The notes: generated from the sequence alone by a model not told the origin. 64,000 nucleotides of DNA from Halorussus marinus (GCF_004765795.1 NZ_SBIV01000001.1:372001-436000), one strand, 5' to 3'. Shown: positions 1-64,000, counted from the first letter of the stretch. A program made the numbers and translations.

Positions 1-60
1 GACGCCGACGAGTCGGCCTCGTGGTCCGAGCGGAACGCCGTCGCTCCGGCCGACGACTGA
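1..60 (+). CDS. C-terminal end of an unidentified protein (partial)
   Basis: An open frame runs in from the left edge and stops at TGA 58-60. The visible 19 residues begin DADESASW and end APADD. They are acidic and carry no recognisable motif, so no function can be given. About 134 bp of gene-free sequence separates it from the next start codon. Confidence 0.45.
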   Translation, partial: DADESASWSERNAVAPADD

Positions 61-194
61 GGCGTCGGTCCGGGCGACGCCGCCGGGCGCCGAGTCGATT
101 TCTGTGGCGATTTTCTTCGTCTCGTCGTCCCTGATCGGCCGCCGGGGGTTCCGGGACCCGGACGTTTAGGATGTGTCGGGACAACTACTCGCAC

Positions 195-1349
195 ATGCTG
201 GCACTCCGAGGCGGGACAGTCGTAGACGCGGGCGGCACTCGAAAAGCGGACGTCGCCGTCGAGGACGGCGAGATCGCGGCGGTCGGGGACGTGCCCGACG
301 CCGACGAGGAGATCGACGCGACCGGACAGTTCGTCGCGCCCGGACTCGTCGACGCCCACGTCCACCTCACCCTCGACGGCCGGCCGGATCCGGGGTCGGC
401 GCGCGGGGCCTCCGAAGCGACGCTCGCCTACCGGGCCGCCAACAACCTCGAGAGCGCGCTCGACGGCGGCGTGACGACGGTTCGAGACCTCGGGGCGGCG
501 GCGTCGGTCGCGCTCGACGCCGCCGACGCCGTCGAGTCGGGCGTGCTCGACGGGCCCCGGGTCCTCGCCTGCGGCCAGAGCGTGGTGATGACCGGCGGCC
601 ACGGCCACTGGCACGCCCGCGAGGCCGACGGCGTCGCCGAGGTACAGAAGGCGACTCGCGAGCAACTCAAGCGGGGTGCGGACGTCGTGAAGACGATGGC
701 GACCGGCGGGGTCCTCACCGAGGGCGCGCTGACGGGCGCCCCGGAACTCACCGAGGAGGAGCTGTCGGCGCTCGTCGAGACGGCCGCGGCCAAGCGCGTG
801 CCGACGGCGGCCCACGCTCACGGCGCGGCGGGCATCAAGAACGCGACCCGGGCGGGTATCACCAGCGTCGAACACGGCACCTTCATGGACCGGGAAGCGG
901 CCGAGCTGATGGCCGATCGGGGCACCTACTGGGTCCCGACCGCGAAGGCGCTCCACGGCATCGTCGACGCCGGGACCGAAGCCGGGATCCCCGAGTTCGC
1001 GGTTCGGAAGGCCGAAGAAGCGGCCGAGGCGTTCGACGAGGCGTTCGACCACGCGATCGAGGCGGGCGTCCCGATCGCCATGGGAACCGACGCCGGCACG
1101 CCGTTCAACCACCTCGCCGACGCCCCGGAGGAGTTGGCGTTGATGGTCGACCACGGCCTCTCGCCGGCGGCGGCTCTGGAGGCGGCGACGGTCAACGCCG
1201 CCGACCTGCTGGGTCTCGACGGCGAGGTCGGGCGGGTAATCGAAGGCTACCGGGCGGACCTCCTGATTCTCGACGGGGACCCGCTCGACGACGCGACCGC
1301 GTGGCAATCGCCAGCACGCGTCGTGGCCGATGGCACCGTTGTCCGGTGA
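195..1349 (+). CDS. Amidohydrolase family protein (imidazolonepropionase-like)
   Basis: A 384-residue metal-dependent hydrolase of the amidohydrolase superfamily, probably cytosolic and acting on an amide or cyclic substrate. The N-terminal beta-sandwich leads into the metal motif DAHVHL (His55, His57). Downstream come VVKTMATGG, whose lysine may be the carbamylated bridging residue, AHAHG and SVEHGT with metal histidines, and GTDAGTPF with the catalytic aspartate. A second beta-sandwich closes the chain (ADLLILDGDPL). This is the layout of Xaa-Pro dipeptidase/imidazolonepropionase-like enzymes. I chose the ATG at 195 because family alignment begins at MLALRGG; an in-frame ATG at 171 would add eight residues with no family support. 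It stands alone with no operon partner, so the substrate is unknown. Confidence 0.85.
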   Translation: MLALRGGTVVDAGGTRKADVAVEDGEIAAVGDVPDADEEIDATGQFVAPGLVDAHVHLTLDGRPDPGSARGASEATLAYRAANNLESALDGGVTTVRDLGAAASVALDAADAVESGVLDGPRVLACGQSVVMTGGHGHWHAREADGVAEVQKATREQLKRGADVVKTMATGGVLTEGALTGAPELTEEELSALVETAAAKRVPTAAHAHGAAGIKNATRAGITSVEHGTFMDREAAELMADRGTYWVPTAKALHGIVDAGTEAGIPEFAVRKAEEAAEAFDEAFDHAIEAGVPIAMGTDAGTPFNHLADAPEELALMVDHGLSPAAALEAATVNAADLLGLDGEVGRVIEGYRADLLILDGDPLDDATAWQSPARVVADGTVVR

Positions 1350-1370
1350 CAGCCCCACGTCAAAAGGTCT

Positions 1371-1390
1371 TTTATACCGGGCAATGGAGG
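1371..1390 (+). promoter_or_regulatory. TATA-like box and Shine-Dalgarno for the 1401 gene
   Basis: TTTATACC at 1371-1378 lies about 25-30 bp upstream of the start at 1401, and GGAGG at 1386-1390 is 10 nt before the ATG. The combination supports ATG 1401 as the real start. The box also lies just after the upstream amidohydrolase stop, so the two genes are probably transcribed separately. Confidence 0.45.
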
Positions 1391-1400
1391 AATAACGTGC

Positions 1401-2576
1401 ATGAGACGGCTGCTGGCTGTCGGCCTCGTAGTCGTGTTACTCGTCGGAGCGGTGCCCGCGGCGGCGTTCGCGGGCGGGCCGTCCGCAAGCTCGCCGACCG
1501 CCGAGCCACAGCGGCTCGGCGTCGGCGACGACTTCGACGACGTCACGTTCCACATCACGGTGTACGGCAACGGCACCGCCAAGTGGACGTTCACCTACCA
1601 GCAGACGCTCAACGAGACCGAAAAAGACGAGTTCGAGGCGTTCGCCGAGGAGTTCAACAACAACTCGACCGCACTCTACGACGGCTTCCGAGGGCAGGCC
1701 AAGGACCTCGCGAGCGCCGGCCAGAACCGGACGAACCGGACGATGGACGCCGAGCGCTTCTCGAAAGAGGCCCGCGTCGGCGGGATCGTCAACGAGAATC
1801 GAGGGATCGTCCAGATGTCGTTCCACTGGACCTCCTTCGCGGTCGCCGACGGCGCTGACGTGGTCATCGGAGACGTGTTTCAGGACGGGCTGTATCTGGG
1901 TCCGAACCAGTCGCTGGTCGTCCACGCGGGCCCCGAACTCCGGTTCACCGCTGTCGATCCGAACGCCACCGTCTCTGACGGCACGCTGGCCCAGTCCGAA
2001 TCGGTGACCTGGGAGGGCCGACGCGACTTCAACGACGAGCGCCCGCGCGTTCGATTCGAGCCGGTCCCCGTGACTACGACGGCCGCCGAGACGACCCGCT
2101 CTGGCGGCGTGGCCGGCCCGAACGCGACGACCACCGCCGTCGCCCAACAGCCCGGGGAAACCGGATTGCCGCTGGCGCTGTTCGTCGCGGCCGTCGTCGT
2201 CCTGCTCGGGCTCGCGGCGGCGTTCGCGTGGCGACAGGGCGATTTCGGCTCGTTCGTGGACCGCGGCGACGACCCCGGCGGGACAGCCGGCTCGGCCGCC
2301 GCCAATCCCGACTCGGGCTCGCCCGCCCCGTCGGTCAGCGACGAGGAACTGCTGACCGACGAGGCCCGGGTCAAGAAGCTGTTAGACGAGAACGGGGGCC
2401 GGATGAAACAGGTCAACATCGTCGACGAGACCGGGTGGTCGAAATCGAAGGTGAGCATGCTACTCTCCGAGATGGAGGAAGACGGCGAGATCAGCAAGCT
2501 CCGGGTCGGTCGCGAGAACATCATCAGCCTCGAAGGCCACGAGCCCGACGCGGCCGGCTCGCCGCTCGAAGAGTGA
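1401..2576 (+). CDS. Membrane-anchored protein with extracellular domain and cytoplasmic winged helix
   Basis: 391 residues. A signal peptide (residues 1-25, with a run LLAVGLVVVLLVG) leads to an extracytoplasmic domain of about 190 residues rich in N-glycosylation sequons (NGT, NET, NST, NRT, NQS, NAT). A low-complexity linker and one membrane helix (256-276, LPLALFVAAVVVLLGLAAAF) follow. The C-terminal cytoplasmic part (318-380) is a MarR/DUF7343-like winged helix, with MKQVNIVDETGWSKSKVSML forming the helix-turn-helix and ISKLRVGRENIISL the wing. This is a recurring haloarchaeal architecture, plausibly a one-protein surface sensor that binds DNA while membrane-bound or after release. The input signal and targets are unknown. 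It is monocistronic with its own TATA box and Shine-Dalgarno site. Confidence 0.8.
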   Translation: MRRLLAVGLVVVLLVGAVPAAAFAGGPSASSPTAEPQRLGVGDDFDDVTFHITVYGNGTAKWTFTYQQTLNETEKDEFEAFAEEFNNNSTALYDGFRGQAKDLASAGQNRTNRTMDAERFSKEARVGGIVNENRGIVQMSFHWTSFAVADGADVVIGDVFQDGLYLGPNQSLVVHAGPELRFTAVDPNATVSDGTLAQSESVTWEGRRDFNDERPRVRFEPVPVTTTAAETTRSGGVAGPNATTTAVAQQPGETGLPLALFVAAVVVLLGLAAAFAWRQGDFGSFVDRGDDPGGTAGSAAANPDSGSPAPSVSDEELLTDEARVKKLLDENGGRMKQVNIVDETGWSKSKVSMLLSEMEEDGEISKLRVGRENIISLEGHEPDAAGSPLEE

Positions 2577-2758
2577 CCCTCGGGTCTGTTTTCTGAGTAA
2601 TGCCGGCGTGCGTTTGTATACCGACCGTTACCGTCGGGAATTCCCAGTCGTGAACTGTTCACGCCGGGCCGGATCCGTGTGGAACCGGGACACGGCGGCA
2701 CGAAAACGCAACTGTTAAACGGTCCGTCCGACTACGATTGAGTGCAGAGGCGACGCAC

Positions 2759-2833
2759 GCTCCGTTGGTGTAGTCCGGCCAATCATCTTGCCCTCTCACG
2801 GCAAGGACCAGGGTTCAAATCCCTGACGGAGCA
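2759..2833 (+). tRNA. tRNA-Glu (CTC anticodon)
   Basis: A 75-nt cloverleaf with acceptor stem GCTCCGT/ACGGAGC and discriminator A. The anticodon stem TTGCC/GGCAA encloses the loop CTCTCAC, giving anticodon CTC (reads GAG, glutamate). The T arm GGTTCAAATCC is canonical, and the D arm carries GGTGTAGTCCGG. No intron is present and CCA is not encoded. AT-rich CTGTTAAAC at about 2711 is a plausible promoter. GAG is a heavily used codon in acidic haloarchaeal proteomes. Confidence 0.97.
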
Positions 2834-3191
2834 CTCCTTCCTGCCGCCGTTCGACCTTCTAACAGTGCGTATTTCACCACCTATGTGTGATCGAAGACAG
2901 CCATCCGAGAATCGCACACAATCCGAGTCGTCTCTACTCGTTTAGACGCAGTAGCGCGGCCCGCCTCTCGGATCTGAAGCGGAGAGAGAGAAACGACGTT
3001 CCGGATCTCCCGTACCACTGACGATACCCCGAGAGTCGCGTCGTCTCCCTTCGTCTATCCCTCGAATACCAGTAGTTGAAAACGCGATTTCTTTATTCAG
3101 TGTGAGAGATGAAACAGCCGGTCAGTACAGCTCAAAGACTGAATGCCCCGTGCCACCGAGAGACGGCTTACGCCGGCGTCCCGATGGCCTC
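2834..3191. other. Gene-free stretch between tRNA-Glu and the cupin gene
   Basis: No convincing coding frame is present: short frames lack typical acidic haloarchaeal composition. GC is visibly lower than in flanking genes. It holds the left copy of a 14-bp inverted repeat (3087-3100) whose partner lies beyond the cupin gene at 3998-4011. Confidence 0.5.
3087..3100 (+). repeat. Left arm of a 14-bp inverted repeat flanking the cupin gene
   Basis: ATTTCTTTATTCAG here is the exact reverse complement of CTGAATAAAGAAAT at 3998-4011. Just outside the 14 bp both copies also carry GCG (GCG-A against GCGCA). The two arms bracket 925 bp that contain only the cupin gene. An AT-rich 14-mer in this GC-rich DNA is unlikely but not impossible by chance. 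Confidence 0.5.
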
Positions 3192-3890
3192 TTAGATGTC
3201 CGGCTGCTCGACATTCGATTCCCAGAAGTAGTCTCGTAAGTATCGGTCGTCCATCGCACTACGCCCGGTCAATCGCGCGACTCGACAGACAGAAGCCCAG
3301 AGTAGCTGTTGAACGATCTTCGGCGCGATAGTAATCCGTGTTTCCTCCTTGACGTACTCGGCCAGCAACAGCCCTTGGACGAAATCAGGTTCTCCGTATC
3401 CGTCGTCAGTACCGAAGTATCCCTCGTGGTCGAGCCCCGCAGTCATGTATTGGGTGTCGATCGTCTTCTTCCACGGTACTTCTACCTCGAATGCCACAAA
3501 ATCGTCGGTATCGTTCTGAAAGTAGTGTGGGTCTCCCGGTTCGACGGTGAGTTCTTCACCGGTAGCGAGGTGTCGAGGGCTGTCATCAACGACGACAGTC
3601 AGTTCGCCTTTGACCGATCGAAAGACCTCTGTGCTCTCCATATGTACGTGGGCCGGCAGTGTCGTGGCCTCCGGACTCAACCAGACGAGCATGGCGGGAG
3701 TCTCTTTCTCGCTTGCTTCTGGGTACCGCAGTATCGTCGACCACATTCCCATACCCGGACTTGATGCGAGTGCATGAGGAGACTCTGAAAACAGTTCTAT
3801 AGCCCGTCCTTCCGGGTCAATTTCGAGAGCGGGCCCTTCGGTCGGCCCACCGGTGTCATCGAGTGGCCGGCCTGTAGTCTGAGATACCAT
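3192..3890 (-). CDS. Cupin-domain protein
   Basis: 232 residues from ATG 3890. A single conserved cupin barrel occupies the middle. Motif 1 is PAHVHMESTEVF (His81, His83, Glu88) with GELTVVVDD, and motif 2 is VEPGDPHYFQN (His122). These residues fit a mononuclear metal site, so it could be a small dioxygenase, isomerase or binding protein; the substrate is not deducible. The C-terminal third (TGRSAMDDRYLRDYFWE) is outside the barrel and unrecognised. Upstream in-frame ATGs at 3956 and 3983 are possible starts, but their residues are basic and low in acidic content. Base composition is less GC-rich than neighbouring genes, and the gene sits inside a 14-bp inverted repeat, which together suggest acquisition. 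Confidence 0.7.
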   Translation of the reverse strand: MVSQTTGRPLDDTGGPTEGPALEIDPEGRAIELFSESPHALASSPGMGMWSTILRYPEASEKETPAMLVWLSPEATTLPAHVHMESTEVFRSVKGELTVVVDDSPRHLATGEELTVEPGDPHYFQNDTDDFVAFEVEVPWKKTIDTQYMTAGLDHEGYFGTDDGYGEPDFVQGLLLAEYVKEETRITIAPKIVQQLLWASVCRVARLTGRSAMDDRYLRDYFWESNVEQPDI

Positions 3891-4274
3891 ACTGTTATTT
3901 ATAATCCTATTCACATGTGTCTGGCGGAAAGACTCTCCCTTCTCCTGACTTCGCATTCTCACGTACCGATTCAGCCGCCTCATTTTCAGCGCCTGCTCTG
4001 AATAAAGAAATTGCGCTAATAACTACTGATACGGGCGGGGTTTTCGCGCCGAAACGAAACCTATCGGGGAATATGCGAACCACGGTGCTCCGTGGGTATT
4101 CGAGGCGCCACCTACTTGTGCCCGCGTATTTTATCCGTTTTAGAAGATAGCTGTACAGTGAGAGACCAACTCGCGCGCCGAATTACCGAACGGTAAGCCG
4201 CCCCTCGAAGAATCGCCCGGAGCGCCAACAGTAATCGAACACTGACTTCGGAGACCGTCCGACCGACTCGACTC
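3891..4274. other. Gene-free, AT-richer stretch upstream of the cupin gene and the permease
   Basis: A 384-bp divergent intergenic region. It contains an AT block TTATTTATAA at 3895-3904, the right arm of the 14-bp inverted repeat (3998-4011), and a short perfect hairpin CCACGG-TGCT-CCGTGG at 4080-4095. I see no credible gene. Promoters for both divergent genes should lie here. Confidence 0.5.
3998..4011 (-). repeat. Right arm of the 14-bp inverted repeat
   Basis: CTGAATAAAGAAAT, reverse complement of 3087-3100. No transposase lies between the arms, and no target-site duplication is obvious. Confidence 0.5.
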
Positions 4275-5627
4275 ATGGATCTGAACGCTCTCAAAGGGGT
4301 GGTAGAGCGCACTCGCGACGGCCAACTCGGGCTACCGGAGGTCGTAGCCATGGGCGTCGGCGGGATGGTCTCGGGAGGCATCTACGCCGCCCTCGGTGTC
4401 GCGATGCAACAGGCCGGCAACGCCGTCGCGCTCTCGTATCTGATCGCGGGAATCATCACGTTGCTCACCGCGTACTCGTATCTCAAACTGACCTTCCACT
4501 TCGAGGAACACGCCGGGGCGTTCACGTTCGTCGAACACGTCGTCGACAGCCCGACGATCGCCGCGTACACCGGGTGGGTGTTAGTCGTCGGCTACGTCGG
4601 CGTCATGGCGATGTACGCATTCGCGTTCGGCGCGTACGCCCTCACCGCCGCGCGGGCCGTCGTCGGGATCGAACTACCGCGAGTCCTCCGCCCCGTCGTT
4701 TCGGTCGGGATCGTCGGCCTCTTCGTGGGATTGAATCTCTCGGGCGTCCGCGAAACCGGCCTGTTCGAGGACGTCGCGGTCTACCTCAAGATCGTAATCC
4801 TGCTCTCGCTCGCCGCGCTCGGAATCGCCTTCTTCCGGGGCGATCCCACTGCAGTCGACTTCTTCGACGAGGGGTATCTGAGCCCGATCACCGGATTCGC
4901 GATCATCTTCGTCTCCTACGAGGGGTTCCAGTTGCTGATCTACGAGTACGAAGAAATCCGGAACGTCGAGCGGACCCTCCCGATCGGGATGTATCTCGCC
5001 ATCCTGATCGCGATCGCGATCTACGTCGCGGTGTCGTTCATGGCGACCCTCCAACTGAGGCCCGAACAGCTCGTCGCACACGAGGAGACCGCGCTCGCGG
5101 CGGCCGTCTCGAACATCCCGCTCCTCGGGACTGCCGGGTTCGCGCTCGTGATCCTGTCCGCGATGAAAAGCACGTCGTCGGGGATCAACGCGACGCTCTT
5201 TGGCGCCTCGCGGCTCGCTCACGAGATCGCGACCGAGGGTGCGATCCCGCGACTCTTCTCGTTTCGGAACCGGGAGGGCATCCCCGTCTACTCGCTTGTC
5301 CTCATGGGAGGGCTGACCGCCGCCTTCGCCGCGCTCGGGACGCTCAAGCAGATCACCGAGTTCGGGTCGGTCGCGTTCTTGCTCGCCGACGCGGTGACCA
5401 ATTTCGTGAACCTCCGGCTCGCGGACGAGACGGGATCGAATCGCCTGTTCCCCGCGCTCGGTCTCGTCGGGACGACCGCGGCGATTCCGATCGTCCTCTA
5501 TCACCTCTATCGGACCGACGTCGAGATCCTGTTCGGAATCGCGGGCATCTTTCTCACGCTCTTTTTGTTCGAGGCGCTCTACATCGAGCGCAGTCCGTTC
5601 GAGCCCGATGTCGACGACGAGCGATGA
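4275..5627 (+). CDS. APC-family amino acid permease
   Basis: A 450-residue integral membrane transporter with about twelve hydrophobic helices and no signal peptide. The first helix region GVGGMVSGGIYAALG matches the glycine-rich unwound TM1 of the APC superfamily, which binds the amino group and carboxylate of the substrate. A second conserved stretch, FAIIFVSYEGFQLLIYEYEE, matches the TM6 region. These proteins exchange or import amino acids or amines in symport with H+ or Na+; specificity cannot be read from sequence. It is a stand-alone gene, convergent with the methyltransferase that follows. Confidence 0.88.
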   Translation: MDLNALKGVVERTRDGQLGLPEVVAMGVGGMVSGGIYAALGVAMQQAGNAVALSYLIAGIITLLTAYSYLKLTFHFEEHAGAFTFVEHVVDSPTIAAYTGWVLVVGYVGVMAMYAFAFGAYALTAARAVVGIELPRVLRPVVSVGIVGLFVGLNLSGVRETGLFEDVAVYLKIVILLSLAALGIAFFRGDPTAVDFFDEGYLSPITGFAIIFVSYEGFQLLIYEYEEIRNVERTLPIGMYLAILIAIAIYVAVSFMATLQLRPEQLVAHEETALAAAVSNIPLLGTAGFALVILSAMKSTSSGINATLFGASRLAHEIATEGAIPRLFSFRNREGIPVYSLVLMGGLTAAFAALGTLKQITEFGSVAFLLADAVTNFVNLRLADETGSNRLFPALGLVGTTAAIPIVLYHLYRTDVEILFGIAGIFLTLFLFEALYIERSPFEPDVDDER

Positions 5628-5713
5628 CGCCGACGCTCGTCGAGGCCCGCACCCACTCCGCGATCACCGCTCGACGTTGGCCGCCGTGTCGGACCCGGCG
5701 ACACCGCCCGCGG

Positions 5714-6340
5714 TCAGTCGCCGGTCTCACACTCGAAGGGGTCGACTCGCGGGTACGACTGGCGCTGGCCCGTCGAGTTGCGCGCGACGAGTCGGACGAC
5801 CGCGCCCGAGCGACCGTCCGCCCGCGTTTCGGTGCGCTCGTCGTAGTAGAGCACCGTGAGGTCGAGACAGTCCCGGAGGAGCTCGTTGGCCCCGTACCGG
5901 TAGCGGTCGCCGCTCGATCCCGACCGGAGGTCCTCGGACGACCGGAGGTGGTGCTGGACGAACAGCGCGCCGCCCGGGGCGAGCGCGGCCTTGATGTCGG
6001 GAAACCGGTCGACCGCACGATAGAAGCTGATCGCGATGACGTCGTAAGTCGACTCCGGAAACGCGTAGGTCGGCACGTCGGCTCGAATCCACTCGGTCCG
6101 GTCGGCGACGCCGCGGTCGATCGCGTTCTGACGGGCAATCTGCAGTCCCTCGCGGGACCTGTCGATGCCGTCGACCCGATAGCCCGCCTCGGCGAGAAAC
6201 ACCGCGTTGCGGCCCGTCCCGGTCGCCACGTCGAGCGCGCGGCCGTCGGGAAACGAGTCGACGTACCTGCAAAGCACCGGCGACGGATCGGGATTTCGGG
6301 GGTAGTCGCCGTCCCGGAACCGCTCGTCCCAACTCGGCAT
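5714..6340 (-). CDS. SAM-dependent class I methyltransferase (TehB-like)
   Basis: 208 residues. The start region MPSWDERFRDGDYPRNPDPS is typical of this family. Motif I ALDVATGTGRNAVFLAEAG (residues 35-53) forms the SAM-binding glycine loop. VDGIDRSREGL is motif II, ending in the acidic residue that binds the ribose. Later strands include YDVIAISFYRAVDRF and LAPGGALFVQHHL. The C-terminal tail is acidic and unstructured. Substrate is unknown; relatives act on small molecules, including tellurite in the TehB group. ATG 6340 is preferred because upstream extension is arginine-rich and not family-like. Confidence 0.82.
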   Translation of the reverse strand: MPSWDERFRDGDYPRNPDPSPVLCRYVDSFPDGRALDVATGTGRNAVFLAEAGYRVDGIDRSREGLQIARQNAIDRGVADRTEWIRADVPTYAFPESTYDVIAISFYRAVDRFPDIKAALAPGGALFVQHHLRSSEDLRSGSSGDRYRYGANELLRDCLDLTVLYYDERTETRADGRSGAVVRLVARNSTGQRQSYPRVDPFECETGD

Positions 6341-6657
6341 CGTTCGATCACCCGCTCCGGGACGCTCCGGTCGGTCTCGCGGTGTCGGCGTCGGTCGGGC
6401 CCGGTTCGTCGAAGGCGAGCGTCGAGACCGGCTCACTGCCGATCGGGGCGGTTTGGCGCGGGGGACGGTGCGGTCTCGTCGCGATCTCGACGCTCGCCGA
6501 AACGGTCGCTGTCCCGGCTCGAATGGTGGCCATCGGCTCGGGCTACGGCCGCCGGTCGTTTAAGCGTCACCGTGAACGCGACCGGCGGGCGGTCCAGCGG
6601 TCGCGAGGTGTCGGTGCGCCGTCCCGTCGGCGCTCCTCGACTATCGACCGTGGCTCC
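6341..6657. other. Intergenic stretch between response regulator and methyltransferase
   Basis: 317 bp of GC-rich DNA. On the minus strand a 61-codon frame (6348-6533) starts 26-34 bp below a TATA-like GCTTAAAC and ends 7 bp before the methyltransferase ATG. It is entered separately as a doubtful small ORF. Otherwise I see nothing. Confidence 0.4.
6348..6533 (-). CDS. Possible small ORF ahead of the methyltransferase
   Basis: 61 residues beginning MATIRAGTATVSASVEIA, not related to any family I know. TATA-like GCTTAAAC lies roughly 30 bp upstream of the ATG, as expected for a leaderless haloarchaeal mRNA. The stop is 7 nt before the methyltransferase start, which would allow co-transcription. 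Composition is basic and proline-rich rather than acidic, which argues against a stable protein. It may only be a leader. Confidence 0.25.
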   Translation of the reverse strand: MATIRAGTATVSASVEIATRPHRPPRQTAPIGSEPVSTLAFDEPGPTDADTARPTGASRSG

Positions 6658-7761
6658 TCACTGCTCGGCGTCGACTTCCCGGGCGATGACGAAAAACCGC
6701 GCGTCGCCGTCGAGGTCGACTCGCACGAGGTGGACCTCGACCGGGAACGTCGATCCGTCGCGTCGGCGGTATCTCCCCCGAAGCGTTCGCATCTCGCCGG
6801 GCGCCATCTCGGCCCACAGTTCGCGGGCGGTCTCGGGGTCGATCGCCTCGTCGACCTCCCAGACGCGCTTTCCGATCAGTTCGGACTCCGTGTATCCGAG
6901 CGCATCGCACAGCCGGCGGTTGGCGTCGATCAGTTCGCCGTCGGCGTCGTGGATGTCGATCAGGTCCGGCGACTGCTCGAAGAGCACGTCGAGTTTGGCG
7001 GCCTTCGCTCGGAGCTCGGCCTCGCGCTCTTTCTGGTCGGAGATGTCGCGGATCACACACACCCGACCGCCGTCGCCGAGGTCGGCCAGCGACAGCAGTT
7101 TCGGGTAGACGCTGTCGTCGACGCGCTTGCCGACCGACTCGCTCGACCAGCTCTCGGCTTCCAGCGTGGGAAAGACGTCCTCTCTGAGCCGCTCGGCCTC
7201 GTCCTCGGGAACCGTCTTCACCCACGGCTCGCCGATCAGCTCGGCGGGCTCGACGCCGTAGAGGTCGGCGTACGCCCGGTTCATCTCGGCGTACCGGCCG
7301 TCCGGGCCGACGATCGCGATCCCCTCGTTGGCGGCCTCGATCGCGTCGGTCCAGAGTTCGGCCCGGCGCTCGGCGCGGCGCCGCCGGACGGCGTTTCGGA
7401 TGCGGTTGGCGAGCAGTTCGTAGCGGTCGGCGCCGGACTTCTTCTTGAGGTAGTCGGTGACGCCCTTCGAGATCGCCTCGCTGGCGACCGCCTCCGATCC
7501 CTTCCCCGTAAAGAGGATGAACGGGAGATTCGGTCGCTCGGTTCGAACGTTCTCGAGGAACTCGATGCCGTTCTGTCCGGGCATATCGTAGTCCGAGACG
7601 ACGCAGTCGAACTCCCCGTCGGCGAGGTGCTCGAGACCCTCGGTCACGTCGGTCGCCGTCTCGACCGAGAACCGGTCGTCGATGCGTTCGAGATACGTGG
7701 CCGCGAGATCGGCGAACTGCGCGTCGTCTTCGACGTGAAGCACCCGGATCGGGGTGTCCAT
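6658..7761 (-). CDS. Response regulator with two PAS domains, no kinase domain
   Basis: 367 residues. Residues 1-120 are a CheY-like receiver: acidic pocket HVEDD (11-13), phospho-acceptor Asp57 in VVSDYDMPG, conserved Thr in LFTGKG and Lys in DYLKKK. Two PAS sensor domains follow, about 140-245 (ANEGIAIVGPDGRYAEMN) and 255-365 (QSPDLIDIHDADGELIDANR), the second ending in a PAC-like segment (YRRRDGSTFPVEVHLV). The chain stops right after this PAC, so the histidine-kinase DHp and ATPase domains that usually complete such haloarchaeal proteins are absent. It probably takes phosphate from an unlinked kinase and relays or modulates through PAS contacts. It is monocistronic. Confidence 0.88.
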   Translation of the reverse strand: MDTPIRVLHVEDDAQFADLAATYLERIDDRFSVETATDVTEGLEHLADGEFDCVVSDYDMPGQNGIEFLENVRTERPNLPFILFTGKGSEAVASEAISKGVTDYLKKKSGADRYELLANRIRNAVRRRRAERRAELWTDAIEAANEGIAIVGPDGRYAEMNRAYADLYGVEPAELIGEPWVKTVPEDEAERLREDVFPTLEAESWSSESVGKRVDDSVYPKLLSLADLGDGGRVCVIRDISDQKEREAELRAKAAKLDVLFEQSPDLIDIHDADGELIDANRRLCDALGYTESELIGKRVWEVDEAIDPETARELWAEMAPGEMRTLRGRYRRRDGSTFPVEVHLVRVDLDGDARFFVIAREVDAEQ

Positions 7762-7802
7762 ACCGAGTGGTGGGACCGCGAGGTGAAATAACCTCCTTAA
7801 TA

Positions 7803-9143
7803 TTACGAGTACAAATTATTGAAATCATACTTGAACGGTCTCGGTACCATCGGCGAGACGGCTCGAGACGACTCGACGCCCGAGACGTCCCCGGTCTCGC
7901 GGATCACGACCACCGCCACCTCCCGGTCGGTGTTCGCTTCGATCCGGTCGCCGAGCGCCATCGCCGACCCGCCCGACCCGCCGACCGTCCGGACCGTCAC
8001 CGTCTCGGGGTGTCGGAAGAAGAGTTCGGTCCGGTAGGACACCTCGACCGAGAGGACGCGGGCGTCGGTCTCCGACGCCAGATCCGTGACCGACCGCTCG
8101 AACTCGGCGTTCTCGGCGACGTTGACCGACGTGACGACGAGCGCCGACGAGAGCACCACCACGACCGCGAGCAACACCGCCGCCCGGCGGACGACGGCCC
8201 GCCGGGCGGTCCCCTCGGCGTGCCACTGCTCGGGGCGATACCCTTGCAACCAGAGGGTGGCGAGGCTCGCGACGTTGATCGAGAGGACGTTGATCAGCAC
8301 CAGCAGTCCGGCGCTCACCGCGGCGGTCAGATCGCCGTAGGCGATCCCCAGCCCGACGGTGGCCGCCGGCGGGATGAGCGCGACCGCGATGGCGACCCCG
8401 ACGAGCGCGACGCTCGTGGCGGCGGTCAGCGACATCGCGCCCGCAACCCCGGCGCCGACCGCGACCACGAGCGCGAGCGCGCCGGGGTTGACACGCTCGG
8501 CGACCTGCCCGATGACCTGGAGGTCGGCGTGGGGAACCAGCGTCGCCCGGAGGAGCCCGGCGAACACCGCCGCGCTGGCGACCGCGATCAGCAGGCCGGC
8601 GAACTGGGCTTTGACGCTCGTTCGGAACAGGTCGGCGTCGTCGAGGATGCTCCCGACGCTCGCGGCGATCGGCGGCCCGATCAGCGGGGCGATCACCATC
8701 GATCCGACGACGACCGCGGCGCTGTCCATCAACAGCCCCGCGGTCGCGATGATCGTGCTCACCACGGTGAACACGACGTAGTTGGTCGTCACCGGCGCGA
8801 CCGCCGCCGCCCGGGCCCGGAGCTCCTCGCGAGCGATCCGGCCGTTGGTCTCCTCGATGTCGCTCTCGTCGGCCGCGTTCGCACGATTCCGGCGCTCGAA
8901 GCGCTCGGAGACGACGGTTTCGAGTTCGCTCACCGTGACGTAGCCGTCCCGGTGGACGCCGAGCCCCCGGAGGTCGTCGACCAGCGACTCGACGTTCTCC
9001 GAGTCGGTCGGGACGAACGCGAGCGCCGCGTAGTCCCGTCCCGACGTCTCGTCGGTGAGGAAGTACTCGACCCCCGCGTCCGACAGCGTCCGCTCGACGG
9101 CGTCGCGCTCGCCGAGGGGCACGGCGATCTGGAGCAGTCGCAT
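7803..9143 (-). CDS. DUF389/TIGR00341 family membrane protein
   Basis: 446 residues. The N-terminal 90 residues form a small soluble alpha/beta domain (MRLLQIAVPLGERDAVERTL). The DUF389 membrane core follows with several helices and the conserved segments VVGSMVIAPLIGPP and VALIPPAATVGLGIAYGD. The C-terminal 100 residues (TDARVLSVEVSYRTELFFRH) are soluble and end in an unusual aromatic tail. Function of DUF389 is not established; a transport role is often guessed. ATG 9143 is chosen because the family domain begins there. It is a single gene transcribed away from the 9292 gene. Confidence 0.85.
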   Translation of the reverse strand: MRLLQIAVPLGERDAVERTLSDAGVEYFLTDETSGRDYAALAFVPTDSENVESLVDDLRGLGVHRDGYVTVSELETVVSERFERRNRANAADESDIEETNGRIAREELRARAAAVAPVTTNYVVFTVVSTIIATAGLLMDSAAVVVGSMVIAPLIGPPIAASVGSILDDADLFRTSVKAQFAGLLIAVASAAVFAGLLRATLVPHADLQVIGQVAERVNPGALALVVAVGAGVAGAMSLTAATSVALVGVAIAVALIPPAATVGLGIAYGDLTAAVSAGLLVLINVLSINVASLATLWLQGYRPEQWHAEGTARRAVVRRAAVLLAVVVVLSSALVVTSVNVAENAEFERSVTDLASETDARVLSVEVSYRTELFFRHPETVTVRTVGGSGGSAMALGDRIEANTDREVAVVVIRETGDVSGVESSRAVSPMVPRPFKYDFNNLYS

Positions 9144-9291
9144 ACCACGGTCCACCCAGCCCGGTTCAAATAATCTTGTGAAGGGCCGGCCCCGAGCGCC
9201 GCCGGCGCGAGGGCCGTCCCCGACGACGAGGCCCCCGGGGACCGCACGACTCGACCACAGGGTTATCCGACTCCGCGGCGTATGCGGATAG

Positions 9292-9891
9292 ATGGCAGAC
9301 GACAAGCAAGGCAGAGACAAGCAGGCCCGCGACGAGGAGCGACGACAGCGAGAGCGAGAGCTCGAAGCCACACTGGAGCGGGGCGACGAACCCGAGCCGC
9401 CGATCGAGGCCGAGGAGCTGACCGACCTCGAGGCGGAGCTCGAATCTGTTTCGTTCCCGGCCCCGGCCACCGAGGTAGTCGCGACGATCGGCGATCGCGA
9501 AATCGAGGTCCCGGACGGTCGCGTCGCGGTCGCGGAACTGGTGGCCGACGCCGACGCCGAGACGTTCGATTCGTCGGCGGCGGTGCGCAAGCGCGTCCAG
9601 CGACCGACCGTCGCGGCCGCGATGAAGCGGGTCGCGGAGGCCGCCGACACGCTCCGGAACGTCGAGCTCGGCGGGTCCCAGCGCGACGCCTACGAGAAGA
9701 CGTTCGAGGAGCTGAAAGCGATCGACGCGGACGACGACGACGAGGGGATCCGGGCCATCGCCGACTGGATCGTCGACCGAGTCCGGGAGAAAGAAGCGCT
9801 TCCGGGCTCCCGAGCGGTGCGCCGACAGGCCGCGGAGTTCTGCCGGGCGAACGGCTACGAGGTCCGGAACGACGAGTGGCTCGGCGTGTAG
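9292..9891 (+). CDS. Conserved haloarchaeal protein (probably DUF5789)
   Basis: 199 residues. The N-terminus is a charged helical segment (MADDKQGRDKQARDEERRQR, then heavily acidic), followed by a globular alpha-helical part to the C-terminus. I recognise the MADDKQGRDKQA opening as that of a conserved halobacterial family, probably DUF5789; no biochemical role is known to me. There is no signal peptide or membrane helix, so it is cytosolic. It is preceded by about 148 bp and followed by the nos operon 107 bp downstream. Confidence 0.65.
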   Translation: MADDKQGRDKQARDEERRQRERELEATLERGDEPEPPIEAEELTDLEAELESVSFPAPATEVVATIGDREIEVPDGRVAVAELVADADAETFDSSAAVRKRVQRPTVAAAMKRVAEAADTLRNVELGGSQRDAYEKTFEELKAIDADDDDEGIRAIADWIVDRVREKEALPGSRAVRRQAAEFCRANGYEVRNDEWLGV

Positions 9892-9998
9892 CCGCGGGCG
9901 TTCGGACGCCTACAGCGCGATGAAAGGACGTAAGAGTAGCCGTCGCGTACGGTCGGCCAACGAGCGGTCCGAACCATCCCGCCGGTCTCACAGTAGCG

Positions 9999-11927
9999 AT
10001 GAATCCGAAACCCGTTCTCGCAGTGATCGCCGCCGTGTTGCTGGTGAGCAGTGGGTCGTTCGCGGTCGACGCCGGCGGCGACCGGCCCGACCCGGTCGCG
10101 TTCGAGGACACCATCACCACGGGCATGACGGCGGCCGCCACGGTACAGGCGGGCGAACGCGGCGTCGAGATCCCCCGGGCGCAGGTGTTTTACTCGCAGT
10201 ATCGGTACGTCGTCGGTTACAACGGCGTCACCGCGCTGGTGGACGAACTCGGCCGAGAGGGCCACGACCGCCAGTTCGGGGTCCCGCTCACCGCGTACGT
10301 GAGCGACTACGCTACCGCAGAGCCGACACTCGACGATCGGGGGTTGCTCGGAGTCCCCGATAGCCCGTCGACGTACGTGGGGTGGGTCGCCGCCGAGGAG
10401 GCGTACTTCGTCGTCGGGAGCGAGGCGCGAACCCCCGCCGGCGAGACGGTCGTCCCGTTCTCCGAGCGGGGCGCCGCCGAATCGTTCGTCGCGTCCTACG
10501 GCGGCGAGATCCGGCGCTGGAGCGCGGTTCGGTCGATGTCGTTCGGTACCGGGCCGGCGACGAGCGCGGCGTTCGAACGCGACGTGACCGCCCACCACGA
10601 GTGGGCCGACCGGCGCGTCGCCGACGCCGCGGCGGCGCTCGACCGGCCGGTCTCGGTCGTCGTCGGCGACGACGCCCCGACGATCGCGGCGGCGCTCGAG
10701 GCGGCGCCGCCCAACACCACCGTCTTCGTCCCGCCGGGTCGCTACGACGCCAACGTCACGATCGACGAGCCGGTGACTCTCCGGGGCGCGGGCAACGCCA
10801 CCCACCTCCGGGGCGGCGGCGAGGGGAGCGTCGTGACCGTCACCGCCGACCGCGGGGCGGTCGCGGACCTGCGCCTCTCGGGCGTCGGCGCCACCCACAC
10901 GCCCGAAGACGTCACGACCGACCGGACCGGCGAGTGGGACTACCGCATCCAGCTCGGCTACGGCTACGGCGACGCGGGCGTCACGCTCGACTCGGCGAAC
11001 GGGTCGATGGTCCGGAACGTCTCGATCGACACGCCCGCGAACGGCGTCGTCGCCCGGTGGAGCGACAACGCGGTCGTCGACGGCGTGCGGGTCAACGGCA
11101 CCGAGGAGTGGTCAGAGGGCTTCATGGGCGTCATGGTGATGGACTCGCGGCTCGTCGTCCAGAACTCGACGTTCGTCGGCGGCCGGGACGGCGTCTACAC
11201 CCACCTCGGAGACGGGACGGTCGTCCGGAACAACCGGATGGTTGGCGAGGACGGGATGCGGTACGGCGTCCACGAGATGTACACCTCCGACGCGCTGGTC
11301 GCCGACAACACCGTCACCGGTGCCAGCACGGGCGTGATCGTGATGACTCGGCCGACCGCTAACCTCGTCGTCGGCAACGTCGTCCGGGACAGCTACTCCG
11401 GGATCAACGTGGGCGGTCGAGCGTCCTACGTCGCCCGGAACACGGTCGTCGGCAACCACTACGGCCTCGAAGCGCCCTCGACCACGTCGATGTACGAGCA
11501 AAACACCGTGGTCGGCAACGACATCGGGTTCCGGGCCGCCTCGCTGATCCCGACCAACCGGGTCGCGGCGAACGACTTCGCGGACAACCGTCGGTCGGTC
11601 TCGGCGTCGCTCGGGCCGCTCCGAGTGTGGACCGTCGACGGGCGGGGCAACTACTGGGCGAACGCGCCCGGCGACGACGCCGACGGCGACGGCGTCCTCG
11701 ACCGGTCGTTCCGCCCGACCGGCCCGGTCGACAGCCGGGTCGGCGACGTCGCCGGCGCGTCGACGCTGGCCGAATCGCCCGCGCTGAAGGCGCTTCGAGG
11801 CCTTCAGGGGCTCGTCCCCGGGCTCAGACCCACGGGCGTCGTCGACGAAGCGCCGCTGGCCCAACCGGTCGCTCCCGACCGCCTCGCCGCGGCCCGCGGG
11901 TCGAACCAGACTGGAGAAAACCGATGA
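9999..11927 (+). CDS. nosD: NosL-like/NosD fusion, secreted copper-related beta-helix protein
   Basis: 642 residues. A signal peptide (1-25) leads into a domain of about 150 residues. Its end, EEAYFVVGSEARTPAGETVV followed by PFSERGAAESFVASYGGEI, closely resembles the C-terminal half of NosL copper chaperones. Residues about 210-600 form a right-handed parallel beta-helix of the NosD type, with repeated short turns such as VVRNNRM, ALVADNTVTG, LVVGNVVRD and YVARNTVVGN. A linker with DADGDG ends the chain. Known NosD works with the ABC transporter NosFY to mature the copper centre of nitrous-oxide reductase outside the membrane. It overlaps the next gene as ATGA, so translation is coupled. No nosZ lies in this window. 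Confidence 0.85.
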   Translation: MNPKPVLAVIAAVLLVSSGSFAVDAGGDRPDPVAFEDTITTGMTAAATVQAGERGVEIPRAQVFYSQYRYVVGYNGVTALVDELGREGHDRQFGVPLTAYVSDYATAEPTLDDRGLLGVPDSPSTYVGWVAAEEAYFVVGSEARTPAGETVVPFSERGAAESFVASYGGEIRRWSAVRSMSFGTGPATSAAFERDVTAHHEWADRRVADAAAALDRPVSVVVGDDAPTIAAALEAAPPNTTVFVPPGRYDANVTIDEPVTLRGAGNATHLRGGGEGSVVTVTADRGAVADLRLSGVGATHTPEDVTTDRTGEWDYRIQLGYGYGDAGVTLDSANGSMVRNVSIDTPANGVVARWSDNAVVDGVRVNGTEEWSEGFMGVMVMDSRLVVQNSTFVGGRDGVYTHLGDGTVVRNNRMVGEDGMRYGVHEMYTSDALVADNTVTGASTGVIVMTRPTANLVVGNVVRDSYSGINVGGRASYVARNTVVGNHYGLEAPSTTSMYEQNTVVGNDIGFRAASLIPTNRVAANDFADNRRSVSASLGPLRVWTVDGRGNYWANAPGDDADGDGVLDRSFRPTGPVDSRVGDVAGASTLAESPALKALRGLQGLVPGLRPTGVVDEAPLAQPVAPDRLAAARGSNQTGENR

Positions 11928-12715
11928 CAGACGCCACATCCACCCAGCGAGAGAGCGAGGAGTCGAGCGACCGAGCGACCGTCCTCGACGTCGAGGGGCT
12001 GAGCCACTCGTTCGGCGAGGTCGACGTGTTCTCGGACCTGTCGTTCTCGGTCGCGTCCGGGAGCGTGACGGCGCTCGTCGGCCCGAACGGGTCCGGAAAG
12101 ACGACCCTGCTCCGGGCGGTTCTGGGCCTGACGCCGCCCGACGACGGTCGAGTCAGGCTGACCGCCGGCGACCGATCCGGTCGCGACGTGGGCTACCTCC
12201 CGCAGAACCCCGACTTCCGGTCGGCGTTCACGGTCGAGGAGACCCTGCAGTTCTACGCCGACCTGTTGGACCGCGAGGTCGACGTGTCGGCGATCGTCGA
12301 TCGCGTCGGTCTCGGCGAGGCGTCCGACCGCCGAGTCGACGCCCTCTCGGGGGGGATGCGCCGACTCCTCGGCATCGGGCAGGCGATCCTCGGCGAGCCG
12401 TCGGTCGTCGTCTTAGACGAGCCGACCGGCGACCTCGACCCCCGGATGACCGAGTACATCTTCGAGGTGGCGCGCGACCTCGCCGACGACGGAATGGCGG
12501 TGGTGGTGGCGACCCACAACCTCGCCGGCGCCGAGACCGCCGACACCGTACTCCTGCTCGACCGCGGCGACGTGGTCGCGGACGGCTCGCCCGACGACTT
12601 CGCGGCCCGGACCGGGGCGGAGTCGTTTCGCGAGGCGTTCCTGTCGCTCACCGCCGCCGACGACGACCGGGACTCGCCCGCGATCAGCGCCAGCGCCGAC
12701 GGGGGCCAGCGATGA
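11924..12715 (+). CDS. nosF: ABC transporter ATP-binding protein (NosF type)
   Basis: 263 residues. Walker A is GPNGSGKTT, the signature motif is LSGGMRR, and Walker B is VVVLDEPTGDLDP followed by the switch histidine in VATHN. The Q-loop lies in YLPQNP. The upstream leader of about 25 residues is acidic and Ser/Thr-rich. It hydrolyses ATP to drive the permease encoded next. The start ATG overlaps the nosD stop (ATGA), and its own stop overlaps the permease start (ATGA), giving a tightly coupled three-gene operon. Annotation as NosF rests on this context; the ATPase alone would be a generic family member. Confidence 0.87.
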   Translation: MTDATSTQRESEESSDRATVLDVEGLSHSFGEVDVFSDLSFSVASGSVTALVGPNGSGKTTLLRAVLGLTPPDDGRVRLTAGDRSGRDVGYLPQNPDFRSAFTVEETLQFYADLLDREVDVSAIVDRVGLGEASDRRVDALSGGMRRLLGIGQAILGEPSVVVLDEPTGDLDPRMTEYIFEVARDLADDGMAVVVATHNLAGAETADTVLLLDRGDVVADGSPDDFAARTGAESFREAFLSLTAADDDRDSPAISASADGGQR

Positions 12716-13524
12716 ACCGCCAGTCGATCGACCAGTTGTTCGCGGTCGCGGGCCGGGAGCTGACAACGGTGGCTCGGACCCGGGCGTTCCTCGCGCTCGC
12801 GGCCGGATTCGGCGCGATCGTGGGCGTCCTCGGGTGGACCGGCGAGGCGGTCGGATACGTCCCGCTGGTGCTCGACCTGCTGACGCCCGTCGAGGTGCTG
12901 GTGCCGGCGCTCGCGCTGGCGGTCGGCTACCGGGCGATCCTCGGCGACCGCGAGCGGGGCGAACTCGACGTGCTCCGAACGTATCCCGTCTCGCGGCCGA
13001 CCTACGTCCTCGGGGTGTATCTGGGCCGGGCGTCGGCGCTGGTCGTCGCGGTGGCGGTCCCGCTGGTCGCGGTCGCCGCGCTCGTGCCCCTGTTCGGCGG
13101 CGTCGGGACGACCGTGATCGCGTCCCACGGCGCGGCGGACTCGCCCGTGCTGTATCTCCGGTTCGTCGTCCTCTCGGCGGCGTTCGCGCTGGTGCTCGCG
13201 GCGGCGGCGACCGCCATCTCGGCGGCCGCGACCACGACCCGGACCGGGCTCGTGCTGGCGGTCGCGCTCGGACTGGCGCTGGTGATCGGCCTCGACGCCG
13301 GGATCGTCGCGGGGCTCGCCGGAGGCGTCGTTCCCGACGAGGCGCTCGGCGCGGCGCTCTCACTCAGCCCGAACAGCGCGTTCCGCGGGCTCGTACTCTC
13401 GACGGTCGTCGGCGGGGTCGAGTCGAGCGCCCCCGTCTCGTCGGCCGCCGGCGTCGTCGGCCTGCTCGCGTGGCTCGCGGGGTCGCTCGCGATCGCCACG
13501 CTCACCGTCTGGTCCGAGTCGTAG
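12712..13524 (+). CDS. nosY: ABC transporter permease (NosY type)
   Basis: 270 residues with six hydrophobic helices, of the ABC-2/NosY class. The N-terminal amphipathic segment IDQLFAVAGRELTTVARTRA precedes helix 1. A cytoplasmic loop RAILGDRERGELDVLRTYPV contains the ERxxGxLDxLR-like coupling motif found in NosY and related ABC-2 permeases. It should assemble with the ATPase just upstream and deliver an as yet uncertain substrate (sulfur species in bacterial NosDFY) to the extracytoplasmic NosD-like protein. ATGA overlap with the preceding gene. Confidence 0.85.
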   Translation: MNRQSIDQLFAVAGRELTTVARTRAFLALAAGFGAIVGVLGWTGEAVGYVPLVLDLLTPVEVLVPALALAVGYRAILGDRERGELDVLRTYPVSRPTYVLGVYLGRASALVVAVAVPLVAVAALVPLFGGVGTTVIASHGAADSPVLYLRFVVLSAAFALVLAAAATAISAAATTTRTGLVLAVALGLALVIGLDAGIVAGLAGGVVPDEALGAALSLSPNSAFRGLVLSTVVGGVESSAPVSSAAGVVGLLAWLAGSLAIATLTVWSES

Positions 13525-13697
13525 CGTCGACACCGCGAATCCGCGAGCCATAGGGGCCGACGCGCCGAGACCCGCCGCGTTTGCCAAGGTATTTGAACCG
13601 AGAGCCACTCTGTAATAGTATCCGTGTATTCTCGCATATTTGGTAGGAAGCGGCTCGCTCACGCGATCGAACGGTCCCCAGAAGGTTCGGGTGAGCG

Positions 13698-14342
13698 ATG
13701 AACCCGAGCCGGGTCGACTCGATCGTCGACCTCACCTACGGGCTGTTGATCGCGATCTCGGTCGGGCTGATCGTCGTGGCCGGCAACGCCGTGGGACTCG
13801 CGTTCGGGTTCGGCGTCCTCCTGTCGTACGTCATCCACGTCGTCTGGAAGATGGCCCGATTCGACCCCGACTGGATGACCACCGCGGTCAAAGAGACCGT
13901 CGAGGAGACGGTCGACGAGACGGTCGAAGAGAAGGTCGGCGAGACGGTGGAGAAGACCGTCGACGAGACGGTCGGCGACGCGGTCGAAGAACAGGTCGGC
14001 GAGACGGTCGAGGAGACCGTCGGCGAGACCGTGGAAGCGACGGTGGGCGAGACGGTCGAGGAGACCGTCGAAGAGACTGTCGGCGAGACCGTCGAGCAGA
14101 AAGTGGGTGAAACCGTCGAGCAGAAAGTCGGCGACGCGGTCGAAAAGCAGGTCGGCGAAACCGTCGAAGAGACTGTCGGCGAGACGGTCGAGGAGACTGT
14201 CGAAGAAACGGTCGAGGAGACGGTCACCGAAACGGTCGACGAAACCGTCGAGGAGACCGTCGAGAAGACCCTCGAAGAGCAACTGGGCGACGGAGACGAC
14301 GCCGAGAACGCCGAAGACGACGCCACGGACGGAGACCGCTGA
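13698..14342 (+). CDS. Membrane protein with long V-E-E-T tetrad repeat helix
   Basis: 214 residues. Two hydrophobic segments (about 10-50, LTYGLLIAISVGLIVVAGNA and FGFGVLLSYVIHVVW) are followed by about 125 residues built almost only from four-residue units V-[EG]-[ED]-T, with occasional VEQK, VEKT and VGDA variants. The tail is acidic. The valine every fourth residue predicts one very long, charged helix with a slowly twisting hydrophobic stripe, not a classical heptad coiled coil. No family is recognised. Its stop overlaps the start of the PiT transporter gene by one base, so the two are translationally coupled and may act together. Repeat DNA of 12-bp units is prone to slippage. Confidence 0.75.
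   Translation: MNPSRVDSIVDLTYGLLIAISVGLIVVAGNAVGLAFGFGVLLSYVIHVVWKMARFDPDWMTTAVKETVEETVDETVEEKVGETVEKTVDETVGDAVEEQVGETVEETVGETVEATVGETVEETVEETVGETVEQKVGETVEQKVGDAVEKQVGETVEETVGETVEETVEETVEETVTETVDETVEETVEKTLEEQLGDGDDAENAEDDATDGDR
13884..14277 (+). repeat. Degenerate 12-bp tandem repeat encoding V-E-E-T units
   Basis: In-frame 12-bp units of the type GAG-ACN-GTC-GAG repeat about 30 times with third-position variation. Mutations are mostly synonymous or swap E/G/D, so selection has kept the helix while the DNA diverged. Length is likely to vary between strains. Confidence 0.85.
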
Positions 14343-15520
14343 TGGTCGAACTCCTGCTCGTCGTCGGCGTCCTCGTCTCGATGTTCGTGGCGTACAACAT
14401 CGGCGGGTCGACGACGGGACCGGCGTTCGGCCCGGCGGTCGGCGCGGACGCGATCTCGAAGAGCGGGGCGGCCGCGCTGATGGGCGTGTTTTTCTTCATC
14501 GGCGCGTGGACTATCGGCCGCAACGTCGTGACGAAACTCGGGACCGAACTGGTGGTCGATCCGGCCGTGTTCACGCTCGAAGCGTCGATCACGGTGCTGT
14601 TTTTCATCGGGATCGCGCTCCTCGTGGGCAACGTCTTCGGGGTGCCGGCCTCGACGTCGATGACCGCGGTCGGCGCGATCGCGGGGCTGGGGCTGGCGGG
14701 CGGCGTCCTCGATCTGGCGGTCATGGGCGAGATCCTCGTCTGGTGGATCGTCTCGCCGATCATCGGCTTCTGGGTGTCGCTGATCATCGGCCGGTACTTC
14801 TACGCGCGGCTCAACCGTGCGGTCGCGATGGAGCGAAGCACCGGGCCGCTCCTCGAAGTCGACCGGTCGGGCGTCGTCCCGATTCCGCGGGTCCACCCGA
14901 CCACGAACCGCCGGGAGCTGATCGGGACGATCACGGTCGTCGCGATCGGCTGTCTGATGGCGTTCAGCTCCGGCACCTCGAACATCGCCAACGCTGTCGC
15001 GCCGCTGGTCGGTAGCGGCGAGTTGGCGATGAACCCCGCGATCATCTTCGGCGGGGTCGCGGTCGCGATCGGCGCGTTCACGATCGCCCGCCGGACGCTG
15101 GAGACGATGGGAAGCGACATCACCGAACTGCCCCTGACCGCCGCGATCGTCGTCGCCGGGGTCAGCTCCACGCTCGTGGTGTTCCTCTCGGCGCTGGGGA
15201 TCCCGGCGAGCTTCGTCGTCATCGCGACGATGTCGATCGTGGGACTCGGCTGGGGCCGGGCGACCCGTCCGGTCACGGTCTCGGAGGTCGTCGGCGACCA
15301 GCAGACCCCGCCGGTGACCGTCGACGCGCTGGCCGGCGACGAGCCGGGCGAGGAGCTACCGCCGATCGGCGAGGAGCCCACCGAGAGCGCCCCGAGCGGC
15401 GGGGACCTGTTCAAGCCCGCGACCACCGCGCGGGTCGTGTTGATGCAGAACATCGTCCCGGCGATCGCCACCGTCGGCGCGTATCTCACCTTCCGATTTC
15501 TCCCGGTGTTCGGGTTCTGA
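14342..15520 (+). CDS. pit: Inorganic phosphate transporter, PiT family
   Basis: 392 residues with about ten membrane helices in two inverted halves. Signature segments of PiT permeases are present in both: FVAYNIGGSTTGPAFG with VPASTSMTAVGAI in the first, and FSSGTSNIANAVAPLVGSG in the second. A large hydrophilic acidic loop (residues about 320-365) separates the last helix. It should import phosphate with Na+ or H+. Haloarchaeal PiT genes usually pair with a PhoU-like DUF47 gene; here the coupled upstream gene instead encodes the V-E-E-T repeat protein. Confidence 0.88.
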   Translation: MVELLLVVGVLVSMFVAYNIGGSTTGPAFGPAVGADAISKSGAAALMGVFFFIGAWTIGRNVVTKLGTELVVDPAVFTLEASITVLFFIGIALLVGNVFGVPASTSMTAVGAIAGLGLAGGVLDLAVMGEILVWWIVSPIIGFWVSLIIGRYFYARLNRAVAMERSTGPLLEVDRSGVVPIPRVHPTTNRRELIGTITVVAIGCLMAFSSGTSNIANAVAPLVGSGELAMNPAIIFGGVAVAIGAFTIARRTLETMGSDITELPLTAAIVVAGVSSTLVVFLSALGIPASFVVIATMSIVGLGWGRATRPVTVSEVVGDQQTPPVTVDALAGDEPGEELPPIGEEPTESAPSGGDLFKPATTARVVLMQNIVPAIATVGAYLTFRFLPVFGF

Positions 15521-15703
15521 GCCGAGTCCTCTGACCGGCCCCGTCTCGTCCGGACGAACTGCCGTCTCGCTTCCGGTATCGGTAGCGCTGGCGGTACGTT
15601 CGGCGCGTCGGCGAATCGGGCGACGGGATGGTCTCGCTCCGGCGAGGCCGGCCAAATGTTTAAGAGACTGACGATAGTGGTACGCCTGACGGCTACTGTG
15701 TCG

Positions 15704-16705
15704 ATGAACGTGAGAAGAGTCACACTCGGGGAGTGGGAGAATAGTCTGCCGGCGACCGGAACTGAAGTGTTTCACTCACCGGAGGTGCTTCGGGTCGTAG
15801 ACGAGTACGCGACGGGGGAGCTACGGCTGTACGTCGGCTACCGCGGCGAACAGCCGGTCGGATTTCTCCCCGCGTTCGTCAGGGAACTGGCCGGCGTGCG
15901 GGCGGTGCTCTCGCCGATCCCGGGGTTCAGTCTCTCCCGGATGGGGCCGATCGTCGCGTCGAACAGCCCCAAACAGCGAAAGCGCGAGCGCGTCAACCGG
16001 ACGTTCACCGAGCAACTGCTCGAAACGCTTCGCGAGGGGAGCCTGCTCACGCTGGTGGCGATGGTCTTCAGCACCGAGTACGTCGACCCCCGGCCGTACC
16101 TGCGCGACGGGTTCGACGTCGTCCCGCGATTTACCTACGCGCTGGACCTGCGCGAGACCGACGCCGAGTCGGTTCTCAAGGGGTTCACCCGCGACCTCCG
16201 GTCGGAGATACGCAAGCTCGAAGACACCGACCTCGACGTCGCTGTCGGCGGCGCCGCCGACGCGGTTCGGGTGTACGACGACTACTGCGAACGGTTCGCC
16301 GAGCAGGGCGCGGAGTTCCCCACGCCGCGGGCCTACACTCGCGAGATCGTGGCCGCGCTCGGCGACCGCGCCCGCGTCTACACCGCCGCGAGCCCCGACG
16401 GGTCGTTTCTGGGCGGCGTCTCGGTGCTTTACTCCGGAGAGACCGCCTACTTCTGGCAGGGCGGGATGCGCGCCGACTACGACGGGCTGAGCGTCAACAG
16501 CCTCCTCCACTGGCGGATCGTCGAGGACATACTCACGGACCCGGAGCTGGACTCGATCGAGCGCTACGACCTCGGTCGCGCCGCGGTCGAGCGCCTCGGC
16601 CGGTACAAGAGCAAGTTCAACCCCGAGCTGGTCCCGTACTACGAGGTCCGATCGAGCAAACTGCTGTGGGTCGCAAAGAAGCTCTACGAGTTCGTGACCT
16701 ACTGA
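15704..16705 (+). CDS. FemAB-like GNAT-fold transferase
   Basis: 333 residues, no signal peptide. The protein has two halves of the GNAT fold, as in FemAB/FemX and lipid II:glycine transferases: FHSPEVLRVV and VGYRGEQPVGFLPAFV in the first, FLGGVSVLYSGETAYFWQGG and VNSLLHWRIVEDIL in the second, ending YKSKFNPELVPYYEV. In bacteria such enzymes add amino acids from aminoacyl-tRNA to cell-wall precursors; in archaea the acceptor is unknown. TATA-like GTTTAAGAG at 15658-15666 precedes the chosen ATG (alternative start 15656 overlaps that box). It opens the surface-polymer locus, and a second FemAB-like gene lies at 24884-25948. Confidence 0.8.
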   Translation: MNVRRVTLGEWENSLPATGTEVFHSPEVLRVVDEYATGELRLYVGYRGEQPVGFLPAFVRELAGVRAVLSPIPGFSLSRMGPIVASNSPKQRKRERVNRTFTEQLLETLREGSLLTLVAMVFSTEYVDPRPYLRDGFDVVPRFTYALDLRETDAESVLKGFTRDLRSEIRKLEDTDLDVAVGGAADAVRVYDDYCERFAEQGAEFPTPRAYTREIVAALGDRARVYTAASPDGSFLGGVSVLYSGETAYFWQGGMRADYDGLSVNSLLHWRIVEDILTDPELDSIERYDLGRAAVERLGRYKSKFNPELVPYYEVRSSKLLWVAKKLYEFVTY

Positions 16706-16820
16706 TCGGTCGAGCGGCGACCGGGCTCGGTCGGACTCTCGGCGGCCCGGCGCTCGACGCCGCCCTGAGTTCACAGACAGCCGGTATCTTTTATTCTATT
16801 CGGGTAGTGGTCGTGTCGTG

Positions 16821-16949
16821 ATGGACGCAGTTTCGAGCGGCGCCGCCCGGTCGGTGCCGCCCGTCCCGAGTCGAGTGAGTTCGGCCACCCCGGCGGGCGC
16901 GTGCGGGTCTGCCGGACGCGATCGCCGGCCGACGGAGGCCGTCGCGTGA
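16821..16949 (+). CDS. Possible 42-residue upstream ORF coupled to the phosphodiesterase
   Basis: ATG 16821 lies about 25 bp below TATA-like TCTTTTATTCTA (16786-16797), the correct place for a leaderless start. The 42-residue frame (MDAVSSGAARS...) ends in TGA 16947-16949, overlapping GTG 16946 of the next gene as GTGA. The peptide resembles no family and is not acidic. It may act as a translated leader instead of a functional protein. Confidence 0.35.
   Translation: MDAVSSGAARSVPPVPSRVSSATPAGACGSAGRDRRPTEAVA
16934..16938 (+). promoter_or_regulatory. Shine-Dalgarno GGAGG fixing the GTG start at 16946
   Basis: GGAGG ends 7 nt before GTG 16946. The next in-frame candidate, ATG 16964, has no such site, so the GTG start is preferred. 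Confidence 0.45.
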
Positions 16950-18574
16950 CCGCGACCACGTCGATGCGGACGCTACTCGTCGGGATCGACGCCGCGTGTT
17001 TCCCGGTGCTCGATCCGCTGTTCGAGGCCGGGGCGACACCGACGCTCGACCGACTGTTCGCGGACGGCGTCGCCGGCCGACTCGAATCCCAGATTCCGCC
17101 GTGGACCCCGAGCGCGTGGCCGTCGCTGTACACCGGGGTCAACCCCGGCAAGCACGGCGTGTTCGACTTCCTGACGTTCGACGGCTACGACTGGGACGTC
17201 GTCAACCACAGCCACGTCCGCGAACACGCCCTCTGGGAGGTGCTCGATCGACGGGGGCTGTCGAGCGTCGTCGTGAACGTCCCGGTGACCTACCCGCCCC
17301 GCGAGTTCGACGGCGCGCTCGTGCCGGGCTACACCGCCCCGGAGGACCCCGAGTGCCACCCGGCGGGGCTCCTCGAAGACGTGCGGGCGGCGATCGGCGG
17401 GTACAGCGTCTACGCGCCCGGGGAGCTCTCGGACCGCGACCGCGGGGAGACGATCGACGGCTACCGGGAGGCCGCCCGGATGCGGGGGGAAGCGTTCCGG
17501 TATCTCGCCGACCGGTTCGACCCCGAGTTCGGGTTCGTGGAGTTCCAGTACACCGACACCGTGTTTCACGAACTCCCCGAAGACGACGGGGCGATCCGGG
17601 CGGCGTACGCCGCGGTCGACGAACAGATCGACGCGATCCTCGAGGAGTGCGATCCGGACACCGTCGTGGTCGCCAGCGACCACGGCATCGGCGAGTACGA
17701 CGGCTACGAGTTCCGCGTCAACGAGTTTCTCAGAAACCGGGGGTACGCCGAGACCACCCGGGGCGGCGGCTCGCTCCCCTCGTGGTCGTCGGTGGTGCGC
17801 AACAACCTCATGCGGGGCGAGGCCGACGCCGACCGAACGCCGTCCCCGCTCGAACGCGCGCTCGACCTCGCCGCTCGGGTCGGACTCACGAGCCAGCGCC
17901 TCGGCGCCGCCCTCGAAGCGGTCGGCCTCGACGACCTCGCGCTCGAATACGTGCCCGACGACGCGATTCGCGCCGGGACCGAGCGGGTGTCGTTCCCGGA
18001 GTCGGCGGCATACATGCGCTCGCGCATCGAGTGCGGAATCCGGCTCAACGTGGCGGGCCGCGAGCCCGAGGGCGTCGTCGCGCCCGAGGAGTACGACGCG
18101 GTCAGGGAGTCGCTGATCGAGGCGCTCCGCGAGGTCCGGACGCCCGACGGCGAGGCGGTGTTCGACGCCGTCTTGCCCCGCGAGGCGGTGTTCGACGGCC
18201 CGTACGTCGAGGACGCGGCCGACGTCGTGCTCGTGCCCGCCGACTACGACCACTACCTCTCGTCGCTGTTGCTCGGCGACGAGTTCGGCGAGCCGTGGCA
18301 GTCGCACAACCACAAGCGGTACGGAATCGTCGCGGCCGCCGGCGCCGGCGTCGACGCCTCGGCCGGCGTCGGCGACGCCCACCTCTTCGACGTCGCGCCC
18401 ACGGTGCTCGCGACCCTCGGCGTTCCCGCGAGCGAGCGCATGGACGGGCGCCCGTTGCCGTTCGTCGAGCCGGTCGGCACGGAACGCTACTCCGACTTCG
18501 AGGGCGGCCCCGCCGCCGAGGCGGTCGACCGCGATGTCGAACGGCGACTCTCGGACATGGGGTATCTCGAGTGA
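16946..18574 (+). CDS. Alkaline-phosphatase-superfamily enzyme (type I phosphodiesterase-like)
   Basis: 542 residues from GTG 16946 (536 from ATG 16964). Metal-binding Asp sits in LLVGIDAACF. The nucleophile threonine lies in PPWTPSAWPSLYTGVNPGKH, followed by GVFDF, a pattern of type I phosphodiesterase/nucleotide pyrophosphatases. The second metal set is in VVASDHGIGEYDGYEF, and the last histidine is in SHNHKRYG. No signal peptide or membrane helix is seen, so it is probably cytosolic. In this locus it may transfer or remove phospho-groups on polymer precursors. The C-terminus DMGYLE resembles the DLGYLQ end of the sulfatase-fold gene at 26971, a shared feature of the family. Confidence 0.83.
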   Translation: MTATTSMRTLLVGIDAACFPVLDPLFEAGATPTLDRLFADGVAGRLESQIPPWTPSAWPSLYTGVNPGKHGVFDFLTFDGYDWDVVNHSHVREHALWEVLDRRGLSSVVVNVPVTYPPREFDGALVPGYTAPEDPECHPAGLLEDVRAAIGGYSVYAPGELSDRDRGETIDGYREAARMRGEAFRYLADRFDPEFGFVEFQYTDTVFHELPEDDGAIRAAYAAVDEQIDAILEECDPDTVVVASDHGIGEYDGYEFRVNEFLRNRGYAETTRGGGSLPSWSSVVRNNLMRGEADADRTPSPLERALDLAARVGLTSQRLGAALEAVGLDDLALEYVPDDAIRAGTERVSFPESAAYMRSRIECGIRLNVAGREPEGVVAPEEYDAVRESLIEALREVRTPDGEAVFDAVLPREAVFDGPYVEDAADVVLVPADYDHYLSSLLLGDEFGEPWQSHNHKRYGIVAAAGAGVDASAGVGDAHLFDVAPTVLATLGVPASERMDGRPLPFVEPVGTERYSDFEGGPAAEAVDRDVERRLSDMGYLE

Positions 18575-18648
18575 CAGGCGAGCTAAAACGTGTCGCGATC
18601 GCGACCGACGTACAAGATATCCGTCACGCAGACATATAGTAAATCGTG

Positions 18649-18659
18649 TGTAATATATG
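18649..18659 (+). promoter_or_regulatory. TATA-like box for the first GH16 gene
   Basis: TGTAATATATG lies about 50-60 bp upstream of ATG 18709; another AT block, ACATATAGTAA, sits 17 bp before it. Both are the only AT-rich segments in the gap and are likely promoter elements. Confidence 0.35.
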
Positions 18660-18708
18660 AATTCGGAGGATGCTTTGAAGTTCTAGCGGCGACTACACGC
18701 GGTCACTG

Positions 18709-19653
18709 ATGCTTCCTGACGAGGAGACAAACCGGGAGGGAGGGGGTTCGCCATCTGTCGAGGGGTCGAGCGATTCGCACGAGGAGACCGATCGTTCCAC
18801 CGAACGCGACTGTTCCGATTCCGACGACGTCCGCACCACCAGCCGTCGGTCGTACGTGAAACTGCTCGGCGGCGCCGTCGCCGTGACCGGACTGAGCGCC
18901 GGCCGAAACACCGCCACAGCGGTTCAGGAGGGCGGCCCGCCGAACCGCGCCGACAGGGTGATCGCGCTCGAAGACCGCTTCGAGGACGGGTCGCTCGACA
19001 GCGACACCTGGGAGACCGGCTGGGGGTGGGGGACCCGAACCCGGACGAGCCCGACCCGGATGGTGCCCGAGAACGTGACGGTGACCGACGGCCAGCTCAG
19101 GCTCGAAGCGAGCCACGAGGGCGGCAAGATCCTCTCAGGGTCGGTGAACACCAAGAACAAGGTGACCGTCGAGCCCGGCTCGTACTTCGAGGCGAAGATC
19201 AAGTTCCCCGACCGGGACGGATTTCTGCCGGCGTTCTGGGCCAAACCGAACGACGAGACCTGGCCGCCCGAGATCGACGTCGTCGAACTGTTCCAGAAGG
19301 GCGGCGGGCGCCCCGACACCCACTACTCTCACCACCACCTCCACTACTCGACTTCGACGAACCCCGGCGATAGGTCGACCTACGAGGGGATGGGCAAGTC
19401 CTACACGCCCGGCGACGACCTCACCCAGAACTTCCACGTCTACGGGGTCGACTGGCGGCGCGACCGGATCGTCCACTACGTCGACGGCGAGCCGGCGATG
19501 GTGACGACCGATCCGACGGTGCTGGACGCGATGGCGAAGGGCGCGCCGTTCTACCTGATGTGTACGCTCGAAGTCAACAAGATCGGAACCGCGCCGACCG
19601 ACGAGGAGTGGGACGAACAGTTCGTCGTCGACTGGACGCGAGTCTGGGAGTGA
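18709..19653 (+). CDS. Tat-exported GH16-family glycoside hydrolase
   Basis: 314 residues. A long acidic leader carries the twin-arginine motif SRRSYVKLLGG (Arg46-Arg47) and a hydrophobic stretch, so the folded enzyme is exported by Tat. The mature part is a GH16 beta-jelly-roll with catalytic motif WPPEIDVVELF: nucleophile Glu188, Asp190 and acid/base Glu193. HVYGVDWRRDRIVHYVDGE is the typical next strand. GH16 enzymes cut beta-1,3/1,4-glucans, galactans and similar chains. Sitting inside a polymer-synthesis locus, it may trim or release the surface polysaccharide; dietary use is the alternative. Two paralogues follow. GH16 1 and 2 share the stretch PGDDLTQNFHVY. Confidence 0.88.
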   Translation: MLPDEETNREGGGSPSVEGSSDSHEETDRSTERDCSDSDDVRTTSRRSYVKLLGGAVAVTGLSAGRNTATAVQEGGPPNRADRVIALEDRFEDGSLDSDTWETGWGWGTRTRTSPTRMVPENVTVTDGQLRLEASHEGGKILSGSVNTKNKVTVEPGSYFEAKIKFPDRDGFLPAFWAKPNDETWPPEIDVVELFQKGGGRPDTHYSHHHLHYSTSTNPGDRSTYEGMGKSYTPGDDLTQNFHVYGVDWRRDRIVHYVDGEPAMVTTDPTVLDAMAKGAPFYLMCTLEVNKIGTAPTDEEWDEQFVVDWTRVWE

Positions 19654-19702
19654 TCGGCTCGCGGCCAAACAGAAATAGAGCGGGTGTTCTGACCGAACGG
19701 GC

Positions 19703-20644
19703 CTACTGCTGCCAGACGCGCACCCACTCGGCGTCGAACGTCTCGCCCCACTGCTCGGAGCGGTCGGCCCGACCGAGCGAGCCGCTGAGGTCCCCGCCGA
19801 CGTTGATGTCGAGGTTCAGCTTGAGGTAGAAGGGCGCGCCCTTCCGGAACGACTCGAGTATCGTGCTGTCGGTCCAGGTTTTGATCTCTTGGCCGTCGAC
19901 GTAGTAGGTGATCCGGTCGTTTTGCCACTCGGCGGCGTAGACGTGGAAGTTCTGGGTGAGGTCGTCGCCGGGCTCGTGGAAGTGGCTGACCCGCTGGCTG
20001 GTCGAGTCGTCGCCGGGGGTCGTCGAGACCGAGTAGTGCATGAAGTGTCGGGACGTGTGGGTGTCGTCGCGACCGCTCCCGTCTTGGGCCAACTCGACGA
20101 CGTCGAGTTCGGGCGGCCAGTCGTTGGTCGCGGGCTGGCCCCAGAACGCGGGGTGGAAACCGACCCGATCGGGAAATCGGAGCTTGGCTTCGACGTAACT
20201 GCCGGGACCGAACTCGACGTTGCCTCTGGTGTGGACCCCGCCGCTCAACACCGAATCGCCGTCGTGGGTGCCCCGGAGGCGGAGGCCGGTGCCGTCGACG
20301 CTCACGTTTTCGGGAACGATCGTGGCGTCGCTGGCGGTCGACTCGTCGCCCCATCCCCAGCCGACGCTCCAGGCCGATTCGTCGAGCGATTCCGCGTCGA
20401 ACGTGTCTTCGAAGGCCGGCGACCACGAGTCGGGATTCGGCGGGCCGCCGTCGGTGTCTTGGGCGCCGAGGGCCGCCGTCGACCCGAGACCGATCGCGGC
20501 GAGACTTCCTCCGGACAGTCGGAGGAATCGCCGTCGGCTCGAACCGCGGTCGGCCTCGGCGTCGCTCGGGGGGCGCTGTTCGGACGGGGGCTGGTCGTCG
20601 CCGCGCTGCTGTGTCGCGTTAGGTAGGTTCTCTGACCGACGCAT
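19703..20644 (-). CDS. Tat-exported GH16-family glycoside hydrolase (second copy)
   Basis: 313 residues, convergent with the first GH16 gene. The Tat signal is SSRRRFLRLSGGSLAAIG (RR at 36-38). The catalytic motif is WPPELDVVELA (Glu179, Asp181, Glu184), with all three residues intact. FPDRVGFHPAFWG and PGDDLTQNFHVYAAEWQNDR align with the neighbour, so the pair arose by duplication. An AT-rich promoter candidate CTTAGTTAAAT (20665-20675) lies 21-31 bp upstream of the ATG, fitting a leaderless transcript. The mature enzyme should act outside the cell on beta-glycans. Confidence 0.88.
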   Translation of the reverse strand: MRRSENLPNATQQRGDDQPPSEQRPPSDAEADRGSSRRRFLRLSGGSLAAIGLGSTAALGAQDTDGGPPNPDSWSPAFEDTFDAESLDESAWSVGWGWGDESTASDATIVPENVSVDGTGLRLRGTHDGDSVLSGGVHTRGNVEFGPGSYVEAKLRFPDRVGFHPAFWGQPATNDWPPELDVVELAQDGSGRDDTHTSRHFMHYSVSTTPGDDSTSQRVSHFHEPGDDLTQNFHVYAAEWQNDRITYYVDGQEIKTWTDSTILESFRKGAPFYLKLNLDINVGGDLSGSLGRADRSEQWGETFDAEWVRVWQQ

Positions 20645-20664
20645 ACGACTCGACTAACCACGGT

Positions 20665-20675
20665 CTTAGTTAAAT
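20665..20675 (-). promoter_or_regulatory. TATA-like box for the minus-strand GH16 gene
   Basis: ATTTAACTAAG on the minus strand, 21-31 bp upstream of ATG 20644, typical spacing for a leaderless haloarchaeal mRNA. Confidence 0.5.
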
Positions 20676-20899
20676 TGATTTCGGGACATTGAATTAGTAG
20701 GCCGCAACTGCGATTCCCAAACCCTGCATTTCCGGATTTCAACCGCGCGTTGCGATCGTCGGACGAGCCCGCGCGGTCCCGGCTGATCGGTAACGTCCCG
20801 TTTCCTGACGGCAGGCGGCGAAGCGCGGCCGAGTTCCTTGCAATACGTTGACGAGCACCTAGACTCGGAGTAACGCGGGAGGCCGGGTTCGACGAACGA

Positions 20900-20974
20900 C
20901 CGGTACCGGCGGTCTCCGGCCGGTAATGTGAGCTTACCGGACCGTTGTGCCGGGACGGAACGGTCAACGTTCCG
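20900..20974. repeat. Cluster of three perfect palindromes
   Basis: A 10-bp palindrome CCGGTACCGG is followed by two perfect 7-bp-stem hairpins with loops of 7 and 5 nt, all within 75 bp. The first two share CCGGTA. They lie about 105-180 bp upstream of the third GH16 start. Confidence 0.6.
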
Positions 20975-21042
20975 TTTCCGATACCGCGCGGCCCCGGTAG
21001 CTTACACTTAAATCCTAGACCTGTCATTGAAGATTTCCGGAA

Positions 21043-21050
21043 GCTATATC
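21043..21050 (+). promoter_or_regulatory. TATA box for the third GH16 gene
   Basis: GCTATATC lies 28-35 bp upstream of ATG 21078, supporting that ATG as a leaderless start over the earlier in-frame ATG at 21027. Confidence 0.5.
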
Positions 21051-21077
21051 AATGGCCGGTTAACCATTGAAAATTGC

Positions 21078-22571
21078 ATGGCACGCGACGATACTGCACG
21101 CGAACGCTCCCCCGAAACGACCGCCCCCGACAACCGCGAGAACGACTCGAAGCTCCTCGGCCGCCGCGAGTACATGCGGCTGGCAGGCGCGAGCGTCGCC
21201 GCGCTCGGTCTCGGTGCCTCCTCGGCCACGGCCGACGAGGGCGGCCCCGAGAACTCCGACGACTGGGAACTGGCCTTCGAGGACCAGTTCGACGCCGGCT
21301 CGCTCGACACCGACAAGTGGAGCGTCGGCTTCGGCTGGGGTCGCACCACGAACTCCCCCGAGCGCATCGTCGACCGCAACGTCTGGGTCGAAAACGAGCG
21401 CCTCCACCTCAAGGTGACCCACGACGGCGGCTCGGGGTCGGTGTACGCGGGCGCCGTCAACACCAAGAACAAGGTCACGTACGGCCCGGGCACCTACTGG
21501 GAAGCCCGACTGCGTACCCCCGACCGCCACGGCCTCCTCCCGGCGTTCTGGGCGAAGTCCAACACCGAGCAGTGGCCCCCGGAGATCGACTTCTTCGAGA
21601 TGCTCGGCAACGACCCCACCTCCTCGCACCACAACGTCCACTACGACAGCACGGGCGGGATGGGCGGCAACCACTCGGAGCTCAAGATGCACAATCCCGA
21701 CCTCGGCTCGACGACCGACTTCCACGTCTACGGCTGTGCGTGGTACGACGACCGAGTCGAGATGTACGTCGACGGCCAGCTCGTGGGCACCCACGACGAC
21801 CCGACCGCGATGGAGTCGCTGCGGACGGGCGCGCCGTTCTACATGATGCTCAACATCCACGTCGGCCGGACGGGCACCCCCGACTACAGCGAGTCGTGGG
21901 GCGACCAGATGGACGTCGACTGGGTCCGGGTCTGGGAGCAGTCCTCGAACGACGGTTCGAGCACGGACACCTCGTCGACCGACACCGAGGAGACGACCGA
22001 TCTCCCGAACACGCTGAGCGTCAGCGGCGACGGCTCCGAGTCGGTCTCCTACAGTTTCAGCGTCACCGACACGATCGAGAAGAGCACGGCGCGAGACGGG
22101 AGCATCTCCCCCGAGGACACGATCGACAGCGGTGACGTCGAAGGTATCGTCGCCGGGGGAACCGACAGCTACGACTACGCGGGCCGGATCTCGTCGTTCA
22201 GCGTCGACGGGAGCGCGACGATCTACCGGAACGGCGACCGGGTCTCGGCGTCGTCGCTCGGGAGCACCTCGACTCAGACCACCGACGACGCCACCGCCGG
22301 GGACGCCGACTCCTCGCTCCCCAATCTGGTCGTCGTCGACGGCTCGAACGCACCCAACCGAGTCACCTCATACACGTTCGAGGTGGACGGCGACGTCGCC
22401 AAGGACCCCGAGCACGGATCGATCAACGCCTTCGACGACATTTCCGACGGCACGGTCTCCGGGCGAGTCGTCGGCGGCAAGGACGCCTACCGCTTTGCCG
22501 GCGAGATCACCCGGTTCGAGACCGACGGCGCGGCGTTCGTCTCGGTGCAGGACAGCGCCGACTCGAACTGA
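21078..22571 (+). CDS. Tat-exported GH16 hydrolase with duplicated C-terminal beta domain
   Basis: 497 residues. Tat motif LGRREYMRLAG (Arg29-Arg30). The GH16 catalytic domain runs from about 55 to 290, with active-site motif WPPEIDFFEML (Glu169, Asp171, Glu174). A Ser/Thr/Asp-rich linker leads into two related C-terminal units, about 312-385 and 415-492. Each follows the plan YSFSVT or YTFEVD, then IDSGDVEGIVAGG or ISDGTVSGRVVGG, then DYAGRISSFSVDG or RFAGEITRFETDG. Such units are probably carbohydrate- or wall-binding modules; I know no family name with certainty. The enzyme is extracellular and likely attached to, or directed at, an insoluble polymer. It is the longest of the three GH16 copies and the only one with these modules. 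Confidence 0.87.
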   Translation: MARDDTARERSPETTAPDNRENDSKLLGRREYMRLAGASVAALGLGASSATADEGGPENSDDWELAFEDQFDAGSLDTDKWSVGFGWGRTTNSPERIVDRNVWVENERLHLKVTHDGGSGSVYAGAVNTKNKVTYGPGTYWEARLRTPDRHGLLPAFWAKSNTEQWPPEIDFFEMLGNDPTSSHHNVHYDSTGGMGGNHSELKMHNPDLGSTTDFHVYGCAWYDDRVEMYVDGQLVGTHDDPTAMESLRTGAPFYMMLNIHVGRTGTPDYSESWGDQMDVDWVRVWEQSSNDGSSTDTSSTDTEETTDLPNTLSVSGDGSESVSYSFSVTDTIEKSTARDGSISPEDTIDSGDVEGIVAGGTDSYDYAGRISSFSVDGSATIYRNGDRVSASSLGSTSTQTTDDATAGDADSSLPNLVVVDGSNAPNRVTSYTFEVDGDVAKDPEHGSINAFDDISDGTVSGRVVGGKDAYRFAGEITRFETDGAAFVSVQDSADSN

Positions 22572-22687
22572 GGGTCCGGCTCGGGGGACCGGTCCCCGAT
22601 CCCACGACGACGCCCTCCCGTCGTCCGAGTCCCCGTTTCGACTCCGCCCGCCCAAACTGTTTTGAGCGACCCCGTTGGCTCCTAACC

Positions 22688-23689
22688 GTGGAGGAAAACG
22701 TGTCCGACGACGCAGACGGTCCGCTCGTGTCCTACATTCTGGCGACCTACGGTCGGCCCGACGAGCTCAGAGACGCCGTCGACTCGATCGTCGACCAGAC
22801 GTATCGGCCTCTCGAGATCGTCGTGGTGGGCGACACCAGCGACGAGGTCCGCCGGCTCTTCGAGTCGGGGGGCCGCTTCGACGAGGAGTGGATCCACTAC
22901 CACCGAAACACCGAGCGACGCGGCCCGGGCTACGCCAAGAACATCGCTTACGAGCACGCGACCGGCGACATCGTCGTCCAGATCGACGACGACGCCACGC
23001 TCGTCGACGACGACGCGACCGAGACGGTGGTCTCGCTGTTCGAGGACCACGAGGACGTCGGCATCCTCGCGTTCCAGAGCCGGAACGCCGACACCGACGA
23101 GGTGAAACTCGACGAGACACCCGACCCGCCGGAGTTCCACATGACCCCGACCGAGCCCTACCGAGCGACCAACTTCGTCGGGGTCGGCTGTGCGTTCCGC
23201 CGGGCGGCGATCGAGGCGGCCGGCGGGCTCTACCCGGACAACTTCACCTACGGGTTCGAGGAGATGGATCTCTCGCTGCGCGTCCACGACACGGGCTACG
23301 ACATCCTCTACACCCCGTCGATCGCGGTCGCCCACAAGAAGTCCCCGGGCGCGCGCCGCGAGACGACCGAGACGCAGGTGCGACTGGTCGAGAGCCGGAT
23401 CAAGCTCGCGGTCCGGAATCTCCCGTGGCGCTACGTCGCGTTCACCGCGCTGGGGTGGTCGGTGTACGCGCTCGCGCTCACCCGGAGCCCGGCGGCGCTG
23501 GCGGCTGTCCTCCGGGGCGTCTACGAGGACCGCCGGGAGCTACTGGCCGAGCGACGCGTCGTCGACGATCGGACGATCGCCCGGATCAAGTCCCGGAAGA
23601 CGATGCTTTACTTCTGGTGGTACGGACCCCACCCGGGCCGAATCCTGCCGCCGAACGGGAACCTCGACCGGCTGAAGTGGGAGGCCTGA
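22688..23689 (+). CDS. Glycosyltransferase family 2
   Basis: 333 residues from a GTG start. The GT-A fold begins with VSYILATYGRPDELRDAVDS, the metal-binding DxD equivalent is QIDDDATL, and the acceptor-side motif is YGFEEMDLSLRV, matching the ED base region of GT2 enzymes. A hydrophobic patch near 245-275 (YVAFTALGWSVYALAL) may be a monotopic membrane contact. It transfers an activated sugar to a lipid-linked or polymer acceptor at the inner face of the membrane. It stands between the GH16 genes and the convergent deacetylase-FemAB-GT4 operon. Donor sugar is unknown. Confidence 0.86.
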   Translation: MEENVSDDADGPLVSYILATYGRPDELRDAVDSIVDQTYRPLEIVVVGDTSDEVRRLFESGGRFDEEWIHYHRNTERRGPGYAKNIAYEHATGDIVVQIDDDATLVDDDATETVVSLFEDHEDVGILAFQSRNADTDEVKLDETPDPPEFHMTPTEPYRATNFVGVGCAFRRAAIEAAGGLYPDNFTYGFEEMDLSLRVHDTGYDILYTPSIAVAHKKSPGARRETTETQVRLVESRIKLAVRNLPWRYVAFTALGWSVYALALTRSPAALAAVLRGVYEDRRELLAERRVVDDRTIARIKSRKTMLYFWWYGPHPGRILPPNGNLDRLKWEA

Positions 23690-23697
23690 CCGGTCGG

Positions 23698-24879
23698 TCA
23701 CTGGACGACCGGCGACGCGTCGACGTCGACTCGCGAGACCTCACGGTACAGATCGAGGTGCCGGCGCGCGATGGACTCCCACGAGAGCTCTTCTGCCATC
23801 CGGCGGCTGTTTCTCGCCATCCGGTCGCTCGCTTCGGGGTCGGTCAGAACCGACACGAGCGCCTCGGCGAGTCGCTCGGGGTCCTCGGGCGGGACCACGA
23901 CCCCGGCGCCCGATCGCTCGACGAGTTCGGGGAAGTCGCCCGCCGACGTCGAGACGACCGGCTTGCCGAACGAGAAGGCGGTCGCTAGCGCGCCGCTGTG
24001 GCCCTTCGTCCCGTCCTGCTCGCGGTACGGGAGCGCGACGACCTCCGACCGAGCGAAAAAGCGCTTTACCTCCTCGTTGGGCACGAAGTAGTTGTGTATC
24101 TCGAAGCTCTCGGGGTGGTCGTCGATGATCGCCCGCGACCCCGCGGTGATGCGGCCGTCGCCGGCGACGAGGAGTTCGACGTCCGGGAGCTCGCGTTTCA
24201 CCAGCGGGATCGCCTCGATCAGCGTGTCGAGGCCCTTCGGCGGGACGACGTTGCCGAAAAAAAGCACCGTGTTGGGCCGGGTCTCGACGTCGGTGTCCTC
24301 GCTGTCCCCGAACACCGAGTAGGCGCCGTGAGGGATGACCTCGATCCGGTCGCCCCCTCTGTTCTGGCGCCGGAGCGCTCGCTTCTGGTTTTCGGTGTGG
24401 ACCACCACGCCGTCGACGTCGAGGTCGGGCAGGGCGCTGTTTATGAGTTCCTCGACGAACACCGGCGGTCGCGACAGCGAGAAGGGATCGCTTGGCACCT
24501 CGTGGTGGGTCACGACCAGCGGCCCCAGTTCGTCGATCCGGTGGAGCCACGAGAACAGTTTGACCTGCGGAAAGAGACCGGTGGTGATGTGGGTGACGTC
24601 GGTCTCGATCTCCGCGACGCGCTTCAGGTTGTTGTACGAGAGCAGTCCCCGGACGAACTCGACGGGGTCGACGTTCAGGTTGTAGAGGTTCGGCATCGAG
24701 ACGCTGATCGAGCCGAACGCCTCCACGAGCTCGATCTCGTCGACGAACAGGTCGTCGGCGGTCGTCTCGGCCGGTTTCATCACCGTGACCTCGGCGTGTT
24801 CGGTCATGGCGTTGGCGAGTTCGGCGGTGTAGTGGGGCAGTCCCCCGGCGTTCTGTCCGATGACGTAGAGCACCTTCAT
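23698..24879 (-). CDS. Glycosyltransferase family 4
   Basis: 393 residues, GT-B fold. N-terminal Rossmann half starts MKVLYVIGQNAGGLPHY, with glycine-rich acceptor loop. The C-terminal donor-binding half has LFFGNVVPPKGLDTLIEAIP and the nucleotide-sugar motif region GHSGALATAFSFGKPVVSTS, then GDFPELVE. These are hallmarks of retaining GT4 enzymes using NDP-sugars. It is the last gene of a three-gene operon with FemAB-like and deacetylase genes, each separated by 4 nt. It probably adds a sugar to the polymer backbone or to an acceptor lipid on the cytosolic side. Confidence 0.87.
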   Translation of the reverse strand: MKVLYVIGQNAGGLPHYTAELANAMTEHAEVTVMKPAETTADDLFVDEIELVEAFGSISVSMPNLYNLNVDPVEFVRGLLSYNNLKRVAEIETDVTHITTGLFPQVKLFSWLHRIDELGPLVVTHHEVPSDPFSLSRPPVFVEELINSALPDLDVDGVVVHTENQKRALRRQNRGGDRIEVIPHGAYSVFGDSEDTDVETRPNTVLFFGNVVPPKGLDTLIEAIPLVKRELPDVELLVAGDGRITAGSRAIIDDHPESFEIHNYFVPNEEVKRFFARSEVVALPYREQDGTKGHSGALATAFSFGKPVVSTSAGDFPELVERSGAGVVVPPEDPERLAEALVSVLTDPEASDRMARNSRRMAEELSWESIARRHLDLYREVSRVDVDASPVVQ

Positions 24880-24883
24880 GAGC

Positions 24884-25948
24884 TCAGAGGCTGATGGACT
24901 GCCGGAGGTGCGGGCCGACCAGCCGCGTCACCGGGATCGGGAGCTTCTTCCAGACGTCTTTGACCGGCTCGTAGGCGTCCTTTTCGGGGTGGGGAAGCTC
25001 CGCGGAGGGGTTCGGGAAGTAGTGGAGGTCGCTGTACCACGTCTTCTCGCCGCCGAAGCTCTTCTTGAACATGTAGACGCCCGACCCCTCGCGGGTCCGG
25101 CCGAACTCGTAGGCGTCGTAGTCGCTCTCGGCGGCCCACTCCATCGACTTCCAGACGAGGAGACTGCCGCCGTTCAGGTCGCGGTACTCGTAGTCGTTGA
25201 CGACGCCCCACTGGGTGACCGTCGACCCGAGCGCGAGGTTGATCACGGCGTTCACGAGCACGCCGTCCTTCCGAAGCATCTCCATCCGGAGATTCCCGGA
25301 CTCGCCGAGGGTCTCCCACAGCGTCCGGAAGAACGCGAACGAGTGGGGCGGGCTTCCGTGTCCGCGCACCGACCGCAGGTAGAGCCGGTAGTACTCTCGG
25401 AGGTCCGCGAGCGAGTCGCCGACGTCGTGGACCATCTCGGAGTCGGCCGCCTGCGTGATCTGGCGCCGTCGGCTCTCTTTGATTCTCTCCCACGCGTCGT
25501 CGGCGCTCGCGACCGGCGCCCGGAACGTGACGAATCGAGTCCGTTCCTCGAACCCCCGACGGGCGTCGGTGTCCCCGCCACGGAGGCTCACGAAGTCGAC
25601 GTCGAGCGCCTCGGCCAGTTCCTTCGTCCGTTCGAGGAGAAACGACGCCACGTCGTCGTCGGTCCCGTCGGCGAGCAGGATCGACCCGCGCTCGCCGAAC
25701 GGGGGCGACACCAGCTTCGACCCGAACAGCCGGCTCCGGACGTAGAACAGCGGCACCCCGCCGACGATCCGGTCGCCGTCTTTCGCGACCACGTACCACC
25801 GGTCGTGTCCGTACGTCTCGACGGCGTCTCCCCATCCCCAGAGCGCGAACGGCGACCCGTCGTTTCGGGCGACGAACGCGTCCCACGCCTCGGGATCGGC
25901 GCACCGTTCGGCGGTTAACTGCGCTTTCGCTTGCGATTGAACTGTCAT
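24884..25948 (-). CDS. FemAB-like GNAT-fold transferase (second copy)
   Basis: 354 residues. Like the gene at 15704 it has a double GNAT fold. The first half contains SPFALWGWGDAVETYGHDRW and GDRIVGGVPLFYV; the second contains GVLVNAVINLALGSTVTQWG, NGGSLLVWKSMEW and YEFGRTREGSGVYMFKKSFG. The last motif resembles the FK-x-FG segment of FemAB proteins encoded in bacterial exosortase/EPS loci. It probably transfers an aminoacyl or acyl group to a sugar or lipid-linked precursor. It is in a tight operon with the deacetylase (4 nt upstream) and GT4 (4 nt downstream), so the three should work on one substrate. Confidence 0.82.
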   Translation of the reverse strand: MTVQSQAKAQLTAERCADPEAWDAFVARNDGSPFALWGWGDAVETYGHDRWYVVAKDGDRIVGGVPLFYVRSRLFGSKLVSPPFGERGSILLADGTDDDVASFLLERTKELAEALDVDFVSLRGGDTDARRGFEERTRFVTFRAPVASADDAWERIKESRRRQITQAADSEMVHDVGDSLADLREYYRLYLRSVRGHGSPPHSFAFFRTLWETLGESGNLRMEMLRKDGVLVNAVINLALGSTVTQWGVVNDYEYRDLNGGSLLVWKSMEWAAESDYDAYEFGRTREGSGVYMFKKSFGGEKTWYSDLHYFPNPSAELPHPEKDAYEPVKDVWKKLPIPVTRLVGPHLRQSISL

Positions 25949-25952
25949 AGTT

Positions 25953-26879
25953 TCACTCCAAATCGTTGGCCCCGACTGCTCGTTCGACGTCAGAACCGCC
26001 CGAATCGAGCAGAGCTTCCTGTTCGAGGACGCTCCGAGCCGTATTAAAGCTGAAGGCCGACAGCAGTCCGTCGAGCTTGGATTCGAGGCCCTCGACCCCG
26101 TGGAAGCTCACGAACCGCTTGTGGGGCCGAAGCGACTCGACCTCGATGGCGGGGTTGAACTCCCACGGGTGAAAGTAGAGGTTGGCGGGGATCCCCCGAC
26201 GATTGAGCCGCCTGATCCCCCACTTCAGGAGGCGCTCGGGAAGCACCCGGCCGTAGAAGCCCCCGGCGATCGGGAGCCGGAGGACCGACCCGATCGCCGC
26301 CAGCGGCGACTCGACCAGCGACCGGAGCGCCTCGCGGTTCGATCCGATCCGGAACGGGTCGTCGACCGGGACGGTGTACGGCCGTCGCGGCGCGTCGGGC
26401 ACGCCGTACATCGGCGTCTTGACCGGGAACACGCTCGAATCGTACCGGAACCCCGCCGACTCCAGAACGTCGAACGCCCACTCGGTCTCTCGGGTCACCG
26501 AGAAGTTGGGCGCGCGAAACCCCTCGGGCTCGACGCCGGTCGCGCGTTCGATCGCGCCCGAGGACCGTTCGAGTTCGGTCTCGAACGCGGCGGGCGAAAG
26601 CTCGAACAGCGGCGTGTGGGTGTGGCCGTGCGAGCCGATCTCGTGGCCCTCCGAGCGCACCCGGTCGATCAGGTCCGGGTACTCCTCGGCGACCTCGCCG
26701 ACCACGAAGAACGTGGCGGTCACGCCGTGTTTTCTCAGCAGATTCAACACGATGTCGACCGACTCCTCGATCCGGTCGACTGGGTCCTCGAGGGCGGAAC
26801 TGAGCAGGGTCGCGGAGTGCCAGTGTTCGAGATCGAAGCTTAGCACATTAGTTTTAGAAGTGCCATTGAAACTCGTCAT
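25953..26879 (-). CDS. Polysaccharide deacetylase, NodB-like (XrtA/DUF3473-type)
   Basis: 308 residues. NodB motif 1 is LSFDLEHW (Asp16 as base), motif 2 is SHGHTHTPLF (metal His84 and His88), and motif 3 is GFRAPNFSVT. The C-terminal ANLYFHPWEFNP segment is typical of the deacetylases in bacterial exosortase/EPS loci. It should remove N-acetyl groups from amino sugars, exposing free amines. No signal peptide is visible, so it acts in the cytosol or at the inner membrane face. First gene of the operon with FemAB-like and GT4. A free amine produced here would be a natural acceptor for the FemAB-like or ATP-grasp enzymes; that link is inference. Confidence 0.88.
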   Translation of the reverse strand: MTSFNGTSKTNVLSFDLEHWHSATLLSSALEDPVDRIEESVDIVLNLLRKHGVTATFFVVGEVAEEYPDLIDRVRSEGHEIGSHGHTHTPLFELSPAAFETELERSSGAIERATGVEPEGFRAPNFSVTRETEWAFDVLESAGFRYDSSVFPVKTPMYGVPDAPRRPYTVPVDDPFRIGSNREALRSLVESPLAAIGSVLRLPIAGGFYGRVLPERLLKWGIRRLNRRGIPANLYFHPWEFNPAIEVESLRPHKRFVSFHGVEGLESKLDGLLSAFSFNTARSVLEQEALLDSGGSDVERAVGANDLE

Positions 26880-26970
26880 GTGTCGGGTCGAAGATGTCGA
26901 CTGATCCGAACATAAAGCTACGCATCGGGCGGCCGCAAGCGTTTAGCGCCGCGGTGTTGCGGAGAGTGCC

Positions 26971-28218
26971 ATGAACCAACGAAGCCCGCTGTCGACCCTC
27001 GCGACGGCCGATTCGGTCGACAACGTCGTGGTGTTCGTCTCCGACGCGCTCCGGTTCGACTTCCTCCCCGAGTCCGTCCGCGAACTGGGGGTGACCGCGA
27101 AGGCGATCGCACCGAGCACGTTCACCGCGTCGGGACTCCCCTCGCTGTTGACCGGACAGTACCCCGCGACCCACAAAGTCTGGATGTTCGACGACCAGCT
27201 CCGCGAGCGACCCCCGTTGCTCCGAGAAGACGGCGTCGACGTCGGGTTCGACGCCGAGGGCGTGTGGATCAAGCTCCCGTCAGCGGAGAAACCGCCCCTG
27301 AAGATCCACCACGTCAAGACCGAATCGAAGCTCGCGGACGTGGCGTCGCCGTTCGTCCACGTCGTCCACGACATCGGCCCGCACGCGCCGTACGGCTTCG
27401 AGAACGACGTGTTCGATTCGACCAAGGAGTACTTCCGGAGCTACGAGCGCGACCGCCCCGCGCTGGTCGAACTCTATCGCCAGGACTGTCGGAACTCCGC
27501 AGAGCGGTTCCGGGCGATGTACGACCAACTCGTCGACCGGGGGCTCCTCGAAGACACGCTCGTCGTCTTCACCAGCGACCACGGTCAGTCGCTGGGCGAG
27601 TGGTCGAACGGCGGGCGGTTCGGTCACGGCCACCCCCTGTGTCCCGAGAACGTCGAGATTCCGGTCGTGTTCATGGGCGCGGGCCTCCCGGAGGGCGAGA
27701 CCTACCCCGGGCTCGTGAGCGGGACCGACGTCGTCCCGACCGCGCTGTCGGCGCAGGGCCGGCGGGTCCCAGACGACGCCGACGGGCTCGACCTCTGGGA
27801 GGGCGTCCCGACTCCCGACCGGAAAGTCCGCTCGGACGTGTGGCAACACCTCGAAGTCGGCGCGCGCGGCTACGCGACCGACGTGTCGGTGTACGCCGCG
27901 ACCTCGGCGTGGGACGACACCGGCGGCTACGTGTTCCACCGCCACTCGACCGCCGAGCGACTCGCCGCCACGTTCTACGACAACGTCTTCCGGGGCTACG
28001 GGCCGGCGTGGCGCCACAATGCCACGCTCGGGAAGGCGGTCGCCCTGTTCAATCTCATGGTCGCCGAGAGCCTGACCTACCGGACCCCGGAGTTCTCGGA
28101 GGCAGAGGCGAGGCGTGCAGTCCCCGACGAGTTCGAGGAGGCCGCCCACGAGTTCGCCGACGCGTCGCTCAGCGGCGATCAGGAGTCCCAGCTTCGGGAT
28201 CTCGGCTACCTCCAGTAG
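26971..28218 (+). CDS. Sulfatase-fold hydrolase/transferase lacking the sulfatase Cys
   Basis: 415 residues of the alkaline phosphatase/sulfatase superfamily. The metal Asp lies in VVVFVSDALRFDF (Asp25). The nucleophile loop FTASGLPSLLTG aligns with the sulfatase CxPxR loop, but has Thr52 where a formylglycine Cys or Ser would be, and no Arg. VVFTSDHGQSLGEW provides the second metal pair. A threonine nucleophile is used by phosphodiesterases and phospho-ethanolamine/glycerol transferases, so a phospho-group transfer or hydrolysis is more likely than sulfatase activity. There is no membrane helix. It shares a 91-bp divergent promoter region with the deacetylase operon. Confidence 0.8.
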   Translation: MNQRSPLSTLATADSVDNVVVFVSDALRFDFLPESVRELGVTAKAIAPSTFTASGLPSLLTGQYPATHKVWMFDDQLRERPPLLREDGVDVGFDAEGVWIKLPSAEKPPLKIHHVKTESKLADVASPFVHVVHDIGPHAPYGFENDVFDSTKEYFRSYERDRPALVELYRQDCRNSAERFRAMYDQLVDRGLLEDTLVVFTSDHGQSLGEWSNGGRFGHGHPLCPENVEIPVVFMGAGLPEGETYPGLVSGTDVVPTALSAQGRRVPDDADGLDLWEGVPTPDRKVRSDVWQHLEVGARGYATDVSVYAATSAWDDTGGYVFHRHSTAERLAATFYDNVFRGYGPAWRHNATLGKAVALFNLMVAESLTYRTPEFSEAEARRAVPDEFEEAAHEFADASLSGDQESQLRDLGYLQ

Positions 28219-28324
28219 CGGCCGGTGTGCGGGCGGCGTCTCACCCGGAAATCCCCGTTTCGCCTTAGCTACCCTATCTTTCAGCCGTCACATTAATCAC
28301 CGCCAGTGTGGTCGGATGGGTCGT

Positions 28325-29521
28325 ATGAACCACCGAGCCGGCGAGTCTGCGGTCGTCCCGGCACCGTTCGGCCCCCACGGTCTGGCCTGCGTGCGGTCGC
28401 TCAGTCGCCGCGGCGTCCGCACGGTCGTGGCCGCCGAGAGCGACGCCGACCTCACCAGCGCCTCGAAGTACTGCGACGAGTCGGTCGCGGTCCCCTCGCC
28501 CCACGAGGACGTGCTGGCGTACAAGGACGCGCTCCTGTCGCTGGCGGCGCGGTCGGACGTGCGCGCGGTGATACCGAACCGCGAGGAAGACGTGTACGTG
28601 CTGGCGAAGTACCGCGAGGAGTTTGCGACCCACGTCTCGCCGCTCTGGCCGGAGTTCGAGACGCTCCGGACGGCCCACGACAGGGTCCGACTCGCGGCGG
28701 CCGCCGAGGAAGCCGGGGTTGCCGTCCCCGAGACCCTGCTCCTCGACGACGTCGGCGCGGCCGAGTCGGAGCTGTTCGTCAAACCCCGGTATCCGATCCT
28801 CATCGCGGACTACGAGAGCACCTACGCCCCCACCGAGTGCGACCCGCGGAATCGGACCCAGTATCTCCGGTCGGGCGAGCGGCCGAACCGCGAGGCCATC
28901 GTCGCGGAGATGAACCACGTCCCGATCGCACAGGAGTTCGTCCGGGGCGGCGGCGAGGAGTACGCCTTCTTCGCGCTGTACGATCGGGGCGAGCCGGCCG
29001 CGACGTTCCAGCACCGCCAGCTCCGCGGGGAGACCTACGCCGGCGGCGCGAGCGTCTACCGCGAGTCGGTCGACATCCCGGCGCTCGACCGAGCCGGCCG
29101 GGCGCTGTTCGACCACCTCGGGTGGCACGGGATCGGCGAGGCGGAGTTCCTCAGAGACCCCGAGACGGGCGAGTTCAAGCTGATGGAGGTCAACCCCCGG
29201 ATGTGGGCGTCGCTGTCGTGTGCGATCGAGGCCGGCGTCGACTTCCCGTACTACTTCTGGCAGGTGTCGAACGGGGTCGCCGGCCCGTTCGAGGACGACT
29301 ACGCCGAGGGGATCGGGACCCACTCGCTGTTCGGCGAGCTCAAGTATCTCCGGAGCGTGATCGCCGGCGACTCCTCGCACGTCCCCAGACCTTCGGCCGG
29401 GTCGGCGATCAGGGACGTGGTCGCGTCGTGTCTCGCCCAGCCGAACTTCGAGTACTTCCGGCTCGACGATCCCGAGCCGTTCGTCCGCGGCCTGCTCGAC
29501 GTGAGCCCGTTCGACAAGTAG
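28325..29521 (+). CDS. ATP-grasp carboxylate-amine ligase (copy 1)
   Basis: 398 residues. An N-terminal pre-ATP-grasp fold (VVPAPFGPHGLACVRSLSRR) is followed by the ATP-grasp domain. The Mg/ATP-binding segment is KLMEVNPRMWASLSC, with the E-x-N-P-R signature. Earlier, AESELFVKPRYPIL carries the ATP-phosphate lysine and NHVPIAQEFV the adenine-side strand. Enzymes of this class activate a carboxylate as acyl-phosphate and join it to an amine. The start at 28325 is preferred over ATG 28316 because CATTAAT lies about 28 bp upstream. It is the first of three tandem paralogues. Confidence 0.8.
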   Translation: MNHRAGESAVVPAPFGPHGLACVRSLSRRGVRTVVAAESDADLTSASKYCDESVAVPSPHEDVLAYKDALLSLAARSDVRAVIPNREEDVYVLAKYREEFATHVSPLWPEFETLRTAHDRVRLAAAAEEAGVAVPETLLLDDVGAAESELFVKPRYPILIADYESTYAPTECDPRNRTQYLRSGERPNREAIVAEMNHVPIAQEFVRGGGEEYAFFALYDRGEPAATFQHRQLRGETYAGGASVYRESVDIPALDRAGRALFDHLGWHGIGEAEFLRDPETGEFKLMEVNPRMWASLSCAIEAGVDFPYYFWQVSNGVAGPFEDDYAEGIGTHSLFGELKYLRSVIAGDSSHVPRPSAGSAIRDVVASCLAQPNFEYFRLDDPEPFVRGLLDVSPFDK

Positions 29522-29618
29522 CAGGGCCGCTCGACGCCGGCCGGCGAGCAACGCAGTCGTCTACCTCGCCCGGTTCGGGGCCCACACGTTGATCCGCCTC
29601 AACGACCGTACGTAGTAC

Positions 29619-30809
29619 ATGACCCGATCGACGACGGAGTCGGTGTTGCTCTCGGCGAAGTACTCGCCGTCGTGTTATGCGTGTCTGCGGTCGCTCGCCG
29701 AGCGCGGCGTCCGCACCGTCGTCGTCTCGCCCCACGAGGGCGTCCCGGCGTTCGCGTCCAGGTACTGCGAGGAGTCGATCGTGGTGCCGTCGCCGAACGA
29801 CGACCTGCTGGCGTACAGAGACGCGTTGCTGTCGGTCGCCGACCGCCCCGAGGTGGCCGCCTTCGTCCCCATCTGGGAGGAAGACGCCTACCTGCTCGGA
29901 AAGTACGGCGAGGCGTTCGGCGCCCGGGTCGGCGGCGCGTGGCCCGACTTCGAGACGCTCCGGTCCGTTCAGGACCGACTCCGACTGGCGGAGGTCGCCG
30001 CCGACGCGGGCGTGGCCGTCCCGGCGACCCAGTCGTTCGACGACGTCGACGACTGGGACCGCGAGCGCATCCTCAAGTCGCGGTACAACCTCCTCGCCGG
30101 CGAGTACGTCGACTCGTTCTCGGAGCGAGACGCCGAACTCAACAAGACGCTGAAGTACCTCGCGCCCGGCGAAGAGCCCGACCCCGAGACCGTCTACGCG
30201 GCGCTAAACCACGTCCCGATCGCTCAGGAGACCGTCACCGGGGGCGCCGACGAGTACGCGTTCATCGCGCTGTACGACCGGGGCGAGCCGGTCGCGACGT
30301 ACCAGAAACACCAGATCCGGGCCAAGACCTACGCCGGCGGGACCAGCGTCTACCGGGAGTCGGTGGCGGTCCCGGCGCTCGAACGGGCCGGCCGGGCGTT
30401 GCTCGACGAGCTCGACTGGCACGGTCTCGCGGAGGTGGAGTTCCTCAGAGACCCCGAGACGGGCGAGTTCGAGCTGATGGAGGTCAACCCCCGGATGTGG
30501 GCGTCGGTCGCGTGCGCGATCGAGGCCGGTGCCGATTTCCCGTACTACTACTGGCGGCTCGCGACCGGCGAGGCCGACGGGATCGACGACGAGTACGCGG
30601 TCGGGACGGGGAACCACTCGCTGTTCGGCGAACTCCAGCACCTCTCGAGCGTGCTCCGGGACGACTACCCCGACGTCGAGCGACCGGCGTTCGACCGGCG
30701 ACTCTGGGAGATCGCCGCCTCGTGTTACAGCCAGCCCAACTTCGACTACCTCCGGCTCGACGACCCCGGCCCGTTCGTCCGGGGCGTGCGCGACGCCGTT
30801 CGGCTCTGA
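29619..30809 (+). CDS. ATP-grasp carboxylate-amine ligase (copy 2)
   Basis: 396 residues. Same layout as copy 1: N-terminal VLLSAKYSPSCYACLRSLAE, lysine strand ERILKSRYNLLAGEY, NHVPIAQETV, and Mg-binding ELMEVNPRMWASVACAIEAG. Catalytic residues appear intact. It matches copy 3 closely in residues about 135-190 (SFDDVDDWDRE then SERDAELNKTLKYL) and at the C-terminus (CYSQPNFDYLRLDDPGPFVR). Substrates are unknown. The small gaps between the three genes (97 and 162 bp) suggest related but not strictly coupled expression. Confidence 0.82.
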   Translation: MTRSTTESVLLSAKYSPSCYACLRSLAERGVRTVVVSPHEGVPAFASRYCEESIVVPSPNDDLLAYRDALLSVADRPEVAAFVPIWEEDAYLLGKYGEAFGARVGGAWPDFETLRSVQDRLRLAEVAADAGVAVPATQSFDDVDDWDRERILKSRYNLLAGEYVDSFSERDAELNKTLKYLAPGEEPDPETVYAALNHVPIAQETVTGGADEYAFIALYDRGEPVATYQKHQIRAKTYAGGTSVYRESVAVPALERAGRALLDELDWHGLAEVEFLRDPETGEFELMEVNPRMWASVACAIEAGADFPYYYWRLATGEADGIDDEYAVGTGNHSLFGELQHLSSVLRDDYPDVERPAFDRRLWEIAASCYSQPNFDYLRLDDPGPFVRGVRDAVRL

Positions 30810-30945
30810 CGGTCGTGGCGCCCGAGTCCGGGCGCTCGGAGACCGACGCGCTCGACGACGGGCGAAACCGGGAGACCGGACCCGGAGACCGGTTCGTCTT
30901 CGCGGCGCGTCCCGTTGTTCTTACCCCGATCGGCGCGAGACGATG

Positions 30946-30952
30946 GTATACG
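30946..30952 (+). promoter_or_regulatory. TATA-like box for ATP-grasp copy 3
   Basis: GTATACG lies 20-26 bp upstream of ATG 30972 and supports that start and separate transcription of copy 3. Confidence 0.4.
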
Positions 30953-30971
30953 TTCTTTGCTCTCTGCGACG

Positions 30972-32171
30972 ATGCTCACCTACATGGGAGAGAGAATGGG
31001 GGATGCGGTACTGCTGCCCGCGAAGTATTCGCCGTCGTGTTACGCGTGTCTGCGGTCGCTCGCCAAGCGCGGCATCCGCACCGTCGTCGTCTCGGCGAAA
31101 GGGAGCGTGCCGGCGTTCGCGTCCCGGTACTGCGACGAGGCGCTGACGGTCCCGTCGCCCGACGAGGACCTGCTCGCGTACCGCGACGCACTGTTGTCGA
31201 TCGCGGCGCGGCCCGAGGTGAAGACGTTCGTTCCGACCGGCGAGGTCGACGCGTATCTGCTGGCGAAGTACAGCGACGAGTTCGAGGCCCACGTCACCGG
31301 AGTGTGGCCCGACCTCGACCGGCTCCGGCGGGTCCACGACCGACTGCTGTTGGCCGAGGCCGCCGAGGCCGCGGGGGTGCCGTTTCCGGAGACTCAGTCG
31401 TTCGACGACGTCGACGACTGGGACCGCGAACTGGTCATCAAGTCGCGGTACAACCTCCTCGCCGGCGAGTACCTCGACTCGCTGTCGGAGCGAGACGCCG
31501 AACTCAACAAGACGCTGAAGTACCTCCCGCCCGGCGAGCGACCCGATCGGGAGGCCATCCTCGCGGAGATGAACCACGTCCCGATCGTCCAGGAGTGCGT
31601 GCCCAAGCGCGGCGAGTACCTGTTCGGCGCGCTGTACGACCGGGGCGAGCCGGCCGCGACGTTCCAGCACCGCCAGATCCGCGGGGAGACCTACGCCGGC
31701 GGCGGCGGGTCCTACCGCGAGTCGGTCGACATCCCGGCGCTCGAGGAGGTCGGCCGGGCGTTGCTCGACGAACTCGACTGGCACGGGCTGGCCTGCATCG
31801 AGTACATGGAGGACGCAGAGACCGGGGAGTTCGTGCTCACCGAGATCAACCCCCGGATGTGGCGGTCGCTGGCGTTCGCGGTGGCGGCCGGCGCCGACTT
31901 CCCGTACTACTACTGGCAGCTCGCGAACGGCGAGGCCGACCGCTTTGGCGACGGCTACGAGGTCGGCGTCGGCGGCCACTACCTCCACGGCGAGCTGACC
32001 TACCTCCGGAGCGTGCTCCGCGACGAGTACCCGAACGTCGAACGACCCCCGGTCGGCCAGACGGTGTGGGAGATCGCCGCCTCGTGTTACGACCAGCCCA
32101 ACTTCGACTACCTCCGGCTCGACGACCCCGGCCCGTTCATCCGGGGCGTCCGCAGTACGATCCCGATGTGA
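30972..32171 (+). CDS. ATP-grasp carboxylate-amine ligase (copy 3)
   Basis: 399 residues from ATG 30972; ATGs at 30984 and 30996 are alternatives. The N-terminus (VLLPAKYSPSCYACLRSLAK) and central strand (LVIKSRYNLLAGEYLDS) resemble copy 2, whereas EPAATFQHRQIRGETYAGG and ESVDIPALEE resemble copy 1, at DNA level as well. The Mg-binding motif is VLTEINPRMWRSLAFAVAAG, with the E-x-N-P-R signature kept. The mosaic points to gene conversion within the cluster. It ends 193 bp before the flippase gene. Confidence 0.82.
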   Translation: MLTYMGERMGDAVLLPAKYSPSCYACLRSLAKRGIRTVVVSAKGSVPAFASRYCDEALTVPSPDEDLLAYRDALLSIAARPEVKTFVPTGEVDAYLLAKYSDEFEAHVTGVWPDLDRLRRVHDRLLLAEAAEAAGVPFPETQSFDDVDDWDRELVIKSRYNLLAGEYLDSLSERDAELNKTLKYLPPGERPDREAILAEMNHVPIVQECVPKRGEYLFGALYDRGEPAATFQHRQIRGETYAGGGGSYRESVDIPALEEVGRALLDELDWHGLACIEYMEDAETGEFVLTEINPRMWRSLAFAVAAGADFPYYYWQLANGEADRFGDGYEVGVGGHYLHGELTYLRSVLRDEYPNVERPPVGQTVWEIAASCYDQPNFDYLRLDDPGPFIRGVRSTIPM

Positions 32172-32253
32172 GCGTCGGCCGGCCGATCGAATCGGGGAAA
32201 AGACGCTAATACCCGGGCGTCGTGCGTCTGCCAACGGCAGTTGGTGGGTGGAT

Positions 32254-32361
32254 ATGAGTCACACAACGTCGAGAGTAGCTTCCGGTGAGACGATCGCATC
32301 GACGCGCGACCGCGCGGCGCGAGCGGCCCGCTCGCCGGCCGCGCCGGGGGGCGGCTCCTGA
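32254..32361 (+). CDS. Possible 35-residue ORF ahead of the flippase
   Basis: ATG 32254 to TGA 32359-32361, encoding MSHTTSRVASGETIAST and an Arg/Ala-rich tail. It ends 3 nt before the flippase ATG. CTAATACC at about 32211 could be its TATA box. No family is recognised and the composition is unlike secreted or cytosolic haloarchaeal proteins; it may be a leader ORF or chance. Confidence 0.2.
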   Translation: MSHTTSRVASGETIASTRDRAARAARSPAAPGGGS

Positions 32362-32364
32362 CCG

Positions 32365-33822
32365 ATGGATCTCGGCCACTCGACCTTCCGGCTGTTCCTC
32401 TCGAAGGGCGGGAACGCGATCCTCTACTTTCTGGGGCTCGCGTACTTCTCGCGCCACCTGACGCCCGACGAGATGGGGGCGTTCGTCCTCTTTCTCGCGG
32501 TGCTCGGGATCTCCTCGATCCCCGCGGACTTCGGGATCAAGGGCGCACTCGAAAAGCGGCTGAGCGAGGGGACCGACCCCGAGAAGACGCTCGGCTCCGC
32601 GCTGGCGTTCAAGGCGGTCACGCTCGCGGCCGTCGCGACGATCGTTCTCGCCGTCCGGGGCCACATAAACCACTACATCGGCGCGCCGCTGGCGGAACTG
32701 CTGGTCGCGGCGCTGTTCTTCCGGGAGTTTTCGTTCGCGTATCTCTCGGCGCTCCGGGGCCGGCTTCGGGTCGCCGAGACCGCCGTCATCAAACTCACCG
32801 TGCGGTTCGTCTGGATGGTCGGGGGCGCGGTGTTGGTCACCGCGGGCTTCGGCCCGGAGGGACCGATCATCGGGCTGATCGCGGGGCTGGCGGTCGGGCT
32901 CGTCTGGGCGTACCGGCGCCTCGACGTCGGGATCGGCCGCCCGTCGCTCGACCACGTCCGGTCGCTGGTGGCGTTCTCGAAGTACAACACCGTCACCTCG
33001 GTCGGCGGCCGGTTCTACCAGTGGGTCGACATCGCCATCATCGGCTTCCTGCTGACCCAGCTCGACGTCAGCGCCTACGAGTTCGCGTGGCAGATCACCC
33101 TGCTCGTGCTCATGCTGAGCAAGTCGATCTCGCTGTCGATCTTCCCTCAGATAAGCCAGTGGGACGCCGAGTCGGCGACCGACCACATCGAGACCACCGT
33201 CTCGAAGGCGATCGGGGTCGTCCTGTTCGTCTCGGTGCCCGCCATCGTCGGCGTCCAGATCTACGGCGCCGAGCTCCTCCGGGTGGCGTTCGGCCCGGAG
33301 TACGCGTTCGCCACGACGGTGCTTGTCGTCCTGATGGTCGAGAAGCTCATCCAGTCGTTCAACGACATCGTCGAGGCGTCGGTCCGGGCGATCGACCGGC
33401 CGGAGCTCGCCGCGAAGGCGACCGTGATCTCGGTCGGGCTCAACCTCGTCCTGAACCCGGTCCTGATCCTGTGGGTCGGGCTGGTGGGCGCCGCGATCGC
33501 GACCGCCGTCACCGGCCTCCTCAACACCGCGTTACATTACCGGTATCTCACGCGGTTCATCTCGGTCGACGTTCCGTTCCGGCTGGTCGGCTGGTACGGC
33601 CTCGCCTCGTGTGTGATGGGCGGGCTGTTGCTCGGGATTAGACACCTCGTGCCCGTCACCGGCGTGATCACGCTCGTGGCGGAGGTCGGGCTCGGCGTCG
33701 TGATCTATCTCGCGGTCTCGCTCGCGATCCCGGACGTGCGCCGACGCATCCTTCGGCCGGGGCTCCGGGTGCTCGGCGCCCAGCTCGGGGTCGGGGCCGA
33801 CGGGGAGGGCCGGCGATTCTGA
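32365..33822 (+). CDS. Polysaccharide flippase (Wzx/MOP superfamily)
   Basis: 485 residues with about 14 hydrophobic helices and no signal peptide. The opening LGHSTFRLFLSKGGNAILYF and helices such as GLAYFSRHLTPDEMGAFVLF are typical of polysaccharide-transport proteins of the MOP superfamily. It should flip lipid-linked oligosaccharide or polymer subunits from the cytosolic to the outer face of the membrane. It follows the ATP-grasp trio and precedes the DUF2206-like membrane protein, forming the export half of the locus. The C-terminal tail is charged and extends beyond the last helix. Confidence 0.87.
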   Translation: MDLGHSTFRLFLSKGGNAILYFLGLAYFSRHLTPDEMGAFVLFLAVLGISSIPADFGIKGALEKRLSEGTDPEKTLGSALAFKAVTLAAVATIVLAVRGHINHYIGAPLAELLVAALFFREFSFAYLSALRGRLRVAETAVIKLTVRFVWMVGGAVLVTAGFGPEGPIIGLIAGLAVGLVWAYRRLDVGIGRPSLDHVRSLVAFSKYNTVTSVGGRFYQWVDIAIIGFLLTQLDVSAYEFAWQITLLVLMLSKSISLSIFPQISQWDAESATDHIETTVSKAIGVVLFVSVPAIVGVQIYGAELLRVAFGPEYAFATTVLVVLMVEKLIQSFNDIVEASVRAIDRPELAAKATVISVGLNLVLNPVLILWVGLVGAAIATAVTGLLNTALHYRYLTRFISVDVPFRLVGWYGLASCVMGGLLLGIRHLVPVTGVITLVAEVGLGVVIYLAVSLAIPDVRRRILRPGLRVLGAQLGVGADGEGRRF

Positions 33823-33856
33823 GCCGACCCGGTGCGCCCGACCCTCGTGGCAACAA

Positions 33857-33866
33857 CATATATATT
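33857..33866 (+). promoter_or_regulatory. TATA-like box upstream of the DUF2206-like gene
   Basis: CATATATATT is the most AT-rich run between the flippase and the next gene. It would place the transcript start near 33885 and leave a leader of about 70 nt before ATG 33956. Confidence 0.45.
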
Positions 33867-33955
33867 CACCCCTACCGTTTGATCGATACACTTTCTCTCG
33901 GTCGGCCGGACCCGATCGGGCGGTCGCGGATATCTTCGAGTGAGGAACCTGATAC

Positions 33956-36211
33956 ATGAGAGCTACTGTCGAGAGGATGGCACGTTCGGTGGACAGCGGC
34001 GTCGTCGCGTTCGGTGGGGTCGTGCTCGGACTACTGGCGGTGTTTTGGGCGACCCCTGCGTTACAGGATGTCGGGGCGCTCGTCCCGGCCGTCCGGGCGT
34101 TCGCGGGGCTCTTCCTGATACTGTTCGCTCCCGGGGCGTTGCTGGCGCGACTGGTCGGCATCCGGCCCGACCGATTCGGCGTGTTCGCGCTGTTCGCGAT
34201 CACCCTCAGTTTCGGCGTCCTGACCCTGCTGAACCTCTTCGTCAGCTTCGTGTTGGCGCCGCTGGGCGTCGCCGAGCCCCTCTCGTTCCTGCCGCTTGCG
34301 GGCGTGCTGTCGGCCGTCCTCGCGGCGCTGTTGGCGGCCATCCACGTCACCGGGACCTCGATGTCGATCCCTCCGATTCGACTCCGCGGCTCGCCGGCGG
34401 TCGTTCTCGGGCTGGTCGCGCTCCCCGGACTCGCGGCCGCGGCCGTGATCGGCGTCGACCAGTTCGGCACCAACCTCGGGATGTTCGCGCTCCTCGGCGG
34501 GGTGATCGCGGTCACGCTACTGGCGGCGACGCGGCTGGTCCCGGGGTCGCTCGCGCCGCTGGCGGTGTTCAGCGTCTCGCTGTCGGTCCTGTTGCACCGA
34601 AACCTCCTGACCGACCACGTCGTCGGCGCCGACATTCAGGCGTCGTACTTCCTGTCGGACCTCCTGTTGGACACCCACTACTGGGCGCCCGACATGGGCG
34701 GGTCGATGATGAGCCTCTCGGTGGTCACCTCGGTTCCGGCGTCGATCACGATGCTGACCGGCCTCGACCTCGCCACCACGTACAAGGTCGTCTACGTGTT
34801 CCTGTTCTCGCTGGTACCAGTCGGGCTCTTCTACGTCAACAGCCGGGTGTTCGACGACCGGATCGCGCTGTTCGGGAGCCTGTTTTTCGTCTTCTACCAC
34901 GGCTCGTTTTACTTCACGCCCGGCAAACAGCTCATGTCCGAGCTTGTGGTCGTCGCGATGCTCCTGTTGGTCGTCTACGAGGGCGTCGACACCGTCGGAC
35001 TGAAGGCCGCGCTGGGGATCTTCGCGGCGACGCTGATCTCGGCTCACTACGGGATGACCTACGCGATCGGTCTGTCGCTACTCGCGGCGGTCGCCGGGCT
35101 CGGAATCGTCCGGCGGCTAGGCGGGGACTTCGACCACGACCTCTCGATCTGGCAGCCGGTCGTCCTGCTCGGGGCCGCGACCGCCTTCTACGCGTACAGC
35201 GCGCCCGATCTGGTCGATCGGCTCGGGGCGCTCCCGTTCGGGATCGTCGACCAGCTCGTGACGCTCGCGATCACCGGCGCCGTTCCGGGCTCGGGGGCCA
35301 GCTACGTCTCGGGCGAGACCGGGCTCCTCGACTCGCTCCGGCTGTACCTGTACCTCCTGCTAACGGGGCTGATCGGGCTCGGGCTGGCCCGGGACGTCCT
35401 CGGGCGACTCGACCGAATCCGGACCGGCGCCGACCCCGGGTACGTCGAGTACGCCGCGCTGGCGGTCCCGCTGTTCGCGTTTCTCGGCTCGTCGTACTTC
35501 GTCATCGCCAACCTCTGGGCCGACCGGGTGTACCAGCTCGTGCTGACGATCCTCGCGCCGTACGCGGCGGTCGGGGTCGCCACCGTGTTCGGCGGCGCCG
35601 GCGCCGTCCTCGACCGTGCGAGCGCGGCGCTCGGCCGGACGAGCCGAGCCGCGAGCGACGGCGGCGTCCGGCGACGGCTCGGAGGCGCCCACTGGACCCT
35701 GCTGGCGGTCGTGCTGGCCGCGGTGCTCGCGCTCAACTCGGGACTGGCGTTCGCGCTCGTCGGGACCGCCGACGCGTCCGGGTTCAACGCCGAGACCAAC
35801 GACCTGACGTTCAACGGACCAGAGCGCGAGGCCGCCGACTGGCTGGTCGACAACGCCACCGCCATCGAACGCTACGACCGGCTGGGCGCCGACGACGGCG
35901 CGGCGACGCTCCCGATCTACACCGAGCCGAGGAGCTACCAGCTGTTCCGAGCGGTCGCCCTCCCGGGGTACACCAACGTCGAAATCCGGTATCTAAAGAG
36001 TCAGTGGCGGCCGACGGTGTTCCCCGCGGAGGTCGAGGAGGGGTACGTCTTCGTTCGCCAGCGGAGCGTCGACCCCGACGCGCGGTCGGCCGACCTCCCG
36101 CCGTCGATGCTCTCGGGGAGCACCGTCGGGAACCTCTCGGGCCCCCGAAACGTGGTGTACGCGAGCGAGTCGGCCCGGATCATGGACTCGAACACGACCG
36201 CGGTCCCGTGA
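33956..36211 (+). CDS. Large multispanning membrane protein (DUF2206-like)
   Basis: 751 residues with about 14-16 membrane helices, then a C-terminal soluble part (about 600-751) rich in EREAADWLVDN-type motifs. A central loop contains DIQASYFLSDLLLDTHYWAP and PGKQLMSELVVVAMLLLV, features I associate with archaeal DUF2206 proteins found among surface polysaccharide genes. By topology it could be a GT-C glycosyltransferase or a polymerase working on the outer membrane face; an acidic residue in the first outer loop (ADIQ) may be its metal site. Function is not established. A TATA-like CATATATATT is upstream. Confidence 0.72.
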   Translation: MRATVERMARSVDSGVVAFGGVVLGLLAVFWATPALQDVGALVPAVRAFAGLFLILFAPGALLARLVGIRPDRFGVFALFAITLSFGVLTLLNLFVSFVLAPLGVAEPLSFLPLAGVLSAVLAALLAAIHVTGTSMSIPPIRLRGSPAVVLGLVALPGLAAAAVIGVDQFGTNLGMFALLGGVIAVTLLAATRLVPGSLAPLAVFSVSLSVLLHRNLLTDHVVGADIQASYFLSDLLLDTHYWAPDMGGSMMSLSVVTSVPASITMLTGLDLATTYKVVYVFLFSLVPVGLFYVNSRVFDDRIALFGSLFFVFYHGSFYFTPGKQLMSELVVVAMLLLVVYEGVDTVGLKAALGIFAATLISAHYGMTYAIGLSLLAAVAGLGIVRRLGGDFDHDLSIWQPVVLLGAATAFYAYSAPDLVDRLGALPFGIVDQLVTLAITGAVPGSGASYVSGETGLLDSLRLYLYLLLTGLIGLGLARDVLGRLDRIRTGADPGYVEYAALAVPLFAFLGSSYFVIANLWADRVYQLVLTILAPYAAVGVATVFGGAGAVLDRASAALGRTSRAASDGGVRRRLGGAHWTLLAVVLAAVLALNSGLAFALVGTADASGFNAETNDLTFNGPEREAADWLVDNATAIERYDRLGADDGAATLPIYTEPRSYQLFRAVALPGYTNVEIRYLKSQWRPTVFPAEVEEGYVFVRQRSVDPDARSADLPPSMLSGSTVGNLSGPRNVVYASESARIMDSNTTAVP

Positions 36212-36269
36212 CCGACGCGGCGCGTTCGCGACGGGCGCGGTACGAAAAGAGCGATAGTGGCCGACGACC

Positions 36270-37604
36270 TCACCGAACGGGGTCGGTCTCGACCGCGGGG
36301 ACCTTGTCGAAGTACTTGTTGAGGCTGTGGAGGATGATCCCGACCAGACAGACGAGTAGTCCGACGAAGATGAAAAACGCGGCCAGAACCGCCCGGCTCA
36401 CGGGGAAGTAGCTCGCCTGAATGTAGTGGAGAAACCCCCAGTAGCCGAACCCGACACCGATGAAGGTGAGTACCGACCCCGGGAGCGCGAGGGCGGTGAG
36501 CGGCCGCGTGCGCTCGATCGTGTTGAGCAGGTTCATCACGAGGACGTAGCCGTGGGACACCGGGTTGTGACTGCTCGCGCCCTCGACGTCGTAGTCGATG
36601 ACCGTGCCGACCTCCTCGATCCGGTAGCCCCGCTGTTGGGCGTGGTAGAGGATGTCGGTGCTGATGCTCATGTGGTCGCCGAGCGTGCGGTCCTGAGCGA
36701 GGCTCTCGATCGCGCGCTCGTCGTACGCCCGGAACCCGCTCTGGGTGTCGCTGACTCGGGACTCGGCCTTCACCACCCCGAGGCTCAGATTCGTGAGGAC
36801 GTTCACCACCGAGAGCCCGAAGCGCCGATACAGCGGGATGTCCGTCCGGGCGTCGCCGACGAACCGACTCCCGATGAGGACCTCCGCGCCGGTCTCGTCC
36901 TGGCACTCGATCAGTCGAGCGATGTCGTCGGCGTTGTGCTGGCCGTCGCCGTCGATGGTCACGAGGTGTTCGACCCCCCGGTCGTGGGCCTCGACGAACG
37001 CCGTCTTCAGCGCGGCGCCGTACCCCCCGTTGGTCTCGTGCTGGACGACCTCGGCGCCGGCGGCCTCGGCGACGGCCGCGGTGTCGTCGGCGCTCCCGTC
37101 GTCGACGACCAGCACCGTGTCGGCGTTCCGGCGGACCGACCGGACGACCTCCCCGATCGAGCCCGCCTCGTTGTACGCCGGGATGGCGACCAGAACGTCG
37201 GCGTCGGTCTCGCTCGCCGAGTCGCGGGTCGGGGCCGGCACGGTGAACGCGGCGCTCGACCGGAACGCCTCGCGGCTCCGCTCGTAGTTGATGCACTCTT
37301 CGGGCGAGTCGTGAAACAGGAGGCCGGGGAATCCGCGCGCGCGAGCCATCGTCGCCACCACGTTCCGGAGGACGTCCTCGTCGCCCGATCCGTCGTCGGT
37401 CGCGACCGTCTCCGCGCCGAGCTGGCGAGCCAGACGTGCCGATTCGGGCTCGTCTCGGCCGTCGTACCCGACGAACACGGCGTGACCGTGTTCTCTGGCG
37501 AGGGCGGCGACCCGGACGATGGCGTCAGTGTTGTCTCCCGTCGCGATGACCCCGATCGCCGGGTGATCCAGGGCCGACTCCTCGTACTCACTGACAGTTT
37601 CCAT
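36270..37604 (-). CDS. DPM1-like GT2 glycosyltransferase with extra N-terminal domain
   Basis: 444 residues from ATG 37604; an in-frame TTG at 37616 is less likely. Residues 1-130 form an alpha/beta Rossmann-like domain (HPAIGVIATGDNTDAIVRVA) of unknown role. Residues 135-360 are a GT2 catalytic domain: VAIPAYNEAGSIGEVVRSV, VLVVDDGSADD, HLVTIDGDGQHNADD carrying the DxD, and VSDTQSGFRAYD. Two C-terminal membrane helices follow. This resembles dolichyl-phosphate hexosyltransferases, such as AglD-type enzymes, that load a sugar onto a polyprenyl phosphate. A CTTTGTTAT/CCGAAC element lies 33-58 bp upstream. It is convergent with the DUF2206-like gene. Confidence 0.87.
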   Translation of the reverse strand: METVSEYEESALDHPAIGVIATGDNTDAIVRVAALAREHGHAVFVGYDGRDEPESARLARQLGAETVATDDGSGDEDVLRNVVATMARARGFPGLLFHDSPEECINYERSREAFRSSAAFTVPAPTRDSASETDADVLVAIPAYNEAGSIGEVVRSVRRNADTVLVVDDGSADDTAAVAEAAGAEVVQHETNGGYGAALKTAFVEAHDRGVEHLVTIDGDGQHNADDIARLIECQDETGAEVLIGSRFVGDARTDIPLYRRFGLSVVNVLTNLSLGVVKAESRVSDTQSGFRAYDERAIESLAQDRTLGDHMSISTDILYHAQQRGYRIEEVGTVIDYDVEGASSHNPVSHGYVLVMNLLNTIERTRPLTALALPGSVLTFIGVGFGYWGFLHYIQASYFPVSRAVLAAFFIFVGLLVCLVGIILHSLNKYFDKVPAVETDPVR

Positions 37605-37636
37605 CAATTCTCGCAAGGAATTTTCCCGCCGACGGC

Positions 37637-37662
37637 CTTTGTTATGAACCAGCTACCCGAAC
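37637..37662 (-). promoter_or_regulatory. Shared promoter-like element, copy A
   Basis: On the minus strand GTTCGG-N11-ATAACAAAG. The same two blocks occur at 48794-48819 (N11) and 52778-52806 (N14), each upstream of a minus-strand gene. Here it is 33 bp upstream of ATG 37604, within range of a basal promoter; ATAACAAA may be the TATA equivalent. Confidence 0.5.
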
Positions 37663-37686
37663 GTCCAGTTTACTGTACTATTCTGT

Positions 37687-37720
37687 GTGTAATTATGTCG
37701 GCGGAAACGCCGAATTACAC
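37687..37720. repeat. Hairpin with GAAA loop
   Basis: Outer stem GTGTAATT/AATTACAC (8 bp), a four-base bulge ATGT, inner stem CGGCG/CGCCG closed by GAAA, a GNRA-type loop. Thirteen base pairs in 34 nt are unusual for this spacer. It lies upstream of both divergent genes, so it is not a terminator for either. Confidence 0.6.
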
Positions 37721-37894
37721 CTGTCCGGTCCCAAATAAATAGGTCGTGGAGTCGGCCTGCCGCTCGCGGTCGGACACCTATCAGCGACCGAACCGTCGGC
37801 CGGGACGACGACGCCGGTGAAACGATCGCGACCGTCGGCGTGACCGCCGGTTCCGGCCGCGATCCGGCGGCGTCCCGACGCGGCGGGCAGGAGC

Positions 37895-37903
37895 CTTATT
37901 AGG
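37895..37903 (+). promoter_or_regulatory. TATA-like box for the DUF1616 gene
   Basis: CTTATTAGG lies 26-34 bp upstream of ATG 37929, consistent with a leaderless or short-leader mRNA. Confidence 0.5.
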
Positions 37904-37928
37904 GCGTGTCTCGTCAGAGACCGAGAAG

Positions 37929-38519
37929 ATGGTCCTCGACAGAGTCGCGGCGTGGGTCGCCAGCGCGTTCGACATAAACGGCCGACACAGCGCCGCGGTG
38001 AACGCGCTCGTCCTCGTGGTCGCGATCGCCGGGATCGCCGGCGTCGGCTACACCGCCGCGGTCTCGGAAGGCACCCACGAGTACACCGAGTTCTACCTGC
38101 TGGCCGAAAACGAGTCGGGCGAACTGGTCGCCCAGGGGTATCCGGCGTCAATCCAGTCCGAACGGCCAAACGAGTTCCACGTCGGGGTCGAGAACCACCG
38201 GAGCGAGCCGACGACCTACTCGGTCGTCGTGAAACTCCAGCGGATGTACACCGCCAACGAGACGCCGGAGGTGCTCGAAGAGGAGACCGTCACCGTCGAT
38301 CGAGTCCCGCTGGCGGCCGACGCCGGCACCGTCGAGCGACTCAACGTCTCTCCGGAGATGCGGGGCTCTGACATGCGCTTGCGATTCTTGCTCTATCCCG
38401 ACGATCCGCCCGAGAACGCCTCGATCGAGACCGCCTCCCACGAGACCCACCTCTGGCTGAACGTCACCGCGCCCGCCGAGAGCGACGCCACCGCGTCCGC
38501 GGGCCTGCCGTCGCGGTAG
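37929..38519 (+). CDS. DUF1616-family membrane-anchored protein
   Basis: 196 residues. A short cytosolic N-terminus, one membrane helix (about 25-44, NALVLVVAIAGIAGVGYTAA), then an extracytoplasmic beta-sandwich domain of about 140 residues with N-glycosylation sites (NES, NET, NVS, NAS). The pattern EYTEFYLLAENESGELVAQG and the later EFHVGVENHRSEPTTYSVVV are characteristic of the archaeal DUF1616 family, often encoded near surface glycan genes. Role unknown; it may be a structural or assembly protein for the polymer. It has its own promoter and is the last gene I assign to the polymer locus. Confidence 0.75.
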   Translation: MVLDRVAAWVASAFDINGRHSAAVNALVLVVAIAGIAGVGYTAAVSEGTHEYTEFYLLAENESGELVAQGYPASIQSERPNEFHVGVENHRSEPTTYSVVVKLQRMYTANETPEVLEEETVTVDRVPLAADAGTVERLNVSPEMRGSDMRLRFLLYPDDPPENASIETASHETHLWLNVTAPAESDATASAGLPSR

Positions 38520-38525
38520 CGGCCC

Positions 38526-39080
38526 TCAGTTGGCCGACAGCCGGCGATACGCCAGCCGGGGCGCTTCGAGCACCGCTCGCAGTCCGGGGCGGCCGTCGGC
38601 GATCCACAGCCCGATCATGAGCGCGCCGAGCCCGAACTCGATCGCGGTGAAGGCCGAGAGTTCGAGCGTCGCCAGTTGGGCCGCGAAACTCTTCTCGCCG
38701 TAGTCGATCGCGGGCAACACGGGCCACCCGAGGAAGGTGACGTAGTAGTACTCGCCCGCGAGAAACGGACCGATCGCGTCGCCGAACAGGTGAACCAGAT
38801 AGCCGACCCCGAACGCCGTCGAGACTCGGGCGTGGCCGTACCGACGCAGGACGAACCGGATCGCGAGGACGAGCACGACCGCCGTGAAGATCGAGTGGGC
38901 CAGCGACCGGCCGTTCGGGATGACGCCGAACGTCCACGCGAGGGGTTTGTCGACGAGGTCCGGAAACTGGGTGCCGACGGCCAGCGCGAGCGTCGGATAG
39001 TCCCTGAGTCGTTCGCCCGAGACCCGAACGAGCAGCGAGTACGCCAGATACCCCGTCGCAAGATGTCCCCATGGCCACAT
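38526..39080 (-). CDS. Membrane-bound metal-dependent hydrolase (YdjM/DUF457-like)
   Basis: 184 residues with four to five membrane helices. The first segment MWPWGHLATGYLAYSL carries a conserved His, followed by FPDLVDKPLAWTFG, GRSLAHSIFTAVVL and GYLVHLFGDAIGPFLAGEYY, which supply the HxxxD/HS/H pattern of the YdjM family. These proteins are described as putative metal-dependent membrane hydrolases of unknown substrate. It converges on the DUF1616 gene, with stops 6 bp apart. Confidence 0.82.
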   Translation of the reverse strand: MWPWGHLATGYLAYSLLVRVSGERLRDYPTLALAVGTQFPDLVDKPLAWTFGVIPNGRSLAHSIFTAVVLVLAIRFVLRRYGHARVSTAFGVGYLVHLFGDAIGPFLAGEYYYVTFLGWPVLPAIDYGEKSFAAQLATLELSAFTAIEFGLGALMIGLWIADGRPGLRAVLEAPRLAYRRLSAN

Positions 39081-39244
39081 TGGTCCTCCGTACGCCGCAA
39101 CGACGCATAGGCCTTCGGGGCCGTCTAGTCGCCGAGACGACCGGCGCCACCGCGCGGTTTCCGTCCGGTAACCGCCTAACTGTGTGGTTAGCGAGCACTT
39201 ATGAGTAACTGTGAGTAAGTAGGTTACAGAAGGTGACTCAAAAG

Positions 39245-40273
39245 ATGACCACGAGTTCGGACGACGCGGACCGAGCGGCGTACGACGTCGCCGTCGTCGG
39301 CGGCGGGCCCGCGGGACTCACGACGGCGCTGTACGCGACGCGACTCGGCCACGAGACAGCGGTGTTCGACCGCGGCGGCGGCCGAGCCGCGATGATGCGA
39401 GACACCCACAACGTCGTCGGCGTCCCCGAGTCGGTCTCGGGCAACGAGTTCCTCCGGACCGCGATCGACCAACTCGAAGGCTACGGCGCGAGCTACGAGC
39501 GGGCCTTCGTCACCGGGATCGACGAGGCCGACTCGTCGCGACGGTTCGAGCTCGAAACGACCGACGGGACGGCGTTCGCCGACCGGATCGTGCTCGCGAC
39601 CGGGCTCGGCGACGGACGGCCCGACCCGCCGCTTGCCCGCACGGGTCGGGGTCTCCACTACTGTCTGCACTGTGATGCGTACATGTTCGTCGACGAGCCG
39701 GTGTACGTCATGGGGGCCGGCGAGTCGGCCGCCCGCGTCGCGATGATCATGCTCAACTTCACCGACGACGTCGACCTGCTGTTGCGGGGTGACGATCCCG
39801 AGTGGAGCGGGGAGACCGACCGCCAGCTCCGGGCCCATCCGGTCGATATCGTCGAGTCGGACGTGGTCGGGGTCACCAACGGCGAGGACGGGTGGTTAGA
39901 GAGCCTCGCGTTCGCCGACGGCACCGAGCGCGAGTACGCCGGCGGGTTCGCGATGTACGGCGCCGACTACAACAACGACCTCGCCGCGAGCCTCGGCGTC
40001 GAGATCGACGACGACGGGGCGGTCGTGGTCGACGACCACGGTCGGACGAGCCGCGACGGCGTGTACGCGGTCGGCGACCTCACGCCCGGCCACAACCAGA
40101 TCCCGGTCGCGATGGGCCAGGGCGCGAAGGCGGGGCTCGCGATCCACAAGGACCTCCGGACCTACCCCAAACCGCTCTCGGAGATCGACGGCGAGGTCGA
40201 ACCGACCGACGTTCCCGCGATGCCCGAGTCGCTCCGGAGCCGGGCCGCGAGCCGCGCCGACGCCGACGACTGA
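39245..40273 (+). CDS. Thioredoxin-reductase-like FAD-dependent oxidoreductase
   Basis: 343 residues from ATG 39245, preceded by the GGTGA-like AAGGTGAC Shine-Dalgarno; GTG 39233 is an alternative. FAD-binding VVGGGPAGLTTALYA, the NAD(P)-region VYVMGAGESAARVAM, and the C-terminal FAD motif GVYAVGDLTPGHNQIPVAMG are all present. The redox pair is Cys140-Leu-His-Cys143 (HYCLHCDAY), matching the CxxC of thioredoxin reductases (usually CATC). It probably passes electrons from NAD(P)H to a thioredoxin-like partner; no such partner is adjacent. Single gene with AT-rich CACTTATGAGTAA upstream. Confidence 0.87.
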   Translation: MTTSSDDADRAAYDVAVVGGGPAGLTTALYATRLGHETAVFDRGGGRAAMMRDTHNVVGVPESVSGNEFLRTAIDQLEGYGASYERAFVTGIDEADSSRRFELETTDGTAFADRIVLATGLGDGRPDPPLARTGRGLHYCLHCDAYMFVDEPVYVMGAGESAARVAMIMLNFTDDVDLLLRGDDPEWSGETDRQLRAHPVDIVESDVVGVTNGEDGWLESLAFADGTEREYAGGFAMYGADYNNDLAASLGVEIDDDGAVVVDDHGRTSRDGVYAVGDLTPGHNQIPVAMGQGAKAGLAIHKDLRTYPKPLSEIDGEVEPTDVPAMPESLRSRAASRADADD

Positions 40274-40441
40274 TCCGGCCCGGCGATCCGACGCCCACCG
40301 GTCTTTCGGAAGCGATCGCGTCTTCGACGAGGCTCACTCGTCTCGGTTTGCGCGTCGCCGAACCCGATGCTGTTCTTTGCGGGCATTTCTGCGCGATATT
40401 TTGGGAAGGAGTGTTGACTCGCCCGACCGTGGGTGAGCGTA

Positions 40442-41908
40442 ATGGAACTCCCGCGTCGTCGCGCTCGGTCGCTCGCCCTCGCGGCGGTCGCGCTTCTCGT
40501 CGTCGCGGGTCTCGCGGGCTGTCTCGGCGGCTCGGGCGGCTTCGGAGACGGGGGCTCCGGGACCGCCTCCCCCGCGTCGCCGACCGGCGCCGACGCGGTC
40601 GGCGACGACTCCGCCGGCAATCTCTCGATCCACTTTATTCACGTCGGACAGGGCGCGAGCGTCCTCGTGGTCGGGCCGACCGGAGAGACGCTGTTGTACG
40701 ACACGGGCGACTGGGAGGACGACGGCGAGCACGTCCTCGACTATCTCCGGGCGCGCAACGTGACCCGGATCGACTACCTCGTGACCTCCCACGCCGACGC
40801 CGACCACATCGGGGGCCACGCCGCGGTCATCGAGTACTTCGAGACCGAGGCCGACGGCGTCGGGGCGGTCTACGACCCCGGCGTGGCGGCCGCGACCCGG
40901 ACCTACGAGCGGTACCTCGACGCGGTCGAGGCCCACGACGTGACCCTCTACCGGGCCGCGGCCGGCGACGCAATCGCGCTCTCGGGCGCGAGCGCTCGGG
41001 TGCTCGCCCCGCCCGCGGAGGGCTTCGCGGGCGAGGACCGCAACGAGAACAGCCTCGCGCTCCGGGTCGCCCGGGGGAACGTCAGCCTCCTGCTGACCGG
41101 CGACGGCGGGTCGACCGCCGAACGCTACCTCCGGGAGCGCTACGCCGACGGGCTGAACGCGACGATCCTCGCGGCCGGCCATCACGGAAGCAACTCCAGC
41201 ACCGGGCCGGGCCTGCTCGCCGCGAGCGCGCCCCGGGTGGCGGTCGTCCAGAGCGCCTACGACTCGCCGTACGGCCACCCTCATCGGGAGGTGCTGGGGC
41301 GTCTGGCCGACCGCGGGGTCCCGACCTACTGGACCGGCGTCCACGGCACCGTGGCGTTCGAGACCGACGGGGAGCGCGTCGCGGTCCTGACTCGACGCGG
41401 GGCCCCGACCGACCCGCGCGAACTCCGGACGGCGCCCGGGGTGAGCCCGGGTTCGGAGGGCCGACTCGATCTCCGGGCCACGTTCCGGGCTCGCGGCGAA
41501 GCGCCCGCGAGCACGTCCGGTCCGACGAGGACGCCCGACGCGACGGTGGTCGCCGACGGGGGCGAGACCGCCGGCGCGCTCGAAGTCGCGGAGATCCACG
41601 CCGACGCGCGGGGCAACGATCACGAAAACCTCGACGACGAGTACGTCGTCTTCCGGAACGCCGGCGACCGCACCCTCGACCTCTCGGGGTGGACGGTCGG
41701 CGACGAGGCCGACCACGCATACGCGTTCCCGGCCGACACCGAACTCGGGCCGGGCGAGACGCTCACGCTCCACACCGGCTCCGGGACGGACGCCGACGGT
41801 CACTACTACTGGGGCGCCGACACCGCCGTCTGGAACAACGGCGGCGACACCGTTTTCGTCCGGACGCCCGAAGGCGAACTCGTGACGGAGGAGGCGTATG
41901 CTTCCTGA
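40442..41908 (+). CDS. ComEC-like metallo-beta-lactamase lipoprotein with lamin-tail domain
   Basis: 488 residues from ATG 40442, preceded by GGGTGAGC; GTG 40433 is possible. The signal peptide ends in lipobox LAGC (Cys27). Residues about 60-330 are a metallo-beta-lactamase fold like the ComEC/Rec2 C-terminal domain: IHVGQGAS, HADADHIGGH (His117, Asp119, Asp121, His122), LTGDGGSTAERYL, LAAGHHGSNSS and YGHPHREVL. Residues about 375-488 are a lamin-tail domain (VVFRNAGDRTLDLSGWTVGD). An extracellular, membrane-tethered nuclease or phosphodiesterase is the likely role, perhaps in handling external DNA. It overlaps the DUF3006 gene by 11 bp. Confidence 0.87.
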   Translation: MELPRRRARSLALAAVALLVVAGLAGCLGGSGGFGDGGSGTASPASPTGADAVGDDSAGNLSIHFIHVGQGASVLVVGPTGETLLYDTGDWEDDGEHVLDYLRARNVTRIDYLVTSHADADHIGGHAAVIEYFETEADGVGAVYDPGVAAATRTYERYLDAVEAHDVTLYRAAAGDAIALSGASARVLAPPAEGFAGEDRNENSLALRVARGNVSLLLTGDGGSTAERYLRERYADGLNATILAAGHHGSNSSTGPGLLAASAPRVAVVQSAYDSPYGHPHREVLGRLADRGVPTYWTGVHGTVAFETDGERVAVLTRRGAPTDPRELRTAPGVSPGSEGRLDLRATFRARGEAPASTSGPTRTPDATVVADGGETAGALEVAEIHADARGNDHENLDDEYVVFRNAGDRTLDLSGWTVGDEADHAYAFPADTELGPGETLTLHTGSGTDADGHYYWGADTAVWNNGGDTVFVRTPEGELVTEEAYAS

Positions 41909-42185
41909 CGGGCGCTACGCCGCGGTGCTCGACCGATTCGAGGGCGAGCGGGCGGTCTTGCTCGTCGAGGACGGCGGGACGGTCCTCGACGAGTTCGCCG
42001 TCCGGACGCGTCGGCTACCGGCCGACAGCCGCCAGAACGCCGTCTTCCGGGTAACGGTCCGGAACGGCCACCTCGTCTCGGCGCGACCCGACCCCGAGGC
42101 GTCCGAGCGCCGGCTCGCCGAGGCCCAAGACCGATTCGACCGACTCGCCGAGCGCCCGCCCGACGAGTCGGACGAGGACGCCTGA
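41898..42185 (+). CDS. DUF3006-family small protein
   Basis: 95 residues. The opening YAAVLDRFEGERAVLLVEDGGTV is the DUF3006 beta-barrel, followed by a highly charged helical tail. DUF3006 proteins are commonly encoded beside ComEC-like metallo-beta-lactamases, as here, where the start overlaps the upstream stop by 11 bp. They may regulate or assist the partner enzyme; this is inferred from gene pairing only. No signal peptide. Confidence 0.78.
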   Translation: MLPDGRYAAVLDRFEGERAVLLVEDGGTVLDEFAVRTRRLPADSRQNAVFRVTVRNGHLVSARPDPEASERRLAEAQDRFDRLAERPPDESDEDA

Positions 42186-42289
42186 GTCGACGGCGTCCGG
42201 ACCAGAGTCGGGCCGCCCGCGGGTCGTGAATCGCTCCACGACTCGGTCCGTTTACGCACGCTTAAGTGTGCGCCGAGTGATCTCCGAAT

Positions 42290-42742
42290 ATGACTCGAAG
42301 AGTATCAGAGCCGGCCTCGCCCGGCGCCGACGAACGGACCCTCTACGTCGGCCGCGACCGACCGATTCGGATCAGCGCCGGCCACCGCATCCGCCACCAC
42401 GACGGCAAATGCAGTCGCCCGCACGGCCACAACTACGAGATCGCGGTGAAGATCGTCGGCGAACTCCGCGAGGAAGGGTGGGTCGTCGACAAGGGGTCGG
42501 TCACCGCTGTCGTCTCCGAGTGGGACCACCGCTTCCTCCTTGAGGCCGACGATCCCCTCGTCGAGGCGTTCGAGGCGAGCGGCGACGGCGACGCCGTCGT
42601 CGTCCTCGACGACCCGCCGACCGCCGAAGTGATGAGCGCGGTGCTCGAACGCCGGCTCGAAGCGACGCTCCCCGAGACCGTCTCGGCGGTCAGCGTGCAG
42701 GTCAGCGAGACCGCCGAGCTCTGTGGCGGCGCGGAGTTCTGA
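42290..42742 (+). CDS. queD: 6-carboxytetrahydropterin synthase QueD
   Basis: 150 residues of the 6-pyruvoyl-tetrahydropterin synthase fold. Zinc ligands are in AGHRIRHHDGKCSRPHGHNY, which also supplies the catalytic Cys of GKCSRPHGH; Glu and His in VSEWDHRFLL and the terminal ETAELCGGAEF complete the active site. QueD converts 7,8-dihydroneopterin triphosphate to 6-carboxytetrahydropterin, the first committed step to preQ0, precursor of archaeosine at tRNA position 15. It is 2 nt upstream of queE in an evident operon. Confidence 0.92.
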   Translation: MTRRVSEPASPGADERTLYVGRDRPIRISAGHRIRHHDGKCSRPHGHNYEIAVKIVGELREEGWVVDKGSVTAVVSEWDHRFLLEADDPLVEAFEASGDGDAVVVLDDPPTAEVMSAVLERRLEATLPETVSAVSVQVSETAELCGGAEF

Positions 42743-42744
42743 CC

Positions 42745-43512
42745 GTGCCGGTCTCCAGCGACCTCGACGAGGCGCCCGGGGAGTCGGACGCCGACGGCCT
42801 CCCGATCAACGAACTGTTCGAATCGCTTCAGGGAGAGGGGCGGCTCGCGGGCGTCCCGAGCGTGTTCGTCCGGACCTCCGGCTGTAACCTCCGGTGTTGG
42901 TTCTGCGACTCGTATCACACCTCGTGGGAGCCGACCCACGCGACGATGAGCGTCGACGAGATCCTCGCGGAGGTGGCGTCGTACGACGCCGACCACGTCG
43001 TGCTCACGGGCGGCGAGCCGCTGATCCACGACTCGGCGGTCGACCTCCTCGACGCCCTCGACGATCGGGGGTACCACACCACAGTCGAGACCAACGGCAC
43101 CGTCTTCCGGGACGCTCCCATCGACCTCGCCAGCGTCAGCCCGAAGCTGGCGTCGAGCACCCCCACGCCAGAACGCGATCCGAAGGGCGACGGCGAGTGG
43201 GCCGAGCGCCACGACGCCCGCCGCATCGACCGCGACGCACTCGGGGCGCTGGTCGAGGCCTACGACGTCCAACTCAAGTTCGTGGTGAGCGACCGCGGGG
43301 AGATGGACGAGATCACCGATCTGGTGGCGCGGCTCCGCGAGGCGGTCGACGTTCGGATTCGGGACGCCGACGTGCTTTTGATGCCGGAGGGCGCGACCCG
43401 CGATCGGATCGAGGAGACCCGACCCGTCGCCGCCGAACTCGCCCGTGAGTACGGCTTCCGGTACACCCCGCGGCTCCACGTCAACCTCTGGAACGACGCG
43501 CCCGAGACCTAG
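42745..43512 (+). CDS. queE: 7-carboxy-7-deazaguanine synthase QueE
   Basis: 255 residues from a GTG start, 2 nt after the queD stop. Radical-SAM cluster motif is TSGCNLRCWFCDS (C-x3-C-x2-C), with SAM contacts in VLTGGEPLIHDSAVDLLDAL. The N-terminal INELFESLQGEG is typical of QueE. The enzyme rearranges 6-carboxytetrahydropterin to 7-carboxy-7-deazaguanine. Residues LASSTPTPERDPKGDGEWAE form an insertion common in archaeal and actinobacterial forms. It operates between QueD and QueC. Confidence 0.92.
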   Translation: MPVSSDLDEAPGESDADGLPINELFESLQGEGRLAGVPSVFVRTSGCNLRCWFCDSYHTSWEPTHATMSVDEILAEVASYDADHVVLTGGEPLIHDSAVDLLDALDDRGYHTTVETNGTVFRDAPIDLASVSPKLASSTPTPERDPKGDGEWAERHDARRIDRDALGALVEAYDVQLKFVVSDRGEMDEITDLVARLREAVDVRIRDADVLLMPEGATRDRIEETRPVAAELAREYGFRYTPRLHVNLWNDAPET

Positions 43513-44354
43513 GCGAGCGAGTCGAGACAGTCGTCGTAGAACGCGACCTGATAGGTCACCCCGAACGCCGAGAGCAGGGCCGTGAGGACGACCATCGCCG
43601 CGCCGACCGCGACGAGGACGCCCGGAGCCACCTCCGGCACTCCCGTGCCCACACCCGGGCCGGCGCCGGCGCCAGCGCCCGGGGCCGGGGACTCGACGCC
43701 GGCGCCGCCGAACAGCGTGAAGAAAACGCCCAAGAGCCCGCCGACCGCGCCGATCGCGAGCGAGACGGCGGAGTACCCGAGCGCGGAGACGAGGTTCCGG
43801 CGGACGAGGCCGGCGCTCCGCTTGAACGACGCCGCGACCCCGAGGTCCGAGACGACCACCGCCGCGGCGTAAAACTGCAGGAAGAACACGGGTAGCCCCA
43901 CCGCGAGGACCCCGAGCACGCCCAGAATCGCCAGCGCGACCAGACTGGCCTCTGTGATCGCCGCCGACCCGGCGCCGACGCCCACCGCGAACGCGGCGAT
44001 CGCCGCGATCCCCAGCACGGCGCCGATGGCGCCGAACAGCACCACGAACAGGACGATCGCGGCCAGCAGTCGCAGATAGTGTTTCCGGCCGCCCGCGAGG
44101 AACGTCTCGAAGCTGGCGGTCCCGTCGAGTCCCTCTCGGGCCATCGAGAGCAGTCCGCCCGTCAGGAACGGTACGACCAACAGCGAGAGCCCCGACAGCG
44201 GAACCATCACCACCCCGGCGGTCGGCGGCGGGAGGAGGACCGACAGTCCCGTCGGGAGGAAAGAGACCAGCGTGACGACGAACGCCGCGCCGAACAGACT
44301 GCTATTTCGCGCGAGCGTCCGGCCCGTCGTGGAGAGCGACGAAATTGCACCCAT
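43509..44354 (-). CDS. Conserved haloarchaeal membrane protein
   Basis: 281 residues with six or seven membrane helices. The N-terminus GAISSLSTTGRTLARNSSLF and the later FKRSAGLVRRNLVSALGYSA are typical of a haloarchaeal membrane-protein family (probably DUF7847-like); one loop is Gly/Ala/Pro-rich (PAPGAGAGAGPGVGTGVPE). No enzymatic motif is seen and no role is known. It lies on the opposite strand between queE and queC, sharing the upstream region with queC, so it interrupts the preQ0 cluster but is probably unrelated to it. Confidence 0.65.
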   Translation of the reverse strand: MGAISSLSTTGRTLARNSSLFGAAFVVTLVSFLPTGLSVLLPPPTAGVVMVPLSGLSLLVVPFLTGGLLSMAREGLDGTASFETFLAGGRKHYLRLLAAIVLFVVLFGAIGAVLGIAAIAAFAVGVGAGSAAITEASLVALAILGVLGVLAVGLPVFFLQFYAAAVVVSDLGVAASFKRSAGLVRRNLVSALGYSAVSLAIGAVGGLLGVFFTLFGGAGVESPAPGAGAGAGPGVGTGVPEVAPGVLVAVGAAMVVLTALLSAFGVTYQVAFYDDCLDSLA

Positions 44355-44443
44355 ACGGACACGTCAGCCGTTCGTGTATTATCGCTGTCGGTTTCGGCCG
44401 CGCGACCGCATCGTTGATAGTATTCGCGTGCGAGTGGTCGAGT

Positions 44444-45145
44444 ATGACCGAGAGCACATCGAAGCGGGCCGTCGTCCTGGTCTCCGGCGGGATGGACAGC
44501 GCCACCGCCGCCTACGAGGCCCAGGCCGAGGGCTACGACCTCTACCTGTTGCACACCTCCTACGGACAGGAAACCGAGGACAAAGAGTACGAGTGCGCCG
44601 AGCGACTGGCCGAGGAAGTCGACGCCGCGGACTTCCTCCGGATCGAGACCGACCACCTCGCGGCGATCGGCGGGTCGAGCCTGACCGACGACGAGATGGA
44701 CATCGCGGACGCCGACCTCGACTCCGAGTCGGTCCCGACGTCTTACGTCCCGTTCCGGAACGCGAACCTGCTCGCGATGGCGGTGTCGTACGCCGAGGCC
44801 AACGACTGCGAGGCCGTCTTCATCGGCGCCCACACCGAGGACTTCTCGGGGTATCCGGACTGCCGGCCGGCGTTCTTCGACGCGTTTCAGGGGGTCGTCG
44901 ACGCCGGAACGAGAGACGACACCCACGTCGAGATCCGGGCGCCGTTCGCCGAGCTGTCGAAGACCGACATCGCCGAGCGCGGCGTCGAACTCGGGGTCCC
45001 CTACGAGGACACCTGGAGCTGTTACCGGGCCGAGTCGCCGGCGTGTGGCACCTGCGACGCCTGCGCGTTCCGGCTCAAGGCCTTCCAGAACGTCGGCGTC
45101 CGGGACCCGATCGAGTACGAACGGCGCCCCGAGTACGCCGACTAG
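44444..45145 (+). CDS. queC: 7-cyano-7-deazaguanine synthase QueC
   Basis: 233 residues. The PP-loop SGGMDSATAAYEA binds ATP. IGAHTEDFSGYPDCRPAF is the QueC substrate region. Zinc cysteines lie in ESPACGTCDACAFRLKAF, plus the upstream CYRAE. QueC converts 7-carboxy-7-deazaguanine to preQ0 using ATP and ammonia, after which archaeal TGT inserts it into tRNA. With QueD and QueE the whole path from dihydroneopterin triphosphate to preQ0 is encoded here; FolE/TGT/ArcS are not in the window. ATG 44444 was chosen as the family start. Stop overlaps that of the convergent PKD gene. Confidence 0.93.
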   Translation: MTESTSKRAVVLVSGGMDSATAAYEAQAEGYDLYLLHTSYGQETEDKEYECAERLAEEVDAADFLRIETDHLAAIGGSSLTDDEMDIADADLDSESVPTSYVPFRNANLLAMAVSYAEANDCEAVFIGAHTEDFSGYPDCRPAFFDAFQGVVDAGTRDDTHVEIRAPFAELSKTDIAERGVELGVPYEDTWSCYRAESPACGTCDACAFRLKAFQNVGVRDPIEYERRPEYAD

Positions 45146-48100
45146 CGGTCGCCCGCCCGCCCCCGGCGCGCCGCGACCAGCAGTGCCCCGACGAGAGCGA
45201 TCAGCGCCCCGCTCGCGCCCAAGCCCAGGATCGACGCGTCGGGCGCCGACGAGTCGGTTGCGTCGGGGGCGGTTTCGACGACCGCGATCTCGACGGTCTC
45301 CCCGCCCGCGCTCGCGGTGTAGTCGCCCGCCGCGCCGATCTCCCGGACGAACGTGACCGACCGGCGCTCGCCGGCGGGCACGGCGACGGTCTCGGTCGCG
45401 ACCGCCTCGCCGAACAGTCCGAGCGCGAGTTCGCGCTGGCCGTCTTTCGCGCCGCGGTTCTCGACGCTCGCGGTGATCGCGACCCGGTCGCCGGCGTCGA
45501 TCCGGGAGGCGTTCGCCGACAGGTCGGCGACCGCGATGTCCGCGACCGGGTCGGCGACCGACACCGTCCCGACGGGCTCGCCGGCCACGGCGACCTCGTG
45601 GATGCCCGGCGCGAGCGAGCGCTCGAACGCGACCGCGGCGGTCTCCCCGCCCGGCACCTCGACCGTTTCGGTGGCGACCGGCTCGCCGTCCGCGGTCAGG
45701 TCGACCGCGAACGTCCGGGAATCGGCTCTGTCGTTGCGGACCGTCGCGTTCACCGCGATCGAATCGCTGGCCGCGACCGACTCGGCCGCGAGCGTGGCCC
45801 CGGTCACGGCGTACGGTCTGTCGGCCCCGACAGCGAGGGCACCGATCGCGTCGGCCGTGGCTCGGACCCGGACGCGCTCGCCCCGGTCGGTGACGGTCGC
45901 GTCGAGGGCCGACCACTCGCCGTCGCGGCGCTGGTACGCCGCGAGGTCGTCGGGGCCCACCCCGGCGGCGTCGAGGCGGTCGCGCGCGACCGTCGCGACG
46001 TAGACGACGCGCTCGACCGACGCGGCGTCGAGGTACTTCGCGCCGACGGCGAGGCTCCCGAACGCTTCGTCGGCCGGCAGTTCGGCCCCACCGTCGGCGC
46101 CGCGGGCGGTCTCGACCACGAAGTGCGGGTCGTCGGTCGCGAGGTCGATCTCGACCGCCCGGAACCGAAGGGCGGTCTGGTCGGCGGCGTCGGTCGCGGG
46201 CAGGTCAGCCGTGACGGTCTCGTCGCCCCGCGCGTTGCGCACGTCGACGGCGGTCGCGTTCGGGCCGCGAGCCTCGGTCTCGGTGAGGACGGACACAGAG
46301 CCGCCGCCTCCGGCGCTTCCGCCTCCGCCGCCCCCGCCGCCACTTCCGTCGGCGCTTCCACCGCTATCGCCGCCGCTTCCGCCACCACCGCCGCTTCCGC
46401 CGCCGCCACTGTCTCCTATCGCCTGCTCCTCGGTGACTCGGACGCCGACGGCCGCCGCGGTGTCGTCGTTGCCCGCGCCGTCGACGACGGTGACCGTCGC
46501 GTTGTACGACCCCGGTTCGCCGTAGGCGTGGTCGACGCGCGCCGCGTCCGTGGTTCGGGTCTCCCCGTCGCCGAACGTCCACCGGTACTCGGCGACGCCA
46601 CGGTCGTCGCTGCTGTTCGTCGCGTCGAAGGTCACGTCGTCGCCGACGCTCGCCTGCTCGTCCTCGACCGAGAGGGCGGCGGTCGGCGTCGTTCGGTCCG
46701 GTCCCAACACCCGCACTCTGGCGGCGGTCCGGTTGGCGTTGCCCGCCCGGTCGGTCGCGGTCAGGGTCACCGTGTAGTTGCCCGGGTCGTCGTAGCTGTG
46801 GTTCGCGGTCGGCCCCCGGGCGGTCGCCCCGTCACCGAACGCCCACCGGTAGCCCGCGATCCGGCTCCGATCGGCGGCCGATCCCTCGACGTCGAGCGTC
46901 GCGTCGACTCCGACCGCGTCGGGGACCGTGGCGCTCACGTTCGGCGGCCGAGCGCGGACGACCTCGACGGTCGCGTTGGCGGTGGCGGCGTTGCCGGCGG
47001 CGTCGGTGACGGTCACGGTCGCGGTGTAGGTCCCCGGCTCGTCGTAGATGTGGCTCGCGGTCTCGCCCGAGCCGGTCGACCCGTCGCCGAACGCCCACCG
47101 ATAGCTCGCGATCCGGCGGTCGTCGGTCGCGTCGGCGGCGTCGAGGGTGACGCTCGCGCCGGCTTCGACGGTCGATGGGTCGACGCTGGCCGCGGCCGTC
47201 GGCGGGGTCTCGTCGGGCGCCAGCACCTCGACGTCGACCGTCGCGGTCGCCGCGTTGCCCCCCTCGTCGGTCGCTTCGAGCGCGACCTCGTAGCTCCCCG
47301 CGGCGTCGAACCGGTGGGTCACCGTCTCGCCGGTCGCGGTCGCGTTGTCGCCGAACGCCCACCGATAGGTGTCGATCCCGGTGTCGTCGGTGGTGTTTCC
47401 GGCGTCGAAGACGAACTGCTCGCCCCGGACGGGGTCGGCCGGCGCCGCCACCTCGATCGTCGGCGCGGGCGGCTCGTCGGCCCCGACCGACACCGAAACG
47501 GTCGCGGTGTCCTCGGAGCCGCCGCGGTCGACGGCGGTCACGCTCGCCTCGTAGGTCCCGCTCTCGTTGTAGACGTACCCCGTCCGGGGCCCGTCGGTCG
47601 TTCGCTCGATCTCGCCGTCGCCGTCGAGGTCCCACCGGTAGCTCGCGACCCCCACGTCGTCGACGGTGGCGGTCGCGTCGAGGACGGTCCGGAACCCCTC
47701 GGTCGGCGCGTCGGTCGCGACAGTGACGGCCGCCTCCGGGGGCGCGTCCGCCTCGACGGTGACGTTCGCGGCCGCGGCGTCGGTGTTGCCCGCGGCGTCG
47801 GCGACGGTCACCCGAGCCCGGTACTCGCCGGGGTCGTCGTAGACGTGATCGATCGACGGCGTCGACGTGGTCCGCTCGACCTCGCCGTCGCCGTCGACGT
47901 CCCACCGGTACTCGGCGACGCCCCGGTCGTCGCTCGCGCCGCTCGCGTCGAGCGAGACCGGAACTCCGGCCACGCCGTCGCCCGCGACGAGCGCGGCGTC
48001 GGGCGCCGACGAGTCGGTACAGCTCCCGGCTCGGATCGTGATCGGTCGGCTCATCCGGAGGTCGGTCGTCGCGGGATCGTCGACGCTCCCCGAGAGGAAC

Positions 48101-48693
48101 TGCCACGCCCGGACCTCGCCGGTCCGATCGAGGTCGTCGTAGAGGGCCGCCCGCTCGTCGAACGCGGGGTCGATCGTGATCCGGGTGTCGGCGGCGTCGA
48201 TGCCTCGGAAGATCCCGCCGTCGGTGCGGTCGCCGTACCACGTCCAGTCGATCCGGTCCCGGGAGATCCGGTCGTCCCGGTCGTCGTAGTTGTCGTCGAC
48301 GAGCGCCCACTCGCCGTCGCCGGGCAGTCCCGAGAACCGGAACGTCGCGGCGCTCCCGCCGCCGCTCGCGCCGCGCTCGTTGTGGACGATCACGAGGCTC
48401 ACGCCCTCGGGCCCGTCGTAGAGGAACAACCGGCTGGTGTCCTCTCGGGGGAGGGTCGACGGCATGTAGGTGCTGTACGTGTACTCCTCGTCGTCGATCG
48501 GACTGCGGTAATCGTAGAAGTCGACGACATCCTCGCCGCCCTCCAGCGGCGACACCTCGAAACACCGGTCGCCCTGCTCGACGACGAACGCGTTCTCGGC
48601 GGCGCTCGCGGTGTCGACCGCGTGGGGCGCCACCGGCGCGACGACGAGGAGCGCGACGACCACGACCGCGGCGTAAGAGCGTATCTGAGTCAT
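45142..48693 (-). CDS. Giant surface protein with six PKD domains
   Basis: 1183 residues. Signal peptide (1-30), then an N-terminal domain of about 200 residues (CFEVSPLEGGEDVVDFYDYR, IDWTWYGDRTDGG) also found in the neighbour. Six PKD (Ig-like) units of 85-90 residues follow, each with a WxFGDG or RWDxDGDGE core and an H-x-Y-x-E-x-G-x-Y motif. A long Gly/Ser linker then leads to a C-terminal part with two CARDB-like units (SIAVNATVRND, VAITASVENRG) and a terminal membrane helix with RRGRAGDR. No PGF anchor motif is visible. It probably forms a cell-surface stalk or adhesin. The shared promoter-like element lies about 100-125 bp upstream of the start. Confidence 0.82.
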   Translation of the reverse strand: MTQIRSYAAVVVVALLVVAPVAPHAVDTASAAENAFVVEQGDRCFEVSPLEGGEDVVDFYDYRSPIDDEEYTYSTYMPSTLPREDTSRLFLYDGPEGVSLVIVHNERGASGGGSAATFRFSGLPGDGEWALVDDNYDDRDDRISRDRIDWTWYGDRTDGGIFRGIDAADTRITIDPAFDERAALYDDLDRTGEVRAWQFLSGSVDDPATTDLRMSRPITIRAGSCTDSSAPDAALVAGDGVAGVPVSLDASGASDDRGVAEYRWDVDGDGEVERTTSTPSIDHVYDDPGEYRARVTVADAAGNTDAAAANVTVEADAPPEAAVTVATDAPTEGFRTVLDATATVDDVGVASYRWDLDGDGEIERTTDGPRTGYVYNESGTYEASVTAVDRGGSEDTATVSVSVGADEPPAPTIEVAAPADPVRGEQFVFDAGNTTDDTGIDTYRWAFGDNATATGETVTHRFDAAGSYEVALEATDEGGNAATATVDVEVLAPDETPPTAAASVDPSTVEAGASVTLDAADATDDRRIASYRWAFGDGSTGSGETASHIYDEPGTYTATVTVTDAAGNAATANATVEVVRARPPNVSATVPDAVGVDATLDVEGSAADRSRIAGYRWAFGDGATARGPTANHSYDDPGNYTVTLTATDRAGNANRTAARVRVLGPDRTTPTAALSVEDEQASVGDDVTFDATNSSDDRGVAEYRWTFGDGETRTTDAARVDHAYGEPGSYNATVTVVDGAGNDDTAAAVGVRVTEEQAIGDSGGGGSGGGGGSGGDSGGSADGSGGGGGGGGSAGGGGSVSVLTETEARGPNATAVDVRNARGDETVTADLPATDAADQTALRFRAVEIDLATDDPHFVVETARGADGGAELPADEAFGSLAVGAKYLDAASVERVVYVATVARDRLDAAGVGPDDLAAYQRRDGEWSALDATVTDRGERVRVRATADAIGALAVGADRPYAVTGATLAAESVAASDSIAVNATVRNDRADSRTFAVDLTADGEPVATETVEVPGGETAAVAFERSLAPGIHEVAVAGEPVGTVSVADPVADIAVADLSANASRIDAGDRVAITASVENRGAKDGQRELALGLFGEAVATETVAVPAGERRSVTFVREIGAAGDYTASAGGETVEIAVVETAPDATDSSAPDASILGLGASGALIALVGALLVAARRGRAGDR

Positions 48694-48793
48694 TGTGGGG
48701 GCCAGCGCCGCACAGAGCCGGGCGGTCGACCCGTCCGCGCGGTCGAGTCGCGGCTCTGGGCGCCGAGTCACCCCGGCTTTGCGGCGAGTCGGT

Positions 48794-48819
48794 CTTTGTT
48801 ATACGTCGGCTGTCCGAAC
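48794..48819 (-). promoter_or_regulatory. Shared promoter-like element, copy B
   Basis: Minus strand GTTCGG-N11-ATAACAAAG, about 100 bp upstream of the six-PKD gene start. Copies B and C additionally share CGGCTGTC four bases after CTTTGTTAT on the plus strand. Confidence 0.5.
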
Positions 48820-48904
48820 CTAGGCCGAGTCGGCGTCGCGGCGTCCTCGAAGCCTAACCGCCGACAGCGCCGGCTTAAAAAGAACCGCGAATGCGATCGC
48901 GCCG

Positions 48905-51900
48905 TCAGGACCGCCGACGGGCGATGAGCGCGGCCGCGAGCACCGCGACCAGCGCCGCGCCGACGCCGAAGCCGGGCACGCCGCCGTCGGTGGTGCTCTC
49001 GGCCGTCGTCTCGGTCGACTCGGACGTCGCGGGACCCGCCTCGGTCGTCGCCTCGGCGGTCTCGATGCCCTCGACGACGATCTCGGCGCGCTCGTCGTCG
49101 ACGCTCACCTGATAGACGCCGGGGTCGTCGAACTGCCGAGCGAACTCGACCTCGCGGGTCGAGTCGGCCGGGACGGTGACCGACTCGGTCGCCACCACCT
49201 CGCCGTCGACGGTGAGTTCGACCTCGTGGGTGCCCTCCGCGAGGCCGTCGTTGGCAACCGTCGCGGTGACGGTCGCCCGGTCGCCGGGCGCGACGCGGTC
49301 GCCCGGCACCGACAGGCCGGCGATCGCGGTCGCGGGCCGTTCGACGCCGACCGCGTAGGCGCCGTCGGTGGCGTTCGCGCCGAACCGCTGGGCGTCGTCG
49401 GTCTCGTTCAGGCGCTCGACGTCGACCGGGGTCCACGAGTCGTTCTCGTATCGGAACAGCGAGACGTGCTCGGGGGCGGCGTCGGCCGCCGCCAGCCGGT
49501 CGTTCGAGACGGTGAACGTCGCGTTCGCGCCGTCGGCGTCCGCGACGGTGACGTACGACAGGGCCTCGAAGCCGTCGGCCGCGGCGGTCGGCGCCCGCAC
49601 GTCCGCGGGCGCGGTCTCGTTGACCGTCAGGCTCGCGCCGCTCGACTCGACGACGACTTCGCCGGCGTCGTCGCCGAGCGAGGCGATCGTGCGGTCGTTG
49701 CGCTCGTTCGAATCGTCGTTCGAGCTCGATCCGCGGTTCGGGCTGGCGGTTCCGATCCCGCCGCCGGTGGCCCCGTCGTCGGGATCGTCGACGACGGGCT
49801 CTTTGTCGCCGTCGTCACCGTCGTTCGCGTCGCCGGAATCGCTCCCACCGTCGGCCTCCTCGACGGTGATCGTCCGCTCGATCATGTTCTTGTTGCCGGC
49901 TTTGTCCACGATGTGGAGCTTCACCGTCTTGTCGCCGGGCGAGTCGAAGACGTGGGTCGCGGTCTCGCCCTCGGGCTTGTCGTGGTTGTGCTCGTCGCCG
50001 TCGACGACGACCCAACAGATGTGTGAGACCCCGGACTCGACGCCGGTGAGGTCGGTCGCCTTCAGGTGGACTTTCTGGCCGACCTCGGCGGTCTCAGGAA
50101 CGTGGAGCGTCGCGCCGGGTTTCGTGTGGTCGTTCCGCTCGATGGTGATCTGGGCGCCGGCGATGTCTTTGTCGCCGTTCGCGTCCACGACGGTCACCGA
50201 GGCGGTGTAGGTCCCGGGCTCGTCGTAGATCTTGTGGACTCGGTGGTAGACGGTGCTGTTGTCTTTCGTGTTGGTCCGGCGGTCGATCTCGTCGTCGCCG
50301 TCGAAGTTCCACCGGTACTCCTCGATGTCGGCGTCGCTTTTCGAGTCGCTCGCGTCGAAGCCGACCTTCTCACCGAAGTCTGCGGTGTCGGTCGAGAGGG
50401 TGAGCTTCGCGGTCGGACCGTCGTCGTCTTTCGGATCGTCGTCTTTGGGCGGCGCCGAGTCGGGTTTCTCGACCGTGAGCAGGTGGGTCGCGGTGTCGGT
50501 GTTGCCCGCGGCGTCGTTCACCGTGAGCGAGACCTCGTACTCGCCGGGCTCGTCGTAGGTGCGAGTCACCGTCTCGCCCATCGCGGTCGTCCCGTCGCCA
50601 AACTGCCAGTGGTAGCCCACGACGCCGGCGTCGTCGGTCGATCCGGAGCCATCGAGGCTGATCGTCTCGCCGACGGTGGCCGTCTCGGGCGCGTCGATGT
50701 GCGCGCTCGGTGGTTCGGCGTCGGCCTCGATCTGGGCGGCCGTCGGGCTCGTCGCGGTGGCCGCGCCGAGGTCGAAGTTCCCGAAGTCGGTCTGCCAGAC
50801 GAGGTTCGAGTCGTCGGTCTCGGGCGTCCACGTCACCGTGAAGGTGTTGCGCCCGGGCTCGAAGACCGACGGCGGTTCCGCGTCGACGTTGCCGGCTCCG
50901 AACTCGTTGACCGCGGGCGACATCTCGGCGTCGTTCGGGTTCTCGTAGCCGAACGTCACCTCGTAGGTGCCGTCGCCGACCCGGGTCGCGCTCTCGACGA
51001 AGGTGCTCGGACGCTCGGGGCGGACCGCCGCGAGTTGGGACTCGTAGTCGGGGTTCTGTCTGGTCGCGACGGCGTCGCCGGTCCGATCGCCGTCGTAGAC
51101 GGAGACCTCACGGATCACGGGCCCCCACTGACCGCTGTCGGGGGCTTCGAGCACGGTAGTACCGCTGACCGGGCCGAGGTCGAGGTCGTCGGCTCCGGCC
51201 CCGTCGGTGGCGTAGAACGGCGCGTGGACGTACACCGTCTCGAAGTCGCCGTTGATCCGGACCGCGCTCTCGTTGAGGTACTCGATGGGGTCACGCTCCT
51301 CGACGGTGACGGTCTCGCTCGCGGTGGCGGTGTCGCCCTCGCCGTCGGTCACCGTGAGCGAGACCTCGTACTCGCCGTAGCCGTCGTAGCTGTGCGTGGC
51401 GGTTTCGCCGGTGGCGCTCGACCCGTCGCCGAAGTCCCACTCGTAGCTGGTGACGTCGCCGGACGAATCGCCGGCGTCGAACGTGATCGCCTCGTCGTTT
51501 CCGGCGGGGTTCGGATCGGCGGAGAAGGCGGCTACGAGGCCGGTCCCGTCCCCGCTATCGGACGCTGTGACCTCGATCTCCGTCGTCGTAGTGGCGGTGT
51601 TGTCGCCCCCGTCGACGACCGTCACCGCCGCGGTGTAGGTCCCGGGGGTGTCGTACGTCCGGGAGACCGTCGGTTCGGAGGTCGTCCGGTCGATCTCGCC
51701 GTCGTTTTCGAAGTCCCAGCGGTACTCGGCGACGTCGCTACCGGTGCCCGAGGAGCCGCTGGCGTCGAGCGTGACCGCCTGATCGTTCGCGACGGGGTTC
51801 GGCGTGGCCGTCAGCGAGGCCTCGGGGTCGGTGGTGTCGGGGCAACTCCCCTTCTTGATCGTCACCGTCTCGCCTTTCGTCAGCGAGTAGCTGTTTCCGT

Positions 51901-52537
51901 CGCCGGATTCGACCTCCCAGTCGGTGATGTCGTCAGTTGCGGGACCCCACTGATCGCTACGCTCTTGGTACGCCCACGAATTCTCGCCGAAAGCCGAGTC
52001 GATGGTGATGGCGTCGAACTCCCCGCTCAGACCGCGCACGGCCGCACCGTCGGTGCGGTCGTCGGCCCACATCCAGTCGATGGTCGACTTCGTGCCGTCG
52101 TGGTCGAAGTTGTCGTCGGGGTTCTCGTAGCTGTCGTCCTCGACGGTCCACTCGCGGTTCTCGGGGAGCCCCTCGATGTCGAACGTTACCGCACCGCCCT
52201 CAGAGCCGTTGAGAGCGTCGTGGAGCATCACGAGGCTGAGCCCCTCCGAGCCACGGTAGACGAAAAGGTGGCTGACCTGATTCTCCTGGATCGCCTGTGA
52301 CTCCTCGCCGTAGGAGCCGTAGAGGGTTCCGGGTCCCGAGCGGTAGTCGTAGAACTCTTCGATCGTCTGCTCACCGGAACCGATCGGCGACACCTCGTAA
52401 CACTCCTCGCCCTGCGAGACGTGGAACGTGGTCGCCGCGCCCGACGGCGCGGCGCCACCGACGCCGGCCACCGAGAGCGACGAGACGACGAGCAGTCCGG
52501 CGAGCAGGACCGCCCGGGCCTGGGCTCGGCGGCTCAC
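48905..52537 (-). CDS. Giant PKD-domain surface protein with PGF-CTERM anchor
   Basis: 1210 residues. Signal peptide (1-30), N-terminal domain homologous to the neighbour's (CYEVSPIGSGEQTIEEFYDY, IDWMWADDRTDGA), two PKD units, an unrelated insert of about 190 residues (DPIEYLNESAVRINGDFETV), three more PKD-type units, a long acidic linker and CARDB-like units. The C-terminus carries Thr-rich residues, then VPGFGVGAALVAVL and RRRS: the PGF-CTERM tripartite signal processed by archaeosortase A and replaced by a lipid anchor. This is a glycoprotein of the cell envelope. It is transcribed in the same direction as its paralogue, 211 bp apart, and carries copy C of the shared element upstream. Confidence 0.86.
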   Translation of the reverse strand: MSRRAQARAVLLAGLLVVSSLSVAGVGGAAPSGAATTFHVSQGEECYEVSPIGSGEQTIEEFYDYRSGPGTLYGSYGEESQAIQENQVSHLFVYRGSEGLSLVMLHDALNGSEGGAVTFDIEGLPENREWTVEDDSYENPDDNFDHDGTKSTIDWMWADDRTDGAAVRGLSGEFDAITIDSAFGENSWAYQERSDQWGPATDDITDWEVESGDGNSYSLTKGETVTIKKGSCPDTTDPEASLTATPNPVANDQAVTLDASGSSGTGSDVAEYRWDFENDGEIDRTTSEPTVSRTYDTPGTYTAAVTVVDGGDNTATTTTEIEVTASDSGDGTGLVAAFSADPNPAGNDEAITFDAGDSSGDVTSYEWDFGDGSSATGETATHSYDGYGEYEVSLTVTDGEGDTATASETVTVEERDPIEYLNESAVRINGDFETVYVHAPFYATDGAGADDLDLGPVSGTTVLEAPDSGQWGPVIREVSVYDGDRTGDAVATRQNPDYESQLAAVRPERPSTFVESATRVGDGTYEVTFGYENPNDAEMSPAVNEFGAGNVDAEPPSVFEPGRNTFTVTWTPETDDSNLVWQTDFGNFDLGAATATSPTAAQIEADAEPPSAHIDAPETATVGETISLDGSGSTDDAGVVGYHWQFGDGTTAMGETVTRTYDEPGEYEVSLTVNDAAGNTDTATHLLTVEKPDSAPPKDDDPKDDDGPTAKLTLSTDTADFGEKVGFDASDSKSDADIEEYRWNFDGDDEIDRRTNTKDNSTVYHRVHKIYDEPGTYTASVTVVDANGDKDIAGAQITIERNDHTKPGATLHVPETAEVGQKVHLKATDLTGVESGVSHICWVVVDGDEHNHDKPEGETATHVFDSPGDKTVKLHIVDKAGNKNMIERTITVEEADGGSDSGDANDGDDGDKEPVVDDPDDGATGGGIGTASPNRGSSSNDDSNERNDRTIASLGDDAGEVVVESSGASLTVNETAPADVRAPTAAADGFEALSYVTVADADGANATFTVSNDRLAAADAAPEHVSLFRYENDSWTPVDVERLNETDDAQRFGANATDGAYAVGVERPATAIAGLSVPGDRVAPGDRATVTATVANDGLAEGTHEVELTVDGEVVATESVTVPADSTREVEFARQFDDPGVYQVSVDDERAEIVVEGIETAEATTEAGPATSESTETTAESTTDGGVPGFGVGAALVAVLAAALIARRRS

Positions 52538-52899
52538 GCCCGCCCACCTCCGGGACGTCTCTGGCGGGTCGGCGGTCCGGGTTCGGTCGGCTTATCGATG
52601 CTAGCGTGGGTGTACCGCCGCTTTCGAGGCCGTTCGAGGCGTCTGCGGCGGGGATGGCGTTCGGGCATTCTGAGTCGGGATTCGTCGGAAATTGCGCGTT
52701 TCGAGACGTTTCGTCGGTCTTAACCGTCGAATCGGTCGTCACGACATCGTTACCCGACAACTTCCGGCGTACCCGCCCTTTGTTATCCACCGGCTGTCGC
52801 CCGAACAGAACGCGCCTGACCGTTCACAAACCGTCGGCTATACGGCCGTAGGCCGTGCCTGTCGAGCGTTCAGAAATCCGACCGAGAACTCGGCGTCGC
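52538..52899. other. Upstream region of the PGF-CTERM protein
   Basis: 362 bp with no credible gene. It holds copy C of the shared promoter-like element (52778-52806), about 240 bp upstream of the PKD start, implying a long 5' leader if that element is the promoter. Confidence 0.45.
52778..52806 (-). promoter_or_regulatory. Shared promoter-like element, copy C
   Basis: Minus strand GTTCGG-N14-ATAACAAAG; the spacer is 3 bp longer than in A and B. Same orientation relative to its gene as the other copies. Confidence 0.45.
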
Positions 52900-53805
52900 C
52901 TACGGACGGCTTCGCGCGGTGACGTAGATGCCAGCGAGCACGACCGCGCCGCCGGCGACGGTGAACGCGTCGGGGACCTCCCCGAGCAGGACGAGCGCGA
53001 GCAGGGTCGACCCCACCGGTTCGCCGAGCAGGGTGACGCTGACCACGCTCGACTCGACGTACTTCAGCGCCCAGTTGATGACCGTGTGACCGAAGATCCC
53101 CGGCCCGATCGCCATCCCGAGAAAGAGGAGCCACTCGGTGGGCTCGTAGGCGGTCAGCGCCACGGTCGCGCCCTGACCGACCGCGACCGCCAACAGCGCG
53201 AGCGCACAGACGGCGTACACCACCGTGACGTACGGGACGAGCGCGACTCGTTGGCGGAGCGACCGCCCCGCGAGGACGTAGCCGGCCGCCATCACGGCGC
53301 CGACCAGCGCCAGCCCGTTGCCGAACAATGGTCGGGCGCCGGCGAGCGCCGCCCCCGACAACAGCCCCCCGAGCGACATCACCGCGACCCCGGCGACCGC
53401 GATCAGGATTCCGGCCGCCATCCGGCGGGTGACGGTCTCCTCGAGCAGGAGGGCCGCGCCGACCGCGACGAACAGCGGCTGGGACTGGACCAGCGTGACG
53501 CTCGCCGCGACGGTCGTCCACTCCAGACTCTCGAACCACGTCGCAAAGTGAGCCGCGAGCGCGACCCCGGTGACGATCGCGATCGCCGCGTCCCGCCCCG
53601 AGAGCCGCCGGAGGTCCTCCCGGTAGCGCGTGACCGCCACCGGCGCGAGCATGAGCGTGGTAAACACCACGCGGTAGAGCGCCTTGACGATGCTCGGGGC
53701 CTCGCTGTATCGGATCAGGATGGCGCTGGTGCTGACCGCGACGATCGCGACCGCGAGCCCCGCCATCGGTGGGGTCCGCGCTTCGAGCCGCGAGAGCGTG
53801 CTCAT
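52900..53805 (-). CDS. EamA/DMT-family transporter
   Basis: 301 residues with ten membrane helices in two EamA repeats. The first repeat contains VAIVAVSTSAILIRYSEAPS and ATWFESLEWTTVAASVTLVQ; the second contains VTVVYAVCALALLAVAVGQG and NWALKYVESSVVSVTLLGEP. The latter is the conserved end of EamA domains. Such proteins are metabolite exporters or importers in the drug/metabolite transporter superfamily; substrate cannot be deduced. Single gene downstream of corA, 58 bp away and on the same strand. Confidence 0.88.
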   Translation of the reverse strand: MSTLSRLEARTPPMAGLAVAIVAVSTSAILIRYSEAPSIVKALYRVVFTTLMLAPVAVTRYREDLRRLSGRDAAIAIVTGVALAAHFATWFESLEWTTVAASVTLVQSQPLFVAVGAALLLEETVTRRMAAGILIAVAGVAVMSLGGLLSGAALAGARPLFGNGLALVGAVMAAGYVLAGRSLRQRVALVPYVTVVYAVCALALLAVAVGQGATVALTAYEPTEWLLFLGMAIGPGIFGHTVINWALKYVESSVVSVTLLGEPVGSTLLALVLLGEVPDAFTVAGGAVVLAGIYVTARSRP

Positions 53806-53863
53806 CGTTGACGGTGTCGGACGGCGGCGGTTTAGTCGAACCGGTTTCGGACGGCTCGCCTGC

Positions 53864-54844
53864 TCAGACGTACCCCGACCGCCTGAAGTACGCCACCAGC
53901 ACCACCGTCACGCCGAGCATCCCGACCATCACGGCGGGATAGCCGTACGTCCAGCCGAGCTCGGGCATGTTGTACGGGCTCCCCTCGAAGTTCATCCCGT
54001 AGACTCCGACGACGAACGTCAGCGGGAGGACCACGGTCGCGACGACGGTCAGTCGCTTCATCACCTCGTTGGTCGACAGCGACAGCGAGTTGAGGTAGAT
54101 GTCGCGCGCGCCGCTCGCGAGGTCCCGATAGGTCTCGGTCAGATCGACCAACTGGACGAGGTGGTCGTACACGTCCCGGAAGTACTTCTCGGTCGACTCC
54201 TGAATCTGGTCGGGGTCGCCGCGGGCGAGCGAGCCGGCGGCCTCGCGAGTCGGCCACAGCAGTTTCCGAAACGAGAGCAGTTCCCGGCGGACGTTGTTGA
54301 TGACCTCCAGCGTGTCGATGTCGGCCGCCGTGGTCACGTCGTCCTCGACGGCCTCGATCTGGTCTTCGATCTGGTCGAGCACCTCGAAGTAGTCGTCGAC
54401 GACCGCGTCGACGATCCGATAGACCGCGAAGTCCGCGCCCTGTCGGAGGAGCCGGCCCTCCTCGGACTCGACCATCCCCCAGACGCGCTCGACCGCCGAG
54501 AGGTCGTGGGTCGATAGGGACACGATCCAGTCGTCGCCCACGAACAGCCCGACGTTTCGGGTTCGGATCTCCTCGTCGAACGTCGTCTCGCCCCGGCGCA
54601 GTGAGGCGGTCTTCAGCAGGACGAAGGTGTGGTCGTCGAACTCCTCGGTCTTCGGGCGCACGTCGTTTCGCACGTCCTCGACCGACAGCGGGTGAATACC
54701 GAACGTCTCGGCCACCCGGTCCAGTTCGGCCGGCGTGCCGTCCGACACCCGAACCCACGTCGTCCCATCGGCGCCTCGGGCCTCGGCCAGATCGGTGTAG
54801 TCGGTCGTCCCGTCGGCGGAGTACACCACCGAGCGGACGGTCAC
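53864..54844 (-). CDS. corA: Magnesium/cobalt transporter CorA
   Basis: 326 residues from GTG 54844. A long acidic cytosolic funnel with coiled helices (DDYFEVLDQIEDQIEAVEDD) is followed by two C-terminal membrane helices. The CorA signature YGMNFEG (Gly-Met-Asn) lies at the end of helix 1. Next comes an outer loop with acidic and Trp residues (PELGWTYGY), then helix 2 and a short cationic tail. It forms a pentameric Mg2+ channel. The GTG start overlaps the stop of a 58-residue membrane protein gene as GTGA, so translation is coupled. Confidence 0.92.
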   Translation of the reverse strand: MTVRSVVYSADGTTDYTDLAEARGADGTTWVRVSDGTPAELDRVAETFGIHPLSVEDVRNDVRPKTEEFDDHTFVLLKTASLRRGETTFDEEIRTRNVGLFVGDDWIVSLSTHDLSAVERVWGMVESEEGRLLRQGADFAVYRIVDAVVDDYFEVLDQIEDQIEAVEDDVTTAADIDTLEVINNVRRELLSFRKLLWPTREAAGSLARGDPDQIQESTEKYFRDVYDHLVQLVDLTETYRDLASGARDIYLNSLSLSTNEVMKRLTVVATVVLPLTFVVGVYGMNFEGSPYNMPELGWTYGYPAVMVGMLGVTVVLVAYFRRSGYV

Positions 54845-55017
54845 GAGTCGGCCCCCGCGGCGCCGGTCGTGTCGGCACCGATCGCGAGCAGTGTGATGCC
54901 GACCATCACGCCCGACACCGAGAACGCCCGGCCGGGATAGGCGGCAACGAGCCCCGCGAGATAGCCGACGAGGCCGAGCAGTGTGAGCCCGGCTCCGGCG
55001 GCGAACGCACCGTTCAT
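54841..55017 (-). CDS. 58-residue membrane protein coupled to corA
   Basis: ATG 55017 to TGA 54841-54843. The peptide starts MNGAFAAGAGLTLLGLVGYL and has two predicted membrane helices (about 5-26 and 33-48) around a YPGR turn, ending in an acidic tail. Its stop overlaps the corA GTG start (GTGA). It is too hydrophobic and well placed to be chance. It may assist or modulate the CorA channel, but this is inference; I know no named family. Confidence 0.6.
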   Translation of the reverse strand: MNGAFAAGAGLTLLGLVGYLAGLVAAYPGRAFSVSGVMVGITLLAIGADTTGAAGADS

Positions 55018-55055
55018 ACTCGCGGCTCGCGCGCGAACGAGAAAAGGGTTTGGCG

Positions 55056-55694
55056 CTACGCCTCGTGTTCGACGCCGCGGATCAGTTCGTTGATCGCGGC
55101 CTGCTGGTCGGGGAGCTGTTTGGGATACACTGCGATCGCCCCCACGAAGTCGTCGCCGTGTTCGACCTTCGTGACGTGGAGGTAGGCGTCGAACTCGAGT
55201 CCGGTACTGGTGGTCACGGTCGCCTCGAACTTCGTGACGTTCGCGTCGCTACCGAGCATCGTGATCGTCCGACTGCCGACCCTGCGGACGTCGCCGACGC
55301 TCGCGAGCTGGGCGGTGAACTGCTCGGCGAGCTCGCGGTTGTCGTAGTCGTCGAGCGGGTTGAACGACTGGCCCACCACCTCGACCGTCGGGCTCGCGAA
55401 GGTCGCGAACACCGCGACGCGCTGTTCGGCCAGCCCCTCGATGCCGACGCTCTGGTGGTACTCGGAGATCCAGTTTGTCACCTCCACGTCCTTGCTCTGG
55501 CCCGCCGCCGAGAAGGTGCGGTTGACCACCATCTCCTCGGTGCGGTTGTGTTCGTATCCGGTCGATTCGAGCGCGGCCTCGCTCACCGTCGCCTCCGTGG
55601 CGGCGAACGTGACCGGTCCAGAGAGAACGCCGACGCACCCGCTGGTGACGACCAGCAGGGCGAGTAGCGTGCCAGTAGCTACGGGTTTCCTCAT
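55056..55694 (-). CDS. DUF6517-type lipoprotein
   Basis: 212 residues. The lipobox LVVTSGC (Cys20) predicts a lipid-anchored extracytoplasmic protein. The body is a single alpha/beta domain with conserved EHNRTEEMVVNRTF, VEVTNWISEYHQSV, FATFASPTVEVVGQSFNPLD and ISELIRG-like terminal helix (INELIRGVEHEA), a haloarchaeal family I believe is DUF6517. Role unknown. Located between corA with its partner and cysS, all on the minus strand but with separate gaps of 38 and 116 bp. Confidence 0.75.
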   Translation of the reverse strand: MRKPVATGTLLALLVVTSGCVGVLSGPVTFAATEATVSEAALESTGYEHNRTEEMVVNRTFSAAGQSKDVEVTNWISEYHQSVGIEGLAEQRVAVFATFASPTVEVVGQSFNPLDDYDNRELAEQFTAQLASVGDVRRVGSRTITMLGSDANVTKFEATVTTSTGLEFDAYLHVTKVEHGDDFVGAIAVYPKQLPDQQAAINELIRGVEHEA

Positions 55695-55810
55695 GCTACT
55701 CGCCCGGTAATCAGAGGGCCCTTATCAATCTCGTGGCCGGCGACGGCCACCGAGGCCGACCGAAAGGATCGACGAGGGACCGCCGGTCTCGCCGCTCGGG
55801 AGCCGACGGG

Positions 55811-57259
55811 CTACTCGATCCGGAACGTGGCGCCGTCGTCGGTGTCCTGAACCTCGACGCCGAGCGCCGCGAGCTCGTCGCGCAGGTCGTCGGCTCGCTC
55901 GTAGTTGCCCGACTCGCGCTCGCGCTCGCGGACGTCGAGCACGAGCTCGACCAGCTCGTCGAGCAGTCGGACGTCGCCCTCGGCGTCGTCGGCGAGCGCG
56001 AACCCGAGCACCTCACCGCCCAGTTCCTCGAACGCCTCGACGGCGTCCCGGAGCGCCCGGTAGTCGTAGGTCTCGCGGTCGTCGACGTGCCTGTTGACCG
56101 CCGAGACGAGTTCGAGTAGCGCCGCGATGGCCTCGCGAGTGTTGAAGTCGTCGTTCATCGCACCGGCGAACGACTCGCGGGCGTCGGCGACCGCCGCCCG
56201 GAGGTCGCCGTCCTCGACTTTCGTCCGGGCGTCGACGCCGTCGACCGCCTCGACCGCCCGGTCGTAGCCCCGTTCGAGGCGCTCCCAGCGCTCGACCGCC
56301 TCGCTCAGGGTCTCCTCGCTGTAGGTCTGGCGACTGTTGTACGCCGTCGACAGCAGGAACATCCGGACCGCGTTCGACCCGAACTCCGAGACCGCGTTCC
56401 GGACCGTGAAGTAGTTCTCCAGCGACGAGGACATCTTCTCGCCGCCGGTCTCAAGCAGGCTGACGTGGAGCCAGTACTTCGCGAACTGCTCGCCGGTCGC
56501 GGCCTCGCTCTGGGCGATCTCGTTCTCGTGATGGGGGAACACGAGGTCCTGCCCGCCGACGTGGACGTCGAGCGTCTCGCCGAGGTGAGTCATGCTCATC
56601 GCCGAGCATTCGATGTGCCAGCCGGGCCGGCCCTCGCCCCACGGGGAGTCCCACGTCTGGCCGCCCGGCCCCGCGTTGTCCGGGTGGGCCTCGCCGGCCT
56701 TCCAGAGCGCGAAGTCCGCGGGGTTTCGTTTCTCGGCGCGCTCGCTCTCTTCGCCCTGGGCTTCCATCTCCTCGACCCGCTGGTTCGAGAGCTTGCCGTA
56801 CTCCTCGAACTCGGTCACGTCGAAGTACACCGAGCCGTTCGACTCGTAGGCGTAGCCCTTCTCGATCAGCGTCTCGACGAGGTCGACGATCTCGGGGACG
56901 TGCTCGCTCACCCGCGGGTACACCTCCGCGCGCTTGAGGTTGAGCGAGCGCATGTCCTCGATGACCTCCCCGATGAACGTCCGGGCGACCTCGCTCTCGG
57001 TGTCGCCGAGGTCGTCTTCGCCCGTCCGCGCGACGATCTTCTCGTTCACGTCGGTGAAGTTCTCGACGTGGCGCACGTCGTATCCGACGTGTTCGAGCCA
57101 CCGGTGCATCACGTCGACGTGGACCCACGACCGGGCGTGGCCGAGGTGGGCGAAATCCGAGACCGTCAGCCCGCAGTAGTAGAGCAACACCGAGTCCGGG
57201 TCCTGGGGCTCGAACGGTTCCCGGTCGCCCGAGAGCGTGTTCGTCACTTGGAGCGTCAT
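55811..57259 (-). CDS. cysS: Cysteinyl-tRNA synthetase
   Basis: 482 residues, class I aminoacyl-tRNA synthetase. The HIGH motif appears as FAHLGHARSW, preceded by YYCGLTVSD with the zinc cysteine. ENEIAQSEAATG and WHIECSAMSMTHLG supply further zinc and cysteine-binding residues. The KMSKS motif is GGEKMSSSLENYF. The C-terminal helical anticodon domain (residues about 370-482) is acidic. It loads cysteine onto tRNA-Cys in the cytosol. Typical length is 460-490, so it is complete. Single gene, 74 bp from the next. Confidence 0.95.
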   Translation of the reverse strand: MTLQVTNTLSGDREPFEPQDPDSVLLYYCGLTVSDFAHLGHARSWVHVDVMHRWLEHVGYDVRHVENFTDVNEKIVARTGEDDLGDTESEVARTFIGEVIEDMRSLNLKRAEVYPRVSEHVPEIVDLVETLIEKGYAYESNGSVYFDVTEFEEYGKLSNQRVEEMEAQGEESERAEKRNPADFALWKAGEAHPDNAGPGGQTWDSPWGEGRPGWHIECSAMSMTHLGETLDVHVGGQDLVFPHHENEIAQSEAATGEQFAKYWLHVSLLETGGEKMSSSLENYFTVRNAVSEFGSNAVRMFLLSTAYNSRQTYSEETLSEAVERWERLERGYDRAVEAVDGVDARTKVEDGDLRAAVADARESFAGAMNDDFNTREAIAALLELVSAVNRHVDDRETYDYRALRDAVEAFEELGGEVLGFALADDAEGDVRLLDELVELVLDVRERERESGNYERADDLRDELAALGVEVQDTDDGATFRIE

Positions 57260-57333
57260 TGGCGACTAGTAGCCCCACGGCCCGTTTGAAACATTCGAAA
57301 GGGACAGTACGCGCCGACGGGCCCGTCGGGGCG

Positions 57334-57852
57334 CTACCCGTCGGCGTCCGTCCCGTCGCGAGTCGGGACCGACGCCAGCGCGTCCTCGGCGATCCGGAGC
57401 GCGTCGGGGCCGTCGCGGCGCTCGACCGCGACCGCGAGCGCCTCGCCCGCGAGGCCCGCGGCCCGGACGTCCGCGCCCTCGGCGTCCAGTCGTCCCAGAA
57501 CGTGTGCCAGCGCCGCGGCGTCGACCTCGCCGGTCGCGAGGACGGCGGTGAGCGACCCCGCGCCGGGCGCGAGCGCGATCCCGCCGACCGCGAGCACCGG
57601 GTCGTCGGCCCCCTCGCTCGCGATCCCGACGCCGCTGGTCATGGTGACCCGGACGTCGCGCGAATCGACCGTACGTTCCGAGAGCGTCTCGGCGAACCTC
57701 CGGAGCGCGGTCGCGACCGACTCGGTGTCGCCGTCGACGTCGTCGGCCAGCGCTCGCGCCGCGGCGGTGTAGTTGACGACGCCCGCGCGCAGGGCGGCCA
57801 GCAGGACGGGGCGATCACGGACCGCGGCGCGCGCGTCTTCGGCGAGTGACAT
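57334..57852 (-). CDS. Conserved haloarchaeal protein (DUF7523-like)
   Basis: 172 residues, cytosolic. N-terminal helical part DARAAVRDRPVLLAALRAGV with VNYTAAARAL looks like a small helix-turn-helix, and the rest resembles an ACT-like beta-alpha fold (GIASEGADDPVLAVGGIALA, GSLTAVLATGEVD). The combination is common in haloarchaeal conserved proteins thought to be regulators; I would assign DUF7523 with caution. No enzyme motif. Lies in the same direction as the following DUF7524-like gene. Confidence 0.6.
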   Translation of the reverse strand: MSLAEDARAAVRDRPVLLAALRAGVVNYTAAARALADDVDGDTESVATALRRFAETLSERTVDSRDVRVTMTSGVGIASEGADDPVLAVGGIALAPGAGSLTAVLATGEVDAAALAHVLGRLDAEGADVRAAGLAGEALAVAVERRDGPDALRIAEDALASVPTRDGTDADG

Positions 57853-57916
57853 GGGTGTGGGCTCGGAGCCGACGGGTAAAACGGTTGGGTGCTGTCGGAC
57901 CGAACGAACCGGGGCG

Positions 57917-58504
57917 TCACCGGACGAGAAGGTAGCCGGCGGCCGCGAGGCTGGCGATCACGGCCCCGACGCCGACGAGGACGACCGCGCTGTCGGCCAG
58001 CAGTGCGGTGCTCGCGGCGACCGCGACCGCGAACAGCCCGAGCGCCGCAAGCGGCGCGTTCGCGCCGAGGTCCGGGTCGACGCCGCCGAGTCCACCGTCG
58101 GCGTCGTCGTCGCGGTCGCGGTCCGGGGCGGGTGCGGCGAGCGCCTCGTCGACCGCGACGGTCTCCTCGCTCTCCTCGGGGTCGACGATCGAGACGCTGA
58201 CGTAGTCGGTCTCGGCGCCGTGACCGGTGACGATCTTGAGCTGGCCGTCGACCGGTCGGGGGCCGTCCTCGACCTCGACGTTCACCTGCCGGGCGGTGTC
58301 GGCGCCCACGAAGTGGTTGTTCGCCCGGATCGACGCCACCGACGAGAGCTCGTCGTCGAGCCGGAGGTGGACGTGGACCGGCGCGTCGCCGTTGTTCAGC
58401 ACGACGGCGAACGAGCCGGTCGCCTCGAACGCGGTCGCTGTCCGGATGTCGTGGAGCCGGTCGTCGTTCAGGTGGACGGTGAGGTTCTCTGACACTCGGT
58501 TCAC
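57917..58504 (-). CDS. Conserved haloarchaeal membrane protein (DUF7524-like)
   Basis: 195 residues from a GTG start (GTG 58495 is an alternative). A soluble beta-sandwich domain (SENLTVHLNDDRLHDIRTAT, SFAVVLNNGDAPVHVHLRLD) of about 120 residues is followed by an acidic linker and two C-terminal membrane helices (APLAALGLFAVAVAASTALL, VVLVGVGAVIASLAAAGYLL). No signal peptide is present, so the sandwich is probably cytosolic. Function unknown. It sits 64 bp upstream of the DUF7523-like gene. Confidence 0.65.
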   Translation of the reverse strand: MNRVSENLTVHLNDDRLHDIRTATAFEATGSFAVVLNNGDAPVHVHLRLDDELSSVASIRANNHFVGADTARQVNVEVEDGPRPVDGQLKIVTGHGAETDYVSVSIVDPEESEETVAVDEALAAPAPDRDRDDDADGGLGGVDPDLGANAPLAALGLFAVAVAASTALLADSAVVLVGVGAVIASLAAAGYLLVR

Positions 58505-58530
58505 ACCTTCGCGCCCGGGTAGAAAAAAGT

Positions 58531-58722
58531 TCAGGCCTCGACGTCCCGCATGTCGGGAGGTAGCAGGTTCGGGATGCCGTCTTCGATCGGGTAGGTCTCA
58601 CCGCACTCGGTGCAGGTCAGCGTGCCCGCGAGGACCTCCTCGTCGTCGGTCTCGGTCGCGTCGAGTTCGAGCTCCTGCTTGTCCAGCGGACAACAGATGA
58701 TGTCCATCAGCGACTCCTTCAT
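58531..58722 (-). CDS. Trm112-like zinc-ribbon protein
   Basis: 63 residues. MDIICCPLDKQELEL and LTCTECGETYPIEDGIPNLL give the CP-x-C and C-x2-C pattern of the Trm112/UPF0434 family, with the typical IPNLLP end. Archaeal Trm112 binds and activates several SAM-dependent methyltransferases acting on tRNA, rRNA and release factor. ATG 58722 is the family start; upstream codons give a non-conserved extension. It is 26 bp upstream of the DUF7524-like gene. Confidence 0.85.
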   Translation of the reverse strand: MKESLMDIICCPLDKQELELDATETDDEEVLAGTLTCTECGETYPIEDGIPNLLPPDMRDVEA

Positions 58723-58831
58723 GGGTTGGACTGTGTGGGGACGGGCCAAAAGCGTGACGGGTTTCGGGTGGGCGAACCCCCGCTCGATGGCGTCGCTCGG
58801 TTCGGTTCGACGGCCGGCTCCGAGGTGACCG

Positions 58832-59062
58832 TCACGGCTCCGACAGTTCCGGCTCGGGCTCGTCGGTCGAGAGCTCGTCGGCGATGTGGGCGGCCAGCGT
58901 GCGGGCCGCCGCCTCGTGGTCGGCCTTCCGGTGTTGGATCTGATAGGGTCCTACCTCGGCGTCGTACTTCGGGAACGACTCGGGCAGATCGTGACGGTCC
59001 GCGAGGTACTCGTGAACAGCCGCGAGCAGCGCGTGCACGTAGATGAGCTCGACTTTTTGCAT
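58832..59062 (-). CDS. UPF0058 family protein
   Basis: 76 residues: MQKVELIYVHALLAAVHEYL, then FPKYDAEVGPYQIQHRKADH. This helical pattern is the UPF0058 family found across archaea; no function is known to me. GAGGAG shortly upstream of the ATG is a good ribosome binding site. The acidic C-terminal tail is typical for a halophile. Cytosolic. Confidence 0.82.
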   Translation of the reverse strand: MQKVELIYVHALLAAVHEYLADRHDLPESFPKYDAEVGPYQIQHRKADHEAAARTLAAHIADELSTDEPEPELSEP

Positions 59063-59220
59063 TCTCCTCGCGCGGCGGTCGGTCCACCGTCCAGTGGTCG
59101 TGGCGTCGACGGCGCCGCCCCGACGCGCCGCGCAGAACTAGAGAGTCCGCGTCTCCTTAAATCGTCGCCGCCCTATATAGGTCGTCCGGCCGAATTCCGG
59201 GCCGTCCGCTCACCTCGGGG

Positions 59221-60576
59221 TCACTCGAAGGGGTCTTCGAGCACGACCGTCTCCTCGCGACCGGGGCCGACGCCGACCGCGTAGATGTCGGTGTCGAGTT
59301 CGTCGCTGACGTACTCGAGGTACGCTCGGGCGTTCTCCGGGACCGCGTCGTACCCCTCCTCGGCGACCGCCGCCCAGTCGACGTCCGACCAGCCGTCGAA
59401 CCGCCGGAGGTTCGGCTCGCAGTCGGCCCACTGCTCGGTGGTGGCCGGCAGGGTGAACACTTCCTCGCCGTCGAGGTCGTAGCTGTGGCCCACCTTCACC
59501 TCGTCGAGACCCGCCAGCACGTCGATGTGGTTAATCGCGAGGCCCGTAAAGCCGTTCGCGCGCGCGGCGTGGCGCAACATCGGGATGTCGAGCCACCCAA
59601 CCCGGCGGGGCCGGCCCGTGACGGTGCCGTACTCGCCGCCCTCCTCGCGGATGTACTCGGCGAGCTCCTCGCTTTCGTCGTCGCCTTTCAGTTCGGTCGG
59701 GAGTGGGCCCGAGCCGACCCGCGAGAGGTACGCCTTCACGATCCCGACGACCTCGCCCCGCCCGACCGTCGTCGGGCCGACGCCCGTCCCGGTCGCGGCG
59801 TAGCCCGCGGTGGGGTTCGAGGAGGTGACGTAGGGGTAGTTGCCGTGGTCGATGTCGATCGAGGTGCCTTGTGCACCCTCGAACATGACCTCCTCGCCGC
59901 GCTCGATGCGATCGGCGAGGAAGGCCCCGGCGTTGACGGTCATGTCCTCCTCGCGAAGCCGGCGTCCGTACTCGCTGTACTCCTCGTGGATCGCGTCGAC
60001 GTCGAACGCCGATCCGATCTCCTCGTCGGCGTCGGGGCCGTCGACGTCCACGCCGAACACGTCCTCGGCGAGCGCGCGCTTCTGGGCCACCACGTACTCG
60101 AGTTTCTCGCGGAGGCCCTCCGGGTCGAGCAGGTCGGCGATCCGGAGCCCGCGCCGGCCGACCTTGTCCTCGTAGGTCGGCCCGATCCCGCGGCCCGTCG
60201 TGCCGACTTTCATGTCCGAGTCGCTTTTGGCCTCCTCTTCGATGCCGTCGAGCACGCGGTGATACGGGAGGATGACGTGCGCGCGCTCGGCGACCCGCAC
60301 GTCGGGAGCCAGCCCCCGGTCGCGGAGGTCGTCGATCTCCTCGAACAGCGTCGCGGGGTTGACCACACAGCCGTTGCCGAGCACGCCGACCTTGTCCCGC
60401 ACCGCGCCGCTTGGGACGAGCGAGAGTTTGTACTCCGTCCCGCCCTCGACGACGGTGTGGCCCGCGTTGTCCCCGCCCTGATAGCGAGCGACGACGTCGG
60501 CGGCGTCGCCGAAGAGGTCGACGACCCCGCCCTTGCCCTCGTCTCCGAGTTGCGATCCGACGATAGTTACGGTCAT
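59221..60576 (-). CDS. purA: Adenylosuccinate synthetase
   Basis: 451 residues. The GTP-binding P-loop is GSQLGDEGKGGVVDLFG, and the IMP-binding GNGCVVNPATLFEEID and TTGRGIGPTYEDK segments are intact. TAGYAATGTGVGP, VGWLDIPMLRHAARANGFTG and GVGPGREETVV are typical later motifs. It joins IMP and aspartate using GTP, the first of two steps to AMP. Length is normal (430-460). ATG 60576 is the family start; the sequence upstream is not conserved. Cytosolic, single gene. Confidence 0.95.
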   Translation of the reverse strand: MTVTIVGSQLGDEGKGGVVDLFGDAADVVARYQGGDNAGHTVVEGGTEYKLSLVPSGAVRDKVGVLGNGCVVNPATLFEEIDDLRDRGLAPDVRVAERAHVILPYHRVLDGIEEEAKSDSDMKVGTTGRGIGPTYEDKVGRRGLRIADLLDPEGLREKLEYVVAQKRALAEDVFGVDVDGPDADEEIGSAFDVDAIHEEYSEYGRRLREEDMTVNAGAFLADRIERGEEVMFEGAQGTSIDIDHGNYPYVTSSNPTAGYAATGTGVGPTTVGRGEVVGIVKAYLSRVGSGPLPTELKGDDESEELAEYIREEGGEYGTVTGRPRRVGWLDIPMLRHAARANGFTGLAINHIDVLAGLDEVKVGHSYDLDGEEVFTLPATTEQWADCEPNLRRFDGWSDVDWAAVAEEGYDAVPENARAYLEYVSDELDTDIYAVGVGPGREETVVLEDPFE

Positions 60577-60790
60577 TACGCGGAGTGATTCTCGCCGATT
60601 CCCTAAACCGATTTCGATCGTTACGCCCCGAAAATGCACGTCCGTGGATACTACTTCGCGACCGGTGTGAGAAAAGCGCACTATCGAGGATACACCGGAT
60701 CGCCGACACCGGACGGCCTGACCAGAACCGTTAACTGTTCGCACCGACAAGCATCGATCTGATCCGGAACACCGCGGTCCGGGACAATAA

Positions 60791-60800
60791 CTTTTAAAAC
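60791..60800 (+). promoter_or_regulatory. TATA box for the small winged-helix gene
   Basis: CTTTTAAAAC lies 26-35 bp upstream of ATG 60826. The ATG at 60821 is followed by an immediate stop (ATG CCA TGA), so 60826 is the true start. Confidence 0.55.
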
Positions 60801-60825
60801 CCTCTAAGACAAGTTAACACATGCC

Positions 60826-61131
60826 ATGATAGATAGACTGGAGAAGGAAGTCGATATGCTGGAACGACATCTTCAGGTGCTGAAGATGGTCATCGAGAGC
60901 GAACCGATCGGCATCGTGAAGATGTCGAACGAGACCGGCTACCCCCACCACAAGGTTCGGTACTCCCTCCGGGTTCTCGAAGAGGAGAACCTTATCGAAC
61001 CCTCGAGCCAGGGTGCGATCACGACCGAGCGCACCGAGGAGTTCGTCTCCGAACTCGACGGTAAGATCGACGAGACGACCGCGAAACTCGAGGAGATGAA
61101 GATCAGCGAGACGCCCGAAGCCGAGAACTAA
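60826..61131 (+). CDS. Small winged-helix protein with flanking coiled coils
   Basis: 101 residues. A short N-terminal helix (IDRLEKEVDMLERHLQVLK) leads to a winged helix-turn-helix: GIVKMSNETGYPHHKVRYSL is the HTH and LEEENLIEPSSQGAITTERT the wing. The C-terminus is another charged helix. It probably binds DNA as a dimer, or acts as an RNA/DNA-binding cofactor; related proteins are conserved in haloarchaea. Its own TATA box supports independent expression. Stop TAA (61129-61131) overlaps by two bases the stop of the convergent gene. Confidence 0.72.
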   Translation: MIDRLEKEVDMLERHLQVLKMVIESEPIGIVKMSNETGYPHHKVRYSLRVLEEENLIEPSSQGAITTERTEEFVSELDGKIDETTAKLEEMKISETPEAEN

Positions 61132-63491
61132 AGCTCCGGGACGTTCAGGTGGAAGCCGCCGCTTCGGGACTCGACTAAACAGAGGTGGAACCCGCGTTTC
61201 CGCGAGAGCTTGACGAAACTCGCTCTCTTCTCGCGGCTCAGAAGGCCGCCGCTGGTCGCCGTTTCCGTCGTCTCCAGGGCCGCGGGCTCGAAGAAGCTCT
61301 CGGTCACCTGGAACGCGCCGACGAGTTCTCCGTGAGCCTGCGCGACGCCGGTCGCGGCGTCGACGAGCGATCCCATCATCTCCCCTGTCGTGGGGTCACG
61401 CGAATCGTTTAGGTCCGCGACGATCAGGGGGTTTCCCATCCGGTCGCGCATGATGACGTCGAACGTCTCCTGGCGGGTGTCGTCGCCGTCGGTGCCCGCG
61501 CCGACCGACCCGTGGAAGTCGACCCGGTCGATCTTAGAGATCGCATCGTAGAGCCCCCGGAGGCGGCTCTCGTAGCCCGTCTCTCGGATCTCGTAGAGGA
61601 GCTGTTCGACGACCCACGAGGCGAACCGGTACTCGAAGGAGTCGGTGAGAAACTCCTCGAACGGCGCGCCGTCGACCGCGACGTCGGCCGCCTCGAACTG
61701 GGTGTGGTGTTCGAGCTGGAGGTTCGCGTTCACCTCGTCGGGCTCTGCGTCCCCCGCGGCCGCCTGTTCGAGGGTCGCGTCGCCCTTCGAGCGGTAGCGA
61801 ACGAAGAGGTTCGTCCCCTCGAAGGCCTCGCCCGCGCCGAGGCGCGAACTCGCGTCGACCGAGCCGCCCGATTCGGCCGCGTCGAGTTCGGATTCGAGGC
61901 GGTCGACCTCCTGGCGGAGCGCGTCGCGCTCGCGCGCCAACTCGTCGCGCTCGGACTTGATCGACGAGAGCCGACGCTTGAGTTTCTCGATCTCCTTGGT
62001 GCGCTGGCGGAGCTCCGACCGGACCTCCGCGACGCGCTCGTCGGCGTCGCCCGTCGGCTCGCCCGAAGACGGCTCGCGGGCCTTCGACGCTCGGCTCGAC
62101 TCGCCGCTCGCCCGCGGGTCGTCGGTCCGCGAACGGTCCGCCGCTCCGGAGCGTCGGCCCGCCGACCCGCTCGAGGGCTCGGAACCGCCGCGACTCTCGG
62201 TCGCCGACCCCGACGAGGACGGCGAGGGGGTCGACCCCGCCGCGGCGCGCTCGCCGGTCCGCTCGGGACCCGCGTCGTCGGCTGTCCGGTCGGGGTCGAG
62301 CGAGGGAATCGTGGTGGTCTCGCGCCACTCGGCCTCGCCTTCGAACATCTCGCCGTCGTCGCTCTGACGTTCGTCCGACGATTCGCCCGAACCGGTCGGC
62401 GTGGTCGGCTCGTCTTCGCCGGCGTCGGCCGGCGATTCGTCCGCCGCCGCGCTCGGCGTCGGCTCGGATTGCACCTCGGCGCTCGCGGCGCCACCGGCCG
62501 GCTCCGCGGAGTCGGTATCGGCGACCTCGGCTCCGGTGGTCGCCTCGGTCGGGGCGGACTCGGCCGATGAGGTATCGGGAGAGCGTTCGGCCGGGGCGTC
62601 GCCGGCGTCGGTCGACGCCTCGGCGGTCGGTCCGCCACCGAGCGCCGACTGGTCGCCACGCTCCCGAGCACTTTGCGCGGCGTTATCTCGCGCGTCCGCG
62701 CGCTCGGACCGACTGCCCGTCCCGGACGCGGTTCGTCTCTCGGTCTCCGTCCCGGACGCGTCTCGGGCTCCGGACGGATCGCCGCCTCGGGAGGGGTCGG
62801 TCTCGGTCGCGTCGGTCGCCGGCGAGGCGTCGGCCCCCTCGGACGGCCCTCGGCGCTGGTCGCGTCCGGTGGCGGGCGTCGAGTCCGGGGCCGTCCCGCC
62901 GTCAGCGCCGCCGGCGCTCGGAGCATCCGGGGCGGGGTCGTCGGGCTCCTCGGGTTCGGGGAGGTCGATCACGTCGATGTCGACGTCGGTGACTTTGTAG
63001 ATGCCCACCTCGTCGGCCGCCCGTTCGAACGCCTCATCGCCGGAGACGACCTGTTCGCTCGCGCCGACGAACGCCACGCTCATCGAGCGCCCGCCGTAGT
63101 AGGCGACGTAGTAGTCCCCGCTCAGGACGTTCTCGCTGAGTTCGATGAAACCAGTGAACCCGCCGTCGCTGAGCGTCGAATCGACCTCCGTCAGCGGCGT
63201 GTCGTTGGTGTAGTACTTGGCTCGCGTGTCGCCGCCGGTCTCTTGCATGCTGAAGAGCAGCGGGAGCGAGGGGTGTGGCGCGGCGTACGCGGTTCCGTCG
63301 GCGTCCTCGAAGTCGTCCAGATCGCCCTCGTGGACGCCGATTGCCCGCCCGTTGAGCATGAACAGCCACGCCCCACCCGTTCGTACCGCCCCCGAGAACT
63401 CCCCGTCGGAGAGTTCGCGCAGGCCGGCGTACCCGCCCGAGAACGGACGGGAGTTCCAGCCTTCGACCTGCTCGACCGTGCGCGTTTCCAT
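61128..63491 (-). CDS. Large haloarchaeal protein with disordered middle, coiled coil and C-terminal domain (DUF7527-like)
   Basis: 787 residues from ATG 63491. Residues 1-165 are a globular domain (VEQVEGWNSRPFSGGYAGLR, VLSGDYYVAYYGGRSMSVAF). Residues about 170-500 are disordered, very rich in Ser, Thr, Ala, Asp, Pro and Glu. A coiled coil follows at about 505-565 (ELRQRTKEIEKLKRRLSSIK and on). The C-terminal 210 residues are globular (FVRYRSKGDATLEQAA, FASWVVEQLLYEIRETGYES). There is no signal peptide or membrane helix. It may be a DNA- or cytoskeleton-associated scaffold, but I know no function. It converges with the winged-helix gene, overlapping at the stop codons. Confidence 0.75.
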   Translation of the reverse strand: METRTVEQVEGWNSRPFSGGYAGLRELSDGEFSGAVRTGGAWLFMLNGRAIGVHEGDLDDFEDADGTAYAAPHPSLPLLFSMQETGGDTRAKYYTNDTPLTEVDSTLSDGGFTGFIELSENVLSGDYYVAYYGGRSMSVAFVGASEQVVSGDEAFERAADEVGIYKVTDVDIDVIDLPEPEEPDDPAPDAPSAGGADGGTAPDSTPATGRDQRRGPSEGADASPATDATETDPSRGGDPSGARDASGTETERRTASGTGSRSERADARDNAAQSARERGDQSALGGGPTAEASTDAGDAPAERSPDTSSAESAPTEATTGAEVADTDSAEPAGGAASAEVQSEPTPSAAADESPADAGEDEPTTPTGSGESSDERQSDDGEMFEGEAEWRETTTIPSLDPDRTADDAGPERTGERAAAGSTPSPSSSGSATESRGGSEPSSGSAGRRSGAADRSRTDDPRASGESSRASKAREPSSGEPTGDADERVAEVRSELRQRTKEIEKLKRRLSSIKSERDELARERDALRQEVDRLESELDAAESGGSVDASSRLGAGEAFEGTNLFVRYRSKGDATLEQAAAGDAEPDEVNANLQLEHHTQFEAADVAVDGAPFEEFLTDSFEYRFASWVVEQLLYEIRETGYESRLRGLYDAISKIDRVDFHGSVGAGTDGDDTRQETFDVIMRDRMGNPLIVADLNDSRDPTTGEMMGSLVDAATGVAQAHGELVGAFQVTESFFEPAALETTETATSGGLLSREKRASFVKLSRKRGFHLCLVESRSGGFHLNVPEL

Positions 63492-63902
63492 GTTACGGTC
63501 AAGCCAAAGCCCTTCTAAATATCTTGCGGCCCGCGACCTTTTGCTGCGGGCGCGCCCCGAGCGGCGCGCCCTTGCAAAAGCTCGATCAAAATCCTGCGTC
63601 ACCCCCTTCGGGGGTTCCTTGGTCCGCTCGCTCGGGCTTCGCCCTCGCTCTCGGTACAATTGCTCGCCTCCCGTGGACGATGGGAGTCACGAAGGTCACA
63701 AAACAGTGCGTGGCTCGGGGACACGTTCCACGGACCCACACCACAATCCGCCGCGAGCGACCGAAGGGAGCGAGCGGACCAAGGAACCGTCGAAGGAACA
63801 CCCGAGCGAAGCGAGGGTGTGACTGAGGCGGTGACGCCGTGTTTTTGATCGAGCTTTTGCAAGCGAGCGCCGCTCGGGGCGCGAGCGCAGCAAAAGGTCG
63901 TT
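63492..63902. other. Gene-free spacer filled by a long inverted repeat
   Basis: 411 bp between the DUF7527-like gene and the last partial gene. It has no credible coding frame. Nearly all of it belongs to the palindromic element described next. Confidence 0.55.
63534..63900. repeat. 367-bp imperfect inverted repeat (possible MITE-like element)
   Basis: Outer arms 63534-63591 and 63843-63900 are 58 bp each and match at 54 positions in inverted orientation, both ending CGACCTTTTGCTGCG. Inner sequences also pair: the left GGTTCCTTGGTCCGCTCGCTC and the right run from 63764 (GAGCGAGCGGACCAAGG...). The left arm additionally contains its own 9-bp hairpin (GGGCGCGCC-CCGAGC-GGCGCGCCC, 63548-63571), and CCCCCTTCGGGGG follows at about 63602. 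No transposase and no target-site duplication are visible. A non-autonomous mobile element or a large structured RNA could explain it. Confidence 0.65.
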
Positions 63903-64000
63903 TTAGATCTTAGACTCGGCGTCGTCGGCGAGTTCCTGCATGCGCTTGCCGATGCGGCCGGCCTCGCTGAACTCGTCGTCGCTCATCGCGGTCGCGAGCG
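63903..64000 (-). CDS. C-terminal end of an unidentified protein (partial)
   Basis: An open frame runs in from the right edge and stops at TAA (63905-63903). The visible tail reads LATAMSDDEFSEAGRIGKRM, then QELADDAESKI. It is a charged helical end without a family motif I can name. The start lies beyond the window. Confidence 0.5.
   Translation of the reverse strand, partial: LATAMSDDEFSEAGRIGKRMQELADDAESKI

Follow-up and report, generated by a model that had tools for sequence, protein, structure and literature searches.

The window analysed here, a stretch of 64,000 nucleotides from the haloarchaeon Halorussus marinus, probably contains an exopolysaccharide pathway in which a lipid-linked amino sugar would be deacetylated and then aminoacylated by a FemAB-type transferase; taken as a whole, this is the explanation that best fits the locus. 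The cluster is not a product of chance, because other genera have these genes together as well. In sister loci, the FemAB gene is moreover accompanied by a gene for a protein resembling the C-Ala part of alanyl-tRNA synthetase (AlaRS), which bears on the donor that FemAB may use.

Gene content of the window

Genes were called by codon-position GC and assigned to families through Pfam and NCBIfam scans (Table 1). Each of the gene families named in a first-pass annotation of this DNA was recovered in its place, and the 4-nt spacing claimed there for the deacetylase, FemAB and GT4 genes is exact (25949-25952 between DEAC and FemAB2, 24880-24883 between FemAB2 and GT4).

Table 1. Genes of the locus, with positions counted from the first nucleotide of the window
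Feature	Position	Strand	Basis
FemAB1, divergent Acetyltransf_6 protein, peripheral	15656-16705	+	PF13480
Type I phosphodiesterase fold, peripheral	16901-18574	+	PF01663; Thr69 at nucleophile position
GH16 hydrolase, Tat-like signal	18709-19653	+	PF00722; ExDxxE, RRxYV
GH16 hydrolase, Tat-like signal	19703-20644	-	PF00722; ExDxxE, RRxFL
GH16 hydrolase, Tat-like signal, C-terminal repeats	21027-22571	+	PF00722; ExDxxE
GT2a glycosyltransferase	22688-23689	+	PF00535
GT4 glycosyltransferase	23698-24879	-	Pfam; same direction as FemAB2 and DEAC
FemAB2, FemABX-like double-GNAT transferase, predicted aminoacyltransferase	24884-25948	-	PF13480
DEAC, NodB/CE4 + DUF3473 polysaccharide deacetylase, predicted cytosolic	25953-26879	-	PF01522, PF11959
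Alkaline-phosphatase-superfamily enzyme (sulfatase fold), predicted cytosolic	26971-28218	+	PF00884; Thr52
ATP-grasp 1	28325-29521	+	NCBIfam PRK06849/PRK12767; ExNPR motif
ATP-grasp 2	29619-30809	+	Pfam and NCBIfam scans, motif alignment
ATP-grasp 3	~30996-32171	+	ExNPR motif; PDB profile matches
Wzx/MurJ-type flippase	32365-33822	+	PF13440, PF01943, PF03023
DUF2206 polytopic protein, probable GT-C glycosyltransferase	33956-36211	+	PF09971; AF2 model
GT2J, DolP-sugar synthase-like/AglJ-like GT2, two C-terminal hydrophobic helices	36270-37616	-	AglJ, PpgS models; hydrophobicity
DUF1616 protein	37929-38519	+	PF07760
YdjM-type membrane protein	38526-39080	-	PF04307

GT2J lies closest to AglJ, with scores against the AglJ and PpgS models (122 and 118 bits) that are each under the cut-off. 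Since a PDB sequence search with the DUF2206 protein returned no matches, its fold was predicted with AF2; of the ten PDB folds nearest to this model, nine are GT-C (AftA, STT3, PglB), a modest likeness (best E 1.6e-3, TM 0.33-0.40). Formylglycine sulfatases carry a C/S-x-P-x-R nucleophile motif. The enzyme described in the first-pass annotation as sulfatase-fold does have that fold, but an invariant Thr52 replaces the formylglycine Cys and there is no CxPxR, and its identity as a sulfatase was rejected.

Recurrence in haloarchaea

Conservation was counted over 27 loci that contain the deacetylase and span six or more families of haloarchaea. A GT2J-type gene is present in all 27, FemAB in 25, the Wzx flippase in 23 and DUF2206 in 22, and in 20 a GT4 gene is no more than 20 kb from the deacetylase. 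ATP-grasp genes, which are strongly enriched, and DUF1616 each occur in 16 of the 27 loci, followed by YdjM (12), GT2a and GH16 (10 each) and the sulfatase-fold enzyme (9). The full gene set had been taken as one locus; its core does recur, and DUF1616 and YdjM with it, but FemAB1, found in 4 of the 27 loci, and the phosphodiesterase, found in one, are peripheral and were rejected as core members. FemAB1 falls in a separate FemAB clade (support 100/100), and the phosphodiesterase travels with it, the two adjoining in loci L102, L103 and L119.

Scattered homologues would have spoken against a common pathway, and for FemAB and the deacetylase this is not what is seen: the two occur together in 13 of the 295 genomes of the order, where 1.6 would be expected, and, with the 27 loci, this establishes their co-occurrence as conserved. 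Among the carriers of the locus is Haloferax mucosum (L091), a known producer of an exopolysaccharide (cited in PMC9549778). A tryptophanyl-tRNA synthetase gene adjoins the Halobaculum locus; this single occurrence was not used.

The suggestion that ATP-grasp enzymes belong to the chemistry of the locus stands in part. They are enriched in the deacetylase loci, but the family is found in 135 of 290 haloarchaeal genomes, mostly elsewhere amid unrelated genes, and a family dedicated to the pathway was therefore rejected. Of the three tandem ATP-grasp proteins, ATP-grasp 1 has no Pfam match, yet it is 54% identical to ATP-grasp 3, whose nearest PDB chains in a profile search are CPSase-like proteins and biotin carboxylases. 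Across 12 sequences the ExNPR motif (E285, N287, P288, R289) is invariant and the ATP-binding K151 nearly so.

The deacetylase and FemAB2

The catalytic Asp, the metal ligands and the RxP and C-terminal His motifs are all present in DEAC, residues D16, E18, H84, H88, R122 and H237 being invariant. No hydrophobic helix is predicted in DEAC, FemAB2 or the ATP-grasps. In a PDB profile search with FemAB2, all eight sequences below 1e-8 were aminoacyl-tRNA-dependent enzymes, FemX included. The AF2 model of the protein (pLDDT 83.6) has the tandem GNAT fold of the FemX type (FemX E 4e-16, TM about 0.7), and the first 12 entries of the fold search are FemX, FemA, Sbb17/Sba18 and MprF, with CoA-dependent (tandem) GNATs ranking lower; identity to FemX and Sbb17 in the fold alignments is 14-16%. 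F294-K295 of FemAB2, invariant in 11 sequences, aligns with Lys305 of FemX (the FK motif), the catalytic lysine of that enzyme (PMC12945691). This motif may be general to Acetyltransf_6 and hence is no proof of a tRNA donor. Judged by the sequence matches and the modelled fold, aminoacyl-tRNA is most likely the donor of FemAB2. The first-pass annotation had envisaged a surface-polysaccharide locus with the deacetylase and FemAB acting as a pair and had called for inspection of active sites; the conserved co-occurrence, the intact catalytic residues of DEAC and FK motif of FemAB2, and the aminoacyl-tRNA-dependent enzymes nearest to FemAB all support it.

A C-Ala protein beside FemAB in sister loci

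The gene for the C-Ala protein abuts the FemAB gene in 15 of the 15 genomes that carry it. The protein matches the C-terminus of AlaRS (2zvf, E 3e-11; 3wqy, 1.8e-9; DHH nucleases reach just 0.06) and also TIGR03683, and it aligns with the helical dimerisation part and the C-Ala domain of archaeal AlaRS, a domain that binds tRNA-Ala (PMC3158927). It has an N-terminal hydrophobic stretch, is without aminoacylation and editing domains and, to judge from its sequence, is probably membrane-anchored. The gene is present in sister loci only, tblastn having found none in the window, and a phylum-wide sample of 345 genomes gave a single carrier, inside the order, and none outside it. Most of the partnered FemABs are of a subtype just ~28-30% identical to that of the window; in the FemAB tree, only the one from genome G232 groups with the window type. 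Searches of open-access literature turned up neither a description of FemAB paired with C-Ala nor one of an archaeal polysaccharide locus that includes FemAB. The adjacency is a new observation and favours an aminoacyl-tRNA donor. We see an even chance that haloarchaea place amino acids from charged tRNA on a surface polysaccharide, that FemAB makes the transfer and that many lineages supply it with a dedicated partner, a membrane-tethered C-Ala copy bringing the tRNA to the lipid-linked sugar.

Proposed pathway and alternatives

The genes present, how widely they recur, their catalytic residues, the modelled folds and the C-Ala neighbourhood are what the analysis shows; the reactions, donor, amino acid and acceptor of the following scheme are all inferred. 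GT2J, as a dolichyl-phosphate sugar synthase, would make a DolP-linked sugar, probably an N-acetylhexosamine, from which the cytosolic deacetylase would take the acetyl group; FemAB2 would add to the freed amine an aminoacyl residue, most likely from aminoacyl-tRNA. In sister loci, the C-Ala protein would hold the tRNA at the membrane. GT4 and GT2a would lengthen the chain, and the ATP-grasps may form a further amide bond, with either the newly attached amino acid or the carboxyl of a uronic acid as its target. Wzx would then flip the product, the GT-C-like DUF2206 protein would transfer from DolP-sugar on the outside, and the secreted GH16 enzymes would trim or release the polymer.

FemAB2 could instead be an acyl-CoA N-acyltransferase, the pair then swapping acetyl for another acyl group with no amino acid involved. 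Its GNAT fold would allow this, as would the CoA-dependent tandem GNATs further down its fold list and the lack of a C-Ala gene in the window, and the authors of the HfsK study left the donor of that enzyme open (PMC5362036). We nevertheless hold this unlikely, given that the nearest solved proteins in both sequence and structure are aminoacyl-tRNA-dependent, with CoA enzymes behind them, and that a CoA donor would leave the tRNA-binding domain beside FemAB in all 15 genomes with no evident function. Somewhat less credible again is the idea that the ATP-grasps carry out amide chemistry on uronic-acid carboxyls, to which the change made by the deacetylase and FemAB would be unrelated. Their catalytic motif is intact, their genes are enriched in the loci, and Vibrio alginolyticus is known to make an exopolysaccharide with galacturonic acid that is decorated with amino acids (PMC4663550); however, the family occurs widely, as a rule away from glycan genes, and 11 of the 27 loci are without an ATP-grasp gene whereas nearly all keep FemAB.

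We would give no more weight to a locus for N-glycosylation, in which the glycan would pass through AglB to Asn residues of S-layer proteins or pilins rather than form a free polysaccharide. The closeness of GT2J to AglJ suits this reading, and Wzx with the GT-C-like protein recalls the AglR/AglS step of Haloferax (PMC4335974), but no oligosaccharyltransferase was found among the 20 genes scanned with Pfam, three secreted GH16 hydrolases indicate a polymer, the deacetylase/FemAB pair is that of bacterial exopolysaccharide loci, and a DolP-sugar synthase within an agl-type cluster of Haloarcula hispanica serves exopolysaccharide (PMC9943897). Finally, glycan genes with no relation to one another and no common product could have come together by chance or in the manner of an island, which would account for the patchy presence (25/295 genomes) and for gene order and orientation that differ among genomes. 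This reading is hardly credible when the same set is found in at least six families with a tight deacetylase-FemAB-GT4 or GT2J-deacetylase-FemAB order; it is refuted for the core, and may still apply to FemAB1 and the phosphodiesterase.

Implications

Aminoacylation of a cell-surface glycan from tRNA is known in bacterial peptidoglycan; to our knowledge, aminoacylation of the cell-wall style has not been shown in Archaea. If the exopolysaccharide pathway with FemAB aminoacylation is correct, tRNA-dependent glycan aminoacylation would work without murein, and a function would be gained for the FemAB/deacetylase pair, which is uncharacterised in bacterial XrtA exopolysaccharide loci too. The FemAB-C-Ala neighbourhood makes the question of the acyl donor of FemAB in such loci directly testable. 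Amines or amino acids on otherwise acidic haloarchaeal exopolysaccharides would also alter views of how these polymers bind salt and cells.

Comparison with known systems

Bacterial loci for comparison were drawn from plasmid records. XrtA/PEP-CTERM exopolysaccharide loci (TIGR03006 with TIGR03019) have the same adjoining deacetylase-FemAB pair, followed by glycosyltransferases (Vibrio), and an XrtA-type locus of Nitratidesulfovibrio additionally includes a flippase and an ATP-grasp (ATPgrasp_ST), as the window does. The window differs in its archaeal DolP-type GT2, its DUF2206 protein and its other ATP-grasp family, and membership of the XrtA system was rejected: DEAC scores 215 bits against TIGR03006 (cut-off 276), FemAB2 scores 191 bits against TIGR03019 (cut-off 260), and the genome has no match to PF09721, the one exosortase model searched. 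No Wza/Wzc-type export genes were found among the scanned window genes.

Closer in lineage, Haloarcula hispanica has a DolP-sugar synthase, AepG (DolP-GlcA), that feeds an acidic exopolysaccharide and not N-glycans, though it lies inside an agl-type cluster, and its HAH_1661-1667 cluster likewise holds glycosyltransferases, a polysaccharide biosynthesis protein and an 'arylsulfatase A' (PMC9943897). There the DolP-linked sugar is GlcA, and PMC9943897 does not mention a deacetylase. In the Caulobacter holdfast, one exopolysaccharide pathway likewise combines a polysaccharide deacetylase, HfsH, with a Fem-like GNAT, HfsK, for which acyl transfer onto the amines that HfsH exposes has been proposed (PMC5362036); this system is bacterial rather than archaeal, and a sister deacetylase scores only weakly against the HfsH model (18 bits). 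The claim that the acceptor would be new was thus overstated, given the pair shared with XrtA loci and the role proposed for HfsH/HfsK. The tRNA-dependent aminoacyltransferases FemX, FemA and Sbb17 share with FemAB2 the double-GNAT fold and the position of the catalytic Lys. The acceptor of FemAB2, in contrast, cannot be murein, and the relatives of FemAB2 in sister loci have a C-Ala partner. Set against AlaRS and AlaX, that partner stands out by its hydrophobic N-terminal stretch, its lack of aminoacylation and editing domains and its place beside FemAB.

Results

Coding frames in the window were chosen by codon-position GC and families assigned with Pfam/NCBIfam, and all the gene families that the first-pass annotation had reported for the window, part of a 3.76 Mb haloarchaeal genome, were recovered; the two 4-nt gaps it gave, deacetylase/FemAB and FemAB/GT4, are exact. 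Also encoded in the window are two large surface proteins with PKD repeats, of which the second bears PGF-CTERM, the motif of archaeosortase substrates. The C-terminal region of the third GH16 consists of two ~90-aa repeats, turns up again within separate proteins of the same loci in other genera, and could be a polymer-binding domain.

A search of 295 genomes from the order found the deacetylase in 25 (E <= 1e-45) and FemAB2, the window's FemABX-like transferase, in 19 (E <= 1e-30), with both in 13 against 1.6 expected (hypergeometric P = 7e-12, kinship uncorrected). Deacetylase surroundings (<= 40 kb) were retrieved from other genomes and searched with every window protein, and because some of the 27 loci are short, the tabulated counts are lower bounds. 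Carriers include Haloferax massiliensis, Haloprofundus marisrubri, Halorubellus salinus, Haloarcula amylovorans, Halococcus thailandensis, Halalkalicoccus paucihalophilus and Haloferax mucosum, the last a documented EPS producer according to a passage in PMC9549778 citing Lopez-Ortega 2020.

Positions of features (in the window unless a fetched locus, L, is named) and occurrence among the 27 deacetylase loci
Feature	Position	Loci of 27
Deacetylase	25953-26879 (-)	
GT2J (DolP-sugar synthase-like)	36270-37616 (-)	27
FemAB (FemAB2 in window)	24884-25948 (-)	25
Wzx		23
DUF2206		22
GT4	23698-24879 (-)	20
ATP-grasp		16
DUF1616		16
FkbM methyltransferase (absent from window)	L087:7593-8462	14
YdjM		12
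GH16, any copy (position of third)	21027-22571 (+)	10
Repeats of third GH16	22000-22571	
GT2a	22688-23689 (+)	10
Sulfatase-fold enzyme		9
FemAB1	15656-16705 (+)	4
Phosphodiesterase	16901-18574 (+)	1
FemAB1-phosphodiesterase pair	15656-18574	
PKD-repeat proteins	45142-52537	
C-Ala genes	L053:17737-18408, L075:17472-18131, L074:1422-2084, L086:7639-8298, L094:6343-7002, L069:17569-18240, L068:1877-2521, L096:5928-6572, L128:19882-20535; also L161-L166	
Tryptophan--tRNA ligase	L129:21401-22558	
MAG contig	L104:1-3327	

The FkbM-type methyltransferase gene and its relatives adjoin an ATP-grasp gene in many deacetylase loci. FemAB1 and the phosphodiesterase are paired again in Haloferax elongans (L102), H. 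larsenii (L103) and genome G125 (L119), forming a module of their own. On a Halobaculum marinum plasmid, in a single occurrence, a tryptophan--tRNA ligase gene directly follows deacetylase-FemAB-GT4. One short contig, labelled as a gammaproteobacterial MAG and probably misbinned, carries haloarchaeal-type Wzx and deacetylase (58% identical).

Discussion

In the PDB, the haloarchaeal FemAB2 profile has no match below 1e-8 other than FemX proteins and peptide synthases that depend on aminoacyl-tRNA. When the predicted structure (pLDDT 83.6) is compared by fold, FemX, Sbb17/Sba18, FemA and MprF rank above every CoA-dependent GNAT. The FemAB2 alignment keeps the FK pair of FemX (Lys305) without exception, and this lysine and its DhpH-C counterpart are catalytic (PMC12945691).

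In sister loci of other haloarchaea, FemAB lies beside a gene for a ~220-aa protein with an N-terminal hydrophobic stretch, RRRER, a coiled coil and a DHHA1 domain. Since single sequences score 17.5-25.5 against Pfam DHHA1, slightly below the cut-off of 25.9, the decisive evidence that this is C-Ala, the tRNA-binding C-terminal domain of AlaRS, comes from profile matches to that enzyme's C-terminal part (2zvf 3e-11; 3wqy 1.8e-9; 3g98 7.5e-8), DHH nucleases reaching just 0.06; the NCBIfam match is to archaeal AlaRS 744-897. Separate from AlaRS itself, the protein occurs in 15 genomes order-wide (E <= 1e-30), in all 15 of which its gene immediately neighbours a FemAB gene, with Halocatena salina additional. 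The window has no C-Ala gene and the usual partner is another FemAB subtype, while the FemAB of one C-Ala-bearing genome (G232) clusters with the window type (support 99/98). Judged from sequence, the hydrophobic stretch (hydropathy threshold passed in one of two tested) and RRRER probably form a membrane anchor with the remainder inside. C-Ala binds tRNA-Ala at its corner (Kd about 1 uM), bringing the editing domain there (PMC3158927), and the simplest reading is that the protein would keep tRNA at the membrane for FemAB.

All three window ATP-grasps carry ExNPR and match CPSase-like and biotin-carboxylase structures. The family occurs in 135 of 290 genomes (E <= 1e-60), most copies with inspected surroundings lying among unrelated genes. 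Beside the deacetylase it is strongly enriched (16 of 27 loci, where a rough copy-number estimate predicts <1% per locus), and these ATP-grasps therefore likely take part in the pathway. In many haloarchaea, orphan genes of the same family sit next to housekeeping genes that seem unrelated (L105-L112, L117, L118, L122, L123).

Synthesis, deacetylation and aminoacylation would take place inside the cell, followed by flipping, then transfer and trimming outside. No hydrophobic helix was found in deacetylase, FemAB or ATP-grasps, and the GH16 proteins carry Tat-like motifs, with ExDxxE also intact, so the predicted compartments fit this order. The nearest folds of the predicted DUF2206 structure, at modest scores, are AftA, STT3 and PglB, all of them GT-C enzymes working outside with lipid-linked donors. 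GT2J most resembles AglJ and a polyprenyl-phospho-GalNAc synthase; DolP-sugar donors have precedents in N-glycans (Haloferax AglR/AglS) and in EPS (Haloarcula AepG).

The locus chemistry is one that we infer throughout. What is new is the archaeal version, with no exosortase (PF09721) detected in its own genome, dolichol-type genes and, in sister loci, the C-Ala partner. The kind of locus is already known from bacteria, since XrtA EPS loci hold the homologous deacetylase-FemAB pair side by side (once with ATP-grasp and flippase), and Caulobacter HfsH and HfsK have been proposed to act sequentially on holdfast EPS.
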